From assembly GCF_036227225.1 (NCBI RefSeq), contig NZ_CP109444.1, positions 8,599,501 to 8,663,500 on the forward strand: a stretch of 64,000 nt of DNA, read 5' to 3'. A program made the translations under genes and the position numbers. This stretch comes from Streptomyces sp. NBC_01478. GTDB lineage: Bacteria; Actinomycetota; Actinomycetes; Streptomycetales; Streptomycetaceae. Shown piece by piece: positions 1 through 64,000 of this stretch (position 1 is the first letter of the stretch; the number at the start of each line of letters is the position of its first letter). The notes beneath the pieces are model-generated. The model was not told the origin of the DNA. It searched no databases and was given only the letters and a program-made list of their open reading frames with translations.

Positions 1-36
1 TATGCGCTGCAGAAGTCCTGCGGTGAATGCGTCCAT
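1..36 (-). CDS. N-terminus of a gene running off the left edge
   Basis: An ATG read leftward at 36 follows a GAGGGGG ribosome-binding site and opens a reading frame beginning MDAFTAGLLQRI that continues past base 1. The start fits a short conserved hypothetical protein common in Streptomyces near cutR, but only 12 codons are visible and no function can be given. It is divergent from cutR across a gap of about 410 bases. Confidence 0.5.
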   Translation of the reverse strand, partial: MDAFTAGLLQRI

Positions 37-450
37 GCTGCGCCCCCTCGTCCTGGGTCGTGGGTCGGGTGGCACGGGGGTGTGCCGTGGGAAGGGGCGA
101 TCACGTCTGCGGATGGGGTGCCCAGCGCTGCCCTGGCTGGGCGGCGACGGTGCCGGACACCCACGCCCGCTCTGCGGAAGCGGTTGGACGTACCACAAGG
201 TGGCTTGCCACGTGCAGAGCGTGATCGCGGGGTGTAAAGCCGTCCTCCCCGCGCTCCCTTCCGTGGAAACCTCAACCCACCGAGAAAATCCCGCATTCCC
301 GGGCCTCACACCTGACCTTCATCTCGCGCCGAGCCGCCTTACAGCCGACTTATGGCCGAAAAGGGCAGGATGGAGGTCACACAGCCACGAAGACCCTGCC
401 CGCGTGCGCCCAGACGCGCTACGCGGGTGGACAGAGGAAGGACAAGCGAC
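37..450. other. Intergenic region upstream of cutR
   Basis: This stretch separates the leftward gene at the window edge from cutR. No convincing small gene, tRNA or strong hairpin was found. Long open frames crossing it are GC-driven shadows. It should hold the two divergent promoters, but I cannot place them with confidence. Confidence 0.4.
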
Positions 451-1104
451 GTGCGCGTACTCGTCGTCGAGGACGAGCAACTGCTCGCCGATGCGGTGGC
501 CACCGGACTGCGCCGGGAGGCCATGGCCGTCGACGTCGTGTACGACGGTGCGGCCGCCCTGGAGCGCATCGGCGTCAACGACTACGACGTGGTCGTCCTC
601 GACCGCGACCTCCCGCTCGTGCACGGCGACGACGTCTGCCGCAAGATCGTCGAGCTCGGCATGCCCACGCGCGTGCTGATGCTCACCGCGTCCGGCGACG
701 TCAGCGACCGTGTCGAGGGCCTGGAGATCGGCGCCGACGACTATCTGCCCAAGCCCTTCGCGTTCAGCGAGCTGACGGCACGCGTGCGTGCCCTCGGCCG
801 GCGGACGAGCGTGCCGCTGCCGCCCGTCCTGGAGCGCGCCGGCATCAAGCTGGACCCGAACCGCCGCGAGGTGTTCCGTGACGGCAAGGAAGTCCAGCTC
901 GCGCCCAAGGAGTTCGCCGTCCTGGAGGTGCTGCTGCGCAGCGAGGGCGCCGTCGTCTCCGCGGAGCAGCTCCTGGAGAAGGCCTGGGACGAGAACACGG
1001 ACCCGTTCACCAACGTCGTGCGCGTCACCGTGATGACCTTGCGCCGCAAGCTCGGTGAGCCCCCGGTCATCGTCACCGTCCCCGGTTCCGGATACCGGAT
1101 CTGA
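451..1104 (+). CDS. cutR: OmpR-family response regulator CutR
   Basis: DNA-binding response regulator of the CutRS two-component system. Residues 1-115 are the receiver domain with the phospho-acceptor Asp51 (VVVLDRDLP) and Lys101; residues about 125-217 are the winged-helix OmpR/PhoB output domain ending GSGYRI. The GTG at 451 was chosen over the longer in-frame ATG at 352 because it follows GGAAGG and gives the family length of 217 residues. The sequence matches Streptomyces CutR essentially throughout as I remember it. The cutS gene follows after 6 bases, so the pair is co-transcribed. The name comes from an early copper-tolerance phenotype; later work links CutRS to extracytoplasmic and antibiotic regulation. 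Confidence 0.95.
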   Translation: MRVLVVEDEQLLADAVATGLRREAMAVDVVYDGAAALERIGVNDYDVVVLDRDLPLVHGDDVCRKIVELGMPTRVLMLTASGDVSDRVEGLEIGADDYLPKPFAFSELTARVRALGRRTSVPLPPVLERAGIKLDPNRREVFRDGKEVQLAPKEFAVLEVLLRSEGAVVSAEQLLEKAWDENTDPFTNVVRVTVMTLRRKLGEPPVIVTVPGSGYRI

Positions 1105-1110
1105 TCCGCT

Positions 1111-2343
1111 GTGGCCACGACCCCCGCGCCTCCCCAGGCGCCCCCGAAGCCCACCTGGGACCCCAGAAGGCCCGAACCGCCGTTCCCCTGGCTGCGTCCC
1201 ACCATCCGCATAAGGCTCACGCTGCTGTACGGCGGCATGTTCCTGATCGCCGGCATCCTGCTGCTGTCGATCATCTATCTGCTCGCCGCGCAGGCGCTGA
1301 ACGTCGGCAGCGACCTGCCCTTCAAGATCACCGAGGGCAAGGTCACCAGCACGATCTGCGACCTGCCCTCCAGTGCCACGCCCGACGTGTTCAACAGCGC
1401 GATGAGCAACTGCGTCAACGAGCAGCGGCAGCACGCCCTGGACAACCTGCTCAGCCGCTCGCTCCTCACGCTGCTCGGCCTCGCGGTCATCGCTTTCGCC
1501 TTCGGGTACGCGATGGCGGGCCGGGTGCTGTCCCCGCTCGGCCGGATCACTCGCACCGCCCGCGCGGTGGCCGGCTCGGACCTGTCCCGCCGGATCGAGC
1601 TGGACGGCCCGGACGACGAGCTGAAGGAACTCGCGGACACCTTCGACGAGATGCTGGAGCGGCTGCAGAGGGCCTTCACCGCGCAGCAGCGCTTCGTCGG
1701 GAACGCCTCGCACGAGCTGAGGACGCCGCTGGCGATCAACCGCACGCTCCTGGAAGTGCATCTGTCCGATCCCGGCGCCCCCATGGAGCTGCAACAGCTG
1801 GGCAAGACGCTGCTGGCCACCAACGAGCGCAGCGAGCAGCTCGTCGAGGGTCTGCTGCTGCTGGCCCGCAGTGACAACCAGATCGTCGAGCGCAAGCCCG
1901 TGGACCTCGCCGAGGTCGCCGAGCAGGCCGTCGACCAGGTGAACGGCGAGGCGGCCGCCAAGGGCGTGGTGATCCGCGGCGAGCAGAAACCCGCGGTCGT
2001 CCAGGGCAACGGCGTCCTGCTGGAGCGGATCGCCCTGAACCTGGTGCAGAACGCGGTGCGCTACAACGTGCCCGAGGACGGCTGGGTCGAGGTCACCACC
2101 GAGGTCCAGCACGGCCAGGCGGTGCTGGTCGTCTCGAACACGGGTCCGGTGGTCCCGGCGTACGAGATCGACAACCTCTTCGAGCCCTTCAGGCGGCTGC
2201 GTACGGAGCGGACGGGCAGCGACAAGGGGGTCGGGCTGGGTCTGTCGATCGCGCGGTCCGTGGCGCGGGCGCACGGTGGCCATATCTCGGCCCAGCCGCG
2301 TGAGGGGGGTGGACTCGTGATGCGAGTCACCCTGCCCATCTGA
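1111..2343 (+). CDS. cutS: Sensor histidine kinase CutS
   Basis: Membrane sensor kinase partner of CutR. A proline-rich cytoplasmic N-terminus (1-30) precedes a first membrane helix (about 36-60), a short extracytoplasmic loop (61-115), a second helix (117-137), a HAMP linker, a HisKA domain with phospho-acceptor His201 (NASHELRTP) and a C-terminal ATPase domain (GVGLGLSIARS). The loop carries two cysteines, Cys83 and Cys101, the only extracellular ones, which could form a redox-sensitive disulfide in the sensing domain. The GTG start lies 6 bases after cutR, so the two are translated as a unit. Confidence 0.93.
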   Translation: MATTPAPPQAPPKPTWDPRRPEPPFPWLRPTIRIRLTLLYGGMFLIAGILLLSIIYLLAAQALNVGSDLPFKITEGKVTSTICDLPSSATPDVFNSAMSNCVNEQRQHALDNLLSRSLLTLLGLAVIAFAFGYAMAGRVLSPLGRITRTARAVAGSDLSRRIELDGPDDELKELADTFDEMLERLQRAFTAQQRFVGNASHELRTPLAINRTLLEVHLSDPGAPMELQQLGKTLLATNERSEQLVEGLLLLARSDNQIVERKPVDLAEVAEQAVDQVNGEAAAKGVVIRGEQKPAVVQGNGVLLERIALNLVQNAVRYNVPEDGWVEVTTEVQHGQAVLVVSNTGPVVPAYEIDNLFEPFRRLRTERTGSDKGVGLGLSIARSVARAHGGHISAQPREGGGLVMRVTLPI

Positions 2344-2738
2344 GATCATGTCGCCGACACACGAGGATGTTCGCTTTGCGCGGAATTTTCTGGCCGCTTC
2401 TCCGGCACCCTCGTGTGTGATCGATCACAAGCGCGATTTTCGGGCCTTCTACTCTCCGTGATCATGCACCCTGTCGGAAAGCCGGGATAATCCGGGTTTT
2501 CGGGGGTCTTGATCACGGGAAGTACACGATGAGGTGCCTTTGAAGAGCGGCATGAGGACCGTGTACGGTCCCCTTCGCCATCCAAGCCGATCACTCTTGA
2601 GGGGTCCGGTTGGGTGTCGATTGAGTAACAGACCTTGATGTGAGGCAAAATCTCCGCCTCAGGTCGGGCACAAGTCCGGCCTCTCACGCGTTACGTGCGC
2701 TGGAGACACCGCAGACACCCAGAGGGGGAGAGCGCGAC
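2344..2738. other. 395-base intergenic region
   Basis: Gap between cutS and the DUF4193 gene. Its one clear element is the palindrome at 2416-2429, annotated separately. The 113-codon leftward frame here has poor codon bias and no recognisable protein. The promoter of the downstream gene is expected in the second half. Confidence 0.4.
2416..2429. promoter_or_regulatory. Perfect 14-bp palindrome TGTGATCGATCACA
   Basis: The sequence is a perfect palindrome 72 bases after cutS and about 310 bases before the DUF4193 start. It contains GTG-N6-CAC, as in actinobacterial Crp sites, but the spacing between the TGTGA and TCACA halves is 4 rather than 6 bases, so assignment to Crp is weak. Confidence 0.3.
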
Positions 2739-3035
2739 ATGGCAACGGATTACGACACCCCACGCAAGACCGACGACGACGTCGACTCGGACAGCCTTGA
2801 AGAGCTCAAGGCGCGTAGGAACGACAAGTCGACTTCCGCAGTGGACGTCGACGAATTCGAGGCGGCCGAGGGCCTCGAACTGCCCGGAGCGGACCTCTCG
2901 AACGAAGAGCTGGCCGTCCGGGTGCTGCCCAAGCAGCAGGACGAGTTCACTTGCATGAGCTGCTTCCTGGTGCACCACCGCAGCCAACTGGCCCGCGAGA
3001 AGAACGGCCAGCCGATCTGCCGCGACTGCGACTGA
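2739..3035 (+). CDS. DUF4193 family zinc-ribbon-like protein
   Basis: A 98-residue acidic protein, homologue of M. tuberculosis Rv2699c by family and neighbourhood. The N-terminal half is rich in Asp and Glu. The C-terminus has a CxxC pair (FTCMSCFLVHH) and a second pair (ICRDCD), a likely four-cysteine zinc site. The ATG at 2739, preceded by a GAGGGGGAG ribosome-binding site, was chosen over the longer frame from 2640. DUF4193 proteins are conserved in actinobacteria but have no established biochemical role; RNA-polymerase or ribosome association would be speculation. It lies 13 bases upstream of the next gene. Confidence 0.88.
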   Translation: MATDYDTPRKTDDDVDSDSLEELKARRNDKSTSAVDVDEFEAAEGLELPGADLSNEELAVRVLPKQQDEFTCMSCFLVHHRSQLAREKNGQPICRDCD

Positions 3036-3048
3036 GGAGGGGTCGGCC

Positions 3049-3966
3049 GTGACTGGCTCGACCCCACCCTGGAAGCGCCGCTCCCCCCGGTCGGGAGCGG
3101 ACGAAGGGCCGACAGACGGTCCTCATGGCGCGCGTGACGACGAGCGGGGCTCATCCGAACAGGGATCAGCCTCGCTCGAACCGGCGGCCGACCGGGCTGA
3201 CCTCCCGGTGCCCGCCGACGTTCACCCAGCCGCCCCCGTCGCCAAACGACGGGCGGCGGTGATCCGGGACAAGGCCAAGGAAGGCGTCCGTAAGGGCGGC
3301 AGCCGGGCCAGGGCCGGTCTGGCGTACCTCGCCGACCGGATCATCGACATCGCCCCGCGGATCCCCGTACGGGACCTCGAGGCGCTTCGGCGACAGTTCC
3401 CGGGCCTCGCCCCCGAACAGCTCGCCGACAAACTGGTGGCGGGCGCGGCGAACGCGACGTCGACGGTCGGCGCGGGCATCGGTGCCGCGGCGATGCTGCC
3501 GGTGCCGCCCGCGATGCCCACCGAACTGGCCGCCGAGATCACCGGCGTCGCCGCGATCGAGCTGAAGCTGATCGCCGAGCTCTACGAGGTCTACGGCGTC
3601 CGTCCGCCCGGCGACCTCCGGCAGCGCAGTGTCGCGTATCTGAACTCCTGGTCCGGGGAGCGCGGCATCGACGTGACCAAGCCGTCGACCATGAGCGCCG
3701 CGCTGAACGGCCACATGAAGCGCGAACTGCGCCAGCAGATCATGAAACGCATGGTCCGCGACCTGCCGAACCTGATGCCCTTCATGGTCGGCGCGGCCGT
3801 CGGAGCGGTCATGAACCGCCGGGACACCAGGAAACTCGCCGAGCGCATCCGCAAGGACCTGCGCAAGGCCCAGGTCCCGTGGGACGCGCTGCCCGAACTA
3901 CCGCCCCTGGAGACCCCGCCGGACCCGCTCCGGATGGGTGAGATCCCGAAGGAACTCGGTCGCTGA
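3049..3966 (+). CDS. Conserved hypothetical protein, EcsC-like membrane-active helical region
   Basis: A 305-residue protein starting at GTG 3049 behind a GAGGAGG ribosome-binding site. Residues 1-75 are charged and disordered; the middle has Gly/Ala-rich hydrophobic stretches (about 135-190, AGANATSTVGAGIGAAAMLPVPPAMP) and another near 240-255 (FMVGAAVGAVMNRR). This composition resembles EcsC-type proteins of actinobacteria, but I cannot confirm the family. It is co-directional with the DUF4193 gene, 13 bases downstream, and convergent with the DUF3093 gene, from which it is separated by 18 bases. Function unknown. Confidence 0.75.
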   Translation: MTGSTPPWKRRSPRSGADEGPTDGPHGARDDERGSSEQGSASLEPAADRADLPVPADVHPAAPVAKRRAAVIRDKAKEGVRKGGSRARAGLAYLADRIIDIAPRIPVRDLEALRRQFPGLAPEQLADKLVAGAANATSTVGAGIGAAAMLPVPPAMPTELAAEITGVAAIELKLIAELYEVYGVRPPGDLRQRSVAYLNSWSGERGIDVTKPSTMSAALNGHMKRELRQQIMKRMVRDLPNLMPFMVGAAVGAVMNRRDTRKLAERIRKDLRKAQVPWDALPELPPLETPPDPLRMGEIPKELGR

Positions 3967-3984
3967 AAGGGGCCTAAAAGGGTC

Positions 3985-4449
3985 CTAGACGGCTGCCGCG
4001 CGGGCAGTCTTCAGGGCCTCCGCCAGCCGCTCCGGCTCGCGGGTCGACAGATACAGGTACGGCGTCGGGTCGTCCGGGTCGGTGACCTCGACGCGCAGTG
4101 CCCGCGGGATGTAGGAGCGCAGCAGCAGGAAGGCACGGGTGTCGGCCTTGTAGGTGCGCCAGGCGCGGGCCTCCTCCGGGTCCAGGATCTCCGCCTCGCC
4201 CAGGGCCGTCACCGGGATCTTCGCCTCGCCCGCGATCAGTTGGTCGCCCACGATCCGGATGCGCAGCGAGCCGTAGGCGCTGGCCATGACGGACGCTGCC
4301 GCGGTGCCGCCGACCAGGCCGCCGAGCAGCGGCAGGGTGCCGAAGGGCAGCAGGATCAGGGCGAAGGAGACGCCCACCAGGAACGAGATGAACCACCACG
4401 AACGGGGGGCGGTGAGGCGCTCGTCGTAGGGGGAGGCGGAAAGCTGCAT
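3985..4449 (-). CDS. DUF3093 membrane protein
   Basis: A 154-residue protein with two closely spaced N-terminal membrane helices (about residues 15-55, WWFISFLVGVSFALILLPFG then a Gly/Ala-rich helix) followed by a soluble domain. It corresponds in family and position to Rv2698 of M. tuberculosis, always near dut. The ATG at 4449 is divergent from the thioesterase gene with 58 bases between the starts, so the two promoters must overlap. Function is not known. Confidence 0.85.
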   Translation of the reverse strand: MQLSASPYDERLTAPRSWWFISFLVGVSFALILLPFGTLPLLGGLVGGTAAASVMASAYGSLRIRIVGDQLIAGEAKIPVTALGEAEILDPEEARAWRTYKADTRAFLLLRSYIPRALRVEVTDPDDPTPYLYLSTREPERLAEALKTARAAAV

Positions 4450-4507
4450 GGAACCAAGCTTGGCACGGTGTCGGGAACCTTCCGACGCGCGGGTAAGGTC
4501 TGCGGCT

Positions 4508-5092
4508 GTGAGTGGTACTTCTCCAGCTCTTAAGCCTCCGTCCGACGCCGTGAAACCGGTGCGGCACCCTGACGCGCCCGCGCCGGGCGAGCTGCTCGGT
4601 GCGCACTACGAACAGTGTTTCGGATGTGGCGGCGACCAGCCGCACGGGCTGCACCTGGAGGCGCGGGCCGGTGAGGGCGTGACCATCACCGCCGAGTTCA
4701 CCGTGCGGGCCGCCCACCAGGGCGCCCCCGGCCTCGCGCACGGCGGAGTGCTCGCCAGCGCGCTGGACGAGACCCTCGGCTCGCTGAACTGGCTGCTGCG
4801 GACGATCGCGGTGACCGGCCGGCTGGAGACCGACTTCGTGCGGCCGGTACCCGTGGACACCGTGCTGTACCTGGAGGCCGAGGTGACGGCCGTGGCCGGG
4901 CGGAAGATCTACTCGACCGCCACCGGACGCATCGGTGCTCCCGACGGGCCCGTCGCCGTGCGCGCCGACGCCCTCTTCATCGAGGTGAAGGTCGACCACT
5001 TCATCGACAACGGCCGCCCGCAGGAGATCCGGGCCGCCATGGACGACCCGGACCAGGTCCGGCGTACCCGTGCCTTCGAGGTGAACCCGTGA
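4508..5092 (+). CDS. PaaI-type hotdog-fold thioesterase
   Basis: A 194-residue single-hotdog protein, probably hydrolysing an acyl-CoA thioester. It has the signature CFGCGGDQPHGLHL (37-50), the HGG motif at 78-80 and acidic residues Asp87/Glu88 in the LASALDETLG helix. The GTG at 4508 was chosen because a TANNNT -10 element (TAAGGT, 4494-4499) lies 8 bases upstream and no ribosome-binding site precedes it, suggesting a leaderless message; the upstream ATG at 4448 would overlap the divergent gene. Its last codons overlap dut by 4 bases, coupling it to nucleotide sanitation genes, though no functional link is evident. Confidence 0.88.
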   Translation: MSGTSPALKPPSDAVKPVRHPDAPAPGELLGAHYEQCFGCGGDQPHGLHLEARAGEGVTITAEFTVRAAHQGAPGLAHGGVLASALDETLGSLNWLLRTIAVTGRLETDFVRPVPVDTVLYLEAEVTAVAGRKIYSTATGRIGAPDGPVAVRADALFIEVKVDHFIDNGRPQEIRAAMDDPDQVRRTRAFEVNP

Positions 5093-5610
5093 GCAGTGGC
5101 CGTAGTCCCCTGGACGTACTGATCCGGCGCGTCGACCCCGACGTACCGCTTCCGTCGTACGAGCACCCCGGTGACGCGGGAGCCGATCTGCGGACCACCG
5201 AGAGCCGGGAACTGAAACCGGGGGAACGGGCCGTACTGCCCACGGGGGTGTCTATCGCGCTCCCCGAGGGGTACGCGGCCTTCGTGCACCCTCGTTCGGG
5301 GCTCGCCGCCCGCTGCGGTGTCGCCCTCGTGAATGCCCCAGGGACGGTTGATGCCGGGTACCGTGGGGAGATCAAGGTGATCGTGGTGAATCTCGACCCG
5401 TACGAGTCGGTACGGTTCGAGCGCTTCGACCGGATCGCCCAACTGGTCGTCCAGCAGGTCGAGAGGGTCCGCTTCCAGGAGGTCGCGGAGCTTCCCGAAT
5501 CGGCGCGGGCCGAGGGGGGCTTCGGGTCCACCGGCGGTCACGCCGCCGTGGGCGGCACCACGGGTGGGAATCGATACGCTTCGGTCGTATCCGACCGGGA
5601 AGGACAGTGA
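5089..5610 (+). CDS. dut: dUTP diphosphatase
   Basis: Hydrolyses dUTP to dUMP and pyrophosphate, keeping uracil out of DNA and supplying dTMP synthesis. All conserved trimeric dUTPase motifs are present: AGADL (30-34), HPRSGLA (67-73), the uracil-binding beta-hairpin NAPGTVDAGYRGE (82-94) with catalytic Asp88, DRIAQLV (114-120) and the P-loop-like C-terminal GGFGSTGGH (143-151). Length (173) is slightly above the usual 150 because of a C-terminal tail. The GTG start overlaps the thioesterase stop (GTGA). Confidence 0.97.
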   Translation: MSSGRSPLDVLIRRVDPDVPLPSYEHPGDAGADLRTTESRELKPGERAVLPTGVSIALPEGYAAFVHPRSGLAARCGVALVNAPGTVDAGYRGEIKVIVVNLDPYESVRFERFDRIAQLVVQQVERVRFQEVAELPESARAEGGFGSTGGHAAVGGTTGGNRYASVVSDREGQ

Positions 5611-5611
5611 C

Positions 5612-6370
5612 GTGTTCGGACGTCGCAAGAAGGGCACTGCCGCCGAGGACGCGGCGAGCGAGGCCGAGCAGGTCGTCGACGACGTCGACACTGGGGCGGA
5701 CGAAGCAGCGGTCGAGCGCGTGAAGCTCGAACCGGAGCCCCGCCCCGACGGACCCTGGGACGACTCGGAGATCGGCGACCCCGCCGAGGGCCGGGTGGAC
5801 CTGGGCGGTCTGTTCGTGCCGGGAGTCGACGGCATGGAGCTGCGGGTCGAGGTCGCGGGTGACGCGATCGTCGCCGCCACCGTGGTCCTCAAGGACAGTG
5901 CCATCCAGTTGCAGGCCTTCGCCGCTCCCAAGCGCGAGGGCATCTGGGGTGAGGTCCGCGAGGAGATCGCCAGCGGCATCACCCAGCAGGGCGGCATCGT
6001 CGACGAGGTCGAGGGGCCGTTGGGCTGGGAGCTGCGCGCGCAGGTCCCGGTGCAGTTGCCGGACGGCACGGGCGGTTTCCAGGTCGTGCGGTTCGTCGGT
6101 GTGGACGGTTCGCGCTGGTTCCTGCGCGGGGTGATCTCCGGGCAGGGCGCGGTGCAGCCGCAGGCGGCCGGTCTGCTGGAGCAGATCTTCCGGGACACGG
6201 TCGTCGTGCGCGGCGAGGGCCCGATGGCGCCCCGCGACCCGATCGTCCTGAAGCTGCCGAACGACGCCCAGATGGTTCCCGAGGGCGTCCAGCAGGAGGA
6301 GGCGGGTTCCCGCTTCTCCGGCGGCATGGGCCAGTTGCAGCGCGGACCGGAGATCACCGAGGTCCGCTAG
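5612..6370 (+). CDS. DUF3710 family protein
   Basis: A 252-residue protein, homologue of M. tuberculosis Rv2696c by sequence type and its place next to dut. The N-terminus (FGRRKKG) is basic and followed by an acidic low-complexity region (about 10-75), then a folded beta-rich domain including GGLFVPGVDGMELRVE and WFLRGVISGQGA. The GTG at 5612 has AAGGA upstream. A TACGCT -10-like hexamer in the last codons of dut may give it its own promoter. The role of the family is unknown. A strong terminator follows immediately. Confidence 0.9.
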   Translation: MFGRRKKGTAAEDAASEAEQVVDDVDTGADEAAVERVKLEPEPRPDGPWDDSEIGDPAEGRVDLGGLFVPGVDGMELRVEVAGDAIVAATVVLKDSAIQLQAFAAPKREGIWGEVREEIASGITQQGGIVDEVEGPLGWELRAQVPVQLPDGTGGFQVVRFVGVDGSRWFLRGVISGQGAVQPQAAGLLEQIFRDTVVVRGEGPMAPRDPIVLKLPNDAQMVPEGVQQEEAGSRFSGGMGQLQRGPEITEVR

Positions 6371-6385
6371 ACAGAACAGGCAGAC

Positions 6386-6428
6386 ACGAAAGGGCCCTAC
6401 CCCTCCCCGGGGTACGGCCCTTCGTCGT
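6386..6428 (+). terminator. Intrinsic terminator after DUF3710 gene
   Basis: Two stacked stems: ACGAAAGGGCC (6386-6396) with GGCCCTTCGT (6417-6426), and inside it TACCCC (6398-6403) with GGGGTA (6409-6414). No long T-run follows, as is usual in Streptomyces. It ends the dut operon. Confidence 0.8.
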
Positions 6429-6528
6429 GCGCGCACTCTTGACGGCCCATTGGTCTGTACCTATGGTCTCGGCTCAACGCCCGAGTTCATCAGGGTGCTC
6501 CTTGTTCACATACGAGAACGGAGTCACC

Positions 6529-7704
6529 GTGCGCCGCGCTGCCCTGCTCTCCGTCGTCACCGCGCTGGTCCTGGGCTTCTTCGCCCAGCCCGGCACCACC
6601 GCCCAGGCCGCCCCCGCCACCTTCGTCCATCCCGGAGTCGATGTCTCCAGGAGCCAGTTGGACTTCGCCCGCACCGAGGTCCTCGCCGGCGCCCAGCCCT
6701 GGAAGGGCGCCTACGACCAGATGATGGCCAGCTCCTACGCCGGCCTGACCCGGACCCCGAAGCCCAGAGCCGTCGTCGAGTGCGGCTCGTACTCCAACCC
6801 CAACTACGGCTGCACCGACGAGCGCGAGGACGCGATCGCGGCCTACACCGACGCGCTCGCCTGGTACATCACCAAGGACGCGCGCTACGCCCAGAAGGCC
6901 ATCGAGATCATGGACGCCTGGTCGGCCACGATCACCAGCCACACCAACAGCAACGCGCCCCTGCAGACCGGCTGGGCCGGCTCCTCCTGGCCCAAGGCCG
7001 CCGAGATCATCAAGTACACGTACACCGGGACGTGGACCAACTCGGCCCGCTTCGCGACCATGCTGCGCAACGTCTACCTGCCCGAGATCATCAACGGCTC
7101 CAATTCCAACGGGAACTGGGAGCTGACGATGATGGACGCCGCCGTCGGCATCTCCGTCTTCCTGGAGGACAAGACGTCGTACGACAAGGCCATGGCGCTC
7201 TTCCGGACGCGCACGGCCGCGTACATCTACCTCGCCTCGGACGGTTCCGTACCGAAGACCGTGCCGAGCCAGAACCTCAACACCACGGCGAAGATCGTCA
7301 GTTACTGGCAGGGCCAGTCGACCTTCGTCACCGGGCTCACCCAGGAGACGTGCCGCGACTTCACGCACACCGGGTACGGCCTCTCCTCGATCTCGCACGT
7401 CGCCGAGACCAGCCGGATCCAGGGCACGGACCTGTACGGCACCGACGTGGGCGAGCGGCTGCGGCAGGCGCTCGGGTTCCAGGCCAAGTACCAGCTCGGG
7501 ACGGCCGTGCCGAGCTGGCTGTGCGGCGGGTCGCTGACCCTCGGGCTCGGGCCCGTCACCGAGGTCGGCTACAACGCCCTGCACAACCGTCTGGGCATCG
7601 CCATGACCAACACCCAGACGCTCACCCTCAACAACCGCCCGGCCGGCAGCAACAACCTCTTCGTGGCGTGGGAGACCCTCACGCACGGCGACAACCCCAA
7701 CTGA
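6529..7704 (+). CDS. Secreted alginate-lyase-fold protein
   Basis: A 391-residue exported protein. The N-terminal signal peptide (RRAALLSVVTALVLGFFAQPGTTAQA, cleavage near residue 27-29) is followed by an (alpha/alpha)-barrel domain of the alginate lyase superfamily, with WAGSSWPKAAEIIKYTY, NGNWELTMMDAAVGISVFLED (NWELTMMDA is the family core) and HTGYGLSSISHVAETSRIQG (the H-Y catalytic region). Its likely role is uronic-acid polysaccharide depolymerisation outside the cell; the substrate cannot be named. GTG 6529 was chosen because GGAG precedes it and it places the signal peptide at the N-terminus. It interrupts the otherwise conserved dut-to-CeoBC gene order and is flanked by terminators, suggesting an independent insertion. 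Confidence 0.85.
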   Translation: MRRAALLSVVTALVLGFFAQPGTTAQAAPATFVHPGVDVSRSQLDFARTEVLAGAQPWKGAYDQMMASSYAGLTRTPKPRAVVECGSYSNPNYGCTDEREDAIAAYTDALAWYITKDARYAQKAIEIMDAWSATITSHTNSNAPLQTGWAGSSWPKAAEIIKYTYTGTWTNSARFATMLRNVYLPEIINGSNSNGNWELTMMDAAVGISVFLEDKTSYDKAMALFRTRTAAYIYLASDGSVPKTVPSQNLNTTAKIVSYWQGQSTFVTGLTQETCRDFTHTGYGLSSISHVAETSRIQGTDLYGTDVGERLRQALGFQAKYQLGTAVPSWLCGGSLTLGLGPVTEVGYNALHNRLGIAMTNTQTLTLNNRPAGSNNLFVAWETLTHGDNPN

Positions 7705-7716
7705 ACAGCGCCCTGA

Positions 7717-7752
7717 CCCTGATGCCCGTACGGTGCCGTACGGGCATCAGGG
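7717..7752 (+). terminator. Terminator after the alginate-lyase-type gene
   Basis: A perfect 15-bp stem, CCCTGATGCCCGTAC (7717-7731) with its complement at 7738-7752, around a 6-base loop, starting 13 bases after the stop codon. Confidence 0.88.
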
Positions 7753-7857
7753 ATGCGTCAAAGACGTCCCGTACCGCGCCCGCCACCCCATTTGTCGGAC
7801 TTATTGGCCGTAAAGTCGACGCTGCGTACAGAGCTGTGACGGGAAGACAATGGGGCC

Positions 7858-10428
7858 ATGGGACGCGGCAAGCTTCGGATCTACCTCGGTGCGGCACCGG
7901 GCGTCGGCAAGACGTACGCCATGCTGTCCGAGGCCCACCGCAGGGTGGAGCGGGGCACCGACTGCGTGGTCGCCTTCGTGGAGCACCACGACAGGGCCCG
8001 CACCGAGGTGATGCTGCACGGCCTGGAGCAGGTCCCGCGCGTGGAGCTGGCCTACCGGGGGACCGTCTTCACCGAGATGGACGTCGACGCGGTGCTGCGC
8101 CGCGCCCCCGCCGTCGCCCTGGTGGACGAACTCGCCCACACCAACATCCCGGGCTCCCGCAACACCAAGCGCTGGCAGGACATCGAGGAGCTGCTCGCGG
8201 CCGGCATCGACGTGGTGTCGACCGTCAACATCCAGCACCTTGAGTCCCTGGGTGACGTGGTCGAGTCGATCACCGGGGTCCGGCAGCAGGAGACCGTGCC
8301 CGACGAGGTCGTCCGCCGGGCCGACCAGATCGAGCTCGTCGACATGTCGCCACAGGCGCTACGGCGCCGCATGGCGCACGGCAACATCTACAAGCCCGAC
8401 AAGGTCGACGCGGCCCTCTCGAACTACTTCCGGCCCGGAAACCTCACCGCCCTGCGGGAGTTGGCGCTGCTGTGGGTGGCCGACCGGGTCGACGAGTACC
8501 TCCAGGAGTACCGCAGCGAACATCAGGTCTCGGCGATCTGGGGTTCCCGCGAGCGGATCGTCGTCGGGCTGACCGGCGGTCCCGAAGGACGGACGCTGAT
8601 ACGACGGGCCGCGCGGCTCGCCGAGAAGGGGGCCGGCGGTGAGGTACTGGCCGTCTACATCTCCCGCAGCGACGGCCTGACCTCGGCCTCCCCGAAGGAA
8701 CTCGCCCTCCAGCGCACGCTCGCCGAGGACCTCGGCGGCACCTTCCACCACGTCGTCGGCGACGACATCCCGGCCGCGCTGCTCGACTTCGCACGCGGGG
8801 TGAACGCCACGCAGATCGTCCTCGGCTCCTCGCGGCGCAAGACCTGGCAGTACGTCTTCGGGCCGGGGGTGGGTGCCACGGTCGCCCGTGAGTCCGGCCC
8901 CGACCTGGACGTCCACATCGTCACCCACGAGGAGGTCGCCAAGGGGCGCGGGCTGCCCGTGTCCCGGGGCGCGCGGCTCGGGCGGGCCCGGATCGTCTCG
9001 GGGTGGCTGGTCGGCGTGGTCGGGCCGGTGGGGCTCGCGTTCCTCCTGAACGCCATCCACCTCGGCCTCGCCAACGACATGCTGCTGTTCCTGTCCCTGA
9101 CGGTGGCGGCGGCGCTGCTCGGCGGGCTGCTGCCGGCGCTGGTCTCGGCGGCCCTCGGCTCGTTCCTGCTGAACTACTACTACACACCCCCGCTGCACCG
9201 GCTGACCATCGCCGACCCCAAGAACATCGTCGCCATCGCGATCTTCGTCGGTGTCGCCGTGTCCGTGGCCTCGGTCGTGGACCTGGCCGCGCGACGCACC
9301 CAGCAGGCCGCCAGACTGCGCGCCGAGTCCGAGATCCTGTCCTTCCTCGCGGGCAGCGTGCTGCGCGGCGAGACCAGCCTCGAAGCGCTCCTGGAACGGG
9401 TCCGGGAGACCTTCGGCATGGAGTCCGTGGCGCTGCTGGAGCGCCAGAGCGACGTGGACCCCTGGACCTGCGCGGGCCGGGTGGGCGTGGGAGTGCCGCT
9501 GGAGCGGCCCGAGGACGGCGACGTGGACATGCCGGTCGGCGACCACATGGCCCTCGCGCTGACCGGCCGGGTGCTGCCCGCCTCCGACCGCCGGGTGCTG
9601 GCCGCCTTCGCCGCCCAGGCCGCCGTCGTACTGGACCGCAGGCGCCTGCGCGAGGAGGCCGACCAGGCCCGCGCGCTCGCCGAGGGCAACCGCATCCGTA
9701 CGGCCCTGCTGGCGGCCGTGAGCCACGATCTGCGGACCCCGCTGGCCGGCATCAAGGCGGCCGTCTCCTCCCTGCGCTCCGACGACGTGGCGTGGTCCGA
9801 GGAGGACCAGGCCGAGCTGCTGGAGGGCATCGAGGACGGCGCCGACCGGCTCGACCACCTCGTGGGCAACCTGCTCGACATGTCCCGCCTCCAGACCGGC
9901 ACGGTCACGCCGATCATCCGCGAGATCGACCTCGACGAGGTGGTCCCGATGGCGCTGGGCGGGGTGCCGGAAGGCAGCGCCGAACTCGACATCCCGGAGA
10001 CGCTGCCCATGGTGGCCGTCGACCCCGGGCTCCTGGAGCGGGCGGTGGCCAACCTGGTCGAGAACGCGGTCAAGTACAGCCCGCCCGGCGAAACCGTCCT
10101 GGTGTCCGCCAGCGCCATCGCCGACCGCGTCGAGGTACGGGTGGTCGACCGCGGCCCGGGCGTCCCCGACGCGGCCAAGGACCGCATCTTCGAGCCCTTC
10201 CAGCGCTACGGCGACGCCCCGCGCGGCGCCGGAGTGGGGCTCGGCCTCGCCGTGGCGCGCGGCTTCACCGAGGCGATGGCCGGCACCCTGAACGCCGAGG
10301 ACACGCCCGGCGGAGGCCTCACCATGGTCCTCACCCTGCGGGCGGCGAAAGGCGTCGTAGAGGACGTGTATGACGTGCGTGACGTGCGTGATGTGAAAGA
10401 CGTGCAACCGGAAAGGCAGGCCTCATGA
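7858..10428 (+). CDS. kdpD: Sensor histidine kinase KdpD
   Basis: Turgor/potassium sensor kinase. In order: N-terminal KdpD domain with Walker A GAAPGVGKT (11-19) and VDELAHTNIPGSRN; a universal-stress-protein-like domain (about 230-365, IVVGLTGGPEGRTLI); four clustered membrane helices (about 380-475); a GAF-like region; HisKA with His623 (AAVSHDLRTPLAG); and an HATPase domain (NLVENAVKYSPPG, GVGLGLAVARG). Length 856 is typical. The last 15 residues before the terminal QPERQAS region are a repeat-derived DVYDVRDVRDVKDVQ tail (see the repeat). It overlaps kdpE by 4 bases. No kdpFABC pump genes are adjacent. Confidence 0.95.
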   Translation: MGRGKLRIYLGAAPGVGKTYAMLSEAHRRVERGTDCVVAFVEHHDRARTEVMLHGLEQVPRVELAYRGTVFTEMDVDAVLRRAPAVALVDELAHTNIPGSRNTKRWQDIEELLAAGIDVVSTVNIQHLESLGDVVESITGVRQQETVPDEVVRRADQIELVDMSPQALRRRMAHGNIYKPDKVDAALSNYFRPGNLTALRELALLWVADRVDEYLQEYRSEHQVSAIWGSRERIVVGLTGGPEGRTLIRRAARLAEKGAGGEVLAVYISRSDGLTSASPKELALQRTLAEDLGGTFHHVVGDDIPAALLDFARGVNATQIVLGSSRRKTWQYVFGPGVGATVARESGPDLDVHIVTHEEVAKGRGLPVSRGARLGRARIVSGWLVGVVGPVGLAFLLNAIHLGLANDMLLFLSLTVAAALLGGLLPALVSAALGSFLLNYYYTPPLHRLTIADPKNIVAIAIFVGVAVSVASVVDLAARRTQQAARLRAESEILSFLAGSVLRGETSLEALLERVRETFGMESVALLERQSDVDPWTCAGRVGVGVPLERPEDGDVDMPVGDHMALALTGRVLPASDRRVLAAFAAQAAVVLDRRRLREEADQARALAEGNRIRTALLAAVSHDLRTPLAGIKAAVSSLRSDDVAWSEEDQAELLEGIEDGADRLDHLVGNLLDMSRLQTGTVTPIIREIDLDEVVPMALGGVPEGSAELDIPETLPMVAVDPGLLERAVANLVENAVKYSPPGETVLVSASAIADRVEVRVVDRGPGVPDAAKDRIFEPFQRYGDAPRGAGVGLGLAVARGFTEAMAGTLNAEDTPGGGLTMVLTLRAAKGVVEDVYDVRDVRDVKDVQPERQAS
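10363..10407 (+). repeat. Five tandem 9-bp units inside the kdpD 3' end
   Basis: Five in-frame copies of GACGTGCGT-like 9-mers encode the repeating tripeptide-like DV(Y/R/K) tail of KdpD. Units 2 and 3 are identical; units 1, 4 and 5 differ at 1-3 positions. Slippage would lengthen or shorten the tail in steps of three residues without breaking the frame. Confidence 0.85.
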
Positions 10429-11108
10429 CCAGGGTCCTCGTGGTCGAGGATGAGCCGCAGATCGTGCGGGCCCTCGTGATCAACCTCAAGGCGCGGAAGT
10501 ACGAGGTCGACGCGGCCGCCGACGGCAAGACCGCCCTCGACCTCGCCGCCTCCCGTCACCCCGACGTGGTCGTGCTCGACCTGGGGCTGCCCGACATGGA
10601 CGGCGTCGAGGTGATCCGGGGGCTGCGCGGCTGGACCCGGGTGCCGATCCTGGTGCTGTCCGCGCGGCACTCCTCCGACGAGAAGGTCGAGGCACTGGAC
10701 GCGGGTGCGGACGACTACGTCACCAAGCCCTTCGGCATGGACGAGCTGCTGGCCCGGCTGCGGGCCGCCGTGCGCCGGGCCGAGCCCACCGGGGGCGGCG
10801 AGGACGACGTCCTGGTCGAGACCGAGGAGTTCACCGTCGACCTGGCCGCCAAGAAGGTGCAGCGGGACGGGCGGGACGTACGGCTGACCCCCACGGAGTG
10901 GCATCTGCTGGAGGTGCTCGTGCGCAACACCGGGCGGCTGGTCAGCCAGAAGCAGCTCCTCCAGGAGGTGTGGGGGCCGTCGTACGGGACCGAGACGAAC
11001 TACCTCCGCGTGTACATGGCGCAGCTTCGGCGCAAGCTGGAGACGGACCCCGCGCATCCGAAGCACTTCATCACGGAACCGGGTATGGGATACCGGTTCG
11101 AGCGCTAG
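10425..11108 (+). CDS. kdpE: Response regulator KdpE
   Basis: OmpR/PhoB-family regulator, partner of KdpD. The receiver domain has acidic residues at 9-10 (VVEDEPQ), phospho-acceptor Asp52 (VVLDLGLPDMDG) and Lys101 (VTKPFGMDE); the winged-helix output domain covers about 130-227 and ends EPGMGYRFER. Length 227 is normal. The ATG overlaps the kdpD stop (ATGA). In other bacteria it activates kdpFABC at low potassium; here the nearest likely targets are the potassium genes 1.4-5 kb downstream, which is inference. Confidence 0.95.
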   Translation: MTRVLVVEDEPQIVRALVINLKARKYEVDAAADGKTALDLAASRHPDVVVLDLGLPDMDGVEVIRGLRGWTRVPILVLSARHSSDEKVEALDAGADDYVTKPFGMDELLARLRAAVRRAEPTGGGEDDVLVETEEFTVDLAAKKVQRDGRDVRLTPTEWHLLEVLVRNTGRLVSQKQLLQEVWGPSYGTETNYLRVYMAQLRRKLETDPAHPKHFITEPGMGYRFER

Positions 11109-11168
11109 GCGCATCGACCGCGCGGCCGCGGGTACGTGGCTGTCGGTGGACCCCGGTACGCTTCAGAT

Positions 11169-11567
11169 ATGAGCGCTGTTCCTCGTTCCGAAAAGCCGGC
11201 GGGCCGGTTCCGGCGCATGCTCGACCGGCTCTCCACCTCGCAGGAGGACCTGGAGTCGGAGGAGTTGCGTGAGGACGCCGAGACCGAGGGCTGTGTCCGG
11301 ATCGGCGACTGCCACGACCGGCAGATCGTGACGGTTACTGGTACCTTGCGCACGGTCACGCTGCGCCCCCGGGCCGGTGTTCCGGCCCTGGAGGCCGAGC
11401 TGTTCGACGGCTCCGCCGCCCTGGACGTGGTGTGGCTCGGCAGGCGCTCCATCGTGGGGATAGAACCGGGGCGCAAGCTGATCGCGTCCGGCCGGATCTC
11501 GATGAGCAGGGGCCGCCGGGTGCTCTTCAACCCGAAATACGAACTGAAACCCCTCGGACGGGAGTAG
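11169..11567 (+). CDS. OB-fold nucleic-acid-binding protein
   Basis: A 132-residue protein of the family of M. tuberculosis Rv2694c. The N-terminus is charged (RFRRMLDRLSTSQEDLESEE), followed by an OB-fold (about 45-130) with GDCHDRQIVTVTGTLRTVTLRP and EAELFDGSAALDVVWLGRR. No ribosome-binding site precedes the ATG at 11169, but a TACGCT -10 hexamer lies at 11157-11162, six bases upstream, so the message is probably leaderless. It is followed after 3 bases by the DUF3159 gene. Single-stranded nucleic acid binding is inferred from the fold only. Confidence 0.85.
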   Translation: MSAVPRSEKPAGRFRRMLDRLSTSQEDLESEELREDAETEGCVRIGDCHDRQIVTVTGTLRTVTLRPRAGVPALEAELFDGSAALDVVWLGRRSIVGIEPGRKLIASGRISMSRGRRVLFNPKYELKPLGRE

Positions 11568-11570
11568 CCG

Positions 11571-12338
11571 GTGACGTCGCTCGACAAGCCGACCGCGGAC
11601 ACCGTGGACGCCGAAGACAGCGAGCAGGATGTCCGGGCGGTGACCGAGGCGGCCCTCTTCGAGGCGTTCGGCGGGCTGCGCGGCATGATCGAAACGGTCC
11701 TGCCCGGCCTCCTCTTCGTCAGCATCTTCACCATCAACAAGAACCTGCACTGGTCGGCGATCGCCGCGCTGGCGCTGGCGCTGGCGCTGGTCGTGGTCCG
11801 TCTGGTGAGCCGGGACACCGTCAAGCACGCCTTCAGCGGTGTCTTCGGCGTCGCCTTCGGTGTCGTCTTCGCGATGATGACCGGCAACGCCAAGAACTTC
11901 TATCTCCCGGGCATGCTCTACACGTTGGGGCTCGCGCTCGCGTACATCATCACGACGCTCGCGGGCGTACCGCTGATCGGCCTGATCCTCGGCCCGGTCT
12001 TCAAGGAGAACCTCTCCTGGCGGACCCGCAACCCCGGCCGCAAGAAGGCCTACGCGAAGGCCAGTTGGGCCTGGGGCCTGATCCTGCTCGCCAAGTGCGC
12101 GATCCTTTTCCCGCTCTACTGGTGGGCCAACACCGCCCAACTCGGCTGGGTCCTGGTCGCGTTGAAGATCCCGCCCTTCCTCCTCGCCGTCTGGCTCACC
12201 TGGGTCTTCCTCGCGAAGGCGCCCGCGCCGATCGACGTGTTCGCGGAGATGGAGGCGGAGGAGCAGGCCGAGAAGGAACGGAAGGCTGCCGCCGAGGCCT
12301 CCGGCGAGGTCGGTGCGCGACACCGGCGTGATGGGTGA
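11571..12338 (+). CDS. DUF3159 integral membrane protein
   Basis: A 255-residue polytopic membrane protein (family of Rv2693c) with about six helices between residues 35 and 220, including LLFVSIFTINKNLHWSAIAA and GLILLAKCAILFPLYWWANT, and a charged C-terminal tail. The GTG start is 3 bases after the OB-fold gene, so they form an operon. Conserved linkage with the RCK pair CeoBC and a KimA-like permease suggests, without proof, a role in ion transport. The family has no assigned function. Confidence 0.85.
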   Translation: MTSLDKPTADTVDAEDSEQDVRAVTEAALFEAFGGLRGMIETVLPGLLFVSIFTINKNLHWSAIAALALALALVVVRLVSRDTVKHAFSGVFGVAFGVVFAMMTGNAKNFYLPGMLYTLGLALAYIITTLAGVPLIGLILGPVFKENLSWRTRNPGRKKAYAKASWAWGLILLAKCAILFPLYWWANTAQLGWVLVALKIPPFLLAVWLTWVFLAKAPAPIDVFAEMEAEEQAEKERKAAAEASGEVGARHRRDG

Positions 12339-12440
12339 CCGTTCGTCGCGGTGTGCGTCCCCTGGGGGCTCTGCCCCCAGACCCCCGGGACCTATGCCCA
12401 CCCACCACCTGTTTACCGCCAGTTGAGAAGTGAACGTTGA

Positions 12441-12470
12441 AAGGGCGCCCTGAGATCTCAGGGCGCCCTT
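12441..12470. terminator. Bidirectional terminator, perfect 30-bp palindrome
   Basis: AAGGGCGCCCTGAGA at 12441-12455 is followed directly by its exact reverse complement at 12456-12470. It stands between two convergent genes (DUF3159 and CeoC) and can stop transcription from both sides. Confidence 0.9.
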
Positions 12471-12493
12471 CCTCGTCGTAGACGTACAACCGA

Positions 12494-13171
12494 TCAGCTC
12501 GCCGCGTCCTCCCGGCGTACCGACAGCAGATCCTCCAACTGCTCCTCGCGTGCCTGAGCCGCCACGAACAGCAGCTCGTCGCCCGCCTCGAGGGAGTCCT
12601 CGCGGGACGGGGTCAGCACACGGGTGCCGCGGATGATCGTGACCAGGGACGTGTCCTCGGGCCACTCCACGTCGCCGACCTGGGTGCCCGCGAGGGCGGA
12701 CTCCTCGGGGAGGGTCAGCTCCACGAGGTTGGCGTCGCCGTGACTGAAGCGGAGCAGGCGGACGAGGTCGCCGACCGACACCGCCTCCTCGACCAGGGCC
12801 GACATCAGACGGGGGGTGGAGACGGCCACGTCGACGCCCCAGGACTCGTTGAAGAGCCATTCGTTCTTGGGGTTGTTGACGCGGGCGACGACGCGCGGGA
12901 CGCCGTACTCCGTCTTCGCGAGGAGGGAGACGACGAGGTTGACCTTGTCGTCGCCCGTCGCGGCGATCACGACGTTGCAGCGCTGGAGCGCCGCCTCGTC
13001 CAGGGACGTGATCTCGCAGGCGTCGGCCAGCAGCCACTCCGCCTGGGGGACCCGCTCGACCGAGATCGCGGTCGGGGCCTTGTCGATGAGAAGGATCTCG
13101 TGACCGTTCTCCAACAGCTCACCGGCGATCGAACGTCCGACCGCGCCGGCTCCGGCAATGGCGACCCTCAT
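12494..13171 (-). CDS. ceoC: RCK (TrkA-type) potassium regulatory subunit, CeoC-like
   Basis: A 225-residue cytoplasmic regulator of potassium transport with an RCK_N NAD-binding domain (MRVAIAGAGAVGRSIAGELL, GxGxxG motif at 7-12; acidic residue in LLIDK) and an RCK_C domain from about 140 (LVELTLPEESALAGTQVGDV). The ATG at 13171 overlaps the CeoB stop by one base (TGATG), so translation is coupled. The pair matches M. tuberculosis Rv2691-Rv2692 in order. RCK_C domains in other bacteria can bind c-di-AMP; whether this one does cannot be seen. Confidence 0.88.
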   Translation of the reverse strand: MRVAIAGAGAVGRSIAGELLENGHEILLIDKAPTAISVERVPQAEWLLADACEITSLDEAALQRCNVVIAATGDDKVNLVVSLLAKTEYGVPRVVARVNNPKNEWLFNESWGVDVAVSTPRLMSALVEEAVSVGDLVRLLRFSHGDANLVELTLPEESALAGTQVGDVEWPEDTSLVTIIRGTRVLTPSREDSLEAGDELLFVAAQAREEQLEDLLSVRREDAAS

Positions 13172-13842
13172 CAGTGACCGCCCTCCTCTTCGGGACCCTT
13201 GGCGAACGCCGCCTCGACCTTGTCGACCTCGTCCGTCCGCATCATCACGTGCACGAGGTCGCCCTCCTGCAACACGGTCTGCGAAGAGGGCAGCATCGCC
13301 TCGCCGAGACGGGTGAGGAACGCCACGCGGACGCCCGTCTCCTCCTGCAGCTTGCTGATCCGCTGGCCGACCCAGGCCGCCGAGGCGTGCACCTCGGCGA
13401 GTTGGACACCGCCGGTGGGGTCCCGCCACAGCGGCTCCGCGCCCGAGGGCAGCAGCCGGCGCAGCATCTGGTCGGCGGTCCAGCGGACCGTGGCGACGGT
13501 GGGGATGCCCAGGCGCTGGTAGACCTCGGCACGGCGGGGGTCGTAGATACGGGCCGCGACGTTCTCGACGCCGAACATCTCGCGGGCCACCCGCGCGGAG
13601 ATGATGTTCGAGTTGTCACCGCTGGAGACGGCCGCGAACGCGCCCGCCTCCTCGATGCCCGCTTCGCGCAGCGTGTCCTGGTCGAAGCCGACCCCGGTGA
13701 CCCGGCGGCCGCCGAATCCCGGGCCCAGCCGACGGAAGGCGGTGGGGTCCCGGTCGATCACGGCGACCGTGTGCCCCTGTTGCTCCAGGGTCTGGGCGAG
13801 AGCGGAACCCACTCTGCCGCAGCCCATGATGACGATGTGCAC
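13171..13842 (-). CDS. ceoB: RCK (TrkA-type) potassium regulatory subunit, CeoB-like
   Basis: A 223-residue partner of the preceding protein. The GTG start at 13842 gives an immediate Rossmann motif (HIVIMGCGRVGSALAQ, GxGxxG at 7-12) with Asp in VAVIDRDP for NAD binding, and an RCK_C domain from about 135 (VQLAEVHASAAWVGQRISKL). Two tandem RCK subunits normally form a hetero-oligomeric ring on a membrane channel. No TrkH/KtrB channel is adjacent; the nearest membrane candidates are the KimA-like permease and the 31-residue microprotein. Confidence 0.9.
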   Translation of the reverse strand: MHIVIMGCGRVGSALAQTLEQQGHTVAVIDRDPTAFRRLGPGFGGRRVTGVGFDQDTLREAGIEEAGAFAAVSSGDNSNIISARVAREMFGVENVAARIYDPRRAEVYQRLGIPTVATVRWTADQMLRRLLPSGAEPLWRDPTGGVQLAEVHASAAWVGQRISKLQEETGVRVAFLTRLGEAMLPSSQTVLQEGDLVHVMMRTDEVDKVEAAFAKGPEEEGGH

Positions 13843-13943
13843 GACCGTCCTTCCGGTGTCCTGAAATCAATGCTCAGCCCCATCAGGGTCTCAGACCGAG
13901 GCCAAAGTACACACGTCCGGTCCTTTGGGGGCACCCCTGTGCG

Positions 13944-14039
13944 TCAGCGGCGGCCGATGCTGCGCACGCTGGCCAGGGTCAGGATTCCGAGGCCGACGAG
14001 GGTGGCCAGGGCGCCGATCAGCTCTGCGGTCGAGGGCAT
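13944..14039 (-). CDS. 31-residue single-helix membrane microprotein
   Basis: A very short gene with a GGAGG ribosome-binding site (14043-14047, read leftward) four bases before the ATG at 14039 and a TGA at 13944. The product begins MPSTAELIGALATL, continues through one hydrophobic helix (VGLGILTLASV) and ends RSIGRR, a positive-inside topology with the C-terminus in the cytoplasm. It lies 101 bases upstream of CeoB on the same strand and divergent from the KimA-like gene. Size and shape recall KdpF-type subunits, but there is no clear sequence match. Association with potassium transport is inferred from position only. Confidence 0.65.
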   Translation of the reverse strand: MPSTAELIGALATLVGLGILTLASVRSIGRR

Positions 14040-14174
14040 GGAACCTCCAGGGGGCGGCGCGAGCGGGGTTTTGTCATATAGACACGAGGTCGGCGCTCTC
14101 GACGGAATCCGCGACTCCGCTCGTCCCTTATTTCACTCGTGAGGCAGATGACAGGGCTCAGGCAGGTGGCGAGT

Positions 14175-14208
14175 AGAGGATCGCCTGTTCGAAGGCCTAC
14201 GATCCTCT
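14175..14208 (+). promoter_or_regulatory. Inverted repeat and -10 element of the KimA-like gene
   Basis: AGAGGATCG (14175-14183) and CGATCCTCT (14200-14208) are exact complements separated by 16 bases. The right arm includes the -10-like hexamer TACGAT (14198-14203), only 8 bases before the GTG start, and no Shine-Dalgarno sequence is present, suggesting a leaderless message. An inverted repeat straddling the -10 element is a plausible repressor operator; it cannot form an mRNA hairpin if transcription begins near 14210. Confidence 0.5.
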
Positions 14209-14211
14209 GTT

Positions 14212-16263
14212 GTGTCCAAACTGACCGACGTGCCCAAGCGCATCCTCATCGGGCGCGCACTGCGCAGCGACCGGTTGGGCGAAACGCTCCTGCCGAAACG
14301 CATCGCACTCCCCGTCTTCGCTTCCGACCCGCTGTCCTCCGTGGCCTACGCGCCCGGCGAGGTGCTGCTGGTCCTCTCCATCGCGGGCGTGTCGGCGTAC
14401 CACTTCAGCCCCTGGATCGCGGTCGCGGTCGTGGTGCTGATGTTCACCGTGGTCGCCTCCTACCGGCAGAACGTCCACGCCTACCCCAGCGGCGGCGGCG
14501 ACTACGAGGTGGCCACCACCAACCTCGGCCCCAAGGCCGGCCTCACCGTCGCCAGCGCCCTGCTCGTCGACTACGTCCTCACCGTCGCCGTCTCGATCGC
14601 CTCCGGCATCGAGAACCTCGGTTCCGCGGTCCCGTTCGTGGTCGAGCACAAGGTGAGCTGCGCGGTCGCCGTCGTGGTGCTCCTCACGCTGATGAACCTG
14701 CGCGGGGTGAAGGAGTCCGGCTCGCTGTTCGCGATCCCGACGTACGTCTTCGTCGCGGGCGTCTTCGTGATGATCGCGTGGGGTGCCTTCCGCGGACTCG
14801 TCCTCGGCGACACCATGCGCGCGCCGACCGCCGACTACCACATCAAGGCCGAGCACCAGGGCCTCGCGGGCTTCGCGCTCGTCTTCCTGATGCTGCGCGC
14901 CTTCTCCTCCGGCTGCGCCGCGCTTACCGGCGTCGAGGCGATCTCCAACGGCGTCCCGGCCTTCCGCAAGCCCAAGTCGAAGAACGCGGCGACCACGCTC
15001 GCGGCGATGGGCATCCTGGCCGTGACAATGTTCTGCGGGATCATCGCGCTGGCCATGACGACCAAGGTCCGCATGGCCGAGAACCCGGCCACCGACCTGC
15101 TGCACAACGGCGTCGCGATCGGCTCCGGCTATGTCCAGAACCCGGTGATCTCCCAGGTCGCCGAGGCCGTGTTCGGCAAGGGCAGCTTCCTGTTCGTCGT
15201 GCTCGCCGCGGCCACCGCGCTGGTCCTGTTCCTCGCCGCGAACACCGCCTACAACGGCTTCCCCCTGCTCGGCTCGATCCTCGCCCAGGACCGCTACCTC
15301 CCGCGCCAACTGCACACCCGCGGCGACCGCCTGGCCTTCTCCAACGGCATCGTGCTGCTCGCCGGCACGGCCACCCTGCTGATCGCGATCTACGGCGCCG
15401 ACTCGACCCGCCTGATCCAGCTCTACATCGTGGGCGTGTTCGTCTCCTTCACCCTCAGCCAGACCGGCATGGTCCGGCACTGGAACCGCCACCTCGCCAC
15501 CGAGAAGGACCAGGCCAAGCGCCGTCACATGGTCCGCTCGCGCGCGATCAACACCTTCGGCGCGTTCTTCACCGGCCTGGTGCTGGTCGTCGTCCTGGTC
15601 ACGAAGTTCACGCACGGCGCCTGGGTGGCGCTGCTCGGCATGTGCATCTTCTACGCCACGATGACCGCGATCCGTAAGCACTACGACCGGGTCGCCGAGG
15701 AGATCGCCGCCCCCGAGGGCCCCAGCGACGACAGCATCCGGCCGTCCCGCGTCCACTCCGTGGTCCTCATCTCCAAGATCCACCGCCCGGCTCTACGGGC
15801 CCTGGCCTACGCCAAGTTGATGCGCTCGGACACCCTGGAGGCGCTCAGCGTCAACGTGGACCCGGCCGAGATCAAGGCGCTGCGCGAGGAGTGGGAGCGG
15901 CGCGGGATCGACGTACCGCTGAAGGTGCTGGACTCGCCGTACCGGGAGATCACGCGGCCGATCATCGAGTACGTGAAGAGCCTGCGGAAGGAGTCGCCGC
16001 GGGACGCGGTGTCCGTGATCATCCCCGAGTACGTGGTCGGCCACTGGTACGAGCACCTGCTGCACAACCAGAGCGCGCTGAGGTTGAAGGGCCGGCTGCT
16101 GTTCACGCCGGGTGTGATGGTGACGTCGGTGCCGTACCAGCTCGAGTCCTCCGAGGCGGCGAAGAACCGGGCGCGGAAGCGGTCGGAGTGGAGCGCTCCG
16201 GGTGCGGTGCGGCGGGGGCCGGCGGAGGAGCGGCACCGGGAGTCCTCGGACACCAAGGGCTGA
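14212..16263 (+). CDS. APC-superfamily permease, KimA-like potassium importer
   Basis: A 683-residue transporter with about 12 membrane helices (residues 25-470) and a soluble C-terminal domain (about 500-683, with VVLISKIHRPALRALAYAKLMRSD and IPEYVVGHWYEHLLHNQ). The opening RILIGRALRSDRLGETLLPKRIALPVFASDPLSSVAYAPGE matches the start of Bacillus KimA (YdaO), a high-affinity proton-coupled potassium importer, better than amino acid permeases. It corresponds to Rv2690c beside CeoBC in mycobacteria. Genome pipelines tend to call it an amino acid permease; potassium is my preferred substrate from sequence and neighbourhood. Confidence 0.8.
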   Translation: MSKLTDVPKRILIGRALRSDRLGETLLPKRIALPVFASDPLSSVAYAPGEVLLVLSIAGVSAYHFSPWIAVAVVVLMFTVVASYRQNVHAYPSGGGDYEVATTNLGPKAGLTVASALLVDYVLTVAVSIASGIENLGSAVPFVVEHKVSCAVAVVVLLTLMNLRGVKESGSLFAIPTYVFVAGVFVMIAWGAFRGLVLGDTMRAPTADYHIKAEHQGLAGFALVFLMLRAFSSGCAALTGVEAISNGVPAFRKPKSKNAATTLAAMGILAVTMFCGIIALAMTTKVRMAENPATDLLHNGVAIGSGYVQNPVISQVAEAVFGKGSFLFVVLAAATALVLFLAANTAYNGFPLLGSILAQDRYLPRQLHTRGDRLAFSNGIVLLAGTATLLIAIYGADSTRLIQLYIVGVFVSFTLSQTGMVRHWNRHLATEKDQAKRRHMVRSRAINTFGAFFTGLVLVVVLVTKFTHGAWVALLGMCIFYATMTAIRKHYDRVAEEIAAPEGPSDDSIRPSRVHSVVLISKIHRPALRALAYAKLMRSDTLEALSVNVDPAEIKALREEWERRGIDVPLKVLDSPYREITRPIIEYVKSLRKESPRDAVSVIIPEYVVGHWYEHLLHNQSALRLKGRLLFTPGVMVTSVPYQLESSEAAKNRARKRSEWSAPGAVRRGPAEERHRESSDTKG

Positions 16264-16376
16264 GCGCCGACGGGTTTGGACGGCTCGCTTCGTGGTGAGC
16301 GGTTGGACAGGGCCCACGTAGACTGGTGGGCTGTTGTCCGGCCGTTCCCCCTTTGACGTTGTGGAGTCACCCCGCC

Positions 16377-17705
16377 ATGCAGGCAGAACCGAAGAAATCG
16401 CTGGTGGGGGAGGAGTACGAGGTCGAGGTGGGCCCCGTCGCCCATGGCGGGCACTGCATCGCCCGTACGGCCGAGGGCCAGGTGCTGTTCGTCCGGCACA
16501 CGCTGCCCGGTGAGCGCGTGGTCGCGCGGGTCACCGACGGCGAGGAGGGCGCGCGGTTCCTGCGGGCCGACGCGGTGACGATCCTGGAGGAGTCCAAGGA
16601 CCGGGTCGAGGCGCCCTGCCCGTACGCCGGTCCCGGCCGCTGCGGCGGCTGCGACTGGCAGCACGCCAAGCCCGGCGCCCAGCGCCGGCTCAAGGGCGAG
16701 GTCATCGCCGAGCAGTTGCAGCGGCTCGCCGGGCTCACGCCCGAGGAGGCCGGCTGGGACGGCACGGTGATGCCGGCCGAGGGCGACAAGCTGCCCGCGG
16801 GACAGGTCCCGCAGTGGCGCACGCGCGTGCAGTACGCGGTGGACGTGGACGGCAACGCCGGTCTGCGCAAGCACCGTTCGCACGAGGTCGAGCCCATCGA
16901 GCACTGCATGATCGCGGCGCCGGGCGTCAGCGAGCTGGGCATCGAGGAGCGCGACTGGTCCGGCATGGCCTCGGTCGACGCGATCGCGGCGACGGGTTCC
17001 CAGGACCGCATGGTCATCCTGGAGCCCCGTCCCGGCGCCCGCCTGCCCCTGGTCGAACTCGAACGCCCCGTCTCGGTCATGCGCGTCGAGGAGCACGACG
17101 GCGGCATCCACCGCGTCCACGGCCGCGCGTTCGTCCGCGAGCGCGCCGACGGCCGTACGTACCGCGTCGGCAGCGGCGGCTTCTGGCAGGTCCACCCGAT
17201 GGCCGCCGACACCCTCGTCAAGGCGGTCATGCAGGGCCTGCTCCCGCGCAAGGGCGACATGGCCCTCGACCTGTACTGCGGCGTCGGCCTCTTCGCGGGC
17301 GCCCTCGCCGACCGCCTCGGCGACAAGGGCGCGGTCCTCGGCATCGAGTCCGGCAAGCGCGCGGTCGAGGACGCGCGGCACAATCTCGCCGGGTTCGAGC
17401 GGGTGCGGGTCGAACAGGGGAAGGTCGAGAGCGTGCTCCCGCGCACCGGCATCTCCGAGGTCGACCTGATCGTCCTCGACCCGCCGCGCTCGGGGGCCGG
17501 CAAGAAGACCGTGGAGCATCTGTCGTCGCTGGGGGCGCGGAAGATCGCGTATGTGGCGTGCGATCCGGCAGCGTTGGCCCGGGACTTGGGGTACTTCCGG
17601 GACGGGGGGTATCGGGTGCGGACGCTGCGGGCGTTCGATCTTTTCCCGATGACTCACCACGTGGAGTGCGTGGCGATTCTGGAGCCGGTGGCCAAGGCGT
17701 CCTGA
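16377..17705 (+). CDS. TrmA/RlmD-family RNA uracil-5 methyltransferase
   Basis: A 442-residue SAM-dependent RNA m5U methyltransferase, corresponding to Rv2689c. It has an N-terminal TRAM domain (about 8-68), a likely [4Fe-4S] site (Cys81, Cys89, Cys92 in CPYAGPGRCGGC and a later EHC), the SAM motif LDLYCGVGLFAGAL, DPPRSGAGKK and the catalytic-cysteine region VACDPAALARD near the C-terminus. Whether it modifies 23S rRNA or tRNA cannot be decided. The ATG at 16377 was chosen over an upstream in-frame ATG at 16326 because GTGGAG precedes it. A TAGACT -10-like hexamer is about 55 bases upstream. Confidence 0.92.
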   Translation: MQAEPKKSLVGEEYEVEVGPVAHGGHCIARTAEGQVLFVRHTLPGERVVARVTDGEEGARFLRADAVTILEESKDRVEAPCPYAGPGRCGGCDWQHAKPGAQRRLKGEVIAEQLQRLAGLTPEEAGWDGTVMPAEGDKLPAGQVPQWRTRVQYAVDVDGNAGLRKHRSHEVEPIEHCMIAAPGVSELGIEERDWSGMASVDAIAATGSQDRMVILEPRPGARLPLVELERPVSVMRVEEHDGGIHRVHGRAFVRERADGRTYRVGSGGFWQVHPMAADTLVKAVMQGLLPRKGDMALDLYCGVGLFAGALADRLGDKGAVLGIESGKRAVEDARHNLAGFERVRVEQGKVESVLPRTGISEVDLIVLDPPRSGAGKKTVEHLSSLGARKIAYVACDPAALARDLGYFRDGGYRVRTLRAFDLFPMTHHVECVAILEPVAKAS

Positions 17706-17712
17706 CCCGTCG

Positions 17713-17761
17713 GATCCCGGATCCCGGATCCCGGATCCCGGATCCCGGATCCCGGATCCCG
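17713..17761 (+). repeat. Seven perfect tandem copies of GGATCCC
   Basis: Seven uninterrupted heptamers start 8 bases after the methyltransferase stop; a degenerate eighth (GGGTCGC) follows. Each unit holds the palindrome GGATCC, so the array can fold back on itself in many registers. It marks the junction between the core block and the metal island and may also act as a terminator. Confidence 0.93.
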
Positions 17762-17792
17762 GGTCGCGTGACCGGGGCCACAAATCCGTGCC

Positions 17793-17819
17793 GGAACTCG
17801 GGACCTCTCCTGTCCGACT
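17793..17819 (+). promoter_or_regulatory. ECF-type promoter 1 (CopA operon)
   Basis: GGAACT at 17793-17798 and CGACT at 17815-17819, separated by exactly 16 bases, 68 bases before the ATG at 17888. The same pair with the same spacing recurs at 22597-22623, 26023-26049 and, on the other strand, 25976-25950. GGAAC is the usual ECF-sigma -35 element. Assignment to the SigC-like factor encoded at 21944 is inference. Confidence 0.8.
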
Positions 17820-17887
17820 CCTGAAGTGGTGCGGCTCGATCCCAGGCAATCCGCCGCGTGCCGTACGACGCGAAGTGGAGACCGGTG

Positions 17888-18166
17888 ATGGACGAGTCCC
17901 GACAATCCTCCTCAGGCGCCGGTGCGGTGCTCCGGAGACTGGTGCCCCCTCCCGCCCTGTGCGGCTTCCTTCTGCTGCTGACGGCGATGTTCGGCATCTC
18001 GTACGCCGTCGGGTCCGGCGTCGGACCCGTCGCGCCCGGCATGCACGGCACCAGCGGCACGGGTGGCACCGGCGGCGGCGTCGGCATCACCGGCGGGACC
18101 GGTGACACCGGAGACAGTGGCACCGGCGGCATGGGCGGCATGGACATGCACGGCGGAGGCAACTGA
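17888..18166 (+). CDS. Small membrane protein with Gly/Met/His-rich tail
   Basis: A 92-residue protein with one membrane helix (about 28-45, CGFLLLLTAMFGISYAVG) and a low-complexity extracellular tail full of Gly, Thr and Ser, ending GGMGGMDMHGGGN, a typical soft-metal (Cu+) binding composition. The ATG at 17888 has GGAG at the right distance; a GTG codon directly before it is an alternative. It overlaps the CopA gene by one base (TGATG), so it should work with the pump, perhaps as an extracytoplasmic copper acceptor. I know of no named family. Confidence 0.75.
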   Translation: MDESRQSSSGAGAVLRRLVPPPALCGFLLLLTAMFGISYAVGSGVGPVAPGMHGTSGTGGTGGGVGITGGTGDTGDSGTGGMGGMDMHGGGN

Positions 18167-20436
18167 TGGGCGCCGACTCGGTGGCCGTTCTCGTGACGAC
18201 CGATCTGGCCGTCGGCGGTATGACCTGCGCGGCCTGTGTGAAGCGGGTCGAGAAGAAGCTCGGCAAGCTGGACGGGGTCACGGCGACCGTCAATCTGGCC
18301 ACCGGGCGGGCCAGGGTGAGCCATCCGCCGGAGATCGGCGCCGCGGAACTCGTCGCGGCGGTGGAGCAGGCCGGCTATACGGCGGCCCTTCCCGCGCCGC
18401 CGAAGGAGCGGCGGCGTGCCGACGGGGATCAGGAACACGACGAGTCCGAGCGGGCGCGGCAGGAACGTGACCGGCTGCTGTACACGGCGCTGCTCGCGGT
18501 TCCCGTCCTGGTGCTGTCGATGGTGCCCGGCCTCCAGTTCCGCAACTGGCAGTGGCTGTGCTTCGCGCTGGCCGCGCCGGTCGCCGTATGGGGTGCGTGG
18601 CCCTTCCACGTGCGGGCGGTGCGCGGGCTGCGGCACTCGGCGGCGACCATGGACGCGCTGGTGTCCCTCGGCGTCGTGGCGTCCTTCGGCTGGTCGGCCT
18701 ACGCGCTCTTCCTCGGCGGCGCCGGTGATCCCGGGATGCGGATGCCGTTCAGTCTGGTGCCCGCCGCCTCGGACGGTGTCGCGCACATCTATCTCGAAGC
18801 GGCCGTCGGCGTACCGCTGTTCGTGCTGGCCGGCCGTTTCCTGGAGGCACGGGCCCGGCGCGGTACCGGGGCGGCGCTGCGCTCGCTCGCCCGGCTCGCG
18901 GCCAAGGATGTGTCGGTGCGTGAGGGGGATGCCGAACGGCTTGTGCCCATCGAGGAGTTGACGGTGGGTCAGGTCTTCGTCGTGCGGCCCGGTGAGCGGG
19001 TCGCCACCGACGGGCAGGTGGCGGAGGGCAGTTCGGCCGTGGACCTGTCCCTGGTCACCGGCGAGAGCGAGCCGGTCGAGGTCGGGCCGGGCTCGGCCGT
19101 CGTCGGCGGTGCCGTCAACTCCGGTGGGCTGCTGCTGGTGCGGGCCACCGCCATCGGCGCGGACACCCAACTCGCCCGCATCGCGCGCCTGGTGACCGAG
19201 GCACAGACCGGGAAGGCGAAGGCGCAGCGGCTGGCCGACTCGGTCGCCGGGGTCTTCGTACCGGTCGTGCTGGCCCTGGCCTTCACGACGCTCGGCTTCT
19301 GGCTCGGTGCCGGGGCCGAACCGCAGGCCGCGCTCACCGCGTGCGTGGCCGTGCTCGTCGTGGCCTGCCCGTGTGCGCTGGGTCTGGCCACCCCGACCGC
19401 GCTGATGGCCGCGACCGGCCGGGGTGCCCAACTGGGCGTCCTCGTCAGCGGTCCGCAGGCACTGGAAGGGCTCCGGCATCTCGACACCGTCGTCCTCGAC
19501 AAGACCGGCACGCTCACCTCGGGGCACATGACCGTCGCCCGCGTCACGGCCGTACCGGACGGGCTGGGGAAGGACGCGGTGCTGCGGCTGGCCGGCGCGG
19601 TCGAGCGGGGCTCGGAGCATCCGCTGGGCCGGGCGATCGTCGCGTACTCCCAACGCGCCCTGACCGAAGGGGTGTTGCCGGACGTGAGCGAGTTCAGCGC
19701 CCTGCCGGGGAAGGGCGTGCGAGGCCGCGTCGAGGGGCGGCTGGTCGAAGTCCTGGCCCTGGAGGGCGAGTTGCCCGGCGCCCTCATGGACGCCCTGCCC
19801 GCGGCGGAGGCCGCCGCGCACACCCCGGTACTGGTACGGGTGGACGGGGTGACCGAGGCGCTGATCGAGATCGGTGACGTCGTACGCCCCGGAAGCCACC
19901 GCGCCGTCGAGCAGTTGCGACGCCTCGGTGTACGGCCCGTGCTCGCCACCGGCGACCGGGAGGCACCCGCGGCGGCCGTCGCGTCGGCGCTGGGCATCGA
20001 CGAGACGCACGCCCGCTGCTCGCCCGAGGACAAGGCCGATCTCGTACGGGAGTTGCAGGAGCGGGGCCACCGGGTGGCCGTCATCGGCGACGGTGTGAAC
20101 GACGCCGCCGCACTCGCCCTCGCCGACCTCGGCATCGCCATGGGCACCGGCACCGACGTGGCCATCGGGGCCGCCGACGTGACCCTCGTCCGCGGCGACA
20201 TCGAAGCCCTCGCGGACGCCGTACGGCTGGCCCGGCGCACCCTGGCCACCATCCGCACCAATCTCGTGTGGGCCTTCGGCTACAACGTCGTGACCGTGCC
20301 GCTCGCCATGGTCGGTTTGCTCAACCCCATGCTCGCCGCCGCGGCCATGTCGGTCAGCTCGGTGCTGGTCGTCGCCAACAGCCTGCGGCTGCGCGCCTGG
20401 CAGCCGACGAATGCCGCCGGGAGGCGTACCCGATGA
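18166..20436 (+). CDS. copA: Copper-translocating P1B-type ATPase
   Basis: Pumps Cu+ out of the cytoplasm with ATP. A heavy-metal-binding domain with GMTCAAC (18-24) is followed by eight membrane helices, the actuator TGESEP motif, the ion-binding CPC motif (401-403) in helix 6, the phosphorylation site DKTGT (Asp445), SEHPLGRA and GDGVNDAAALA. The last helices carry YN near LNPMLAAAAMSVSS, the MxxSS signature of the Cu+ (P1B-1) subgroup. Length 756 is typical. It starts on the stop codon of the Met/His-tailed protein and overlaps the PCuAC-like gene by 4 bases: a three-gene operon under ECF-type promoter 1. Confidence 0.93.
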   Translation: MGADSVAVLVTTDLAVGGMTCAACVKRVEKKLGKLDGVTATVNLATGRARVSHPPEIGAAELVAAVEQAGYTAALPAPPKERRRADGDQEHDESERARQERDRLLYTALLAVPVLVLSMVPGLQFRNWQWLCFALAAPVAVWGAWPFHVRAVRGLRHSAATMDALVSLGVVASFGWSAYALFLGGAGDPGMRMPFSLVPAASDGVAHIYLEAAVGVPLFVLAGRFLEARARRGTGAALRSLARLAAKDVSVREGDAERLVPIEELTVGQVFVVRPGERVATDGQVAEGSSAVDLSLVTGESEPVEVGPGSAVVGGAVNSGGLLLVRATAIGADTQLARIARLVTEAQTGKAKAQRLADSVAGVFVPVVLALAFTTLGFWLGAGAEPQAALTACVAVLVVACPCALGLATPTALMAATGRGAQLGVLVSGPQALEGLRHLDTVVLDKTGTLTSGHMTVARVTAVPDGLGKDAVLRLAGAVERGSEHPLGRAIVAYSQRALTEGVLPDVSEFSALPGKGVRGRVEGRLVEVLALEGELPGALMDALPAAEAAAHTPVLVRVDGVTEALIEIGDVVRPGSHRAVEQLRRLGVRPVLATGDREAPAAAVASALGIDETHARCSPEDKADLVRELQERGHRVAVIGDGVNDAAALALADLGIAMGTGTDVAIGAADVTLVRGDIEALADAVRLARRTLATIRTNLVWAFGYNVVTVPLAMVGLLNPMLAAAAMSVSSVLVVANSLRLRAWQPTNAAGRRTR

Positions 20437-20936
20437 ACGGACCGCACCCCTGGCGCCCGACCCGCCGCCGGCTCACCGACACCCTGTTCGCCGCGGTCGC
20501 GCCCGTCGCCGTGTGCGGCCTCGCCCTGGCCGGACTGACGGCCTGGGCCGGCGCCGGGAAGGCGGGCAGCCCGGCCCGGATCGCCGTCTCGAACAGCCGG
20601 GTCTACCTGCCGAACGGCTCCGGCGCCGACACCGCCGCGTTCTTCGACGTCTCCAACCTCGGCGGCGCGGACGACCGTCTGGTCGGCGTGACGTCCTCCG
20701 CCACCGGCGGGGAGATCACCCTCGGCCGCCGTCGCACGGGCGGCTACCGGGCCGACGTGGCGTCCGTCGTCGTATCGGCGGGCCGTGAACTGTCCATGTC
20801 CCCGGACGGCCTGGACGTGACCCTTCGGGCGCCGGCGGGTTGGCGGGCGGGCGACCTCGTGCCGTTCACGCTGCACTTCGCACACAGCGGGGCGGTCAGG
20901 ACGATCGCGGTGGTGGTCCGGCGGCCCGAACAGTGA
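20433..20936 (+). CDS. PCuAC-like copper chaperone domain protein, ligands degenerate
   Basis: A 167-residue exported or membrane-anchored protein: N-terminal helix (about 15-40) then a domain resembling PCuAC (DUF461) copper chaperones, recognisable in VYLPNGSGADTAAFFDVSNL, ADDRLVGVTSSATGGEITL and WRAGDLVPFTLHF. In true PCuAC proteins an H-M...H-x-M set binds Cu+; here the first His/Met positions read TLGRRRTGG and the later HxM is replaced by DVTLR, leaving a single Met (SMSPDG). It may have lost copper binding or act as a structural partner. The ATG overlaps the copA stop (ATGA). Confidence 0.78.
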   Translation: MNGPHPWRPTRRRLTDTLFAAVAPVAVCGLALAGLTAWAGAGKAGSPARIAVSNSRVYLPNGSGADTAAFFDVSNLGGADDRLVGVTSSATGGEITLGRRRTGGYRADVASVVVSAGRELSMSPDGLDVTLRAPAGWRAGDLVPFTLHFAHSGAVRTIAVVVRRPEQ

Positions 20937-21033
20937 CAGCTTCTTCGCGATCGCGAAGGGGATGCGTGGTGCGGGCGGGAGTGTATCGCCGAACGGTCGA
21001 GGCCCCTCTCCAAGGGGCCTCTCCACTAGAAGT

Positions 21034-21068
21034 CGGGCGGGAGGCCCGTTGAGTTCCCGCCCGTTTTT
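21034..21068 (+). terminator. Intrinsic terminator with T5 tail
   Basis: CGGGCGGGA (21034-21042) pairs with TCCCGCCCG (21055-21063) over a 12-base loop and is followed by TTTTT (21064-21068), an E. coli-like terminator unusual for this GC content. It closes the CopA operon. A 16-bp palindrome CTTCGCGATCGCGAAG lies upstream at 20943-20958. Confidence 0.88.
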
Positions 21069-21107
21069 GTGGCCTGGGTCACATGCTGTGGATCGAGTGT
21101 GATGGGC

Positions 21108-21127
21108 TGTGGGTTTGCGTACCCACA
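21108..21127. promoter_or_regulatory. Inverted repeat TGTGGGT-N6-ACCCACA
   Basis: A perfect 7-bp inverted repeat, 37 bases upstream of the Met/His-rich membrane protein gene, at a position suited to an operator. The half-site is unlike the inward-facing C-tract/G-tract arrangement of CsoR operators. It is not conserved upstream of the second copy of this gene at 57459. Confidence 0.4.
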
Positions 21128-21164
21128 CGAGACGGCCGGCGTCCTGGTGCAAGGATGATGCGCC

Positions 21165-21788
21165 ATGAGGCCAGGGCGGTGTTCTCGCGCGATACGGGCC
21201 GCGGTGTTCGCGGCCGTCTGCGTGCTGCTCGCGTCCCTGGGCCACGTCATGATGTCCGGGAACCACGTGCCCGCGTCGGCACTGGCCGCCGGGCTCGTCG
21301 CGACCGGTGCCGCGGGCTGGTGCCTGACGGGCCGTGAGCGCGGGCTCCCGCTGATCGTGACGGTCGTGGTCGCCGCCCAGGCGGTGCTCCACTCGGCGTT
21401 CTCGTATGCCTGGTCGGCAGCCGGCGCAACGGCCGCCACGGACACGGCCATGGGCTCGATGCGGATGGACTCCATGGACATGGGCGCGAGCCACATGGAC
21501 GCCACGCCCATGGGCGCCCCGTCGACCGGCATGCTCATCGCCCACCTGCTCGCCGCGCTGCTGTGCGGGCTCTGGCTGGCCCACGGCGAGAAGGCCGCGT
21601 TCCGCATCCTGCGCGCCGTCGCCGGCCGGCTGCTGGCTCCGCTACGCCTGCTGCTCGCCCTGCCCGTGCCCATGGACCGCCCGCGCATCCGTGGGCGCCG
21701 TCTCTCGTCGGACCGGGCGCCGCGCCTTCTCCTCCTGGTCCACGCGATCACCTCGCGGGGGCCGCCGGCCCGGACCGCTGTCGTCTGA
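21165..21788 (+). CDS. Met/His-rich polytopic membrane protein, copy 1
   Basis: A 207-residue protein with about four membrane helices: residues 10-30 (AVFAAVCVLLASLGHVMM), 36-52, 60-80 (LIVTVVVAAQAVLHSAF) and 122-140 (IAHLLAALLCGLWLAHGE). The loop at about 95-118 has repeated Met (MGSMRMDSMDMGASHMDATPMG), a probable copper-sensing segment. The cytoplasmic tail ends DRAPRLLLLVHAITSRGPP and is nearly identical in the second copy at 57459. It lies directly upstream of a SigC-like ECF gene, as does copy 2. I infer a metal-sensing membrane regulator, perhaps an anti-sigma factor, although no classical zinc anti-sigma motif is present. Confidence 0.75.
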   Translation: MRPGRCSRAIRAAVFAAVCVLLASLGHVMMSGNHVPASALAAGLVATGAAGWCLTGRERGLPLIVTVVVAAQAVLHSAFSYAWSAAGATAATDTAMGSMRMDSMDMGASHMDATPMGAPSTGMLIAHLLAALLCGLWLAHGEKAAFRILRAVAGRLLAPLRLLLALPVPMDRPRIRGRRLSSDRAPRLLLLVHAITSRGPPARTAVV

Positions 21789-21917
21789 GGACAGCCGGTA
21801 TCCCGAGGCCGCCTGTGAGGCATGCCCCGGGCCACGGCCCCACGTCCGCGCAAGCGCCGTAGGGCCGTCTCTTCCCACTCGCCGGACCGCCCGCGCTTCC
21901 GCGTGCCCTGGTCCGGA

Positions 21918-21966
21918 TCACGGATGACCGAGAAGGACTCCAGGTGATCACTCCTGCCCTGCCCGC
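21918..21966 (+). repeat. 49-bp block identical to 58195-58243
   Basis: Spans the leader and first codons of the SigC-like gene, with no mismatch to the block before the second SigC-like gene. It includes a 7-codon open frame (MTEKDSR, start 21924) whose TGA overlaps the sigma GTG start, and the ribosome-binding site AAGGA. Confidence 0.9.
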
Positions 21967-22585
21967 CGCGCGCGGCAAAGGCGAGAAGAAGTCGGCAGCT
22001 CTCGACGAGGCGATCACCGCGTGGGCGCTCGCCGCCCGAGGCGGTGACGCGAACGCGGTCGACCACTTCGTCCGGGCCCTGCAACGCGACGTCCAGCGGT
22101 ACGTGGCCCATCTCTGCGGCGATCCGCAGGCCGTCGACGACCTGGCGCAGGACACGTTCCTGCGCGCGCTCGGCAGCCTGCACCGCTTCGAGGGCCGCTC
22201 CTCGGCGCGTACCTGGCTGCTGTCGATCGCCCGCCGGGCCGTCATCGACAGCTACCGGTACGCGGCCGCCAGACCCCGGCTGTCCGACGTACCGGACTGG
22301 CAGTTGGCGATCGAACGGGCCCAGCCGGTCGACCTGCCCGGCTTCGACGACGGTGTCGCGCTGCTCGACCTGCTGGCCTCGCTGCCGGACGAGCGCCGCG
22401 AGGCCTTCGTTCTGACCCAGTTGCTGGGCCTGCCCTACGCGGAGGCGGCCGAGGCGAGCGACTGCCCGATCGGCACGGTCCGCTCCCGCGTGGCACGGGC
22501 CCGGGCGGCCCTGACGGAGCTGCTCGCCGAGGACGGCGAGCCCACCGCGCCGGCGGTCCCGGCGCGGCAAGGCGTGCCGGCGTAG
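21944..22585 (+). CDS. SigC-like ECF RNA polymerase sigma factor, copy 1
   Basis: A 213-residue ECF sigma factor. Region 2 (about 30-100) includes VDDLAQDTFLRALGSLHRFEGRSSARTWLLSIARRAV; region 4 (about 145-195) includes LPDERREAFVLTQLLGLPYAEAA and CPIGTVRSRVARARAAL. These blocks closely resemble M. tuberculosis SigC (ARTWLLAIAR, EALLLTQLLGLSYADAA, CPVGTIRSRVARARDALL). The GTG start follows AAGGA. In mycobacteria SigC is tied to copper acquisition and an isonitrile lipopeptide operon. Here it sits between the CopA operon and the ABC importer, and I infer that it reads the four GGAACT-N16-CGACT promoters. Confidence 0.9.
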   Translation: MITPALPAARGKGEKKSAALDEAITAWALAARGGDANAVDHFVRALQRDVQRYVAHLCGDPQAVDDLAQDTFLRALGSLHRFEGRSSARTWLLSIARRAVIDSYRYAAARPRLSDVPDWQLAIERAQPVDLPGFDDGVALLDLLASLPDERREAFVLTQLLGLPYAEAAEASDCPIGTVRSRVARARAALTELLAEDGEPTAPAVPARQGVPA

Positions 22586-22595
22586 CGCCAAGTGG

Positions 22596-22623
22596 CGGGA
22601 ACTCACGGGGAGTTCACCCCGAC
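22596..22623 (+). promoter_or_regulatory. ECF-type promoter 2 (metal-complex importer operon)
   Basis: GGGAACT (22596-22602) and CGACT (22619-22623) with a 16-base spacer, 57 bases before the ATG at 22681 and 11 bases after the sigma gene. Same elements and spacing as the other three sites in this island. Confidence 0.82.
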
Positions 22624-22680
22624 TACTGGACCGGGTGGCGGACGGTCGCCCATGTACCGAGTGGAACTTGGAGACTTGCG

Positions 22681-23748
22681 ATGCGTTCTCGTGTGTGGGG
22701 ATGTACGGCGGCCGTCGTGCTCGGCGGTCTGCTGGCGGCGGGCTGCGGTGCCGGAGCGAAGGGGACGGCCGAGGTGAGCGCCGGGAAGGCCGCCTCGGGT
22801 GACTACCCGGTGTCCGTCACGGACTGCGCGGGCGCCCGCACCACCTTCTCCGCCGCCCCGAAGAAGATCGTCACCAGCAACGCCTCCAGCCTGGAGCTGT
22901 TGCTCCGCCTCGGCGCCGGCGACAAGGTGATCGGCACCGGATTCCCGCCCGGCAAGGGCACGTTGACCGGCACGCTCGACGCGCAGGCGCAGCAGGTGAA
23001 GGTGCTCAGCCAGAGCGTGATCCCCAAGGAGAAACTGCTCGGCTCGGGCGCCGACCTGTACATCGACACCTTCGCGTCGATGGGCGGGATGGGCAACGGC
23101 ATGGGCGACGCGCCGACCGCCGAGGAGTTCGAGGCGGCCGGGATCAGCCACATCTACCTGAAGTCCACCGCCTGCGCGGCGCAGAGCAAGAGCACGGTGA
23201 CCGACCTGTCCGCCGTCGAGGCCGACATCACCTCCCTCGGCGCGGTCACCGGCACGAGCACCAAGGCGAAGGAGCTCGTCGACGGGATGAAGACGAAGGT
23301 GGCCGCGGTCCAGAAGGCGGTCGGCGCCACGGCGGAGAGCGAGCGCCCGACCTACTTCTTCTTCGACTACGACTCCGGCACCAAGCAGCCCACCGTCGTC
23401 TGCAACCGCCAGGTCGCCAACGCGGTGATCACCCTGGCCGGTGCCCGCAACGTCTTCGCCGACTGCGACGCCGACTACAAGCAGGTCGGCTGGGAGGACG
23501 TGATCGCCAAGAACCCGGACTGGATCCAGCTCGCGGTCCGCAACCGGGGGAGCGACGCGGCGAACGACAAGGCGTTCGCCGAAGCGGAGAAGTGGCTGAA
23601 GTCCAACGCGGCGACCAAGGGCCTGACGGCCGTCGAGGAAGGCCACTTCCTGTGCATCGGCTCCGAGCCGACCACCATCGCCGGGGTCGAGAACGCCGAC
23701 ACGGTCGAGGAGATCGCCAAGACCCTCTACCCGGGCAAGGTCGGCTGA
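22681..23748 (+). CDS. Substrate-binding lipoprotein with Met-rich loop
   Basis: A 355-residue lipoprotein of the siderophore/cobalamin-binding (type III, BtuF/FecB) class. The lipobox LLAAGC places the lipidated Cys at 22. The fold is visible in PKKIVTSNASSLELLLRLGAGDKVIGTG and WEDVIAKNPDWIQLAVRNRG. A loop with Met134, Met137 and Met141 (SMGGMGNGMGD), next to the strand expected near the ligand cleft, would suit a soft-metal complex. With the following permease and ATPase it forms an importer; I infer uptake of a copper-isonitrile complex. It starts 95 bases after the sigma gene and has its own ECF-type promoter. Confidence 0.88.
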   Translation: MRSRVWGCTAAVVLGGLLAAGCGAGAKGTAEVSAGKAASGDYPVSVTDCAGARTTFSAAPKKIVTSNASSLELLLRLGAGDKVIGTGFPPGKGTLTGTLDAQAQQVKVLSQSVIPKEKLLGSGADLYIDTFASMGGMGNGMGDAPTAEEFEAAGISHIYLKSTACAAQSKSTVTDLSAVEADITSLGAVTGTSTKAKELVDGMKTKVAAVQKAVGATAESERPTYFFFDYDSGTKQPTVVCNRQVANAVITLAGARNVFADCDADYKQVGWEDVIAKNPDWIQLAVRNRGSDAANDKAFAEAEKWLKSNAATKGLTAVEEGHFLCIGSEPTTIAGVENADTVEEIAKTLYPGKVG

Positions 23749-23750
23749 CG

Positions 23751-24818
23751 GTGGCCTCCTTGCTGGTACGGCCCGAGGCGCAGCCGGAGACACGCGGCCT
23801 GCGGGCGGGGCCGCTGGCCCTCGTCCTCGCCGTGGCACTGCTCGCGGCACTCACGGCCGCGGTCGCCCGGGGCTCGACGTCCATCCCGCCCGGCGAGGTG
23901 TGGGGCGTGGTGTGGCGACGCCTCTCCGGCGAGGCAGCGCGACCCGGCACGAACGACCTGATCGTCTGGCAACTCCGGCTCCCGCGCGCCCTGTTGGCGG
24001 CCCTGGTCGGTGCCGGACTCGGTCTCGTCGGTACGGCCGTACAGGCGCTGGTGCGCAATCCGCTCGCCGACCCGTATCTGCTGGGCATCTCCAACGGTGC
24101 CTCGCTGGGCGCGGTCGCGGCGATCGTGCTCGGCCTCGGGGCGGGCGGTGCGCTCGGACTGGGCCTGTCCGGCGCGGCGTTCGTGGGAGCCCTGGCCACC
24201 TTCGCGCTCGTCTGGGCGACCGCCCGCCGGGGAGGCGGATTCGCCCCGCTGAGGCTGGTGCTGGCGGGGGTCGCGATCGGCCAGTTCCTGTCCGGCTTCA
24301 CCAGCTACCTGGTCCTCCAGGCGGGGGACGAGCAGCAGACCCACAGCGTGCTGTTCTGGCTCATGGGCAGCCTCAGCGGGGCGAGTTGGCCCCTGCTCGC
24401 CGTGCCCGCCGTCGCCGTACCGGCCGCCTGGCTCTGTCTCCAGGCCCGCGCCCGCGGACTGAACGCCCTCCTCATGGGCGACGAGACCGCGGCCGGGCTC
24501 GGCGTCGACGTCACCCGGCTGCGGCGCGAACTGTTCACCGTGACAAGCGTGTTGACCGGCGTCCTGGTCGCGGTCTCCGGCGCGATCGCGTTCGTCGCGC
24601 TGATGGTGCCGCACGTCTGCCGCCTGGTCGTCGGCGGCGACCACCGCCGACTGCTGCCCCTCTCCGCGCTGTTCGGCGCCGTACTGCTGGTGGTGGTCGA
24701 CATCGTCTGCCGTACGGCGATGGACACACAGGAGCTGCCGGTCGGCGTGGTGACCTCGCTGCTCGGGGCTCCGGCCCTGCTGTATCTGCTCGATCGGCGT
24801 CTGGGGAGCGACAGTTGA
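23751..24818 (+). CDS. FecCD-family ABC permease
   Basis: A 355-residue permease of the iron-siderophore/B12 (FecCD/BtuC) family with about ten membrane helices. Diagnostic stretches are IVWQLRLPRALLAALVGAGLGLVGTAVQALVRNPLADPYLLGISNGASLGA and SGAIAFVALMVPHVCRLVVGGDHRRLLPLSALFGA. The GTG at 23751 is 2 bases after the lipoprotein stop, so it is coupled to it. FecCD permeases move metal-chelate complexes rather than free ions, which supports uptake of a metallophore. Confidence 0.93.
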   Translation: MASLLVRPEAQPETRGLRAGPLALVLAVALLAALTAAVARGSTSIPPGEVWGVVWRRLSGEAARPGTNDLIVWQLRLPRALLAALVGAGLGLVGTAVQALVRNPLADPYLLGISNGASLGAVAAIVLGLGAGGALGLGLSGAAFVGALATFALVWATARRGGGFAPLRLVLAGVAIGQFLSGFTSYLVLQAGDEQQTHSVLFWLMGSLSGASWPLLAVPAVAVPAAWLCLQARARGLNALLMGDETAAGLGVDVTRLRRELFTVTSVLTGVLVAVSGAIAFVALMVPHVCRLVVGGDHRRLLPLSALFGAVLLVVVDIVCRTAMDTQELPVGVVTSLLGAPALLYLLDRRLGSDS

Positions 24819-25624
24819 GGATCGACATCGAGGACCTGCATGTCGCGTACGCCGGACGTACGGTCGTGGCGGGCGCCCATCTCATGGCGGCCGAGGGCGA
24901 GATCACCGGCCTGGTCGGCCCGAACGGCAGCGGCAAGTCCACGCTCCTGCGCACCGTCTACCGGCATCTACGGCCCACCGCCGGACGGGTGTTGCTGGCC
25001 GGCGCCGATCTGCGGGAGATGACCCCGGCGCGGTCGGCCCGGCATGTGGCCGCTCTGCCGCAGGAGCGGGGGAGCGACTTCGAGTTGAGCGTGCGCGAGG
25101 TCGTCGCCATGGGGCGCACCCCCTACAAGCGGGCCTTCGCGGGCGAGGACGCCACCGACCGGGACATCGTCGCCCGCGCCCTCGCCGACGTCGGCATGGC
25201 CGGCCACGCCGGACGCCGTTTCACGGCCCTGTCCGGCGGCGAACGCCAACGCGTCCTGCTGGCCCGGGCGTTCGCGCAGCGCCCGGACGTCCTGGTCCTG
25301 GACGAACCGACCAACCACCTCGACATCCGCCACCAGGTGGAGCTGCTCGCCCTGTTGCGCGTCCGGCGCCGTACGACCCTGGTGTCGCTGCACGACCTCA
25401 ACGCCGCCGCGTCGGTCTGTGACCGGCTGCATGTCCTGCACCAGGGAGCCGTGGTGGCTTCCGGACCGCCGCGCGAGGTGCTCACGCCGGGGTTGATGTC
25501 GGCGGTGTTCGGCGTGCGGGCGGCGGTGATCGACCATCCGCTGACCGGCGACCCGTTGATCGCCTTCGACCATCGGGCGCCCGCCGGCGCGGAGTTGGCC
25601 GAGGCGGTGGAGACAGGCGGGTGA
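24815..25624 (+). CDS. ABC transporter ATPase of the metal-complex importer
   Basis: A 269-residue FepC/BtuD-type ATPase that drives the preceding permease. Walker A GPNGSGKST, signature LSGGERQRVLLARA, Walker B DVLVLDEPTNHLD and the switch His in SLHDLNAAAS are all present. It starts with TTG at 24815, overlapping the permease stop (TTGA); GGGGAG is the ribosome-binding site. Its stop codon lies inside the left arm of a bidirectional terminator. Confidence 0.92.
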   Translation: MRIDIEDLHVAYAGRTVVAGAHLMAAEGEITGLVGPNGSGKSTLLRTVYRHLRPTAGRVLLAGADLREMTPARSARHVAALPQERGSDFELSVREVVAMGRTPYKRAFAGEDATDRDIVARALADVGMAGHAGRRFTALSGGERQRVLLARAFAQRPDVLVLDEPTNHLDIRHQVELLALLRVRRRTTLVSLHDLNAAASVCDRLHVLHQGAVVASGPPREVLTPGLMSAVFGVRAAVIDHPLTGDPLIAFDHRAPAGAELAEAVETGG

Positions 25625-25677
25625 GCCGGGACGGGCAGGAGGACGACGGGGGTGACGCCGTCCTGCCCGTCCCGGCT
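25624..25677. terminator. Bidirectional terminator between importer ATPase and copZ
   Basis: A perfect 17-bp stem, AGCCGGGACGGGCAGGA (25624-25640) with its complement at 25661-25677, around a 20-base loop that can itself pair. It separates two convergent genes and overlaps the ATPase stop codon by one base. Confidence 0.9.
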
Positions 25678-25680
25678 CGG

Positions 25681-25896
25681 TCAGGCGGCGACCGGGTCGG
25701 CGACGGTGTACCCGGCCTCGACGACGGCCGCGCGCAGCCGCGCGTCGTCGAGGTCCGTGCCGTGCACGGTGACGGAGTTCGCGGCGACGTCGACCACGAC
25801 CTCGCTCACGCCCGCCACCTCGGACACCTCCTCCCTGACGCTCGCCGCGCAGTGCTCGCAGGTCATGCCGGTGACGGTGTACCGCTTCTGAGCCAT
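25681..25896 (-). CDS. copZ: CopZ-type copper chaperone
   Basis: A 71-residue HMA-domain protein. MTCEHCAASV (residues 11-20) contains the Cu+-binding CxxC; the ferredoxin-like fold continues through VAGVSEVVVDVAANSVTVHG and ends AAVVEAGYTVADPVAA. It delivers cytosolic Cu+ to CopA. The ATG at 25896 has AGGAG 7 bases upstream (read leftward). It runs opposite to its neighbours and has its own ECF-type promoter. Confidence 0.93.
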   Translation of the reverse strand: MAQKRYTVTGMTCEHCAASVREEVSEVAGVSEVVVDVAANSVTVHGTDLDDARLRAAVVEAGYTVADPVAA

Positions 25897-25949
25897 GGGG
25901 AACTCCTGTTGTCCTGAGGGTCGGTTGTTGTCTCGGGGATCGCTTCAGT

Positions 25950-25977
25950 AGTCGGCCGAGCGGGGCGCGGAGTTCCC
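25950..25977 (-). promoter_or_regulatory. ECF-type promoter 4 (copZ)
   Basis: Read leftward: GGGAACT at 25977-25971, 16 bases, then CGACT at 25954-25950, 53 bases before the copZ ATG. It is back-to-back with promoter 3, the two -35 elements being 44 bases apart. Confidence 0.82.
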
Positions 25978-26021
25978 TCCTTCGGCCCGGACATCGCTCA
26001 CTGTTTTGCCGGCCGCCGCCC

Positions 26022-26049
26022 GGGAACTCACCCCGGATTTCCCCCGACT
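26022..26049 (+). promoter_or_regulatory. ECF-type promoter 3 (exporter/biosynthesis operon)
   Basis: GGGAACT (26022-26028), 16 bases, CGACT (26045-26049), 53 bases before the GTG at 26103. Promoters 2, 3 and 4 share the full GGGAACT/CGACT text. This one should drive the MFS, amidotransferase, P450 and possibly the isocyanide-synthase genes. Confidence 0.82.
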
Positions 26050-26102
26050 TGTGGGACGAGGCTGCTGTCCGGCAGCCCACCCGTGAGGGGAGGGGCACAG
26101 AG

Positions 26103-27530
26103 GTGACGCACCGAAGTCCCGGTTCGGAACAGCCCGGCCGAGCATCCGCCGGCCCGGCACAGGAGGACCGCTGGCTGCTGGTGGCGGTGGCGGGCGTGCT
26201 GTCGTTCATCGCGATGCTCGACATGAACATCGTCAACGTGGCCCTGGCGGACATCGCCGACGGTCTGCACGTCTCCGCCGCGACCGCGCAGTGGGCCGTG
26301 CTGGGCTATCAACTCCCCGTCGTGGCCCTGCTGTTGCCGGTCGGCCGCTGGCTGGACGGGGTGGGGCCGCGCTCGGCGGTGCTGATGGCGGCCGCCGGGT
26401 TCGGACTGTGCAGCGCCCTTGCCGCCGCCGCTCCCTGGGCGGCCTGGCTGATCGCGGCCCGCCTCGCGCAGGGCGCGTTCGGGGCGGTGCTGTTCGTCCT
26501 GATGCCGGTGCTCGCGATCCTTTCCGTACGACCGGAGTCGAGGGCGCGGGCGATGAGCGTCCCCGCGACGCTCGGCCCGCTGGGCGCGGTGACCGGACCG
26601 GCGGTGGGCGGGCTGCTGCTCGACCATCTGGGCTGGCGGGCCGTCTTCCTGGTCAAGATCCCGTTCTGCGTGCTCGCGCTGGTCGTCGCCTGGAAGGCGA
26701 TGCCGAGGAGCGGCAGGCTGCGGGCACCCGATCGCCGGTCCATGACCGACGCCCTGCTGGTGGCCGCCGGCGTCGCGGCCCTGCTGCTGGCGCTCACGCT
26801 GACGGCGGACGACCCGGCCTGGTCGCTCCTCGCCCTGGCCGCCGTACCGCCGCTGAGGCGGTGGCTGCGCGGCCCCGGCGGACGTCCGGTGACCGGCGTA
26901 CTGCGCACAACGGGACTGTTCCCGGCCCATGGGGCGGTGCTGGCCCTCGCGGCAGGCTTCGCCGCCATGCACTACGTCGTCGCCCTGCACCTCCAGCGCG
27001 ACGACGGGCTGAGCGCCACCACGACCGGCCTGACCGTGCTCGCCTTCCCGCTCGGCATGGGTCTGGCGGGCCCGTTCGGCGGACGGCTCGCCGACCGGTT
27101 CGGCGCGTGGCCGGTCGCGGTCACCGGCGCCGCGGTCACCGCCGCAGGACTGCTCCTGCTCGTCCCGCTCGGCGACGGCTGGTCGACGGCGGACGTGGCC
27201 TGGCGGCTGGCGCTGGCCGGCACCGGCATGGGGCTGTACGGCGGTCCGACCCAGGCCCTGGTCATGGGCGCCGCGCCGCCCGACCGGACGGCGACCGTCG
27301 GTTCGACGGTGCAGCTCGCCCGCAGCCTGGGCTTCACCCTCGGCCCGGCCCTGGCCACCACTGCCTGGGCGTTGGCCGGCGGAGCACGGGCGGGGCTCGC
27401 CCTGGCCGCCACGGCCGCCTGTCTCGCCGTAGCCCTGCTCGCCCTGTCCGGCGGGAGGTCCACGCCCGTGCCAGCGAAGCCAGAGAAGCCCGAGAAGACC
27501 GCCGATGCGGCGCCCGCCGCCCACCACTGA
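26103..27530 (+). CDS. MFS drug/metabolite exporter (DHA2-like, 14 helices)
   Basis: A 475-residue proton-driven exporter with about 14 membrane helices. The first helix has LDMNIVNVALADI, equivalent to the DHA2 signature LDxTIVNVALP, and motif C appears as GPLGAVTGPAVGGLL. The GTG at 26103 is preceded by a GAGGGGAGGGG stretch and fits family length better than the earlier frame at 26049, which would start inside the promoter. It is the first gene of the exporter/biosynthesis operon, 15 bases before the amidotransferase, and probably exports its product. Confidence 0.88.
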   Translation: MTHRSPGSEQPGRASAGPAQEDRWLLVAVAGVLSFIAMLDMNIVNVALADIADGLHVSAATAQWAVLGYQLPVVALLLPVGRWLDGVGPRSAVLMAAAGFGLCSALAAAAPWAAWLIAARLAQGAFGAVLFVLMPVLAILSVRPESRARAMSVPATLGPLGAVTGPAVGGLLLDHLGWRAVFLVKIPFCVLALVVAWKAMPRSGRLRAPDRRSMTDALLVAAGVAALLLALTLTADDPAWSLLALAAVPPLRRWLRGPGGRPVTGVLRTTGLFPAHGAVLALAAGFAAMHYVVALHLQRDDGLSATTTGLTVLAFPLGMGLAGPFGGRLADRFGAWPVAVTGAAVTAAGLLLLVPLGDGWSTADVAWRLALAGTGMGLYGGPTQALVMGAAPPDRTATVGSTVQLARSLGFTLGPALATTAWALAGGARAGLALAATAACLAVALLALSGGRSTPVPAKPEKPEKTADAAPAAHH

Positions 27531-27545
27531 CCCAGGAGCCTCCTC

Positions 27546-29366
27546 ATGTGCGGAATCACCGGCTGGGCGTCCTTCCGTCACGACGCCCGCACCCAGGCCC
27601 CGGTCATCGAGGCCATGACCGCCACCCTCACCCCGCGCGGCCCCGACGCCGGAGGCGTGTGGCTCGGCGAGCACGCCGCGATCGGCCACCGCCGGCTGTC
27701 CGTCATCGACCTGGCGGGCGGCGTGCAGCCGATGACCGACCGGCGGTCCGACACGGTGCTCAGTTACAGCGGTGAGGTCTACAACCACCATCAACTCAGG
27801 TTGGAACTACGCGGGTTGGGGCACGAGTTCCGCACCCGCAGCGACACCGAAGTGGTGCTGCGCGCCTACGCCGAGTGGGGCGAGGCGATGGCCGACCGAC
27901 TGGAGGGCATGTTCGCCTTCGCCGTCTGGGACGAGCGCGCCCGGCGCCTGCTGCTGGTCCGCGACCGGCTCGGCGTAAAACCCTTGTACTGGGCGGCGGT
28001 TGACGGCGGCCTCGCCTTCGCGTCCGAGCCCAAGGCCCTGTTCGCGCACCCGGAGATACAGCCCCGCGTGGACGCCGACGGCCTCCGGGAGGCGTACAGC
28101 CTGCTCTTCAACACCGGGCCGACCGTGTGGTCCGGCGTCCGCGAGGTCGAGCCCGGCGGCCTGCTCGTCCTGGACCGGGACGGCGTCCGAGAGCGCCGTT
28201 ACTGGCAGTTGGAGGCGGGCGCCCACGGCGACGACCAGGACACGACCGTCGAGCGGATCCGCGAGCTCGTCGGAACGGCCGCGCGCAGCCAACTCGAAGC
28301 CGACGTCCCCCTGTGCAGCCTGCTCTCCGGCGGCCTCGACTCCACCGTCCTGACCGCCCTGCTCGCCGACGAACTCCGGCTGCGCGAGGGCCAGGACGCC
28401 CGTATCCGCTCGTACGCCGTCGACTACAGCGACCAGGCGTCACGGTTCACGGGGGACGTGCTGCGCACCGGCCACGACACCCCGTTCGCCACCGAGGCCG
28501 GCGCCTTCATCGGCACCGACCACAGCACCGTCGTCCTCGACCCGCTCGCCCTGCTCGACCCCGAGCACCGCAAGGCGGTCGTCGTGGCCCGTGACTCGCC
28601 GATCGGCGTCGGCGACATGGACACCTCGCTGTACCTCCTCTTCGGCGAGATACGACGGCACTCGACCGTCGCCCTGTCCGGCGAGGCGGCGGACGAGGTC
28701 TTCGGCGGCTACCCCTGGTTCCACCATCCCAAGGCACTCGCCGCGGACACCTTCCCCTGGCTGCTGGTGACGGGCGACGAGGCCGCGATGCCGCTCAACC
28801 CCGAACTCGACCTGCGCATAGGGGAGTTCCGTGCCGACACCTACCGCAGCGCGCTGGCCGCCGTACCGCATGCGGGCGACGAGACACCCGCCGAACACCG
28901 GCAGCGCGAGCTGCAGCACCTCTCCCTGACCCGCTGGCTGCGCCAACTCCTGCACCGCAAGGACCGGTTGAGCATGGCGCAGGGCCTGGAGGTCCGGGTC
29001 CCGTACTGCGACCACCGGCTCGTCGAGTACGCCTTCAACACCCCCTGGGCGCTGAAGAGTCACGACGGCCGGGAGAAGAGTCTGCTGCGCGCGGCCGGTA
29101 CCGGCCTGGCACCGGAGTCGGTCCTGTGGCGCCCCAAGAACCACTACCCGGCCACCCACCACCCCGACTACAACCGCGGCCTCCAGAGCATGGCCCGCGA
29201 CGCCCTCGCCACCGAACAGGTCCGCGCCCTGGCCGACGAGACCCGCATCAAGCCCAGCCTCGACACCCCGCCCGACCAACTGGAGTGGGGCCACCGCCTG
29301 CGGCTGGAGCGCGTCGTCGACCTCGCCCTCTGGCTCGACCACCACCAGCCCGAACTCGCCCTCTGA
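27546..29366 (+). CDS. Asparagine-synthetase-like glutamine-dependent amidotransferase
   Basis: A 606-residue class II glutamine amidotransferase. Cys2 (MCGITGWASF) is the glutaminase nucleophile; the N-terminal domain (1-210) has RRLSVIDLAGGVQPM and SYSGEVYNHHQLR. The synthetase domain (about 225-590) has the ATP-pyrophosphatase loop LLSGGLDSTVL and LSGEAADEVFGGYPWFH. Such enzymes convert a carboxylate to a carboxamide through an acyl-adenylate. Within an isocyanide-synthase operon I infer amidation of an isocyano-amino-acid carboxylate rather than asparagine formation, though a housekeeping-type AsnB cannot be excluded. It is 12 bases before the P450 gene. Confidence 0.9.
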   Translation: MCGITGWASFRHDARTQAPVIEAMTATLTPRGPDAGGVWLGEHAAIGHRRLSVIDLAGGVQPMTDRRSDTVLSYSGEVYNHHQLRLELRGLGHEFRTRSDTEVVLRAYAEWGEAMADRLEGMFAFAVWDERARRLLLVRDRLGVKPLYWAAVDGGLAFASEPKALFAHPEIQPRVDADGLREAYSLLFNTGPTVWSGVREVEPGGLLVLDRDGVRERRYWQLEAGAHGDDQDTTVERIRELVGTAARSQLEADVPLCSLLSGGLDSTVLTALLADELRLREGQDARIRSYAVDYSDQASRFTGDVLRTGHDTPFATEAGAFIGTDHSTVVLDPLALLDPEHRKAVVVARDSPIGVGDMDTSLYLLFGEIRRHSTVALSGEAADEVFGGYPWFHHPKALAADTFPWLLVTGDEAAMPLNPELDLRIGEFRADTYRSALAAVPHAGDETPAEHRQRELQHLSLTRWLRQLLHRKDRLSMAQGLEVRVPYCDHRLVEYAFNTPWALKSHDGREKSLLRAAGTGLAPESVLWRPKNHYPATHHPDYNRGLQSMARDALATEQVRALADETRIKPSLDTPPDQLEWGHRLRLERVVDLALWLDHHQPELAL

Positions 29367-29378
29367 GGAGCCTCGTTC

Positions 29379-30617
29379 ATGACCGTCCAAGAGCCTGTGG
29401 CCGAGCCCGTACCGCTGATGGGCTGCCCCTACAAGGCCGACCCCTATCCCCTCTACGAGGAGATGCGCGAAGCGGGCCCGGTCCACCGCGTCCTCTTCCC
29501 CAGCGGTGTACGGGCGTGGCTCGTCACCGGCTACGAAGCCGCCCACTCCGCCCTGAACGACGACCGTCTCGGCAAGAACCACGAGCGCGGCAACGACAGT
29601 TGGCGGGCCCGCGCCTCGATCATGCCGGAGCCGCAGCACTCCCGGCTCCAGGTCCACCTGCTCCACCAGGACCCGCCGCAGCACACCCGCATGCGGAGCT
29701 TCGTGACCGACGCGTTCACGCCCCGCCGGATCGAGGAACTCCGCCCGCGCTTCCAGGAGTTGGCGGACGCACTCGTCGACGCCCTGCCCCCGTCCGGCCC
29801 CGTCGATCTCGTGTCGGGCTTCGCCGCCCGCTTCCCCTTCCAAGTGCTCGCCGAAGTCATCGGCCTGCCACGGGAGTTGGCGGACCGCTTCGACCGCGAC
29901 TGGGGCAAGGTCGTCCAGCCGGTCGGCCCCACCGACCCCGGACGGCCGCGCTACGAAGCCCGCCTGCACGGCCTCCAGAGCTATATCGCCGAGGTCGTCG
30001 CCCACAAGCGCGAACACGGGGAGGACGACCTGCTCAGCCGCCTCGTCGTGGCCCGTGACCGCCGCGAACTGTCCCAGGAGGAGCTGGACTCGATGATCTT
30101 CCAGCTCCTGGTCGCCGGCCAGGAACCGGTCACCAACCAGATCACCACCGCCCTGATCGCCCTCTTCCGCAACCCGGACCAGCTCACCCGCCTGCGCGAC
30201 GACCCCGCTCTCCTGCCCCGCGCGGTCGAGGAACTCCTGCGCTACGACAGCGCCTTCGAGCTGACGACCTGGCGCTTCTTCGACCAGGACAGCGACCTGC
30301 ACGGCACCGAGGTCCCGGCCGGCGACTCGGTGATCGTCTCCCTGTGCGCGGCCAACCGCGACCCGCGCCGCTTCCCGGACCCCGACACCCTCGACCTCGA
30401 CCGCTCCCCGAACCCCCACCTGGCCTTCGGCCACGGCATCCACTTCTGCCCCGGCGCCGCCCTCGCCCGCGCCGAACTCCAGACCGCGCTCGGCACCCTC
30501 CTCGCCCGCCTCCCCGGCCTCCAACCGGCCGTCAGGGACGAGGACATCGAGTGGATCCCGGCCGTCCTGGGCCGCGGCACGAACCGTCTCCCCGTCGGCT
30601 ACGACCGACGCCTCTGA
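29379..30617 (+). CDS. Cytochrome P450
   Basis: A 412-residue bacterial class I P450. The haem ligand is Cys357 in FGHGIHFCPGAAL; the ExxR motif is EELLR; the PERF-like region is RRFPDPDTLDLDR. The I-helix reads LLVAGQEPVTNQ (243-254): the usual acid-alcohol pair (E/D-T) after AGx is E249-P250-V251, so the conserved Thr that assists oxygen activation is missing. That occurs in P450s doing phenol coupling or other unusual chemistry. The gene lies between the amidotransferase and the isocyanide synthase. Electron partners are not encoded nearby. Confidence 0.93.
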   Translation: MTVQEPVAEPVPLMGCPYKADPYPLYEEMREAGPVHRVLFPSGVRAWLVTGYEAAHSALNDDRLGKNHERGNDSWRARASIMPEPQHSRLQVHLLHQDPPQHTRMRSFVTDAFTPRRIEELRPRFQELADALVDALPPSGPVDLVSGFAARFPFQVLAEVIGLPRELADRFDRDWGKVVQPVGPTDPGRPRYEARLHGLQSYIAEVVAHKREHGEDDLLSRLVVARDRRELSQEELDSMIFQLLVAGQEPVTNQITTALIALFRNPDQLTRLRDDPALLPRAVEELLRYDSAFELTTWRFFDQDSDLHGTEVPAGDSVIVSLCAANRDPRRFPDPDTLDLDRSPNPHLAFGHGIHFCPGAALARAELQTALGTLLARLPGLQPAVRDEDIEWIPAVLGRGTNRLPVGYDRRL

Positions 30618-30634
30618 CCCGGGCCCCCGGATGA

Positions 30635-30662
30635 CCGGGGCGGGCGAGAACGCCCGCCCCGG
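30635..30662 (+). terminator. Strong hairpin between P450 and isocyanide synthase genes
   Basis: A perfect 12-bp G/C stem, CCGGGGCGGGCG (30635-30646) with CGCCCGCCCCGG (30651-30662), closed by AGAA. It begins 18 bases after the P450 stop and ends 93 bases before the next start. It may be a terminator, an attenuator, or a processing/stability hairpin setting the level of the last gene. Confidence 0.7.
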
Positions 30663-30755
30663 CTCCGCCTGACCCGCCCCACCGGCACACCGCGCCCGGC
30701 CACGACCTGCCACGGCGCCATGCCGTCATGCCCGCACGTCTCCCGGAGGAACACC

Positions 30756-31688
30756 ATGCCGTCGACAACCACGCCGGACACGCTCCCCACGAGCACCGGC
30801 GCCGCGATCCTGAACCTGCTCCTGCCGCACCACCGCACGACCGACCGGAGCCACGCCCCGGCCGAGGCGTTCCCTCGACAACTGGGCCGGATCGCCGACT
30901 TCGTCCGCGCGGGCGCCCCCATCGCCTTCACCCTGCCCGGCTTCCCGTGCAAGTCCCCCAACCCGGCCAAGGTCCTCGGCCACCTCCCCGACATGGGCGA
31001 ACGCCTCTCCCTCACCTTCCTGAACACCCTGTGCACGGAGATCGAGCGCGTCTACCCACCGGGCGCCCGCATGGTCATCTGCTCCGACGGCCACGTCTTC
31101 GGCGACCTCATCGGCGTCCCCGACGGGCACATCGACGCCTATGCCGACGAACTCCGCCTACTCATAAGTGATTTGGGCCTGGAGAGACTGTCGGTCTTCG
31201 ACCTGCGCGACGTCCTGGGCGATCTGCCGCACGACGCGAAACGCGTCCATGTCCACGAGCGGTACGCACCCACCCTCGACGCCCTGCGCACCGAGATCCG
31301 CGCCGACGACAACGCGCTGGCGCTGTACCGGGGGATCACCCGGTTCCTCGTGGAGGACACCGCCGACCACCGCGGCACCCGCTCGGCGCTGCAACGCGCC
31401 TGCCGGCAACGGGCGTACGGCGTCATCCAGCGCAGCCGCGCCTGGGGCGACCTCGTCGCCGACCACCACCCCCACGCCGTACGCCTGTCCATCCACCCCC
31501 AGCCCGTCGGCGCACCCAAGTTCGGCATCCGCCTCCTCGACGCGCCCGATGCCTGGACCACGCCGTGGCACTCCGCGGCCCTGCGCCGCGAGGACGGGAC
31601 CTGGACGCTCATGCCCCGGGACCGGGCGACCCGATGGGGCCGGGTGATCGAGCGCGACGGCAGACCGAGTCACTTCGAGCAGGCCTGA
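30756..31688 (+). CDS. Isocyanide synthase, PvcA/DIT1 family
   Basis: A 310-residue enzyme recognised as the PvcA/DIT1/isocyanide synthase family by FVRAGAPIAFTLPGFPCKSPNPAKVLGHLPDMGERLSLTFL, VYPPGARMVICSDGHVFGD and RSRAWGDLVADHHPHAVRLSIHPQP. Family members turn the alpha-amino group of L-Tyr or L-Trp into an isonitrile with ribulose-5-phosphate as carbon donor. The start at ATG 30756 follows CGGAGGA. No PvcB-type Fe(II)/2-oxoglutarate oxygenase, the usual partner that makes a vinyl isonitrile, is nearby; instead an amidotransferase and a P450 precede it. Isonitriles bind Cu+ strongly, matching the copper genes around it. Confidence 0.9.
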   Translation: MPSTTTPDTLPTSTGAAILNLLLPHHRTTDRSHAPAEAFPRQLGRIADFVRAGAPIAFTLPGFPCKSPNPAKVLGHLPDMGERLSLTFLNTLCTEIERVYPPGARMVICSDGHVFGDLIGVPDGHIDAYADELRLLISDLGLERLSVFDLRDVLGDLPHDAKRVHVHERYAPTLDALRTEIRADDNALALYRGITRFLVEDTADHRGTRSALQRACRQRAYGVIQRSRAWGDLVADHHPHAVRLSIHPQPVGAPKFGIRLLDAPDAWTTPWHSAALRREDGTWTLMPRDRATRWGRVIERDGRPSHFEQA

Positions 31689-31711
31689 TCAGGGGGAGGC
31701 TTACGCAGTTG

Positions 31712-31882
31712 TCAGCCCTCGGGGCGCAGCAGCCCGCGCTCGTACGCCTTCGCCAGCCGCTGGGGCACCAGGTACGGGACGCCGTCGATGGTGACCGGCA
31801 CGAGCGCCGGCGTGGCCGCCTTCCACTGGGCGCGCCGGTGGCGGGTGTTGCTGCGGGACATCTTCCGCTTGGGAACGGCCAT
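31712..31882 (-). CDS. rpmF: Zinc-independent ribosomal protein L32 paralogue
   Basis: A 56-residue protein starting [17 protein letters not shown], the L32 signature. The second half lacks all cysteines of the zinc-ribbon form: [20 protein letters not shown] replaces the Cys-rich segment of canonical L32. Such cysteine-free paralogues replace the zinc form at low zinc, freeing zinc. AAGGAG precedes the ATG at 31882 by 7 bases. A Zur-like palindrome lies 49-69 bases upstream, so zinc-controlled expression is expected. The gene is below the length usually reported for open frames. Confidence 0.93.
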
Positions 31883-31930
31883 GGGGTTCTCCTTGACGAC
31901 GGTGACGGGTGTCGGTGAGCCGACGTTATA

Positions 31931-31951
31931 TGAAAATGGATGCCATTATCA
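31931..31951. promoter_or_regulatory. Zur-type operator upstream of rpmF
   Basis: Arms TGAAAATGG (31931-31939) and CCATTATCA (31943-31951) around three bases; the arms are complementary except for one position. It resembles Streptomyces and mycobacterial Zur boxes (TGAAAATG...CATTTTCA). It lies between rpmF and zur. Confidence 0.75.
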
Positions 31952-31981
31952 ACATGGTGATGCGGCCATCGCCGCGCCGGC

Positions 31982-32398
31982 CTACGACGCGCGGCACCGC
32001 GGGCACAGACCGCTCAGCTCGACGGTGTGCTCGACCTCCGCGAAGCCGGAGGTGTCGGCCACCCGCCCGGCCCAGCTCTCGACCGCCTCCGAGTCGACCG
32101 GGATGCTCAACCCGCAGGCACGGCACAGCAGATAGTGCTGATGCCCGGGGAACGGCCGGTGCCGGAACAGGCGTTCACCACCCCGGTCGCGTACGACGTC
32201 GGCGCGGCCGGCGTCCACGAGGGCGGCCAGGGTGCGGTAGACCGTGTTGAGGCCCACCCGCGCGCCCTGCATCCGCAGTTCGCCGTGCAGGGCGCGGGCG
32301 CCGACGAAGCCGCCGCGGTCGATCAACGCCCTGACCACGCTGGCGCGTTGGGCGGTACGGCGGCCGATGAGATCCAGGTCGTCGGCCGGTACGCCCAT
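31982..32398 (-). CDS. zur: Zur-type Fur-family repressor
   Basis: A 138-residue Fur-family protein with winged helix (1-80, LNTVYRTLAALVDAGRADVV) and dimerisation/metal domain (81-138). Two CxxC pairs, Cys92/Cys95 and Cys132/Cys135, make the structural zinc site; His86 and His88 (GHQHYLLC) and VEH near 124 are sensory-site candidates. It is the last gene of the zinc-importer operon and its ATG overlaps the permease stop by one base, which favours zinc over iron or nickel. In Streptomyces Zur represses zinc uptake and zinc-free ribosomal protein genes, as arranged here. Confidence 0.88.
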   Translation of the reverse strand: MGVPADDLDLIGRRTAQRASVVRALIDRGGFVGARALHGELRMQGARVGLNTVYRTLAALVDAGRADVVRDRGGERLFRHRPFPGHQHYLLCRACGLSIPVDSEAVESWAGRVADTSGFAEVEHTVELSGLCPRCRAS

Positions 32399-33237
32399 CA
32401 CGCCTCCGCGAGTCCGACGCGGGCGCGGGGCCGGCGTACGGCGATCATCGCGACCGCGTAGACGGCCGTGGCGACGGCCATGATGGCGAAGCTGGGCGGC
32501 AGTTGGGGGACGGAGTAGCTCAGGGCGAGGCCCGCCCACATCTCCGCCACCGCGAGTCCCGCGGACAGGGCGAGGGAGTGGTAGGGCCGGTCGGTGAGGT
32601 GCGCCGCGGCTCCGGCGGGGGCGGCGAGCAGACCGAGCAGCAGCAGTGAGCCGACCGCCTGGGCCGCCTCGGCCGCGCAGGCACCGACCAGGATCAGGAA
32701 GACGAGCCCCAGCAGCCGTACGGGCACGCGGCGGGCCGCCGCCACCGCCTCGTCGACGGAGGCGAAGAGGAGAGGACGGGCGATCGCGAGGACGGCGAGA
32801 CAGATCAAGCCCGCGACGAGGGCCGCCAGTTCGGCCTGACCGGAGGAGAGGCCGAAGATCGAGCCGAAGAGGACGTTGACCCCGGCGGTGCCGTTCCCCG
32901 TGTTGCGGGACGTGGTGTAGAGGGTGAGGAAGAAGACGCCCAGGCCCAGGATCCAGGAGAAGACGCTGCCGATGGCGACGTCGTCGGTACGACCGCGGGG
33001 GCCCAGCGCGCCGAGCAGCACCGCGAACAGCACGGTGGCCGCGAACAGCCCCAGCCGCAGGTCGTAGCCGAGTGCGAGAGCCGCGAGCGCCCCGGTGAAC
33101 GCGACGTGGCTGAGCGCGTCGCCGGTGAACACCTGGGCGCGCAGCACCAGGAAGTGGCCCACCAGGCCGGCCGCCAGGGCGATCGCGGTGCCGGCCAGCA
33201 GCGCGTGCACGAAGTACGGGTGCGTGAAGGCGCTCAT
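32398..33237 (-). CDS. Zinc/manganese ABC permease 2
   Basis: A 279-residue ZnuB-family (ABC-3) permease with about eight membrane helices: FLVLRAQVFTGDALSHVAFTGALAALALGYD, VLFGSIFGL, and LLLGLLAAPAGAAAHLTDRPYHSL. Its ATG at 33237 overlaps the stop of permease 1 by 4 bases. Two different permease genes in one operon suggest a heterodimeric channel rather than the homodimer of ZnuABC. Confidence 0.88.
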   Translation of the reverse strand: MSAFTHPYFVHALLAGTAIALAAGLVGHFLVLRAQVFTGDALSHVAFTGALAALALGYDLRLGLFAATVLFAVLLGALGPRGRTDDVAIGSVFSWILGLGVFFLTLYTTSRNTGNGTAGVNVLFGSIFGLSSGQAELAALVAGLICLAVLAIARPLLFASVDEAVAAARRVPVRLLGLVFLILVGACAAEAAQAVGSLLLLGLLAAPAGAAAHLTDRPYHSLALSAGLAVAEMWAGLALSYSVPQLPPSFAIMAVATAVYAVAMIAVRRPRARVGLAEA

Positions 33238-34139
33238 ACGACGGCACCCGCTCCCGCGAACCGACGCCTGTCCACGGCCGAGTCGAGGGTGCGGGCCGCG
33301 CGGGCCAGGACGTGGACGGCGAACGCGAAGGTCGTCACGTAGAAACCGATCGGGTACGGCGAGTAGTAGGCGGCGATCAGCCCGGTCCAGGTCACCGCGA
33401 GCGCGATGAGCACCGACAGCGCCAGGCTCAACGCGGGCCGTGCGGTGAGCTGTTGGGCGGCAGCGGCCGGCATCACCAGCAGGGCGAACACCAGCAGCGT
33501 GCCGGTGATCTGACTGGCCTCCGCGGTCGCCGTCCCGAGCAGGACGAGGAAGACCACGGACAGCGCCCGCACCGGCACCCCGCGTCCGACAGCGACGTTC
33601 TCGTCGACGGAGGCGAACAGCAGCGGACGTCCGATGACCGCCAGCACGCCGAGCGCGAGGGCCGCCGCGACCGTCAGCACCGTCACCTGGGCGGTGGTGA
33701 TGCCCAGGAAGCTGCCGAACAACAGGGAGTTGACCCCGCCGAGGAACCCTTTGTAGAGGGCGACGAAGAGGAATCCGCAGGCCAGCAGGAACGCCTGGAC
33801 CGTGCCGGTCAGCGCCGACTCCTGGCCGCTGCCGCCCTGCCCGGCGCGCGGTATCGCGGCGATCACCAGGGCGCCGCCGACGCAGAACGCGAAGTAGCCG
33901 AAGCCCGCACCGATGCCCAGCAGCGTCGCGCAGGCCGCGCCGGGAAAGCTGACCAGGGCCAGCGTGTGTCCGGCGAAGCTCTGCCGGCGCAGCACCATGA
34001 ACCAGCCCATCACGGCGGCCAGCACGGCCACGACCGTACCGGCCCGGAACGCGTTGACCATGAACGGGAACGCCCAGATCTGCTGGAGGTCGGTCACCGG
34101 ATTCCACGACCAACCGGCGCTCGCGTCAGCCCAGTTCAC
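33234..34139 (-). CDS. Zinc/manganese ABC permease 1
   Basis: A 301-residue ABC-3 permease paralogous to the next gene, with FMVLRRQSFAGHTLALVSFPGAACATLLG, LLFGSFLGIT and LLVFALLVMPAAAAQQLTARPALSL. The GTG start at 34139 overlaps the ATPase gene by 14 bases. The two permeases align along their whole length at the shared motifs RPLLFASVDE and LVMPAAAA/LLAAPAGAA, a sign of an old tandem duplication. Confidence 0.88.
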   Translation of the reverse strand: MNWADASAGWSWNPVTDLQQIWAFPFMVNAFRAGTVVAVLAAVMGWFMVLRRQSFAGHTLALVSFPGAACATLLGIGAGFGYFAFCVGGALVIAAIPRAGQGGSGQESALTGTVQAFLLACGFLFVALYKGFLGGVNSLLFGSFLGITTAQVTVLTVAAALALGVLAVIGRPLLFASVDENVAVGRGVPVRALSVVFLVLLGTATAEASQITGTLLVFALLVMPAAAAQQLTARPALSLALSVLIALAVTWTGLIAAYYSPYPIGFYVTTFAFAVHVLARAARTLDSAVDRRRFAGAGAVV

Positions 34140-35046
34140 GGCCGCCTCCCTCCGCGTGCCGGTCGGTGTGGCGGGCGGGTGCCTCGGGCTGGCCGACGAC
34201 CACCAGCCGCCCGTCGCCGGTGCGCAGCACCTCCACCGGCACGCCGTACAGCCGCGACAGCGTCTCGGTGGTGATCACCTCCCGCGGACGGCCCGCGACC
34301 GCACCGCCCTCCGCGATGTACACCACCCGGTCCAGCCACGGCAGGATCGGGTTGACGTCGTGCGCGACCATGACGACGCTGACGCCGGCCTCCCGGCAGA
34401 TCCGCCCGATCAGCGCGGCGACCGCGCCCTGGTGCGACAGGTCGAGGCTGTCCAACGGCTCGTCCAGCAGCAGCAGTTCGGGGCCGCGGACCAGTGCCTG
34501 CGCGATCAGCAGCCGCTGCTGCTCCCCGCCCGAGCACTCGCCGATCGGCCGGTGCGCGTACGCGCTCGCGCCGACCAGCTCGACGACCTCGGCGATACGG
34601 TCCCGGGCCGCCCGGCGCCGGGCACTGAACCGGGCGGGCACCGGCAGCGGTACGCCCCAGCGGTCGCCGTCCAGGCCGAGGCGCACGATGTCGGTGCCGC
34701 GGATGCGCAGGCTCGCGTCGAAGCTGCGGCGCTGCGGCAGATAGCCGACGCGGTGGCCCACCCGGCCGGGCGCCTCGCCCAGCACACCGACCTCACCGGC
34801 GGCGGGAGGCAGGATGCCGAGCAGCACCTTGACCAGGGTCGACTTGCCGACCCCGTTGGGACCGAGGACGGCCACGAACTCCCCGGCGCCGACGTCCAGA
34901 TCGACACCGGACCACAGGGTGCGGCCGCCGACGCGCACGGCGGCGCCGCGCAGCGACACGACGGGGGAGGGCGGCTCGGCCGCTTGTCCAGGGACCCGGT
35001 GCCGGACCAAGTCCCCCGCCCGGGTCACCGGTTTCACCGTGCTCAC
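34126..35046 (-). CDS. Zinc ABC transporter ATPase
   Basis: A 306-residue ATPase of the ZnuC/MntB class with Walker A GPNGVGKST, signature ECSGGEQQRL, Walker B LLLLDEPLDSLD and switch MVAHDVNPIL. About 35 extra N-terminal residues precede the nucleotide-binding domain. The GTG at 35046 overlaps the lipoprotein stop (GTGA), so it was preferred over the in-frame ATG further upstream. Confidence 0.88.
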   Translation of the reverse strand: MSTVKPVTRAGDLVRHRVPGQAAEPPSPVVSLRGAAVRVGGRTLWSGVDLDVGAGEFVAVLGPNGVGKSTLVKVLLGILPPAAGEVGVLGEAPGRVGHRVGYLPQRRSFDASLRIRGTDIVRLGLDGDRWGVPLPVPARFSARRRAARDRIAEVVELVGASAYAHRPIGECSGGEQQRLLIAQALVRGPELLLLDEPLDSLDLSHQGAVAALIGRICREAGVSVVMVAHDVNPILPWLDRVVYIAEGGAVAGRPREVITTETLSRLYGVPVEVLRTGDGRLVVVGQPEAPARHTDRHAEGGGRELG

Positions 35047-36017
35047 CTGCCCGTCGCCTGCCCCAGGGCCTTCTCGATGCCCTCCAACTGCCGTACCTGC
35101 CAAGCCTGGAAGGAGGCCCCGGCCGGAGTGAGGGTCTCGGTCACCGTCGCGACCGGTATGCCCTCGGCCTTGGCCGCGTCGACCTGGGCCTGTACGTCCG
35201 GGGTGGCGTTCTGGCTGTTGTAGACGTACACCTTGATCAGCTTCTGGCTGATCTGCCGGTCGATCGTCTGCTTGTCCCTGGCCGTCGGGTCGGTGCCTTC
35301 GCTGATGGCGTCCAGGAAGGACTCCGGCGTGAGCATCTTCAGGCCGAGCCCTTCGGCGAGCGGGGTCACGATGGACTCCGAGGCGCCGATCGGGGTGTTG
35401 GCGTACTTGGCCTTGATGGCGGCGATCAACTTGTCGTACGGCGCCAGGGTCTTGGTCTCGAAGGTCGTCTTCCGCGCGTCGAAGTAGGCGGCGTCGGCCG
35501 GGTCCAGCTTCTTGTAGTCGGCGGTGATCCTCTCGATGACCTGGTGGACGTTGTCCGGCGAGTACCAGCGGTGCGGGTTGCCGCCCGGCTTGATGCCCAC
35601 CAGGTCGCCGACCTTCAGATCGGTACGGCCGCTCTCGGGGTTGGCGGACAGCAACTTGTCCGCCCAGGCGTCGTAGCCGATGCCGTTGACGATCGTGTAC
35701 TGGGCGCCTGCCACCAACCGGCCGTCGGCCGCGGTCGGTTCGTAGTCGTGCGGGTCGGCGTTCGGGTTGTTGATGATGCTCTTGACCTGCGCGTGGGTGC
35801 CGCCGAGTTGGGTGGCGATGCTGCCCCAGAAGTTCTCCGCCGCTACGACCTTGACGGTTCTGCCCGCCGTCGTCGACCCGGCGTTCGCGGTGTCGTCGGA
35901 AGAGGCGGTGGAGCAGCCGCTGACGGCGGTCAGCACCGCGAGGGCGGCCGAGCCTCCGACGGCGATGCGTGCGGGGCGGGATCGGTATCGGGATAGGGGG
36001 GTGCCGGCAGTGCGCAC
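35043..36017 (-). CDS. Zinc-binding lipoprotein of the ZnuA/AztC type
   Basis: A 324-residue cluster A-I metal-binding lipoprotein. The lipobox LTAVSGC gives lipidated Cys35. His90 (NADPHDYEPTAAD), His149 (GGNPHRWYSP) and acidic residues in the C-terminal half (GASESIVTP, VYVYNSQN) are the expected ligands. There is no His-rich loop, as in AztC/TroA types. It starts at GTG 36017. As first gene of the five-gene operon lipoprotein-ATPase-permease-permease-zur it follows two Zur-like palindromes. Confidence 0.88.
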   Translation of the reverse strand: MRTAGTPLSRYRSRPARIAVGGSAALAVLTAVSGCSTASSDDTANAGSTTAGRTVKVVAAENFWGSIATQLGGTHAQVKSIINNPNADPHDYEPTAADGRLVAGAQYTIVNGIGYDAWADKLLSANPESGRTDLKVGDLVGIKPGGNPHRWYSPDNVHQVIERITADYKKLDPADAAYFDARKTTFETKTLAPYDKLIAAIKAKYANTPIGASESIVTPLAEGLGLKMLTPESFLDAISEGTDPTARDKQTIDRQISQKLIKVYVYNSQNATPDVQAQVDAAKAEGIPVATVTETLTPAGASFQAWQVRQLEGIEKALGQATGR

Positions 36018-36095
36018 GACGGGGTTCTCCTTGACGGGCTGAGGGACCTCACACGTGGGCCGGGCCCCGTGGAGCGGAACACCTCCGACCGTAGA

Positions 36096-36110
36096 TGGAA
36101 ACGATTTTCA
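36096..36110. promoter_or_regulatory. Zur-like box 1 upstream of the zinc operon
   Basis: TGGAAACGATTTTCA, an imperfect palindrome matching the core TGaAAnnnnTTTTCA of Streptomyces Zur sites, 79 bases upstream of the lipoprotein start. Confidence 0.65.
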
Positions 36111-36131
36111 CCACCATGGGGTAATACTCAA

Positions 36132-36146
36132 TAATGACAATCATTA
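36132..36146. promoter_or_regulatory. Fur/Zur-like box 2 upstream of the zinc operon
   Basis: TAATGACAATCATTA: perfect 6-bp arms around CAA. It sits 21 bases beyond box 1, about two helical turns away, and also resembles the classic Fur consensus with alternating AAT/ATT. Two dimers could bind cooperatively. Confidence 0.65.
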
Positions 36147-36690
36147 CCGATTCTTGGCCTGTGCGGGGCGTGGTGCGGGCGGCGGAGTTGTCGGTGTGTT
36201 CGTGCCGCGTGCCGGCAGCGAGTCGCCCTCGACGTCCACGTTCGGTACGGCACGGTCCAGCCCGTTGGGCAGCGCCGAGGCCGGTTTCGCCGACACGTCG
36301 ATCCCGGCGGCGGTGGCGTCCGCGACGTAGGCCCGGCCGCCCGCGTCGGTCGACGAGGGTCGCGTTGAAGGGCGAGGTGCGCGAGGGCCCCCTCGACATC
36401 ATCGGCATCCCGGTCTTCGCGACGCCGCACGGCTATGCCGATCTCGCCGCCAACGGCCTGCTCGCGCCGGAGGTCGCGGAGCGCGGTCTGGACGACGTGA
36501 TCGCGTTCGTCCTGCGGGGCTGTGCACCGGACGCACGGGTCTGACGCATCCGACGTGCCTGACGGGCACTCAACCCCCCGCGGAACCACCCGAATCCTGC
36601 CCGGGGCCTCGATGTCAGTGGAGACCACTAGTTTGGAGTCACTGGAGATCGGCCGTAGCGGCCGACCGGGTCTTTGGGGAGGGGTGTGCT
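36147..36690. other. Gap with probable gene remnants
   Basis: Apart from the short rightward frame at 36377-36544, the leftward strand from about 36350 to 36150 shows good codon bias in one frame (YVADATAAGIDVSAKPASAL, ending AQAKNR) but no start, and the bias moves to another frame near 36350. This looks like a decayed gene. The tail of the gap, from about 36610, should hold the promoter of the WGR protein gene. Confidence 0.35.
36377..36544 (+). pseudogene. 55-codon reading frame, probable 3' fragment of a lost gene
   Basis: From GTG 36377 to TGA 36544 the codon usage is clearly Streptomyces-like (VREGPLDIIGIPVFATPHGY, ending RGCAPDARV). It reads like the C-terminus of a larger soluble protein. 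Upstream in the same frame the bias is lost and the protein becomes Arg/Pro-rich, so the 5' part is missing or frameshifted. A genuine 55-residue protein is the alternative. No family recognised. Confidence 0.4.
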
Positions 36691-38157
36691 GTGTCCGCTG
36701 CGCAGACACGACAGTCGGGGAACACGACGTATCTGGAGCTCTCGCAGGAGAGCGGCGGTGCGCACAAGTTCTACGAGGTGACTGTCGAGGGGACCACCGT
36801 CTCCGTGCGGTACGGGCGGATCGGGGTGGACGGGCAGCGCCAGATCACCACCTTCCCGACCGGCGAGAAGGCGAAGGCCGCGGCGGCGAAGAAGATAGCC
36901 GAGAAGGTGCGCAAGGGGTACGCGCCCGCCGTCCAGGGGCAGCGGGCGGCCCGCGCCGTGACGCGCCGTCAGGTGACGTCCGCCCCGTCGACGGCGCGGG
37001 CGACCGCCCCGGTGCTGTGGCGGTTCCGTACGGGCGCCTCGGCGTTCGGCATCCATGTCGACGAGGACCGCTGCTGGGTCGGCAACCAGAACGGCAATGT
37101 CTACAACCTGAGCCACGACGGCGAGGTGCTGGCGCACTACTCCCTGCCCGACGGCGTCAAGTGCCTTGTGGCGGACGACTTCTGGATCTACGCGGGCTGT
37201 GACGACGGCCGGGTCTACGACCTCTCCTCGAAGGTGCCGTTCGCGGCCTACGACATCGCCGCCGAGGTGGACATCTTCTGGCTGGACATCCACGCGGGCG
37301 TGCTGAACGTCTCCGACCGCAACGGCGGTCTGACGGTCATCGACCACGAGGACGAGCTCCAGTGGTCGCGCAACTCGTCCGGGGACAACGCCTGGATGGT
37401 GCGGGCCGACGACCACGCCGTCTACCACGGCCACAGCCACGGCGTGACGGCCTACGCGGCGGACGGCGCCAGGCAGCTCTGGCACACCGCGACCACCGGC
37501 AATGTGCTCTTCGGCTGGCAGGAGGAGAACGCGGTCTACGCCGGGACGGGCCGCCGGGTCGTCCAGCGGCTCGCGAAGTCCACCGGGGCGATCGAGGCCT
37601 CCTACCAGTGCGACGCCGCCGTGTACTCGTGCGCCACGTCCCCCGGCGGGCGGTACGTCTTCGCGGGCGACTCGGCGTCCTCCGTCTACTGCTTCACCGC
37701 CGACGGCACCCGCCTGTGGAAACTCGGCACGGGTGGCGGCTCGGCGCTCTCCATGCAGTACCACGACGAGCGGCTGTACATCGTCTCCACGGACGGCTCA
37801 CTCGCGTGCGTCGACGCGAGCGAGGCCGCGATCAACGCCGCGCAGTCGGGCACCGTCCCCGTCGCCGCGGACATCAAGCTGGCGGCCGCCATGCCGACGT
37901 ACGCACCACTGACCACCGCCGCGTCCGTCGCCACGGTCAGCGCTGTTCCCGCCCCCGGGAGCGGAGTCGTCGTGGAGTGCTTCGAGCACGGAGGCCGAGT
38001 GCGCGTGCATGTGGTCTCCGAGGGCTACGACTCGGGATGGAACGTCCAGTTCCCGCGGGCGATCCGCGAGCCCGGCGCCCGCTATGTGGTGGACGCGCTG
38101 CACTCCTCCTCGGCCGGCTTCTACCGGGTGCGTGGGGAGATCAGGCGCCTGGTGTGA
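36691..38157 (+). CDS. WGR-domain protein with PQQ-like beta-propeller
   Basis: A 488-residue cytoplasmic protein. Residues about 12-85 form a WGR domain (FYEVTVEGTTVSVRYGRIGV; the name motif appears as YGR), known from PARP enzymes and bacterial relatives where it reads nucleic acid. After a basic linker come 6-7 PQQ/WD-like propeller blades (about 105-390: APVLWRFRTGASAFGIHVDEDRCWVGNQNGN and TSPGGRYVFAGDSASSVYCF) and a C-terminal domain. There is no ligase or methyltransferase domain. It stands alone on the + strand with its own promoter. The combination suggests a regulated sensor or scaffold; function unknown. Confidence 0.85.
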   Translation: MSAAQTRQSGNTTYLELSQESGGAHKFYEVTVEGTTVSVRYGRIGVDGQRQITTFPTGEKAKAAAAKKIAEKVRKGYAPAVQGQRAARAVTRRQVTSAPSTARATAPVLWRFRTGASAFGIHVDEDRCWVGNQNGNVYNLSHDGEVLAHYSLPDGVKCLVADDFWIYAGCDDGRVYDLSSKVPFAAYDIAAEVDIFWLDIHAGVLNVSDRNGGLTVIDHEDELQWSRNSSGDNAWMVRADDHAVYHGHSHGVTAYAADGARQLWHTATTGNVLFGWQEENAVYAGTGRRVVQRLAKSTGAIEASYQCDAAVYSCATSPGGRYVFAGDSASSVYCFTADGTRLWKLGTGGGSALSMQYHDERLYIVSTDGSLACVDASEAAINAAQSGTVPVAADIKLAAAMPTYAPLTTAASVATVSAVPAPGSGVVVECFEHGGRVRVHVVSEGYDSGWNVQFPRAIREPGARYVVDALHSSSAGFYRVRGEIRRLV

Positions 38158-38194
38158 CCGGTGACCGGCCCTCGGTCTCCCCGGCGCGCACCCG

Positions 38195-38860
38195 CTACCC
38201 CTGCTCCCGTGAAGGCTTCGGCCAACTGTCCAGCAACTGCTCGTCCGTCAGCGCCGACGCGCCCTCCGCCGCCGGCCCCGCCAGCCCGAACCCGACCATC
38301 AGCACCTCCGCGTAGCGGCGCCAGGCGTCCGGTGCCACGTCGTGCGTGCGGTCGGCGACGGCGCCGATCATGTACAGGAAGGCGTACACGTCGGCGCTGG
38401 CGAAGTCCTCGCGGACCGCGCCCGCCGCCACGGCTCGTTCCACGAGGCCGTCGACGAGGCGGCCGAGCTGGTCGCGGGTCCGGGCGACCGGTCCCGTGTC
38501 GACGCTCGCGTTGGCCAGGATGACCTCCAGGGCCCGGTCCTCGGCCCGCCACTGTGCCGCCGCCATCAGGTAGTGCCGTAGCGACTGGGCCGGGTCCGGC
38601 AGTTCCGTGGCCTTGGCCGCCAGGTGCAGGAACACCGCGAAGCGTTCCGTGAACAGGGCGTCCACCAGTGACTGGAGGTCCGGGAAGCGGCGGTAGACCG
38701 TGCCGACGCCGATGCCCGCCTCGCGGGCGATCTCGTTGAGAGGGACCGTGGCCCCTCGCCGGGCGAACAGGCGGTCGGCCGTCGTCATGATCAGACGGCG
38801 GTTCCGCTCCGCGTCCGCTCGCAGCGGGCGTGGGCGTTGGTGCTGGGTATCCGGGCTCAC
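38195..38860 (-). CDS. TetR-family repressor
   Basis: A 221-residue regulator with an N-terminal helix-turn-helix (about 20-62, LIMTTADRLFARRGATVPLNEIAREAGIGVGTVYRRFPDLQSLVDAL) and a C-terminal ligand domain typical of SbtR-like TetR proteins. The GTG at 38860 overlaps the stop of the membrane protein gene (GTGA), so the two form an operon and the repressor probably controls it. The ligand cannot be predicted. Confidence 0.88.
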   Translation of the reverse strand: MSPDTQHQRPRPLRADAERNRRLIMTTADRLFARRGATVPLNEIAREAGIGVGTVYRRFPDLQSLVDALFTERFAVFLHLAAKATELPDPAQSLRHYLMAAAQWRAEDRALEVILANASVDTGPVARTRDQLGRLVDGLVERAVAAGAVREDFASADVYAFLYMIGAVADRTHDVAPDAWRRYAEVLMVGFGLAGPAAEGASALTDEQLLDSWPKPSREQG

Positions 38861-39540
38861 GCCGGGACATTCTCCGGCATCTTCGCCCCGGCGGTGCGGC
38901 GCGCCTGCCTGACCAGGAGCGATACGCCCGTTACGACGCTCCACAGCAGCCATGAGTAGACACCGCCCCGCTCGAAGATGCCGGCCGTGCTCGTCGAGGC
39001 CCCCACGAACGCCTCGCTCAGCAGGCCCAGGGCGCCGACCGCGATGCTGAACACGCGGTACGCGCGCGGCAGTCGGAGGCTCCGCAGCGAGCCCGCCATG
39101 ATCACGACCGTGTTCGCGCACAGGATGGCGACCGACGCGCCCGCGACGTGCAGCGCCAGGCTGTAGGCCGGGCCGGCCGGGGAGCCGTGGAACAGACCGA
39201 CCAGCAGGAAGCCCACCGCGTGCGCGCCCGCGAGGGCGATGACGACACGGCGCGCACGGCCCGTGAGCAGCGGGACCGCCAGCAGCACCACACCGATCGC
39301 GAGCAGGACGCCCTGGACGATGAACGACGTGTTCATCAGCACGTGATCCGGCGAACAGATGGTGCGGCCCTGATAGCGCGTGCCGCAGTTGGGGACGCCC
39401 AGGTCGCTGATGTAGTTCGTCGCGTAGCTGTAGGGCGGGCTGGTCCAGGCGGCCGCGGCGACCGCCTCGGACACCACCCACTGCACCGCGTTCAGCACCA
39501 GGACGGCGGCTCCCAGTGGAAGCCAGTTCTTGCGTGACAT
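38857..39540 (-). CDS. DUF998-family membrane protein
   Basis: A 227-residue membrane protein with six predicted helices (WLPLGAAVLVLNAVQWVVSEAVA; YSYATNYISDLGVPNCG is the DUF998 signature; then five further hydrophobic stretches). Start ATG 39540 was preferred over ATGs at 39552/39555 because GGAAG lies 6 bases before it. The extracytoplasmic loop holds two cysteines (NCG, ICS). The family is uncharacterised. Translation is coupled to the TetR gene. Confidence 0.78.
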   Translation of the reverse strand: MSRKNWLPLGAAVLVLNAVQWVVSEAVAAAAWTSPPYSYATNYISDLGVPNCGTRYQGRTICSPDHVLMNTSFIVQGVLLAIGVVLLAVPLLTGRARRVVIALAGAHAVGFLLVGLFHGSPAGPAYSLALHVAGASVAILCANTVVIMAGSLRSLRLPRAYRVFSIAVGALGLLSEAFVGASTSTAGIFERGGVYSWLLWSVVTGVSLLVRQARRTAGAKMPENVPA

Positions 39541-39727
39541 CGGGACTTCCATCACCGCTTCTCACCACTCCTCTCGACAGGTCATGCGCACCACCCTACA
39601 TTAAGTGGATGAAACTATCCGGTTAGGCGTCGACGGTGGTGTGGCGGGCGTCACATCGCAAGGTTCGAACTTCGAGGGCCGCCGTGCATCTAGTCGGCGT
39701 CCACTCCACTCCACCGAGGAACAATCA

Positions 39728-40315
39728 ATGTTGGCTTATCTGCCTGGATTCGCCCCCTGGATCGTCGCCGGCGTCCTCTCGTCCTTCGACTGGCGCTGGG
39801 GCGCGATCGGCGGTCTCGTCACGGGGCTGCTGATGATGCTGAACGACCGTCGCCGCGGGATCGGCTTCGACGCGCTGGTCCTGGAGATCAGCACCCTCGC
39901 GTACTTCGTCGTGCTCGGCGCCGTCTCCGTCGCCCGGCCGGACTCCTCGCTGGCCGACCGCACCGACGTCATCTCGTTCGTCTGGCTGGCCGCCACCGCG
40001 TGGGGGAGTCTGGTGGTCTGGAGCCCCTTCACGCTGGGCATCGCCAAGCGGCAGACCCCACGCGAGTACTGGGACACACCGGGGTTCCTCCAGGTCAACA
40101 ACTACATCACCAGTGCCTGGGGAGCCGGCTTCACCTTCATCGCCGTCAGCCTGGCCGTCGCCAACGCGGTGGACGCCCCGGTGTGGGTGGGCATCACCGC
40201 CCATGTCGTCGGGCTCGTCGCCCCCGCGATCTTCACGAAGGTCTACCCCGCCCGGGTCCAGGCACGGCTCATGGCCCTGGCGCAGGCCCAGCCGCAGGTG
40301 CGGGCCGTTCCGTAA
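39728..40315 (+). CDS. Integral membrane protein, unknown
   Basis: A 195-residue protein with about six membrane helices (FAPWIVAGVLSSF; WGAIGGLVTGLLMML; a run through EISTLAYFVVLGAVSVARP; then WLAATAWGSLVVWSPFTLGI, FTFIAVSLAVANAV and WVGITAHVVGLVAPAIF). The ATG at 39728 follows GAGGA. It is divergent from the TetR/DUF998 pair across about 190 bases and 85 bases upstream of a co-directional hydrolase, so it may be part of the TetR regulon. No named family recognised. Confidence 0.75.
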   Translation: MLAYLPGFAPWIVAGVLSSFDWRWGAIGGLVTGLLMMLNDRRRGIGFDALVLEISTLAYFVVLGAVSVARPDSSLADRTDVISFVWLAATAWGSLVVWSPFTLGIAKRQTPREYWDTPGFLQVNNYITSAWGAGFTFIAVSLAVANAVDAPVWVGITAHVVGLVAPAIFTKVYPARVQARLMALAQAQPQVRAVP

Positions 40316-40400
40316 CGGCACCACCCCACGAACCGGCACCACCCCACTCGCGCCACCGACCGGCACCAAATCACCCACCCAACAAAGGAGTTGGCGCATC

Positions 40401-41093
40401 ATGAGCACAGCGAAGAACGTCGTTCTCGTGCACGGCGGTTTCGTCGACGGATCGGGCTGGCGGGGCGTCTACGACGCGCTCCGCGCCGACGGCTACCACG
40501 TGAGCGTCGTCCAGAACCCCACCCTGTCCCTCGAAGGCGACGTCGCCACGACCAAACGGGTCCTCGACGCCCAGGACGGCCCGACCGTACTCGTCGGACA
40601 CTCCTACGGCGGCGCGGTGATCTCCGAGGCCGGCACCCACGCGAACGTGTCGGCGCTCGTGTACATCGCGGCGTTCGCGCCCGACAAGGGCGAGTCCGTG
40701 AACACCCTCATCGCCGACCCGCCGCCCGGAGCGCCCGTGCCGCCGATCCTGCCGCCCGTCGACGGGTTCCTCTTCCTGGACCGGGAGAAGTTCGCCGCGT
40801 CCTTCGCCGGTGATCTGCCCGCCGCCGACGCCCAGTTCCTCGCCGACTCCCAAGTGCCCTGGGGAGTGGACGCGTTGGCGGGCGCGGTCACCGAGCCCGC
40901 CTGGCAGACCAGGCCGAGTTTCTACCTCGTCGCCACCGACGACCGCATGATCCCGCCGCCCGCCCAGCGCGTCATGGCCGAGCGGGCCGGAGCGACCGTG
41001 ACGGAGACCGCCGGCAGCCACGCCGTGTACGTGTCCAAGCCCGCCGAGGTCGCCGCGTTCATCGCGAAGGCGGCTTCCAGCCCCACCACTTGA
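40401..41093 (+). CDS. Alpha/beta hydrolase
   Basis: A 230-residue single-domain alpha/beta hydrolase of the small esterase (MES/salicylate-binding-like) group. VLVHGGFVDGSGW is the oxyanion loop; the nucleophile is Ser in VGHSYGG; the acid is probably Asp in YLVATDDRMIPP and the base His in AGSHAVYVSKP. The ATG at 40401 has AAAGGAG upstream. The substrate is unknown. Confidence 0.9.
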   Translation: MSTAKNVVLVHGGFVDGSGWRGVYDALRADGYHVSVVQNPTLSLEGDVATTKRVLDAQDGPTVLVGHSYGGAVISEAGTHANVSALVYIAAFAPDKGESVNTLIADPPPGAPVPPILPPVDGFLFLDREKFAASFAGDLPAADAQFLADSQVPWGVDALAGAVTEPAWQTRPSFYLVATDDRMIPPPAQRVMAERAGATVTETAGSHAVYVSKPAEVAAFIAKAASSPTT

Positions 41094-41244
41094 GCCGCTG
41101 GGTCTTCTTCACCGGCAGTCGTGGCGGCCGCGGCGCTCAGCACGGCCGCCACCACCGCGGCGGCGGACCCGGCACCCCCCGCACAGGTGTCCGCCGCCGC
41201 GGCCAACTCCCGTACCCCTCAGCCCACTTCACCCGGAAAGCGGC

Positions 41245-42645
41245 ATGACGAACGAGAACGAGAACGAGACCCCTGTTCCCCTCTACCTCCAGGGCCGCTT
41301 CGCGCCGGTCCCCGAGGAACACACCGCCGCCGAACTCACCGTACGGGGCACCCTCCCGCCCGACCTGGACGGCCGCTATCTGCGCAACGGCCCCAACCCG
41401 CTGCCCGGCGAGGACCGGGGGCACTGGTTCACCGGCCCCGGCATGCTCCACGGCATCCGGCTGCGCGGCGGCCGAGCCGAGTGGTACCGCAACAGGTGGG
41501 TCCGCACAAGGGAGTTGGAGGGCCACCCCTTCGTCCGCGCGGACGGCACCATCGACCTGGCCGCCACGCCCGCCAACACCCATGTGATCCGGCACGCCGA
41601 CACCGTGCTCGCCCTGTGCGAGGTGGGCCTTCCCTACTGGGTCACGCCGGAGCTGGAGACCGAGGGGCCCTACGACTTCGGTGGGAAACTGACCACCGCG
41701 ATGACCGCGCATCCCAAGGAGGACCCGGTCACCGGTGAACTGCACCTGTTCGGGACCGGGTTCGCGCCGCCGTACCTCACCTACCACCGGGTCACCCCGG
41801 AGGGCGTGCTGCTCGACAGCCGGCCGATCGACGTTCCCGGGCCGACGATGATGCACGACTTCGCCATCACCGAGCACCACATCGTGTGGCTGGACCTGCC
41901 CGTCGTCTTCGACCCCGTCCTGGCCGGGCGCGGCGGGATGCCGTACCGGTGGGCCGAGGCGTACGGCGCGCGGATCGGGATCATGTCCCGTGAGCACGGT
42001 TCCACCGACGTGCGCTGGTTCGACGTCGATCCCTGCTACGTCTTCCATGTGGGCAACGCCTATGAGGACGCGCAGGGGTGTGTGGTCCTGGACGCGGTGC
42101 GCTACGACGACGCCGGCTTCCGGAAGGTCTGGGGCGACATCGGCGGACCCACCGGGCAGAGCGTCCCGAGTGTGCCGAGCGGCCCGGTCGGGGTGCGGGA
42201 GCCGGGGCACACCCAGGCCCCCTCCGTCCTGTACCGGTGGACCCTGGACCCGGTGGCCGGCCGGGTCACCGAGTCCCAACTGGACGACCGCGAGGCCGAG
42301 TTCCCCACCCACAACGAGACCCTCACCGGGCGCCCGAACCGCTACCTCTACACCGTCAACGGTGACGGCATCGCCAAGCACGACCTCACCCGCCGGACCG
42401 GTGACGTCCACAAGACGCCCGGCAGCCGCTACTCCGGCGAGGCCGTCTTCGTACCGGCGTCGGACGGTACCGACGAGGACGCGGGCTGGCTCGTGTCGCT
42501 CGTCTCGGACGACGACGGCGCGGCGGGGGAGCTGCTCGTCCTCGACGCCTCGGACCTCGCGGTGCAGGCGGTCGTCGAGCTGCCGTACCCGGTTCCGTCC
42601 GGCTTCCACGGCAGTTGGCTGCCCGAGCCTGCCGAACAGGCCTGA
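41245..42645 (+). CDS. Carotenoid cleavage oxygenase (RPE65/CCO family)
   Basis: A 466-residue non-haem iron dioxygenase with a seven-bladed propeller. The four iron-binding histidines are His156 (TAHPK), His204 (MMHDF), His268 (VFHVGNAYE) and His455 (GFHGSW); the opening LPPDLDGRYLRNGPNP is also diagnostic. Substrates in the family range from carotenoids and apocarotenals to stilbenes and lignostilbenes. No carotenoid synthesis gene is in the window, so the substrate is open. A short GTG frame from 41121 just upstream looks like a degraded signal peptide. Confidence 0.92.
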   Translation: MTNENENETPVPLYLQGRFAPVPEEHTAAELTVRGTLPPDLDGRYLRNGPNPLPGEDRGHWFTGPGMLHGIRLRGGRAEWYRNRWVRTRELEGHPFVRADGTIDLAATPANTHVIRHADTVLALCEVGLPYWVTPELETEGPYDFGGKLTTAMTAHPKEDPVTGELHLFGTGFAPPYLTYHRVTPEGVLLDSRPIDVPGPTMMHDFAITEHHIVWLDLPVVFDPVLAGRGGMPYRWAEAYGARIGIMSREHGSTDVRWFDVDPCYVFHVGNAYEDAQGCVVLDAVRYDDAGFRKVWGDIGGPTGQSVPSVPSGPVGVREPGHTQAPSVLYRWTLDPVAGRVTESQLDDREAEFPTHNETLTGRPNRYLYTVNGDGIAKHDLTRRTGDVHKTPGSRYSGEAVFVPASDGTDEDAGWLVSLVSDDDGAAGELLVLDASDLAVQAVVELPYPVPSGFHGSWLPEPAEQA

Positions 42646-42814
42646 CTCCAGGGCGGGTTGACCGATCCGGGCGAGGGGGCCCACGAGGAGCCGTAGCGGC
42701 GTACCTTCCTCGGCAAGGGTCCCCTCGACCCGACACGTGCCGTCCATCCTGTGTTCACCGTCGGGTGGGAGAAGTGGGACCTCAAGAGCACGGGACCGAA
42801 CTCCCCGGAGGTTC

Positions 42815-43783
42815 ATGGTGACCCTCGACCGTCCCACGGATGAGGAACTCACCCGCAGGGCCCAGGCCGGCGAGTCCGGCGCCCTGGGGCTGCTGCTGAC
42901 GCGCCATCAGGCGCCCATGCGCGCCGTCGCGTTGAGCCTGCTCGGCTACGGCCCCGATGCCGAGGACGCCGTCCAGGACGCCGCGTTGACCGCGCTGCGG
43001 CGGATCGGCGGCGTACGGGAACCGGCGGCCGTCGGGGCCTGGCTGCGGGCGATCGTACGGAACGCCTCCCGGATGAGGCTGCGGGCCGTCCGGGAGTTCC
43101 CCGGCCTCGACGGGCTGGAGTCCGCGCATCTGGGCGACCTCGTCGAGCCCGCGCAGCCGGAGCGGCTGATCGAGCAGCACGCGCTGCGGGACTGGATCTG
43201 GGACGCGGTGGAGGAACTGCCGCAGGAGCAGCAACTGGTGCTGATGCTGCGGCACTTCAGCGGGATCACCTCGTACCAGGAGATCGCCGAGGCCTGCGAG
43301 GTGCCGGTCGGCACCGTGCGCAGCCGGCTCAACCAGGCCCGGGCGAAGATGGCCAAGGTGCTGCTGTCGACCGCGACCGGTGGCCACGACGACGCCGCCG
43401 CGCTCACCGAGGACAGCCGGCAGGAGGCCGAGGTCACGCTGGACGGCGCCATGCGCGGCCAACTGCCGCCGGAGATCCTGGAGTTGTGGCCGGCGGAGAC
43501 CGAACTGGTCGGCGTCCTCAACAAGGAGGGCGGACGCCTCCATCCCTTCCCGGCCATGCGGGAGACCCGGACCAAGGGCGTGACCCAGCATCTGCGTCAT
43601 GTCGTGGCCAGCCGAGACATCGCCATCTGGGAGATGGAGGCGGTCAATCCCGCCGGTATCTCGAACCCCTGCCCGCCCACTCTCGCCTGGCTGATGTTCC
43701 GGCGCGAGGGGCGGGTGCGGAGGCTCCGGGTGGTGTTCCCGGGGGCGGGGGCGACGTCAGGTGGCGCGCAGCAGCTCTCGTAG
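42815..43783 (+). CDS. ECF sigma factor with C-terminal NTF2-like extension
   Basis: A 322-residue protein. Region 2 (about 20-90) includes GYGPDAEDAVQDAALTALRRI and AWLRAIVRNASR; region 4 (about 130-190) includes LPQEQQLVLMLRHFSGITSYQEIAEACEVPVGTVRSRLNQAR. About 110 further residues (from 205) form a SnoaL/NTF2-like extension (LPPEILELWPAETELVGVLN, WLMFRREGRVRRLRVVFPG) as in ECF groups without an anti-sigma, where the extension controls activity. ATG 42815 or GTG 42818 may be the start; GGAGG at 42807-42811 favours either. The 3' end overlaps the convergent cysteine-hydrolase gene by 27 bases. Confidence 0.88.
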   Translation: MVTLDRPTDEELTRRAQAGESGALGLLLTRHQAPMRAVALSLLGYGPDAEDAVQDAALTALRRIGGVREPAAVGAWLRAIVRNASRMRLRAVREFPGLDGLESAHLGDLVEPAQPERLIEQHALRDWIWDAVEELPQEQQLVLMLRHFSGITSYQEIAEACEVPVGTVRSRLNQARAKMAKVLLSTATGGHDDAAALTEDSRQEAEVTLDGAMRGQLPPEILELWPAETELVGVLNKEGGRLHPFPAMRETRTKGVTQHLRHVVASRDIAIWEMEAVNPAGISNPCPPTLAWLMFRREGRVRRLRVVFPGAGATSGGAQQLS

Positions 43784-44344
43784 CTCCGTGGTGTCGATGA
43801 CGTGGGACCGGGACGGGAACACCTTCTCGACCAGCACCCGGTGGGTCTCGGCGTCGGGGTCGGCGACGCCGTCGGACAGGACGAAGATCCGGTAGTCGCG
43901 GTCGGCGGCGTCCATGACGGTGGACAGGACCACGCCGCTGGTGCTGATCCCGGCGAGCACCAGGGTGTCGATGCCGCGCTCGCCCAACTGCTCGTGGAGG
44001 TCGGTCGTGGAGCCGGAGCCGTAGCGGATCTTGCGGACGACGAGGTCGCCGTCCTCGGGGGCGAGCCGCTCGTCGATCCGGGTCGAGCCGTCCTCGTGGT
44101 GCAGCATCTTCGCCCCGGCGACCGCGCTGAAGGAGGCATTGTTCTCGGGGACCGCCGCCCAGTCGTCCTCGGTGAAGGCGACCCGGACGTAGCCGATGGC
44201 GCCGCCGGCGGCACGGACGTCGGCGATGGAGCCCCTGACCCGCTCGACGAGGGCGTCGGAGTCGGGGGCGACGGGGACGATGCCGTTCTGGAAGTCCATG
44301 ACCAGCAGGGCGGTCCGCCCGGGGGTGATCGTGGGGGTGCTCAT
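43757..44344 (-). CDS. Isochorismatase-family hydrolase
   Basis: A 195-residue protein of the isochorismatase/cysteine hydrolase fold, with the Asp motif LLVMDFQNGIVP and Lys in VVRKIRYGSG. The position of the catalytic Cys in nicotinamidase-type enzymes (TNxCV) reads ISTSGVVLST, so Cys is replaced by Gly, as in isochorismatases proper, and thiol chemistry is unlikely. The end overlaps the ECF sigma gene on the other strand. An MFS and a MarR gene follow the same direction upstream, so it belongs to that operon. Confidence 0.88.
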   Translation of the reverse strand: MSTPTITPGRTALLVMDFQNGIVPVAPDSDALVERVRGSIADVRAAGGAIGYVRVAFTEDDWAAVPENNASFSAVAGAKMLHHEDGSTRIDERLAPEDGDLVVRKIRYGSGSTTDLHEQLGERGIDTLVLAGISTSGVVLSTVMDAADRDYRIFVLSDGVADPDAETHRVLVEKVFPSRSHVIDTTELRELLRAT

Positions 44345-44382
44345 GTGCGGTTCTCCTTGAGGGGTTCTTGCTGAGGGGGCTG

Positions 44383-45804
44383 TCAGATGGTCGTGGTGCC
44401 GCGGCCCATCAGTCGCCGGTCCAGGACGGTCAGCAGCAGGACCGCGAGGCCCGCGCCGACCAGGACGAGGCCGAGGAGGTGCAGGCCGTGGTCGGTCACG
44501 CCGGAGCGGAAGACGATGCCGCCGATCACGGCGGAGGTGATCGTCCCGAGGTAGCCGAAGGTCCTGAACAGGCCGGAGGCGGTGCCGATTTGGTCCGGCG
44601 GCGCTTCCAGGTAGAGGGCGGTTTGGTTGCCGACGGTGGTGGTGGCCGAGGCGACGCCGAAGACCAGGGACACCAGCACGATCGCGAGCGCCGGGCTGTG
44701 CGAGGTGAGCAGCATGATCCCGGCCGAGCCGATCAGCATGGTCACCGCCGAGACGATCAGCGGGCCCCGGATCAGATTGCGGCGGGCCAGCGGGTGCGAG
44801 AGCAGCGCCGACACCGCGCCCATCGGCAGCAGCAGGAGTCCCGCCGTCACGCTGGACAGTCCGTGCGCGGCCTGCATCCACTGCGTCACGCCGTACATCA
44901 CGGTGTAGGTGCCGAGCAGGGTGAGCGCCTGGCGCAGATAGGTGCGGGTGAGGGCGCCGTTGGCGGCGAGACCGCGGAAGTCGAAGAACGGTGCCGGCCT
45001 GCGCAGCTCCCACCACACCGTGGGCACCGCGGCCACGACGAAGACGGCGAGCGCGGCCCACCCGAGGCGGGGCAGGCCCATCAGGAAGACGACCAGCGCG
45101 CTCATCGCGACGGCGAAACCGAGGATGCCGGGCAGGTCGATCCGGTCGGCGACCCGTCGGAAAGCCCTGTCCGCGCGGTCGAGCGCCGGGTCCGCGGGCA
45201 GCCGGCGCAGCACCATCACCAGCGCGGTCAAGGTCACCGGGATGTTGATCAGGAACGCCCAGCGCCAGCCCGCGGCGCCGACCAGAAGTCCGCCGATCGG
45301 CGGGCCCACGGCGGCGGTGGCCATGCCCGCGATCGCGATCCCGCCGAGCACTCCGCCCGGCGGTGCGTCAAGACCGGCGTCCTGGGCGCGGCGCCGGATC
45401 AGCACCATCGCGCAGGGGAACGCGGCCGAGGTGCCGACGCCGACCAGGACCCGGGAGACGGTCAGCATCGCCAGGTTCTGCCCCAGGCCCCCGACCACCC
45501 CGCCGAGCAGCACCAGGACGATCCCGGCGAGGAAGATCCGGCGCGCCCCGAGCACCTCCGCCAGCTTCCCGGCGGTGGGCTGCGCCACGGCGCTGGCCAG
45601 ATAGAGCGAGGAGACCAGTACGGCGGTGCTGCCGACCGCGACATGCAGCTCGGTGGCGATCGGCACCAGGGCGGTCGCGATGATGGAGCTGTTGACCGGG
45701 TTCAGGCCCGCGCCCACATAGAGCGGGGTCGTGAAGGTCCACCCGAAGGGCTTGCGCGCGAACTCGCGCGCCGGGGCAGTGGCCTCGCCGGTGTCGGTCC
45801 TCAT
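44383..45804 (-). CDS. MFS multidrug exporter (DHA2 family)
   Basis: A 473-residue transporter with 12-14 membrane helices, including NPVNSSIIATALVPIATELHV (helix 1 signature) and GPPIGGLLVGAAGWRWAFLINIPV (motif C). Its ATG overlaps the MarR stop by 4 bases, and the isochorismatase-fold gene follows 38 bases downstream: a MarR-exporter-hydrolase operon, typical of inducible drug or xenobiotic resistance. Confidence 0.92.
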   Translation of the reverse strand: MRTDTGEATAPAREFARKPFGWTFTTPLYVGAGLNPVNSSIIATALVPIATELHVAVGSTAVLVSSLYLASAVAQPTAGKLAEVLGARRIFLAGIVLVLLGGVVGGLGQNLAMLTVSRVLVGVGTSAAFPCAMVLIRRRAQDAGLDAPPGGVLGGIAIAGMATAAVGPPIGGLLVGAAGWRWAFLINIPVTLTALVMVLRRLPADPALDRADRAFRRVADRIDLPGILGFAVAMSALVVFLMGLPRLGWAALAVFVVAAVPTVWWELRRPAPFFDFRGLAANGALTRTYLRQALTLLGTYTVMYGVTQWMQAAHGLSSVTAGLLLLPMGAVSALLSHPLARRNLIRGPLIVSAVTMLIGSAGIMLLTSHSPALAIVLVSLVFGVASATTTVGNQTALYLEAPPDQIGTASGLFRTFGYLGTITSAVIGGIVFRSGVTDHGLHLLGLVLVGAGLAVLLLTVLDRRLMGRGTTTI

Positions 45805-46271
45805 ATGCCGCCGTCGTTCAACTCGGCGGTGGCGAGCCGCTCCAGCAACTCGACGGCCTTCTCCACGTTCTCGCGCTCGTCCGGGGCGACCACCTGCTCG
45901 ATGGCCCGCGCCAGGAAGGAGGCGCGCCCCGCGAGCAGTTGCTGGACCAGTTCGGTCGCGGACGGGTCGGCGCTCATCAGCTTCTTGCGGCCGTCCTGCG
46001 CGTCGGGCTCGCTGCGGACCAGCCCGGCGGCCTTGAGCACCGCGAGGCTCTGTGCGATGGACTGCGCGCTGACGCGCTCCAGCACGGCCAGGCGCGCGGC
46101 GGTGACGGGCCCCTCCCGCACGACACTCGCCAGCACGCCGAGCTGCGTGAGGGTCAGGCCGGTCGCATGCTGGCCCGACTCCGCGCGCAGCCGTGCGCGC
46201 AGCCGGGTCATCGCGTCGTTGAGCCGCTGAGCGGTCGCGACGGACTGCTCCGGCGCGGGGTTCGTGGTCAT
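45801..46271 (-). CDS. MarR-family repressor
   Basis: A 156-residue winged-helix regulator (LTLTQLGVLASVVREGPVTAARLAVLERVSAQSIAQSLAVLKAAGLV; wing SEPDAQDGRKKLMSADP). It is the first gene of the operon with the exporter. A nearly perfect 18-bp inverted repeat, ideal for a MarR dimer, starts 12 bases before its ATG, so it should repress its own operon and probably the divergent side as well. Confidence 0.92.
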   Translation of the reverse strand: MTTNPAPEQSVATAQRLNDAMTRLRARLRAESGQHATGLTLTQLGVLASVVREGPVTAARLAVLERVSAQSIAQSLAVLKAAGLVRSEPDAQDGRKKLMSADPSATELVQQLLAGRASFLARAIEQVVAPDERENVEKAVELLERLATAELNDGGI

Positions 46272-46283
46272 GGATCCAACGTA

Positions 46284-46323
46284 AAACTACACAAGCAACT
46301 TTGCCAAGTTACTTGTGTAGTTT
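46284..46323. promoter_or_regulatory. MarR operator: 18-bp inverted repeat with 4-bp spacer
   Basis: AAACTACACAAGCAACTT (46284-46301), TGCC, then AAGTTACTTGTGTAGTTT (46306-46323). The arms match at 17 of 18 positions. It is AT-rich in a GC-rich genome and sits between the MarR gene start (46271) and the end of the upstream hydrolase gene (46339). Confidence 0.88.
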
Positions 46324-46338
46324 CCGCTGTCTGCTGGA

Positions 46339-47256
46339 TCACACCGCCAGGTGGGTGTCGAAGAAGCCGCTCAGCTTCTCCACGGCGGGCGTCACGTACG
46401 CGTCCTTGTCATAGAGGTCGACGTGCGAAGCGTCCTCGATCCACGCCAACTCCTTTGGCCCGTGCGCCTTTTGGAACGCCTCCACGCTCATCCAGGACGT
46501 CACCGCGGCCCGCCCGACGACCAGCAGCAGCGGCCGCGGCGCGATCAGCGCGACGGACGCGAACGTGTCGAAGGCGGCGATGCGGTCCACGCTCGTCCAG
46601 GTCAGCGACTTGGCCGAGCGGGGGTGCCCGGCGCGCGGAGTGCAGTAGTACTCCCAGCCCTCGTGGACGTGCGGGCCGCCCGCGCGCGCCTCCTCCTCGG
46701 TGGCGGGGAAGACCGGGAAGCGCCGGACGTCCGCACCACCGGCCTCCGCGGTACGGGCCGCGGAGGCGGCGGCCAGCATGCCTTCGATGACGGCCGGGTC
46801 CTGGGCGCCGTCCGCGCCGAGCCGGAACTGCCGTGACATGTCTACGGCGCTGACCGTGCCCACGGCCCGGATGCGCGGGTCGGTCGCGGTCGCCGCCAGG
46901 GCGTAGCCGCCCGAGGCGCAGACGCCCAGCGCCCCGATGCGGCCGGGGTCGACCTCGTCGAGGGTGCCGAGGAAGGAGACGGCGGCCTTGAGGTCCTCGA
47001 CCCGCTGCCCCGGATCCTCCAGACCGCGCGGCTCGCCCTCGCTCTCGCCCTGGTGGGCGGCGTCGAAGGCGAGCGTGACGAACCCGCGCTCGGCCAGCAG
47101 GCGGGCATACAGACCGGAGGCCTGTTCCTTCACCCCGGTGCCGGGATGCCCGACCACGATCGCGGGACGCGGCACCCCCGGCGTCTCCTCGTCCGGGGTG
47201 TAGAGATGACCGGCGAGCTTCAGGCCCGCGCTGAGGAAGGTGACATCGGTACGCAT
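46339..47256 (-). CDS. Alpha/beta hydrolase, dienelactone-hydrolase-like
   Basis: A 305-residue hydrolase. The nucleophile elbow reads GALGVCASGGYALA, with Cys at the position of Ser in GxSxG, as in dienelactone hydrolases; the acid/base region is near VVGRAAVTSWMS and ASHVDLYDKD. Conserved HPGTGVKEQASGLYARLLAERGFV places it in the YcjY/DltE-like group. The ATG is at 47256. It is divergent from an XRE regulator with 146 bases between, a frequent regulator-target pairing. Confidence 0.88.
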   Translation of the reverse strand: MRTDVTFLSAGLKLAGHLYTPDEETPGVPRPAIVVGHPGTGVKEQASGLYARLLAERGFVTLAFDAAHQGESEGEPRGLEDPGQRVEDLKAAVSFLGTLDEVDPGRIGALGVCASGGYALAATATDPRIRAVGTVSAVDMSRQFRLGADGAQDPAVIEGMLAAASAARTAEAGGADVRRFPVFPATEEEARAGGPHVHEGWEYYCTPRAGHPRSAKSLTWTSVDRIAAFDTFASVALIAPRPLLLVVGRAAVTSWMSVEAFQKAHGPKELAWIEDASHVDLYDKDAYVTPAVEKLSGFFDTHLAV

Positions 47257-47402
47257 GAGGGTGCACTCCAGTCGGAGGTGGGGGAGCCGGTGTACGGCCA
47301 TGCCCCCACCGTCACTCCACCCCGCCCGGCGCCACCAGGGACGGCTCTGCCTATGCGGTTCTGTACCAGGCACGCCCGCGCCGGCCCGAGGACACTGGAG
47401 CC

Positions 47403-48287
47403 ATGGCAGATCGCGACGCGTCGCCCCCCTCCGGTCCCTCCGGCAACGAACTGGGCGACTTCCTGCGCGCCCGCCGGGCAGACCGCGATCCGCGGCAGGC
47501 GGGCTTCCCCGACGACGGCCGACTGCGACGCGTGCCCGGGCTGCGCAGGGAGGAACTGGCGTATCTCGCGCACGTGAGCGTCGACTACATCGTCCGCCTG
47601 GAGCAGGGCCGCACCCGCCGGGGTTCCCGTGCCGTCCTGGACGCCCTGGCCGACGCGCTGCACCTCGCCCCGGACGAGCGCACCTACCTCTTCACGCTGG
47701 CCGAGGTCGCGCCGGGAGCATCCGCCCGTCCGCCCGGCCGCTCCGAAGTCGCCCCGCGACTAAGGCAGTTGCTGGACATCATGCACGACGTCCCCGCCAT
47801 GGTGCTGCACCGCGGCATGGACGTCCTCGCCTGGAACCGCGCGGCCACGGCTCTGCTCACCGACTTCGGCGCCCTGCCCCCGGCCGAGCGCAACCTGATC
47901 CGGCTCACCTTCCTGGACACCGACTTCCGTGCCCTGTACGCGGATTGGCCCCGGGCCGCCCGCGAGTGCGTCGCCGTGCTGCGCATGGAGGCGGGCCGCA
48001 CCCCGCACGACCCGGCACTTGACACCCTGATCGCCGAACTCGCCGCCCGCGACCCGGACTTCCGCACGTGGTGGGCCGAGCACCAGGTACGGGGACCGCG
48101 CCAGCTCACCAAGACGTACGTTCATCCGGTCGCCGGTGAACTCACCCTCGACGTCCAGCAGTTCACCGTCGACACGCACCCGGAGCAGTTCCTCGTCGCC
48201 TACACGGCGCCGCCGGACTCGCCCTCGCAGGAGGCGTTGCGGTTCCTGTTGCAGTGGGCCGGCCTCAGCAGCACTCAGGCGGGGTGA
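47403..48287 (+). CDS. XRE-family regulator with MmyB-like ligand domain
   Basis: A 294-residue protein: helix-turn-helix (about 14-90, LRREELAYLAHVSVDYIVRLEQGR) followed by an MmyB-like PAS-related domain (about 110-285, LRQLLDIMHDVPAMVLHRGMDVLAWNRAA and TYVHPVAGELTLDVQQF). Such regulators are very common in Streptomyces next to reductases or hydrolases that they control, and bind small hydrophobic ligands. The likely target is the divergent hydrolase gene. Confidence 0.92.
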   Translation: MADRDASPPSGPSGNELGDFLRARRADRDPRQAGFPDDGRLRRVPGLRREELAYLAHVSVDYIVRLEQGRTRRGSRAVLDALADALHLAPDERTYLFTLAEVAPGASARPPGRSEVAPRLRQLLDIMHDVPAMVLHRGMDVLAWNRAATALLTDFGALPPAERNLIRLTFLDTDFRALYADWPRAARECVAVLRMEAGRTPHDPALDTLIAELAARDPDFRTWWAEHQVRGPRQLTKTYVHPVAGELTLDVQQFTVDTHPEQFLVAYTAPPDSPSQEALRFLLQWAGLSSTQAG

Positions 48288-48291
48288 GCGT

Positions 48292-49284
48292 TCACCCGCC
48301 GACCGGCGCGCCCGCCACCGCCGAACTGCCGGGCAGGGGCGTACGAGCGGGCCTTTCGGCCAGCACGTCGAGGATGTTGTCCACCGCCAGGTCGACCATC
48401 GCGGCCCGGGTCGCCTCGGTGGCCGACCCGATGTGGGGGAGTGTGATCACGTTCGGCTCGGCGACCAGCGGGGACAACTCCGTTCCCATCGGCTCCCGTT
48501 CGAAGACATCGAGCCCGGCGGAGTGCAGGCGCCCCTCGCGGACGGCGTCCAACAGGGCTTCTTCGTCGACGACTCCGCCGCGCGAGGTGCTGACCAGCGT
48601 GGCCGTGGGCTTCATCGCCGCCAGCTCGCGGGCCGAGATCAGATGGCGGGTCTCCTCGGTGAGCGGAACGTGCAGCGACACCACGTCGGAGTCGGCCAGC
48701 AGCGCGGCCAGGCCCACCGAGGCCGACAGGTCGTCGTCCGGGGCGTACGGGTCGTGGTGGATCACGCGCATCCCGAAACCGTGGGCCCGGCGGGCCACCG
48801 CGCGGCCGATCTGGCCGTAGCCGACCAGGCCGAGGGTGGCTCCGTGGACGTCCAGGCCGAGATAGTCGTGCATCCGGAACAGTTCCCAGGAGCCGTCCGC
48901 GAGGCTCGCCCCGGCCGCGCCGATGCGGCGGCGGGCGGCGAGGATCAGCGCGAAGGTGAGGTCGGCGGTGGTCTCCGCGAGCACCCGGGGTGTGTGCGTG
49001 ACGACGATGCCGCGCTCGGCGGCGGCAGCGCGGTCCACGTTGTCGAAGCCCATGCTGGCCAGCGCGATGACACGCAGCGAGGGGCCCGCCGCGTCCATCA
49101 GGGCGGCGTCCACGGGGTCGTTGCCGAGAGCCAGCACACCGCTCACACCCGGGGCGAGGGCGGCGAGATCGGCGGGGCCGGGCTTTTCGGTGCCGGGCCA
49201 CGACACCGGTTCCGCTGTTTCGGACAGCCGGCCCAGACCGTTGCCGGGCAGGGTTCCGCGGGTGACGAGGACACGCTTTTCCAT
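48292..49284 (-). CDS. D-2-hydroxyacid dehydrogenase
   Basis: A 330-residue NAD(P)H-dependent oxidoreductase of the glyoxylate/hydroxypyruvate reductase type. The dinucleotide motif is GLVGYGQIGRAVA; catalytic Arg lies in STSRGGVVDE, Glu in FEREP and His in LPHIGSATEAT. It is convergent with the XRE gene (4-base gap) and 102 bases downstream of a LysR gene in the same direction. It may reduce 2-oxo acids from the nearby aldolase operon; this is inference. Confidence 0.9.
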   Translation of the reverse strand: MEKRVLVTRGTLPGNGLGRLSETAEPVSWPGTEKPGPADLAALAPGVSGVLALGNDPVDAALMDAAGPSLRVIALASMGFDNVDRAAAAERGIVVTHTPRVLAETTADLTFALILAARRRIGAAGASLADGSWELFRMHDYLGLDVHGATLGLVGYGQIGRAVARRAHGFGMRVIHHDPYAPDDDLSASVGLAALLADSDVVSLHVPLTEETRHLISARELAAMKPTATLVSTSRGGVVDEEALLDAVREGRLHSAGLDVFEREPMGTELSPLVAEPNVITLPHIGSATEATRAAMVDLAVDNILDVLAERPARTPLPGSSAVAGAPVGG

Positions 49285-49386
49285 CTGCTTCTCCAGTGAC
49301 GAGCCATGCTTTACCGGCCAGGTGGATCAATTCGATCGACGCTAGTCGGGGCGGTCACCGGAAACAAATAGCGGATTCCTCTGACG

Positions 49387-50292
49387 CTATCGGCGATCCT
49401 TATCCTCGATCAGTTCGAGGAACAGATCGTGCACGGCCAGCGCGGGCTCGGAGAGCGGCTGATTGTCCGACGTCACCAGCGACAGCTTGACCTGGATGAC
49501 CGGCTCCACGATCCGCCGCACGGACAGCGAGCGGACGTCGAGGATGGCGCGCGCCGCCGACCGGGGCAGGACCGTGGCACCCAGGCCCGCGTCCACGGCG
49601 TTGACGAGTGTCAGCGCGGACTCGACCTCGCCCACCACGTTCAGCCGGAGGGACGCCTGCTGGAAGGCGGCGTCCACGACCTGCCGGATGGTGTGGATGC
49701 GGCTGGGCAGCAGCAGGGGCACGCTCGCCAGCTCCGCCAGGCGCACCTCGCCCTCTCCCGACGGCGCCGTCTCGCCGGGCGCGCCGATCAGATACAGGTC
49801 CTCGGTGCGGACGGGCTCGAACTGGACACCCCGCAGCGGCCCGGCGCCGTAGATGAACGCCATGTCCATGCGGCCCGTCATGATCGCCTCGCTGATCACG
49901 CCGCCGAAGTTCTCGTTGATGTGCAGCAGGATGTCCGGGTAGCGCTCGCGCACGCTCTTCAGGAGCGGCAGCGCGAGGGCCGCGCCCAGGCTGTACGGCG
50001 CGAGGCCCACCGAGACGCTGCCGGCGGGGGCCCGGCCGGAGACGTCGACGGCGGCCTGCGCGAGGTCCACCTGGCGGAGGATGAGCTGCGCGTGCAGGTA
50101 CAGCGCCCGGCCCGCCTCGGTCGGGGCCACCCCGCGCTTGCTGCGGATGAGCAGTTGCTGCCCGAACTGCGCCTCCAGGGCGGACAGTTGCTGGCTCAGC
50201 GCCGGCTGGGCGATGTGCAGGATGTCGGCCGCGCGCGTGATGCTTCCCGCGTCGATGATCTTGATGAACGAGTAGAGACGTCTGGTGTCCAT
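49387..50292 (-). CDS. LysR-family regulator
   Basis: A 301-residue LysR-type protein: helix-turn-helix (1-60, FIKIIDAGSITRAADILHIAQPALSQQLSALEAQFG) and effector domain (90-301). ATG 50292 was chosen because GGAAGG lies 7 bases before it; an in-frame ATG at 50325 is possible. It is divergent from the pxpABC operon across 328 bases and closely resembles NAC/CynR-like nitrogen-source regulators. It probably activates the operon in response to an intermediate. Confidence 0.9.
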   Translation of the reverse strand: MDTRRLYSFIKIIDAGSITRAADILHIAQPALSQQLSALEAQFGQQLLIRSKRGVAPTEAGRALYLHAQLILRQVDLAQAAVDVSGRAPAGSVSVGLAPYSLGAALALPLLKSVRERYPDILLHINENFGGVISEAIMTGRMDMAFIYGAGPLRGVQFEPVRTEDLYLIGAPGETAPSGEGEVRLAELASVPLLLPSRIHTIRQVVDAAFQQASLRLNVVGEVESALTLVNAVDAGLGATVLPRSAARAILDVRSLSVRRIVEPVIQVKLSLVTSDNQPLSEPALAVHDLFLELIEDKDRR

Positions 50293-50620
50293 GCGCGGGG
50301 CCTTCCAGATGGAGCGAAGCCTCATCGTAGGGAGGGATCACCCCGAAACACAGCCCCGGTGAGTGGAGGGTGTGAGGGGGGTCATAGCGGTTCGCGATAA
50401 CGCCAGACCGAACGCATATTGGCGATCACGCGACGGTCGGAATAAGTTGTGCGGAACAAGTCGAGCGGAGCTTCCCCACCGGAACATTCCCCGTCCACGG
50501 TTTCCGCCGTTCACGGTCTCCGGTCTCACGAAGACGTGATGGTATCCGCTTCCCGCGGATTCCCTTCCCAGAATTCCTTCCTGGAATTCCCTTTCCCGGC
50601 ATTCCGATCCGGAGGACGTC
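50293..50620. other. Divergent control region between LysR gene and pxpA
   Basis: Contains four spaced ATTCC boxes at 50559, 50573, 50586 and 50601 (13-15 bases apart), including the palindrome GGAATTCC at 50583-50590, just before the pxpA ribosome-binding site GGAGG. A LysR binding site (T-N11-A) is expected further upstream, but I cannot single it out. No gene was seen. Confidence 0.45.
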
Positions 50621-51403
50621 ATGACTCCCATGGTTGATCTCGTCGCCGACCTCGGCGAGGGATTCGGCGCGTACACAATGGGCGACGACGCGGCCCTTCT
50701 GGAGTTGCTGACCTCCGCCAATGTCGCCTGCGGATTCCACGCCGGCGATCCCCGCATCATGGACGCTACCGTGCGGACCTGCGTGGAGAAGCAGGTCGCC
50801 GTGGGCGCCCACCCCAGCTTTCCCGACCTGGTCGGCTTCGGCCGCCGCGCGATGGACCTCACGCCGGAGGAGGTCCGCACGGACGTGCTCTACCAGATCG
50901 GCGCCCTCCAGGCCTTCGCCGTCGCCCACGGCACCCGCGTGCACCACGTCGCCCCGCACGGCCGCCTGGGCAACCTGGTCGCCGTCCGCGCCGACTACGC
51001 CCGCGCCGTCGTGGACGCCGTAGCAGCCCTGGACGAGTCGCTGATCGTCCTCGCGCAGGACGGTGAACTGGCCGACGCGGCCCGGGCCCGTGGCCTGCGC
51101 GTGGGCATCGTCGGCATCGCCGACCGCGCGTACCGCGCCGACGGAACCCTTCTCCCGCGCTCCGAGCCCGGCGCGGTGATCCACGACCCCGACGAGGTCG
51201 CCCGGCGCACCCTGCGCATGGTCACCGAGGGCGTCATCCGCAGCGTCGACGGCACGGACGTCCAAGTCGCCTGCGACACCGTCCTGTTGCACGGCGACAG
51301 CCCCGGAGCAATCGCCCTGGCCGGCCGCGTCCGCGAGCAACTCCTCACCGCCGGAGTCGAGATCACCTCGCTCGACAAAGTCCTGAGCGGCAAGGAGGCT
51401 TGA
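50621..51403 (+). CDS. pxpA: 5-oxoprolinase subunit PxpA (LamB/YcsF family)
   Basis: A 260-residue subunit of ATP-dependent 5-oxoprolinase, which opens L-pyroglutamate to L-glutamate. Family motifs: DLVADLGEGFGAYTMGDDAALL, ANVACGFHAGDPRIM, VGAHPSFPDLVGFGRR and VLLHGDSPGA. The ATG at 50621 has GGAGG upstream. It starts a seven-gene run; PxpB follows after 1 base. Confidence 0.95.
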   Translation: MTPMVDLVADLGEGFGAYTMGDDAALLELLTSANVACGFHAGDPRIMDATVRTCVEKQVAVGAHPSFPDLVGFGRRAMDLTPEEVRTDVLYQIGALQAFAVAHGTRVHHVAPHGRLGNLVAVRADYARAVVDAVAALDESLIVLAQDGELADAARARGLRVGIVGIADRAYRADGTLLPRSEPGAVIHDPDEVARRTLRMVTEGVIRSVDGTDVQVACDTVLLHGDSPGAIALAGRVREQLLTAGVEITSLDKVLSGKEA

Positions 51404-51404
51404 G

Positions 51405-52145
51405 ATGACCGGCAACGTGACCATCGCCGACTGCGGCGACTCCGCCCTGGTCGCCAAGGCCGTGGGCCTGGACGCCGAACCCGCCTGGCAACTCGTCCAC
51501 GCCCTCGCCGACGCCCTCGACGCCGTCCGACTCGCCGGCGTCCACGACGTGGTGCCCACCTACGACGCCCTGCTCGTCGAGTTCGACTGCGCCGTCACCG
51601 ACCACGCCACCGTCCGCCGCGTCCTGGCCCACGAGGCGGCCCGCCTCGGCCCGCACCCCGCGCCGACGACACCCCCGCGCCGCTTCGTCGTCCCCGTCGT
51701 CTACGGCGGCGAGTACGGTCCCGATCTGCCCGAGGTCGCCGCCCAACTCGGCCTGTCCGAGGGCGAGATCATCGCGCTGCACTCCGGTTCCGACCTCACC
51801 GTGCGCTGCCTGGGCGCACCCGCCGGAGCCCCGATGACGGACGGCCCGCCCTTCCCGAAACCCGTACCGCGCCTCGCCTCGCCCCGTACCCGGGTCGACC
51901 CCGGCTCGGTCGCGGTCGCCGGACGCCAGGCGGTCATCTGCCCGATGCCCTCGCCCGGCGGCTGGCCGCTCCTGGGCCGCACCCCGGTACGCGTCCTCGA
52001 CCTGCACAGCGACCCGATCACCGCGTACCGCCCCGGCGACACGTTCCGGTTCGTGCCCATCGAGCCCCAACAGTGGGACGAATACGCGGACTTGGCCCTG
52101 GGGGACTTGGCGGACCAGGCAGACCTGGTGGTCGGGCATGGCTGA
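51405..52145 (+). CDS. pxpB: 5-oxoprolinase subunit PxpB
   Basis: A 246-residue protein of the KipI/PxpB family (carboxyltransferase domain, subdomain C/D): FVVPVVYGGEYGPDLPEVA, RLASPRTRVDPGSVAVAGRQAVICPMPSPGGW and LLGRTPVRVLD. It overlaps PxpC by 8 bases. It works as a complex with PxpA and PxpC. Confidence 0.94.
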   Translation: MTGNVTIADCGDSALVAKAVGLDAEPAWQLVHALADALDAVRLAGVHDVVPTYDALLVEFDCAVTDHATVRRVLAHEAARLGPHPAPTTPPRRFVVPVVYGGEYGPDLPEVAAQLGLSEGEIIALHSGSDLTVRCLGAPAGAPMTDGPPFPKPVPRLASPRTRVDPGSVAVAGRQAVICPMPSPGGWPLLGRTPVRVLDLHSDPITAYRPGDTFRFVPIEPQQWDEYADLALGDLADQADLVVGHG

Positions 52146-53139
52146 CACCCTCACCATCCGCACCGCCGGCATCGTCACCGTGCAGGACCTCGGCCGCGTC
52201 GGCCGCTCCCGCTACGGGCTGCCGGCCAACGGAGCCGCCGACCAGCACTCGGCGCGCGTCGCCAACGTCCTGTGCGGCAACCACGACCGCGCCCCGCTGC
52301 TGGAGATCACCGCCCTCGACTTCGCCTGCGTCCCCTCCGGCGACATCCTCATCGCGGTGACGGGCGCCCCCGCCGACGTGACCGTCGAAGGAGTCGTACG
52401 ACCGCAGTGGGAACCGGTCCCGGTCCGAGCCGGCGAGACCGTCCGCGTCACCGGTATCCACCGGGGCCTACGCGTCTACCTGGCCGTACTCGGCTCGTTC
52501 GAGGTCGACTGCCTCCAGGGCAGTTGCGCCCCCGACACGATCCTGGGCTTCGCCCCACCTCTCCGCACCGGCGACGAACTCGCCCTGCGCACGGCCTGCC
52601 CGCCCATCGACCACCCCTTCTCCCGCATCCCCCTGTTCCGCCTGAACGCGCCGGTCCCGCCCTTCCCCACCAATTGGACCATCGACGTCACCGACGGCCC
52701 CGACCGGGCCGAGTTCGGCGACACGGGCCGGCGCCTCTTCGACGCCCCCTTCACGGTCACCCCGCGAAGCAACCACATAGGCCTGCGCCTCCAGGGCGAG
52801 GTGCCCCGCCGCGTCACCCGGGGCGAGGTCCTCTCCAGGGGCGTCCCCATCGGCGCCGTCGAAGTACCCGCCGGAGACGAACTCCTCGTCCTGCACCGCG
52901 GCCGCGGCGTCACGGCCGGCTACCCCGTCCTGGCCGTAGTCACCGCCACCGGCCTGTCCGCCCTGGGCCAGGTCCGCCCCGGCCAGACCATCCGCTTCCG
53001 ACACCGCACCCTCGACCAGGCGGTCACCGCCCACCGCGCACAACGCCACGCGATCGACGCCCTGAGAACCAGGGTCCGCACAGCCTTCGAGGCCCTGCGC
53101 ATCAGAGCACCCGCACTTCTCAACTCAGGCCCGCTGTAG
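52138..53139 (+). CDS. pxpC: 5-oxoprolinase subunit PxpC
   Basis: A 333-residue biotin-dependent-carboxyltransferase-like protein (KipA/PxpC): AGIVTVQDLGRVGRSRYGLPANGAADQHSARVAN, EVTPRSNHIGLRLQGE-like segment near 200, and LAVVTATGLSALGQVRPGQTIRF. It completes the PxpABC set. A 188-base gap without genes separates it from the transporter. Confidence 0.94.
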   Translation: MADTLTIRTAGIVTVQDLGRVGRSRYGLPANGAADQHSARVANVLCGNHDRAPLLEITALDFACVPSGDILIAVTGAPADVTVEGVVRPQWEPVPVRAGETVRVTGIHRGLRVYLAVLGSFEVDCLQGSCAPDTILGFAPPLRTGDELALRTACPPIDHPFSRIPLFRLNAPVPPFPTNWTIDVTDGPDRAEFGDTGRRLFDAPFTVTPRSNHIGLRLQGEVPRRVTRGEVLSRGVPIGAVEVPAGDELLVLHRGRGVTAGYPVLAVVTATGLSALGQVRPGQTIRFRHRTLDQAVTAHRAQRHAIDALRTRVRTAFEALRIRAPALLNSGPL

Positions 53140-53327
53140 AGGGGCGCGGGGAACCGCGCGCCCAGCTCCCACCGACCCGCACACCACACCAAACCGCAAC
53201 CAACACCAACAAAACCTACCCGCACCCCACTCACCCCCGCTCAACAGCTCCCGCTCACCCGCTGGAAGCACCCGCACGGAGCCGCACCACCCCTCATCCC
53301 ACGCCTGCTGCCCAGACAGGAGACGCC

Positions 53328-54638
53328 ATGAGTACCGTGGCCGCTCAGCCAGTCCCCAACACGGTCGATCCCAGAACCGCCCGCAAGGTCACCCTCGCGG
53401 GATGCGTCGGAATCTTCGCCGAGCTCTACGACAACGGCATCTTCGGCTTCATGGCCGGATCGCTCGCCGCCGTCTTCTTCCCCGGTTCCGACAACGCCGT
53501 CCAGCTCGTCTTCCTCGGCTACGCGGTCTCCTTCTTCTTCCGCCCGCTCGGCGCCGTCATCTGCGGCCACCTCGGCGACCGCATCGGACGCCAGCGGATG
53601 CTGGTCTTCGTCATCCTCCTGATCAGCGCCGCCACCGCGGCCATCGGCGTACTGCCGAGCTACGCCAGCATCGGCGTCGCCGCCCCCGCCCTGCTGATCC
53701 TGCTCCGCGTAGCGCAGGGCTTCTCCGTCGGCGGTGAGGCCTCCGGCGCGATGAGCTTCCTCGCCGAGCACGCCCCCGAGGGCAAGCGCGGCCTCTACAC
53801 CAGCTACGCGCAGATCGCCTCGTTCCTCGCCCTGCTCACCGGCACCCTGGTCGCCGCCGCGATGACCAGCGGACTCGGCTCCGCGCGCATGGAGTCCTGG
53901 GGTTGGCGCATCCCGTTCCTGCTCGCCGTGCCGCTCGGCATCGCCGGCATCTACATCCGCAAGCGCATCAGTGACACCCCCAACTTCACGCGCCTGAAAG
54001 AAGAGGACGGCCTCTCCAAGAACCCCCTCAAAGAGGCCTTCGCCTCCGCCGAACACCGCCGCGCCATGCTGCTCGCCCTGTTCATCCCCCTGATGAACGG
54101 CTCCGGCTACTACGTCCTGTTCAGCTACATGCCCACCTTCATGAGCACCGAGCTGAACTTCAGCAAGGTGCAGGGCCTCCTCGTGACCGCCTCCAGCCTG
54201 GTCGCGATCTGTTTCGCCATCCCCTACATGGGCCGCCTCTCCGACCGCGTCGGCCGCAAGAAGGTCCTCGCCGGAGCGGCCATCGCGATGGCGATCGTCG
54301 GCATCCCCTGCTACCTGCTGATCGGCACCGGCAACGTGGCCCTCGCCGTCGTCGGCGCCTGCATCATGGCGGTGGTGTTCGCCGGCCACACAGGCGTCAT
54401 CCACATCCTCCTCGTCGAACTCTTCCCGACCCGGGTGCGCTACTCCGCCTACGGCCTCGGCTACAACGTCTCCTCCGCCCTCTTCGGCGGTACGGCCCCG
54501 CTCCTGATGACCTACCTCATCGACCGCACGGGCAACGTCAACATGCCGGCCTTCTACGCCGTCCTCACGGCCCTGGGCACCCTCCTCGCGGTGTCCAAGG
54601 TGAAGGACCGCGCCCACCTGCCCCTGCGCGACGCCTGA
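53328..54638 (+). CDS. MFS transporter of the MHS (ProP/shikimate) family
   Basis: A 436-residue symporter with 12 membrane helices. GHLGDRIGRQRMLVF is motif A, repeated as GRLSDRVGRKKVLAG; VAQGFSVGGEASGAMSFLAEHAPEGKRG is the MHS signature, and ELFPTRVRYSAYGLGYN is typical of metabolite/proton symporters. It probably imports the substrate of the operon, an organic acid or lactam. Confidence 0.93.
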   Translation: MSTVAAQPVPNTVDPRTARKVTLAGCVGIFAELYDNGIFGFMAGSLAAVFFPGSDNAVQLVFLGYAVSFFFRPLGAVICGHLGDRIGRQRMLVFVILLISAATAAIGVLPSYASIGVAAPALLILLRVAQGFSVGGEASGAMSFLAEHAPEGKRGLYTSYAQIASFLALLTGTLVAAAMTSGLGSARMESWGWRIPFLLAVPLGIAGIYIRKRISDTPNFTRLKEEDGLSKNPLKEAFASAEHRRAMLLALFIPLMNGSGYYVLFSYMPTFMSTELNFSKVQGLLVTASSLVAICFAIPYMGRLSDRVGRKKVLAGAAIAMAIVGIPCYLLIGTGNVALAVVGACIMAVVFAGHTGVIHILLVELFPTRVRYSAYGLGYNVSSALFGGTAPLLMTYLIDRTGNVNMPAFYAVLTALGTLLAVSKVKDRAHLPLRDA

Positions 54639-54712
54639 CCGTCCCACGCGTTCCCGCACCCGCACGCCCGCACAAAGCCCCCCACCCCGCACAGAGCAAG
54701 GAGCACCTCAGC

Positions 54713-55456
54713 ATGCCCATCTCCGACTACAGGACGGCCCTCGTCACCGGAGCGTCGACCGGCATCGGAGCCGTGGTCGTCGAACGGCTCGCCAAGCGCG
54801 GCCTGGAGGTCCACGCCGTGGCCCGCAACGCCGACCGGCTCAACACCCTTGCCGACGAGACCGGTTGCATCCCGCACGCCGTCGACATCACCGACACCGA
54901 GGCGCTCACCGCCGTCCTCGACGGCCTGGAGATCGACGTCCTCGTCAACAACGCGGGCGTCTCCCGCACCGGCAACATCCTCACCGCCGACGAGTTCGCG
55001 ATCGACGAGCAGATCGCCGTCAACATCCAGGCCGTCCTGCACCTGGTCCGGCTGCTCATGCCCGGCATGGTCGAGCGGGACCTCGGCCACATCGTCAACA
55101 TCAGCTCCATCGCCGGTGTCTACAACTTCGGCGGCAACACGATCTACCACGCCACCAAGGCCGCCGTGCACACCCTCTCCCGCCAGCTCCGCGTCGACGG
55201 CTACGGCCGCCGGGTCCGCGTCAGCGAGATCTGCCCCGGCCGCGTGGAGACGGAGATCTTCGGCCGCCTCCTCGGCGACATGGAGGCCGCCCAGCGCGAG
55301 TACTACGACGGCTACGAGTCCCTGAAGCCCGAGGACATCGCCGACGCCATCGAGTTCGCCGTCGACGCGCCCCGGCACGTCAACATCGGGCACATCGAGA
55401 TCCTGCCCACCTTCCAGGTGCCCGGCGGCCTCAACTTCGAGCGCAGGGAGGGCTGA
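54713..55456 (+). CDS. Short-chain dehydrogenase/reductase
   Basis: A 247-residue classical SDR: cofactor motif TGASTGIG (12-19), NNAG (79-82), catalytic Ser131/132, Tyr145 and Lys149 (YHATK). The C-terminal IEILPTFQVPGG matches YdfG-like serine/3-hydroxy acid dehydrogenases. Acidic/neutral residues after the second strand (VARNAD) favour NADP. It likely reduces or oxidises a 3-hydroxy/2-oxo acid intermediate. Confidence 0.92.
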   Translation: MPISDYRTALVTGASTGIGAVVVERLAKRGLEVHAVARNADRLNTLADETGCIPHAVDITDTEALTAVLDGLEIDVLVNNAGVSRTGNILTADEFAIDEQIAVNIQAVLHLVRLLMPGMVERDLGHIVNISSIAGVYNFGGNTIYHATKAAVHTLSRQLRVDGYGRRVRVSEICPGRVETEIFGRLLGDMEAAQREYYDGYESLKPEDIADAIEFAVDAPRHVNIGHIEILPTFQVPGGLNFERREG

Positions 55457-55461
55457 TCACC

Positions 55462-56679
55462 GTGAAGACGGCAGAGCGACTCGGCCGCATCAAGCCCTCG
55501 CCGAGCACGGCGGCGGCGCAGCGTGTACGCGAGTTGAAGAGCCAGGGGCTCACCATCCTCGACCTGACCGTGGGCGAGCCCGACTTCGACACCCCCGACC
55601 ACGTCAAGGCCGCCGCGATCCGGGCCATCGAGGCGGGCGAGACCAAGTACACGCCGGTGAACGGCACTTCGGCCCTGCGCGCCGCGATCGCCGGCAAGCT
55701 CCGCGAGCGCCACGGACTCGACGTCACCGACTCCCGCATCACCGTCGGCGGCGGCGCCAAGCAGGTCATCTTCCTCGCCCTGATGGCCACGTTGGACGAG
55801 GGGGACGAGGTCGTCGTCCCCGCCCCGTACTGGGTGTCGTACCCGGACATGGTCCGCGCCAACGACGGCACCCCGGTCATCGTCGACTGCCCCGAGGCGG
55901 ACGGCTTCAAGCTGACCCCGGAACGCCTCGCGGCCGCCCTCACCGAACGCACCCGCTGGGTCGTTCTCAACACCCCCGGAAATCCGACCGGATCCGCCTA
56001 CACCACCGCCGAACTCCGCGCCCTCGCCCAGGTGTTGCTGGCCCACCCGCACGTCGGCGTCCTCACCGACGAGATCTACGACGAGATCTGGTACGGCGAC
56101 CAGGACGCCCCGTCCCTCGCGGCCGTCGAACCGGCCCTGGCCGACCGGGTGTTCCTCACCAACGGCGTCTCCAAGACGTACGCGATGACCGGCTGGCGCA
56201 TCGGCTACGGCGTCGGCCCGGCGGACCTGGTCACCGCGATCAACACCCTCCAGTCCCAGACCTCTTCGTGCCCCTCCTCCGTGAGCCAGGCCGCCGCCGC
56301 TGCCGCGCTCACCGGACCGCAGGACTTCGTCCAGGACACCGTGCGTGTCTACCGCGCCCGCCGCGACGAGACCGTGAAGCTCGTCAACGACGTTCCCCGG
56401 CTCGGCTGCACGATCCCGGACGGCGGCTTCTACCTCCTCGTCAACTGCCAGGACGCCATTGGGCAGTTCACCCCCGCCGGGACCCGGATCGAGAACGACG
56501 AGGACTTCGCCCGCCACCTCCTCGACAGCCGGCAGGTGGCGGTGATCCACGGAACCGCGTACGGCGCCCCCGGCTACTTCCGTATCTCGTTCGCCACCTC
56601 GACGGACATCCTCACCGAGGCGTGCGAGCGGATAGCGACAGCGTGCGCCGAACTGACGTCCGCCGCACCCTCCGCCTGA
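55462..56679 (+). CDS. Class I aspartate-type aminotransferase
   Basis: A 405-residue PLP enzyme. Lys238 (VSKTYAMTGWRIGYG) forms the Schiff base; NTPGNPTGSAY and LTDEIYDEIWYG are the other cofactor contacts; Arg in GYFRISFATS binds the alpha-carboxylate. It starts at GTG 55462, 5 bases after the SDR stop. The preceding 5-oxoprolinase delivers a glutamate-like amino acid, so it probably converts this to the 2-oxo acid. Confidence 0.93.
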   Translation: MKTAERLGRIKPSPSTAAAQRVRELKSQGLTILDLTVGEPDFDTPDHVKAAAIRAIEAGETKYTPVNGTSALRAAIAGKLRERHGLDVTDSRITVGGGAKQVIFLALMATLDEGDEVVVPAPYWVSYPDMVRANDGTPVIVDCPEADGFKLTPERLAAALTERTRWVVLNTPGNPTGSAYTTAELRALAQVLLAHPHVGVLTDEIYDEIWYGDQDAPSLAAVEPALADRVFLTNGVSKTYAMTGWRIGYGVGPADLVTAINTLQSQTSSCPSSVSQAAAAAALTGPQDFVQDTVRVYRARRDETVKLVNDVPRLGCTIPDGGFYLLVNCQDAIGQFTPAGTRIENDEDFARHLLDSRQVAVIHGTAYGAPGYFRISFATSTDILTEACERIATACAELTSAAPSA

Positions 56680-56688
56680 AAGGTCGTC

Positions 56689-57363
56689 ATGATCCGCGTC
56701 AGCACGAAGTTCGACCGGCCGGAGCCGGCCCTCGTCAAGCAGCTCAGCGCCTTCTCCTCGGCGACCATCCACGAGGCACAGGGCCGCCTCGGCGCACTGG
56801 ACTCGGCCATCAAGCCGGTCGACCGCACCATGTCCCTGTGCGGCCCCGCCTTCACCGTCCAGTGCGCACCGCGCGACAACCTCATGCTCCAGACCGCCAT
56901 CGCCTACGCCCGGCCCGGCGACGTCGTGGTGGTGTCCGCCGGCGCCTACGAGGAAGCGGGCTCCTTCGGCGACGTCCTCGCCAACGCCTGCCAGTCCAAG
57001 GGCCTCGCCGGCCTGGTCACCGACACGGGCGTCCGCGACACCGAGGACCTGCGCGCCCTGGGCTTCCCGGTCTTCTCCCGCAGCGTCTCCATCAAGGGCA
57101 CGGTCAAGGAGACCGTCGGCCCCATGTGCGAACCGATCACCGTCGGCGGCGTACTCGTCCGCCCCGGTGACATCATGCGCGCCGACGCGGACGGCGTGGT
57201 CGTGGTCCGCCGCGAGGACGCGGCCGAGGCGGCCGCCGCCTCACAGGAACGGATCGACGCCGAGGCCGGGTTCATCGCCGCGTACCGCGCGGGCAGGACG
57301 GTGATCGAGATGTGCGGCCTCGCCCCGGTGCTCGCGGCGAAGGGCCTGGTCATCGAGGAGTAG
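56689..57363 (+). CDS. RraA-like 4-hydroxy-2-oxo acid aldolase / oxaloacetate decarboxylase
   Basis: A 224-residue protein of the HMG/CHA aldolase group. Key segments: SSATIHEAQGRLGALDSAIKPV, CGPAFTVQCAPRDNLMLQTAIAYARPGDVVVVSA, VTDTGVRDTEDLRALGFPVFSRSVSIKGTVKE (Arg-Asp metal/substrate site) and VRPGDIMRADADGVVVVR. It cleaves 4-hydroxy-4-substituted-2-oxoglutarates to pyruvate plus a second 2-oxo acid, or decarboxylates oxaloacetate. It is the last gene of the operon. The alternative role, RNase E inhibitor RraA, is unlikely outside enterobacteria. Confidence 0.92.
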   Translation: MIRVSTKFDRPEPALVKQLSAFSSATIHEAQGRLGALDSAIKPVDRTMSLCGPAFTVQCAPRDNLMLQTAIAYARPGDVVVVSAGAYEEAGSFGDVLANACQSKGLAGLVTDTGVRDTEDLRALGFPVFSRSVSIKGTVKETVGPMCEPITVGGVLVRPGDIMRADADGVVVVRREDAAEAAAASQERIDAEAGFIAAYRAGRTVIEMCGLAPVLAAKGLVIEE

Positions 57364-57458
57364 GACCGGCCGGCGGCAACCGCCACCGCTGAGTACCGCG
57401 CCCGTGATTTCCGTACCCCTCGCTGACAGCCGGGTTCGGGATGCCAGGATGAGGCGCC

Positions 57459-58100
57459 ATGACGGCAGGGTGGGGTTCGCGCGCAGTACGGTCCGCGGTG
57501 TTCGCGGCCGTCTGTGTGGTGCTCGCCGCCCTGGGGCACGTCCTGATGTCCGGCCGCCACGTACCCGCGTGGGCACTGGCCGCCGGACTGGCCGCGACCG
57601 GTGCGGCCGGCTGGTCCCTGGCGGGCCGTGAACGCGGCCTCCCGCTGATCGTGACCCTCGTCGTCGCCACCCAGGCCGCCCTCCACTCGGCGTTCTCCCT
57701 GGCGCAGCCCGCGACCGGGCAGCAGATGCCCATGGACATGGGGTCGGCAGACATGGGCTCCATGCACATGAGCGCCACGGACTCCATGGATATGGCGCAT
57801 ATGTCGGTGAACCCCACCGACGGCGGCACGTCCTCGCTCGGCATGCTCACCGCCCACCTCCTCGCGGCCTTCCTCTGCGGCCTGTGGCTGGCCCACGGCG
57901 AGCGCGCCGCGTTCCGTCTGCTGCGGGCCGTGGCCGCACGTCTGGCGGCTCCGCTACGACTGCTGCTCGCGCTCCCCGCTCCGCCGCACCGTCCGCGTTT
58001 CCGGCCGCGCCGCCCCCGTTCCGACCGGGCGCCGCGGCTGCTCCTTCTCGTTCACGCGATCACCTCGCGGGGTCCGCCCCTGGGGACGGCTGTCGTCTGA
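57459..58100 (+). CDS. Met/His-rich polytopic membrane protein, copy 2
   Basis: A 213-residue paralogue of the protein at 21165, with the same helices (AVFAAVCVVLAALGHVLMSGRHVPAWALAAGLAATGAAGW; LIVTLVVATQAALHSAFS; TAHLLAAFLCGLWLAHGE) and the same C-terminus (SDRAPRLLLLVHAITSRGPP). The Met-rich loop is longer and different in order (MPMDMGSADMGSMHMSATDSMDMAHMS). Like copy 1 it immediately precedes a SigC-like sigma gene. I infer a copper-responsive membrane partner of that sigma factor. Confidence 0.75.
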   Translation: MTAGWGSRAVRSAVFAAVCVVLAALGHVLMSGRHVPAWALAAGLAATGAAGWSLAGRERGLPLIVTLVVATQAALHSAFSLAQPATGQQMPMDMGSADMGSMHMSATDSMDMAHMSVNPTDGGTSSLGMLTAHLLAAFLCGLWLAHGERAAFRLLRAVAARLAAPLRLLLALPAPPHRPRFRPRRPRSDRAPRLLLLVHAITSRGPPLGTAVV

Positions 58101-58194
58101 CGACAGCAGGCACCCCGGGGCCGCTCGTGCGCGCCCCGGGCCCCGGCCGTACCCCCGCGCCGCTCCGGGCGCCGCAGGACGGCCGGCTCCCCTT

Positions 58195-58243
58195 TCACGG
58201 ATGACCGAGAAGGACTCCAGGTGATCACTCCTGCCCTGCCCGC
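58195..58243 (+). repeat. 49-bp block identical to 21918-21966
   Basis: Leader and first codons of the second SigC-like gene, with no mismatch to copy 1, including the 7-codon MTEKDSR frame (start 58201) that ends on the sigma GTG. The identity stops at codon 8 of the sigma gene. Confidence 0.9.
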
Positions 58244-58820
58244 GCCGCCCGATTCCATGGAGTCGAGCGACGAGTCGCTGACCAACTGGGCGCTCGCCGC
58301 CCGCCACGGCGACCCCGCCGCCGTCGACCACCTCGTGCGCGCCCTGCACCGCGACGTCCTGCGCTATGTCGCCCACCTCTGCGCCGACCCGCAGGCGGTC
58401 GACGATCTCGCGCAGGACACGTTCCTGCGGGCGCTCGGCAGCCTGCACCGCTTCGAGGGCCGCTCCTCGGCGCGTACCTGGCTGCTGTCCATCGCCCGCC
58501 GCGCGGTGATCGACAGCTACCGCCACGCCGCCGTCCGCCCCCGCCTGTCCGACGTCCAGGACTGGCAGCTCGCCGTCGAACTCGCCCAGCCCCAGGGCCT
58601 GCCCGGCTTCGACGACGGCGTGGCGCTCCTCGACCTGCTGGCCCTGCTCCCGGACGAACGCCGCGAGGCCTTCCTCCTCACCCAGCTCCTCGGCCTGCCC
58701 TACGCGGAGGCGGCGGTGTTCGCCGACTGCCCGGTGGGGACGGTCCGTTCACGGGTGGCACGCGCCCGGGCGACCCTCCTGGACCTGCTGACGGACGGGG
58801 GTGTCCCGGCCGCCCGATGA
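58221..58820 (+). CDS. SigC-like ECF RNA polymerase sigma factor, copy 2
   Basis: A 199-residue paralogue of the protein at 21944. Both begin MITPALPA and share VDDLAQDTFLRALGSLHRFEGRSSARTWLLSIARRAVIDSYR and ERREAF(V/L)LTQLLGLPYAEAA. They differ in the linker after residue 8 (16 residues in copy 1 against a short DSMESSDES) and in the C-terminal tail. Recognition helices are nearly the same, so both should bind the same promoters. No GGAACT-N16-CGACT site was found near this copy; it may act on the island at 17.7-31.7 kb in trans. Confidence 0.9.
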   Translation: MITPALPAPPDSMESSDESLTNWALAARHGDPAAVDHLVRALHRDVLRYVAHLCADPQAVDDLAQDTFLRALGSLHRFEGRSSARTWLLSIARRAVIDSYRHAAVRPRLSDVQDWQLAVELAQPQGLPGFDDGVALLDLLALLPDERREAFLLTQLLGLPYAEAAVFADCPVGTVRSRVARARATLLDLLTDGGVPAAR

Positions 58821-58841
58821 GGGGCGCGCGACCAGCGGTTC

Positions 58842-58877
58842 AGGACGGCGGCAGCGGGACACGCCTGCCGCCGTCCT
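58842..58877 (+). terminator. Terminator after SigC-like copy 2
   Basis: A perfect 13-bp stem AGGACGGCGGCAG (58842-58854) with its complement at 58865-58877 and a 10-base loop, 21 bases after the stop codon. The rest of the 300-base gap to the next gene shows nothing coding. Confidence 0.85.
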
Positions 58878-59120
58878 GCCGGTGAGGCGTCGGGTCCGGC
58901 GGCCCGGTACGGCCGCCGACTCCCGTCGTCCGCAAGGCGCCCGCGGTGCCCGGCCGCGACGACAGCGGTGACCCCGCCGGGCGGATCCGGACGGTGCCGC
59001 ACGACGTCCACGCGAGGATCGGCGGCGGGTCAGCCGGACATCGACCGCCAACTCCGTTTCGCCGTCGAGTAATTGGGCGAAGCCCGGTCGCCAGGGCCGA
59101 GCCGGACCGGCCGGTGGGCG

Positions 59121-59612
59121 TCAGTTGGCCGCGAGATCGGGGAACAGCGCGGTCAGCGCGTCCCGTTGCTCCCGTCCCACGAACTGCACCAGCCCCCGCT
59201 TGACCGTCTCGGCCAGTGACTCCGAGGCCTCGCGCAGGAGTTGGCGGGCCTTGTCGGTGAGGGCGACCTCGATGCCGCGCTTGTCGCCGCAGACGGACTT
59301 GCGGGTGACCAGCCCCGCGTGCTGGAGACACGCGATCTGATACGTCAGCCGGGTCTTGGGCCGGCCCAGCAGCTCCGCGATCCGGGTCATCCGCAGCCCC
59401 TCCTTGGGCTGCTCGGCCAGCAGGCACAGCACCAGGAACTCGTCGTGCGAGACGTCGAGGTTCTCCTTCACGACCGAGCGCAGCTCCTGTTCCACCGCGC
59501 CCGTCGCTGCCAGCAGCAGCATCCAGGCGCGCAGCTCGGGCGGAAGCAGCCCGTCGCCCCGCAGGGAGGGACATTCGGGCTGGTCGGCAGGGCGCTCAAC
59601 AGGGTCGGCCAT
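59121..59612 (-). CDS. MarR-family regulator of yceI
   Basis: A 163-residue winged-helix protein (HDEFLVLCLLAEQPKEGLRMTRIAELLGRPKTRLTYQIACLQHAGLVTRK; wing KRGIEVALTDKARQLL). ATG 59612 was chosen; an in-frame ATG at 59690 would put a start inside the operators. A TAGACT -10 hexamer about 9 bases before the ATG and the lack of a ribosome-binding site suggest a leaderless message. Divergent from the YceI gene across 113 bases with three operator copies. Confidence 0.9.
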   Translation of the reverse strand: MADPVERPADQPECPSLRGDGLLPPELRAWMLLLAATGAVEQELRSVVKENLDVSHDEFLVLCLLAEQPKEGLRMTRIAELLGRPKTRLTYQIACLQHAGLVTRKSVCGDKRGIEVALTDKARQLLREASESLAETVKRGLVQFVGREQRDALTALFPDLAAN

Positions 59613-59632
59613 GGTGCCGAGTCTACCTGTTG

Positions 59633-59701
59633 TCCAATTTTGGAGGAGATGGTTGTCCAGATTTGGATAATGGGCTAGCGTGAGGCTCATTCAAATTTGG
59701 A
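59633..59701. promoter_or_regulatory. Three copies of a TCCAAATTTGGA-type operator
   Basis: TCCAATTTTGGA (59633-59644), TCCAGATTTGGA (59656-59667) and TTCAAATTTGGA (59690-59701), all palindromic 12-mers in the divergent promoter of the MarR and YceI genes. Centres are 23 and 34 bases apart. They are the likely binding sites of the MarR protein, covering both promoters. Confidence 0.85.
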
Positions 59702-59725
59702 CTACCCGAACCAGTGGGAGAGATC

Positions 59726-60238
59726 ATGACCGTCGCCGTCGAGACCGGGGTGTGGCAGCTCGACCAGGCCGCCTCCACCGTGGGCATCAGCCACAAGACG
59801 ATGTGGGGCCTGGTCAATGTGAAGGGCACGTTCGGCACCTTCAGCGGTCAGGGCGAGGTCCGGGGCGACGGCTCCGCGGTCGGCACCCTGACCCTGGGCG
59901 CCGCCTCCCTGGACACCAAGAACGCCAAGCGCGACAAGCACCTGCGCTCCGCCGACCTGTTCGACGTCGAGAAGTTCCCGGAGATCACCTTCGCGGTGCG
60001 CAGCGCGGAGCTCACCGGCGACACCGTGCACGTCGTCGGTCAGCTCACCGTCCACGGCATCAGCCGCCCGCAGACCTTCACGGCCCGCCTCAAGGACGCG
60101 ACCGGCGAAGCGCTCACGCTGGACGCCGAATTCACCGTGGACCGGGACCAGTTCGGCCTGGGCTGGAACCAGATGGGCATGCTGCGCGGCCTGACCACCG
60201 TCACCACCACGCTCCGCTTCCTGCGCACCGCCGCCTGA
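59726..60238 (+). CDS. YceI-family lipocalin-like protein
   Basis: A 170-residue beta-barrel protein of the YceI family that binds polyisoprenoid or similar long-chain lipids. Motifs: WQLDQAASTVGISHKTMWGLVNVKGTFGTFSG, DTKNAKRDKHLRSADLFDVEKFPEITF and TVDRDQFGLGW. No signal peptide, so cytoplasmic, as usual in Streptomyces. GGGAGAG precedes the ATG. Controlled by the divergent MarR gene. Confidence 0.93.
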   Translation: MTVAVETGVWQLDQAASTVGISHKTMWGLVNVKGTFGTFSGQGEVRGDGSAVGTLTLGAASLDTKNAKRDKHLRSADLFDVEKFPEITFAVRSAELTGDTVHVVGQLTVHGISRPQTFTARLKDATGEALTLDAEFTVDRDQFGLGWNQMGMLRGLTTVTTTLRFLRTAA

Positions 60239-60245
60239 CGGACCG

Positions 60246-61976
60246 TCAATCCGGGAGCCGCAGCCGGATGTCCGAGCTGGACAGCGTCTGCGGAGTGGCG
60301 GTGAAGGCGCGCACCCGGATCCGGACCTGCTTGTGCGGCAGGGTGAACGTCCCGCCCGGCGGCCGGAGTTCGATGGTCTCCGTGCTGTGCGCGGGCAGCG
60401 TCGCCGGGCCGCCCACCTGGGCCCAGAACCTGCTCATGCCCTGGCCCGTGGTGAGCGTGTAGTGCGGGGTGAGCGCGGTGCCGGACGCGTTGGTCACCTG
60501 GATCGTCAGCCGGGTCACGACCGTGGGCACCGCGCGCCGGACTCCCGTGAGTCTCATGGTCATCGGCGGTGCCCCGGTCGCCGCCACGGCGGCGCTCGCC
60601 AGTGCGGGCGTGACCAGGAGCACGGCCGCCGCGACCCTGGCCCGGCGCCGGCGCGGACCGGACAGCAACCGGGGGCGCGGCTGCCACGCGGCACGGAACT
60701 CGGCGATCGGCGCGGTGACCGCCGAAGCCAGCCACAACGGCGTCATCAGCAGGTAGTAGCCGTCCTGCGAACGCGTCGCCAGATAGAACGCGCACCAGGG
60801 CAGCACGGTCGCCGCCGGCCCCAACCGCCGTACGAACAGCACGAACACGGCCAGCAGCCCCGCCGCCAGCAGCATGCTCGCGTGGGAGTACCAGTCGAGC
60901 CGGTCGCTGCCGTTCGTGAAGTACAGCGAGATGTCCACCAGGCCCTGGCCGTGCACCACCGCGCCCTGTGTCAGCGGCAGCGCGATGCCTCGCAGCCAGG
61001 TGCCCGGCTCGTGCACGATGAAGTACGTGTTGATCAGCAGCCATACCGTGACGGCGACCCCGACGACGCGCAGCAGCACCAACCCGGCCTGCCGGGCGCC
61101 CAGTTCACCGCGCCGCACGGCGTAGATCCCGGCGAGCAGGAACGGCGTGAGGAACCAGGGGAGTTGCTGCGCCGCGCAGGCCGCCCCCAGGCACACGGCC
61201 TGGGCGATCCCGGCGCGGCCGAGTCGGCCGCCCCTGCCGATCCTGGGCCAGCGGATCACCACCGGCACCAGCAACGCCATGGCGAGCACGGCGGGATAGC
61301 CCTGACGGCCGTAGGTGGGAAGAAGGCCGAGGCCGAGGCAGGCCATGGTGGCCGCCGACCGCCACTGCACGGGCAGCAGCCGCCACATCAGGATCGCGGC
61401 CGCGATGAGCGCGCCGGTCGCGACGGCCGTCGCGGGGGCACCGCCGTGGCCGATCCACAGGAGGGGCGCCGTCAGGAGCGTCTCCAACGGCGGGTAGCCG
61501 TACGTGTAGTCGTAGCCGCCGGTCACCGTCGGGGTGAGCGCGACACCCTGGCCGGAGTGGAAGAGCCAGGGCCAGGGTTGGCCGTAGATCGGGTGTCCGG
61601 CGACCAGTTCCTTGGCGGCCTGGGTGGTGAGGACCGCCTCGTCGCCTCCGGTGTGGAACACGGACCACGCGGCCAGCGCCAGCAGGACCGCGGTCACCAG
61701 CACGGCGAGATCGATCCGGGCCAGCGAGCGAGCCCGGCGGACCACCAGGGTCAGCACCCCGCACACCAGGATCGAGGCGTAGCAGAGGCAGACGGCCGCC
61801 GCCACGACGAGCCGGTGGCCGGCCGCCTGCGTCCACACCGGGCGGACGCCGATGAACAGACTGATGTCGGCGAGCAGGGTGAGGATGCGGTGCCACTGCG
61901 CGGGAGGTTCCGGGGCGGACACCGCCGACTGTGTCCGCCGGCCGGGTGTCACCTGTTGCGTTTCTGCCAAGTGCAC
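60246..61976 (-). CDS. Large integral membrane protein, GT-C/mannosyltransferase-like
   Basis: A 576-residue protein with about 10-12 membrane helices and a C-terminal extracytoplasmic beta domain (about 470-576, TMRLTGVRRAVPTVVTRLTIQVTNASG). The long loop after the second helix (FHTGGDEAVLTTQAAKELVAGHPIYGQPWPWLF) and GYDYTYGYPPLETLLTAPLLWIGH recall polyprenol-dependent glycosyltransferases of the GT-C class, but the acidic catalytic motif is not certain. The GTG at 61976 was chosen for its TAGCGT -10 hexamer 8 bases upstream; GTG 61952 or an earlier ATG are alternatives. It is convergent with yceI (7-base gap). Confidence 0.7.
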   Translation of the reverse strand: MHLAETQQVTPGRRTQSAVSAPEPPAQWHRILTLLADISLFIGVRPVWTQAAGHRLVVAAAVCLCYASILVCGVLTLVVRRARSLARIDLAVLVTAVLLALAAWSVFHTGGDEAVLTTQAAKELVAGHPIYGQPWPWLFHSGQGVALTPTVTGGYDYTYGYPPLETLLTAPLLWIGHGGAPATAVATGALIAAAILMWRLLPVQWRSAATMACLGLGLLPTYGRQGYPAVLAMALLVPVVIRWPRIGRGGRLGRAGIAQAVCLGAACAAQQLPWFLTPFLLAGIYAVRRGELGARQAGLVLLRVVGVAVTVWLLINTYFIVHEPGTWLRGIALPLTQGAVVHGQGLVDISLYFTNGSDRLDWYSHASMLLAAGLLAVFVLFVRRLGPAATVLPWCAFYLATRSQDGYYLLMTPLWLASAVTAPIAEFRAAWQPRPRLLSGPRRRRARVAAAVLLVTPALASAAVAATGAPPMTMRLTGVRRAVPTVVTRLTIQVTNASGTALTPHYTLTTGQGMSRFWAQVGGPATLPAHSTETIELRPPGGTFTLPHKQVRIRVRAFTATPQTLSSSDIRLRLPD

Positions 61977-62120
61977 GGCACAGGACGCTAATCGCACCTG
62001 GTGAGCCGGGTGGGCGAAGTCCTGATGATTAGGGTGTGAGACCGGTAAGAAGGCCCCTTCGTGGTCTAAATGGGGCAAACTCGAACGGCTTTGTTCAACC
62101 GGCCGTGGCCATCAGTTCAT

Positions 62121-64000
62121 TCAGTAAACATCGCGCACATACCGCTTCGCCGCCGCCAGTTGTTTCACATACGCACTCGCCTCGGCCTCGTCCAGCCCGC
62201 CGTGCGCGACCGCGATGTCACGCAACGCCCGGTCCACGTCCTTCGCCATCCGCGAGGCGTCCCCGCACACATAGAAGTGCGCACCCTCCCGCAGCCAGTG
62301 CCACAACTCCGGCCCGTGCTCCCGCATCCGGTCCTGCACGTACACCTTGGCGCGCTGGTCACGGGAGAACGCCGTGTCGAGCCGCGCGAGGGTGCCCTCG
62401 TCCAGCAACTCCGTCAGCTCCTCCTCGTAGTAGAAGTCCGTCGCCCGGTGCTGCTCCCCGAAGAACAGCCAGTTCGGCGCGGGATGCCCGAGCGCCCGCC
62501 GCTCCTGAAGGAACCCGACGAACGGCGCGACCCCCGTGCCCGGCCCGACCATCACCATCGGCGTCGCCGGATCGGCGGGCGGCCGGAAGTGCGGCGAGCG
62601 CTGCACGAACACCGGCACCCGGGTCCCCGCCTCGGCAGCCACCTCGACCTCGGCATCGGCCAGGAACGGCGAGCAAACCCCGCCGCGCGGGCGCCCGTTG
62701 ACACTCTCGAACCGCACCACCGACACCGTCAGCGAGACGCTCTGCGGATCGACGAGCGGGCTGGAGGAGATCGAGTACAGGCGCGGCTGAAGCTTCTTGA
62801 GCACCCCGGCCCACTCCTCGGCCCCCGCCCGCACCGGATACTCGGCCAGCACGTCCACCGCCTGCCGCCCCCAACTCCACTGCGCCAGCCCGTCCTTGTT
62901 GTCCGGCCGCAGCAGCCTGCGCAACTCCCGGTCGTCCCGCGTCCGTTCGGCCACGAAGCGCAGCAGATCCGGGGTGATACGGGTGATGTCCAACTGCCGT
63001 TGCAGTGCCTCGCCGAAGGTGGACTCTCCAACACCTTCCAGTTCTACGACCGTTGAGGCATCGGTACCAGTGGCGGTGAGCCACTCCTCCACCAGCGCGG
63101 GGGAGTTGACCGGCCGTACGCCCAGTGCGTCACCGGCCTCGTACGTCAGGTCGGTGCCGCTCGTGTCGAAGGTGAAGCGCCGGACCTCCTTGTCCGCGCC
63201 CGGCCGGCTGAGCAGCCGGTTGCCGACGAGACGGGCGGTGACGGGGGCGGGCTTGGGGGTGCGGCGCGGTGCTTCCGGGACTTCGGGGTCGGCGCCCAGT
63301 GCCGTGATCACCTGGCCCAGCCAGGCGTCCGCCGACGGCTCGAAGTCCGGCTCGCAGTCCGTGCGCGGGGCCAGCCGCACCCCGCCCAACTCGTCGAGCC
63401 GCGCGTCCAGCCGGCGCCCGTGCCCGCAGAAGTCGTCGTACGACGAGTCGCCCAGGGCGAGCACCGCGAACCGCACTCCGTCCAGGCGCGGCGCCTGTTC
63501 ACCGGTGAGCGTGTCCCAGAAGCCGGAGCCGTTGTCGGGGGCGTCGCCGTCGCCGAACGTGCTGGTGATGAAGAGGAGATCGGCGTCGGCCGGGAGCGTG
63601 CCGAGGTCGGCCTGGTCCATGGCGACCAGCAGGGCCCGGTGCCCGGCCGAGCCCAGTTGTTCGGCGGTGGCCGCCGCCAACTCCTCGGCGTTGCCGGTCT
63701 GCGAGGCCCACAGGACGACGATCTGCCGCCCTGCTTGTGGCTGTTGTACGGGAGTGGTCGTCGACCTCGAATACATCCCGGCGAGAACACCGTTGACCCA
63801 CAAGGCGTGTTCGGCACTGAACGGCGCGTCCGGCGGAAGCGTCGGCACGCCCGGGGCACCGGATTCGATACCCGCGAGGAAGCCGGCCAGGTAGAGGCGT
63901 TCCCGCGAGGTGAGGACGGGCGGCGGGGCGGGATCAAGTCCGAAGGGATTCCCGCCCGGGGTCACCGAGGCCGGCACAAGCGCCTGCTCCGGAGCCGGTG
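62121..64000 (-). CDS. CysJ-like sulfite reductase flavoprotein, 5' end outside the window
   Basis: A diflavin reductase carrying electrons from NADPH through FAD and FMN. In protein order: an N-terminal segment ([14 protein letters not shown]), a flavodoxin domain ([51 protein letters not shown]), an FAD-binding domain ([10 protein letters not shown]) and an NADPH domain ([27 protein letters not shown]), ending YVRDVY. A GTG at 63977 could be the start, but the frame stays open to base 64000 ([12 protein letters not shown]), and in Streptomyces this module is often fused to a nitrate reductase catalytic subunit, so the gene probably continues past the window. Confidence 0.85.

What the first reader, a model, noticed from the sequence alone, without database searches (positions are those of the whole stretch)
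17706..31688. A candidate isonitrile copper-chalkophore system: synthesis, export, uptake and copper handling in one island
Seen: PvcA/DIT1-type isocyanide synthase, P450, amidotransferase and MFS exporter in one run; FecCD-type importer with Met-rich lipoprotein; CopA; CopZ; two Met/His-rich membrane proteins; SigC-like sigma. Known: isonitriles bind Cu+ tightly, and mycobacterial SigC governs a copper-acquisition response that includes an isonitrile lipopeptide operon. Inferred: a Streptomyces route to an isonitrile chalkophore built by an unrelated synthase but placed under the same sigma family, which would be regulatory convergence. The presence of an efflux ATPase as well as an importer suggests homeostasis around a scavenged copper pool.
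Basis: partly seen in the sequence, partly recalled or inferred. Interest (0 to 1): 0.93.

Follow-up and report, generated by a model that had tools for sequence, protein, structure and literature searches.

The report
SigC-type switch runs isonitrile copper island
A soil bacterium keeps together the genes to make, export and re-import a probable copper-grabbing isonitrile, and one shared promoter sequence, which travels with a relative of the tuberculosis sigma factor SigC, marks these genes and, in related bacteria, the genes of a second, unrelated isonitrile pathway.

Summary
The island is real (17.8-31.7 kb): MetS-CopA-PCuAC, Met-rich membrane protein + SigC-like sigma, importer (SBP-FecCD-ABC), CopZ, and MFS-AsnB-P450-isocyanide synthase. 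The chalkophore class is already in print (hazimycins, Matsuda 2024; only the title seen here). Of 80 related synthase loci, 63 hold the whole importer and 76 the P450; the adjoining Zn genes recur in 2.

New here: an ECF-type promoter, GGAACTC-N15-CGACT. Eight exact copies lie in the 12.1-Mb genome, five of them in this island, four before copper operons. It precedes the importer in 62 of 63 loci (up to 2 mismatches; control 2). In 150 congeneric genomes 53 of 141 exact sites lie within 20 kb of a SigC-like gene (expected 0.6; controls 1 of 118, 1 of 71). Sigma, Met-rich partner and promoter also flank isonitrile-lipopeptide clusters, which use an unrelated synthase. So 'regulatory convergence' is supported by sequence; expression, copper response and product are untested. 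CopA under the uptake promoter argues for copper delivery rather than detoxification. The Met-rich partner (upstream of the sigma in 30 of 30 loci examined) is a candidate copper sensor/anti-sigma, a part not known for M. tuberculosis SigC.

The parts
17793..17819 (+). Promoter-like site GGAACTC-N15-CGACT before MetS-CopA-PCuAC (68 nt from site end to start codon)
17888..18166 (+). MetS: 92-aa membrane protein with Met/His-rich tail
   Evidence: translation; no Pfam family
18166..20436 (+). CopA-type P1B ATPase (HMA domain, CPC)
20433..20936 (+). PCuAC copper chaperone, membrane-anchored
   Evidence: PF04314 52.2 bits
21031..21057 (-). Exact promoter-like site on the opposite strand, pointing into the 3' end of PCuAC; role unexplained
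21165..21788 (+). MetMem: predicted four-helix membrane protein, Met-rich loop, conserved C-terminal RGPP; candidate copper sensor/anti-sigma
   Evidence: no Pfam or NCBIfam family
21944..22585 (+). SigC-like ECF sigma factor
22598..22624 (+). Promoter-like site before the importer operon (56 nt)
22681..23748 (+). Substrate-binding lipoprotein, PF01497 (siderophore/cobalamin type), Met-rich stretch
23751..24818 (+). FecCD permease
24815..25624 (+). ABC ATPase (start codon uncertain)
   Evidence: PF00005
25681..25896 (-). CopZ-like copper chaperone
   Evidence: PF00403
25950..25976 (-). Promoter-like site before CopZ (53 nt)
26023..26049 (+). Promoter-like site before MFS-AsnB-P450-ICS (53 nt)
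26103..27530 (+). MFS exporter (GTG start proposed from the promoter position)
27546..29366 (+). AsnB-like amidotransferase; best solved relative 7ylz hydroxyamidotransferase
29379..30617 (+). Cytochrome P450 (heme motif FGHGIHFCPG)
30756..31688 (+). PvcA/DIT1-type isocyanide synthase (ORF could start at 30720)
57459..58100 (+). Second MetMem paralogue
58221..58820 (+). Second SigC-like sigma (80% identical to the first)

Best explanation
A self-contained copper-starvation unit of the hazimycin chalkophore type. Shown by sequence: one exact promoter motif stands before four copper units (MetS-CopA-PCuAC; importer; CopZ; exporter-amidotransferase-P450-isocyanide synthase), and this motif travels with a SigC-like sigma and its Met-rich membrane partner. 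Inferred: when copper at the membrane is scarce, the partner releases the sigma, which transcribes all four units. The PvcA-type enzyme makes an isonitrile from tyrosine, the P450 couples two such units, the amidotransferase converts the carboxylates, and the MFS protein exports the product. The Cu(I) complex is taken up by SBP-FecCD-ABC, and CopZ, CopA and PCuAC hand the copper to exported cuproenzymes. The sigma module is a hub into which different chalkophore pathways have been plugged.
For: Co-inheritance: of 80 synthase loci, P450 in 76, all three importer genes in 63, MFS 57, AsnB 55, Sig 48 (>=55% identity over >=50% of the protein); in 12 loci the importer is on the other strand yet still linked. 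In 150 congeneric genomes PF05141 x importer SBP = 26/9/2/113, Fisher 2.5e-19. Motif: 5 of the genome's 8 exact copies lie in the island; upstream of SBP 62 of 63 and MFS 48 of 60 loci within 2 mismatches, reversed-pattern control 2 of 63 and 3 of 60; distance from site to SBP start median 56, quartiles 56-58, n=62. Motif belongs to the sigma: 53 of 141 exact sites within 20 kb of Sig, expected 0.57; in PF05141-less genomes 29 of 95, expected 0.35; N14 spacing variant 1 of 118, reversed pattern 1 of 71. SigC likeness. Copper link of SigC: M. tuberculosis SigC induces ctpB and the nrp operon and counters copper starvation (PMC7924339, abstract and passages); C. glutamicum sigma-C regulon activated by copper deprivation (PMC7337898, passage).
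Against: No expression, binding or metabolite data. The sigma falls below the NCBIfam SigC equivalog cut-off (175 vs 219 bits). ICS and Sig co-occur only weakly genome by genome because Sig is common (32/3/74/41, p=0.0014); 25 of 45 PF05141 matches lie within 20 kb of Sig. 88 of 141 exact motif sites are not near Sig, and with one mismatch the motif is not enriched over the reversed pattern in the whole genome (111 vs 149); the window scan at 2 mismatches finds 8 where shuffles give 7.1. No exact site stands before MetMem-Sig itself, so autoregulation is not seen (0 of 89 on the same strand at <=1 mismatch). Loci are related, so counts are not independent. Structure and copper binding of hazimycin are recalled, not tested.
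Confidence: 0.78

Rival explanations
1. The isonitrile is mainly an antibiotic that starves competitors of copper; the copper genes protect the producer, and import is secondary.
For: Exporter of a drug-efflux MFS type; hazimycins were found as antibacterials (recalled).
Against: A dedicated importer is as conserved as the synthesis genes (63 of 80 loci) and carries the best-conserved copy of the promoter (62 of 63); a pure weapon needs no uptake. Both roles can coexist.
Confidence: 0.12
2. The product serves another metal, for example zinc, helped by the adjoining Zur/ZnuABC genes.
For: Zur and ZnuABC follow the synthase directly; zinc effects have been reported for an isonitrile-lipopeptide mutant of M. 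marinum (stated in PMC7924339, passage).
Against: Zur, ZnuA and ZnuB recur in 2 of 80 loci, the closest two relatives. No exact motif before them. All handling proteins under the motif are copper types: HMA/CPC ATPase, PCuAC, CopZ.
Confidence: 0.05
3. The motif is read by a different ECF factor, and the linked SigC-like gene is a passenger.
For: The sigma-partner operon lacks the motif on its own strand (0 of 89). Some motif-bearing isonitrile regions hold no Sig within 19 kb: L234 and L235.
Against: 53 of 141 exact sites within 20 kb of Sig against 1 of 118 and 1 of 71 for controls, including genomes without PF05141.
Confidence: 0.1
4. Two unrelated units (copper homeostasis; isonitrile synthesis) happen to be neighbours.
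For: Copper-handling genes are found beside Sig without any PF05141 gene in many genomes. CopA and PCuAC were seen in only 13 and 17 of 80 loci, partly because the fetched flank ends at 10 kb.
Against: Shared exact promoter in both halves; importer and synthase genes co-occur across species with Fisher 2.5e-19.
Confidence: 0.03

Closest known systems
Hazimycin chalkophore clusters (Matsuda et al., J Antibiot 2024, 77:228; title seen in the reference list of PMC11085572; content recalled)
   Same: Recalled: tyrosine-derived diisonitrile of Kitasatospora/Streptomyces that binds copper, with importer/exporter genes around the synthesis genes. The gene set here (ICS, P450, amidotransferase, MFS, FecCD importer) fits, and Kitasatospora loci L056-L062 share it.
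   Different: The reference cluster could not be compared by sequence. Whether that paper describes the sigma, its partner or the promoter is not known to me. Kitasatospora loci have the importer downstream on the other strand.
Isonitrile lipopeptide (SF2768/INLP) systems of Streptomyces and mycobacteria
   Same: Export, FecCD importer, CopA/PCuAC and, in Streptomyces loci found here, the same sigma, Met-rich partner and promoter.
   Different: Isonitrile made by a TauD-family enzyme on an NRPS-bound or acyl substrate route (TauD, FcoT, ligase, NRPS), absent from this genome by the FcoT marker.
M. tuberculosis SigC (ECF36 per PMC8999054, passage)
   Same: Closest solved relative; copper-acquisition regulon including an isonitrile operon and a P1B ATPase (PMC7924339); no self-promoter seen here, and PMC7924339 states sigC is not autoregulated (passage).
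   Different: Score below the NCBIfam SigC cut-off. sigC of M. tuberculosis is monocistronic with no known anti-sigma (PMC7924339); here a Met-rich membrane gene precedes it.
Fungal xanthocillin/crm isocyanide clusters
   Same: DIT1-type synthase and a copper-starvation response (abstract starts of PMC5974471 and PMC9381783 seen in listings).
   Different: Unrelated regulators and no FecCD importer (recalled).

Membership tests
PvcA/DIT1 isocyanide synthase | PF05141 above the curated cut-off | tested here: met
   263 bits, cut-off 26.4; PvcA 3e59 285 bits
PvcA/DIT1 isocyanide synthase | NCBIfam L-tyrosine isonitrile synthase (PvcA) equivalog cut-off | tested here: not met
   281 bits, cut-off 600: same family, not that exact equivalog
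Hazimycin-type chalkophore cluster | ICS + P450 + amidotransferase + exporter + importer in one locus | tested here: met
   conserved across loci
Hazimycin-type chalkophore cluster | Sequence identity with the published reference cluster | not tested
   paper and record not held
Hazimycin-type chalkophore cluster | Product is a Cu-binding diisonitrile | not testable with these tools
   needs LC-MS
SigC / ECF36 | Closest to M. tuberculosis SigC among solved ECF factors | tested here: met
   93.9 + 60.6 bits for its two domains, best other ECF 62.7
SigC / ECF36 | NCBIfam SigC equivalog cut-off | tested here: not met
   175.4 bits, cut-off 219; PRK12535 close second at 170.5, third family 94.9
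SigC / ECF36 | Transcribes copper-acquisition genes | tested here: inconclusive
   promoter motif tracks the sigma; no transcription assay
Anti-sigma factor (for MetMem) | Known anti-sigma domain | tested here: not met
   no Pfam or NCBIfam family
Anti-sigma factor (for MetMem) | Encoded with its sigma | tested here: met
   30 of 30 Sig loci examined, 16 of them in genomes without PF05141
Anti-sigma factor (for MetMem) | Binds the sigma | not testable with these tools
   -
Isonitrile lipopeptide (INLP) system | FcoT thioesterase in the genome | tested here: not met
   no PF10862 in G000

The most novel reading that the evidence does not exclude
The SigC-like sigma and its Met-rich membrane partner form a general copper-starvation switch of Streptomyces, with the partner as the extracytoplasmic copper sensor and anti-sigma that is not known for M. 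tuberculosis SigC. It is a socket into which unrelated chalkophore pathways are plugged: hazimycin type, isonitrile lipopeptide, and at least two undescribed cassettes found beside sigma and promoter (CoA-transferase-III fusion + adenylate ligase, 5 loci; methyltransferase + ATP-grasp amino-acid ligase + MFS, 2 loci). Promoter plus sigma would then be a mining handle for new copper metallophores.
Probability: 0.42. Interest if true: 0.86.

Novelty: new variant of a known kind. Interest (0 to 1): 0.72.

Why it matters
It gives a concrete, testable regulon (four operons, one motif) for an isonitrile chalkophore, shows by sequence that two biosynthetically unrelated isonitrile pathways share one sigma/promoter system, and names a candidate copper sensor. 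PMC7924339 lists 'How does M. tuberculosis sense copper deficiency?' as open and says no anti-SigC factor is identified (passage); the Streptomyces pair makes the question testable in harmless laboratory strains.

Tried and rejected
Zinc reading: rejected, because the Zur/Znu neighbours are not conserved (2 of 80). Detoxification reading of CopA: disfavoured, as CopA-PCuAC has the uptake promoter (in other loci 5 of 9 upstream regions of CopA within 2 mismatches, control 0). Genome-wide regulon beyond the island: the three other exact sites (5479072, 7841838, 10470487) were looked at by ORF listing and no copper gene was recognised; they were not searched against families. Looser scans gave no enrichment (GGAAC-N17-CGACT 54 vs 75 reversed; one mismatch 111 vs 149; window at two mismatches 8 vs 7.1 expected). 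Same-strand motif before MetMem-Sig (autoregulation): not found, 0 of 89. MetMem against solved structures: no match; AlphaFold model of low confidence (mean pLDDT 67.9, pTM 0.38), so no fold search was made. Literature: ten searches of an open-licence library found no report of a sigma factor for a Streptomyces isonitrile chalkophore; listings only were seen for most hits, and subscription papers are not held, so absence from print is not shown.

Rows dropped before counting: two second fragments of broken PF05141 genes (one search has 47 rows, 45 used); one weak FcoT row below cut-off (21 rows, 20 used). In one search my ZnuC coordinates were in the wrong frame; corrected. Looser counts (any tblastn E<=1e-5, including chance paralogues) were replaced by those.
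Full report
WHAT IS THERE. The window is positions 8599501-8663500 of a 12.12-Mb single-contig genome with one PF05141 gene. Closest named synthase relatives are Streptomyces (S. xylophagus, 92%), so the genome is taken to be Streptomyces (inference). Genes in order: MetS, CopA, PCuAC, MetMem, SigC-like sigma, SBP, FecCD, ABC ATPase, CopZ (reverse strand), MFS, AsnB-like, P450, isocyanide synthase. Zur and ZnuB, ZnuC and ZnuA follow on the other strand.

CO-INHERITANCE. A scan of 84,980 species genomes with six peptide patterns of the synthase gave 92 relatives, of which the best 80 were kept. With tblastn at >=55% identity over half the query (>=50% for MetMem and PCuAC) the 80 loci hold: P450 76, SBP 64, FecCD 64, ABC 64, all three 63, MFS 57, AsnB 55, Sig 48, MetMem 31, PCuAC 17, CopA 13, CopZ 12, Zur, ZnuA and ZnuB 2 each. 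Flanks end at 10 kb, so genes before the importer are undercounted; among the 70 loci with at least 9 kb upstream the importer is in 61, Sig in 46. Seventeen loci lack the full importer; some are cut short, while two Archangium loci (L029, L039) hold only synthase and P450 among the genes sought. In 12 loci (Kitasatospora and kin) the importer is on the other strand downstream: linkage survived rearrangement. In 150 genomes of the genus, PF05141 and the importer's SBP (E<=1e-50) occur as 26 both, 9 synthase only, 2 SBP only, 113 neither.

THE PROMOTER. Reading the intergenic stretches showed the same string several times. An exact scan gives five copies of GGAACTC-N15-CGACT in the window, all in the island, and eight in the genome. 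Four stand 53-68 nt before MetS, SBP, CopZ and MFS. The fifth lies on the reverse strand between PCuAC and MetMem. At two mismatches the window scan is no better than shuffles (8 vs 7.1), so the argument rests on exact copies, position and conservation. Across the synthase loci, up to 2 mismatches within 450 bases upstream (and 60 downstream) of the start: SBP 62 of 63 (34 exact), MFS 48 of 60 (24 exact), CopZ 11 of 12 (7 exact), CopA 5 of 9 (3 exact); reversed-pattern control 2, 3, 3 and 0. Genes inside operons have few or none: ICS 0 of 78, P450 3 of 78, AsnB 3 of 56, Sig 1 of 49, MetMem 0 of 25. Wider consensus before SBP: CGGGAACTc-N15-CGACTACTGG.

THE SIGMA. The island's sigma matches M. 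tuberculosis SigC region 2 at 93.9 and region 4 at 60.6 bits, the best other ECF of known structure 62.7 over both regions. NCBIfam ranks SigC first (175.4) but below its cut-off (219), with PRK12535 at 170.5 and the next family at 94.9. A relative (E<=1e-40) is found in 106 of 150 genomes, so the sigma is not confined to isonitrile makers. Exact GGGAACTC-N15-CGACT occurs 141 times in these genomes; 53 copies lie within 20 kb of one of 131 Sig hits, 0.57 expected; in genomes without PF05141 29 of 95, 0.35 expected. Controls: one base shorter spacing 1 of 118, reversed pattern 1 of 71. Most remaining exact sites (88) are probably background. This ties the motif to the sigma without use of the synthase.

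OTHER CHALKOPHORES ON THE SAME SWITCH. Twenty regions chosen for Sig and/or motif and ten chosen for FcoT were compared with the island and with lipopeptide genes. Fifteen of the 30 hold TauD + FcoT relatives (ten by choice). Nine of the 15 have Sig and MetMem (L196, L200, L201, L204, L209, L232, L236, L237, L238), seven of these with an exact motif, the other two with one mismatch. L234 and L235 have exact motifs but no Sig in the region. L230, from another family of the class, has a 52% Sig without a MetMem hit and one-mismatch sites only. L229 has one one-mismatch site; L231 and L233 have neither. Pfam on L204 and L196 gives MFS, KAS III, carrier protein, TauD, FcoT, adenylate ligase and a C-A-T-reductase NRPS, the isonitrile-lipopeptide set (assignment from established knowledge). 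Of 20 FcoT genes in 150 genomes 8 lie within 20 kb of Sig (0.08 expected), and 9 of the 10 best-scoring lie near Sig (7) or near an exact motif (G033, G108). Genome G058 has two Sig islands, one with PF05141 (4.8 kb away), one with FcoT (6.4 kb away). The lipopeptide regions' FecCD is only 48-49% identical to the window's (L232, L234, L235) against 74% or more in synthase loci with the importer: the importer goes with the chalkophore, the switch is shared. Five other regions carry a CoA-transferase-III fusion, with an adenylate ligase by Pfam in four (L197, L198, L199, L205) and by tblastn in L213; two carry a methyltransferase, a LAL_C2 ligase and an MFS protein (L202, L207). These are unassigned and may be further metallophores. 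PepSY_TM membrane proteins (L203, L210, L212) and a ferric-reductase-like protein (L202) stand under the motif too; cupric reduction would suit Cu(I)-binding isonitriles (inference).

THE MEMBRANE PARTNER. MetMem lies directly upstream of the sigma in 30 of 30 Sig loci examined, of 131 Sig hits. Among 96 homologues found with the window protein as query, 94 end in a tail with RGPP; 67 of 91 parsed loops have four or more Met (crude loop definition). Invariant residues include H27, H76, E58, R59, P201. The model has helices 5-31, 37-56, 61-95, 121-164 and a short one at 185-196; the Met-rich stretch at about 96-120 is unstructured (low confidence). The charge pattern (inference by eye) puts the Met-rich loop outside and the RGPP tail inside. 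That is the layout of a membrane sensor that holds a sigma; binding is not shown.

HOW IT WORKS (likely). Low copper: partner releases sigma (inferred); four units transcribed (motif shown, transcription inferred). Isonitrile from tyrosine (family knowledge), dimer by P450 (inferred), carboxylate to amide or hydroxamate by the AsnB-like enzyme: its best solved relative is a hydroxyamidotransferase, 7ylz, 557 bits, against 161 for asparagine synthetase B. No PvcB-like partner was seen among the island's proteins, which fits an acid-derived product such as the recalled hazimycin carboxamide. Export by MFS, re-uptake of the Cu complex by the siderophore-type importer, delivery by CopZ, CopA and PCuAC.

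KNOWN AND NEW. The hazimycin chalkophore is published (title; text not held; contents recalled). Copper function of SigC is published for M. tuberculosis (PMC7924339, passages) and C. glutamicum (PMC7337898, passages). Not found in ten searches of an open-licence library: a sigma for Streptomyces isonitrile chalkophores, the shared promoter, the Met-rich partner. Hence 'new variant of a known kind' with a regulatory finding of its own.

Noticed in passing
window 57459-58820: A second Met-rich membrane protein + SigC-like sigma pair (sigma 80% identical) with no copper genes recognised next to it and no motif within 2 mismatches nearby.
   Followed up: partly
window 21031-21057 (-): Exact promoter-like site pointing backwards into PCuAC. 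A site on the strand opposite to MetMem lies within 300 bases upstream in 22 of 89 loci, often before a divergent gene; C. glutamicum sigma-C is reported to act on an antisense promoter strand (PMC7337898 passage). Could make an antisense RNA or be a relic.
   Followed up: partly
L029, L039 (Archangium): Myxobacteria carry synthase (74-77%) and P450 (85-87%) close to the Streptomyces ones, without the other island genes: looks like transfer between phyla.
   Followed up: no
L197, L198, L199, L205, L213: CoA-transferase-III fusion protein with an adenylate ligase beside Sig and motif: possible unknown metallophore cassette. G064 holds such an island and a second Sig island with PF05141.
   Followed up: partly
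L202, L207: Methyltransferase, LAL_C2/ATP-grasp ligase and MFS under the motif beside Sig: another possible metallophore cassette.
   Followed up: partly
window 31982-36017 (-): Zur and ZnuABC zinc-uptake block directly after the synthase; neighbour only in the two closest relatives.
   Followed up: yes
L021, L052, L053, L061, L063, L065-L067, L069: Synthase + P450 loci in which no AsnB-like gene was detected: product variants are likely.
   Followed up: no
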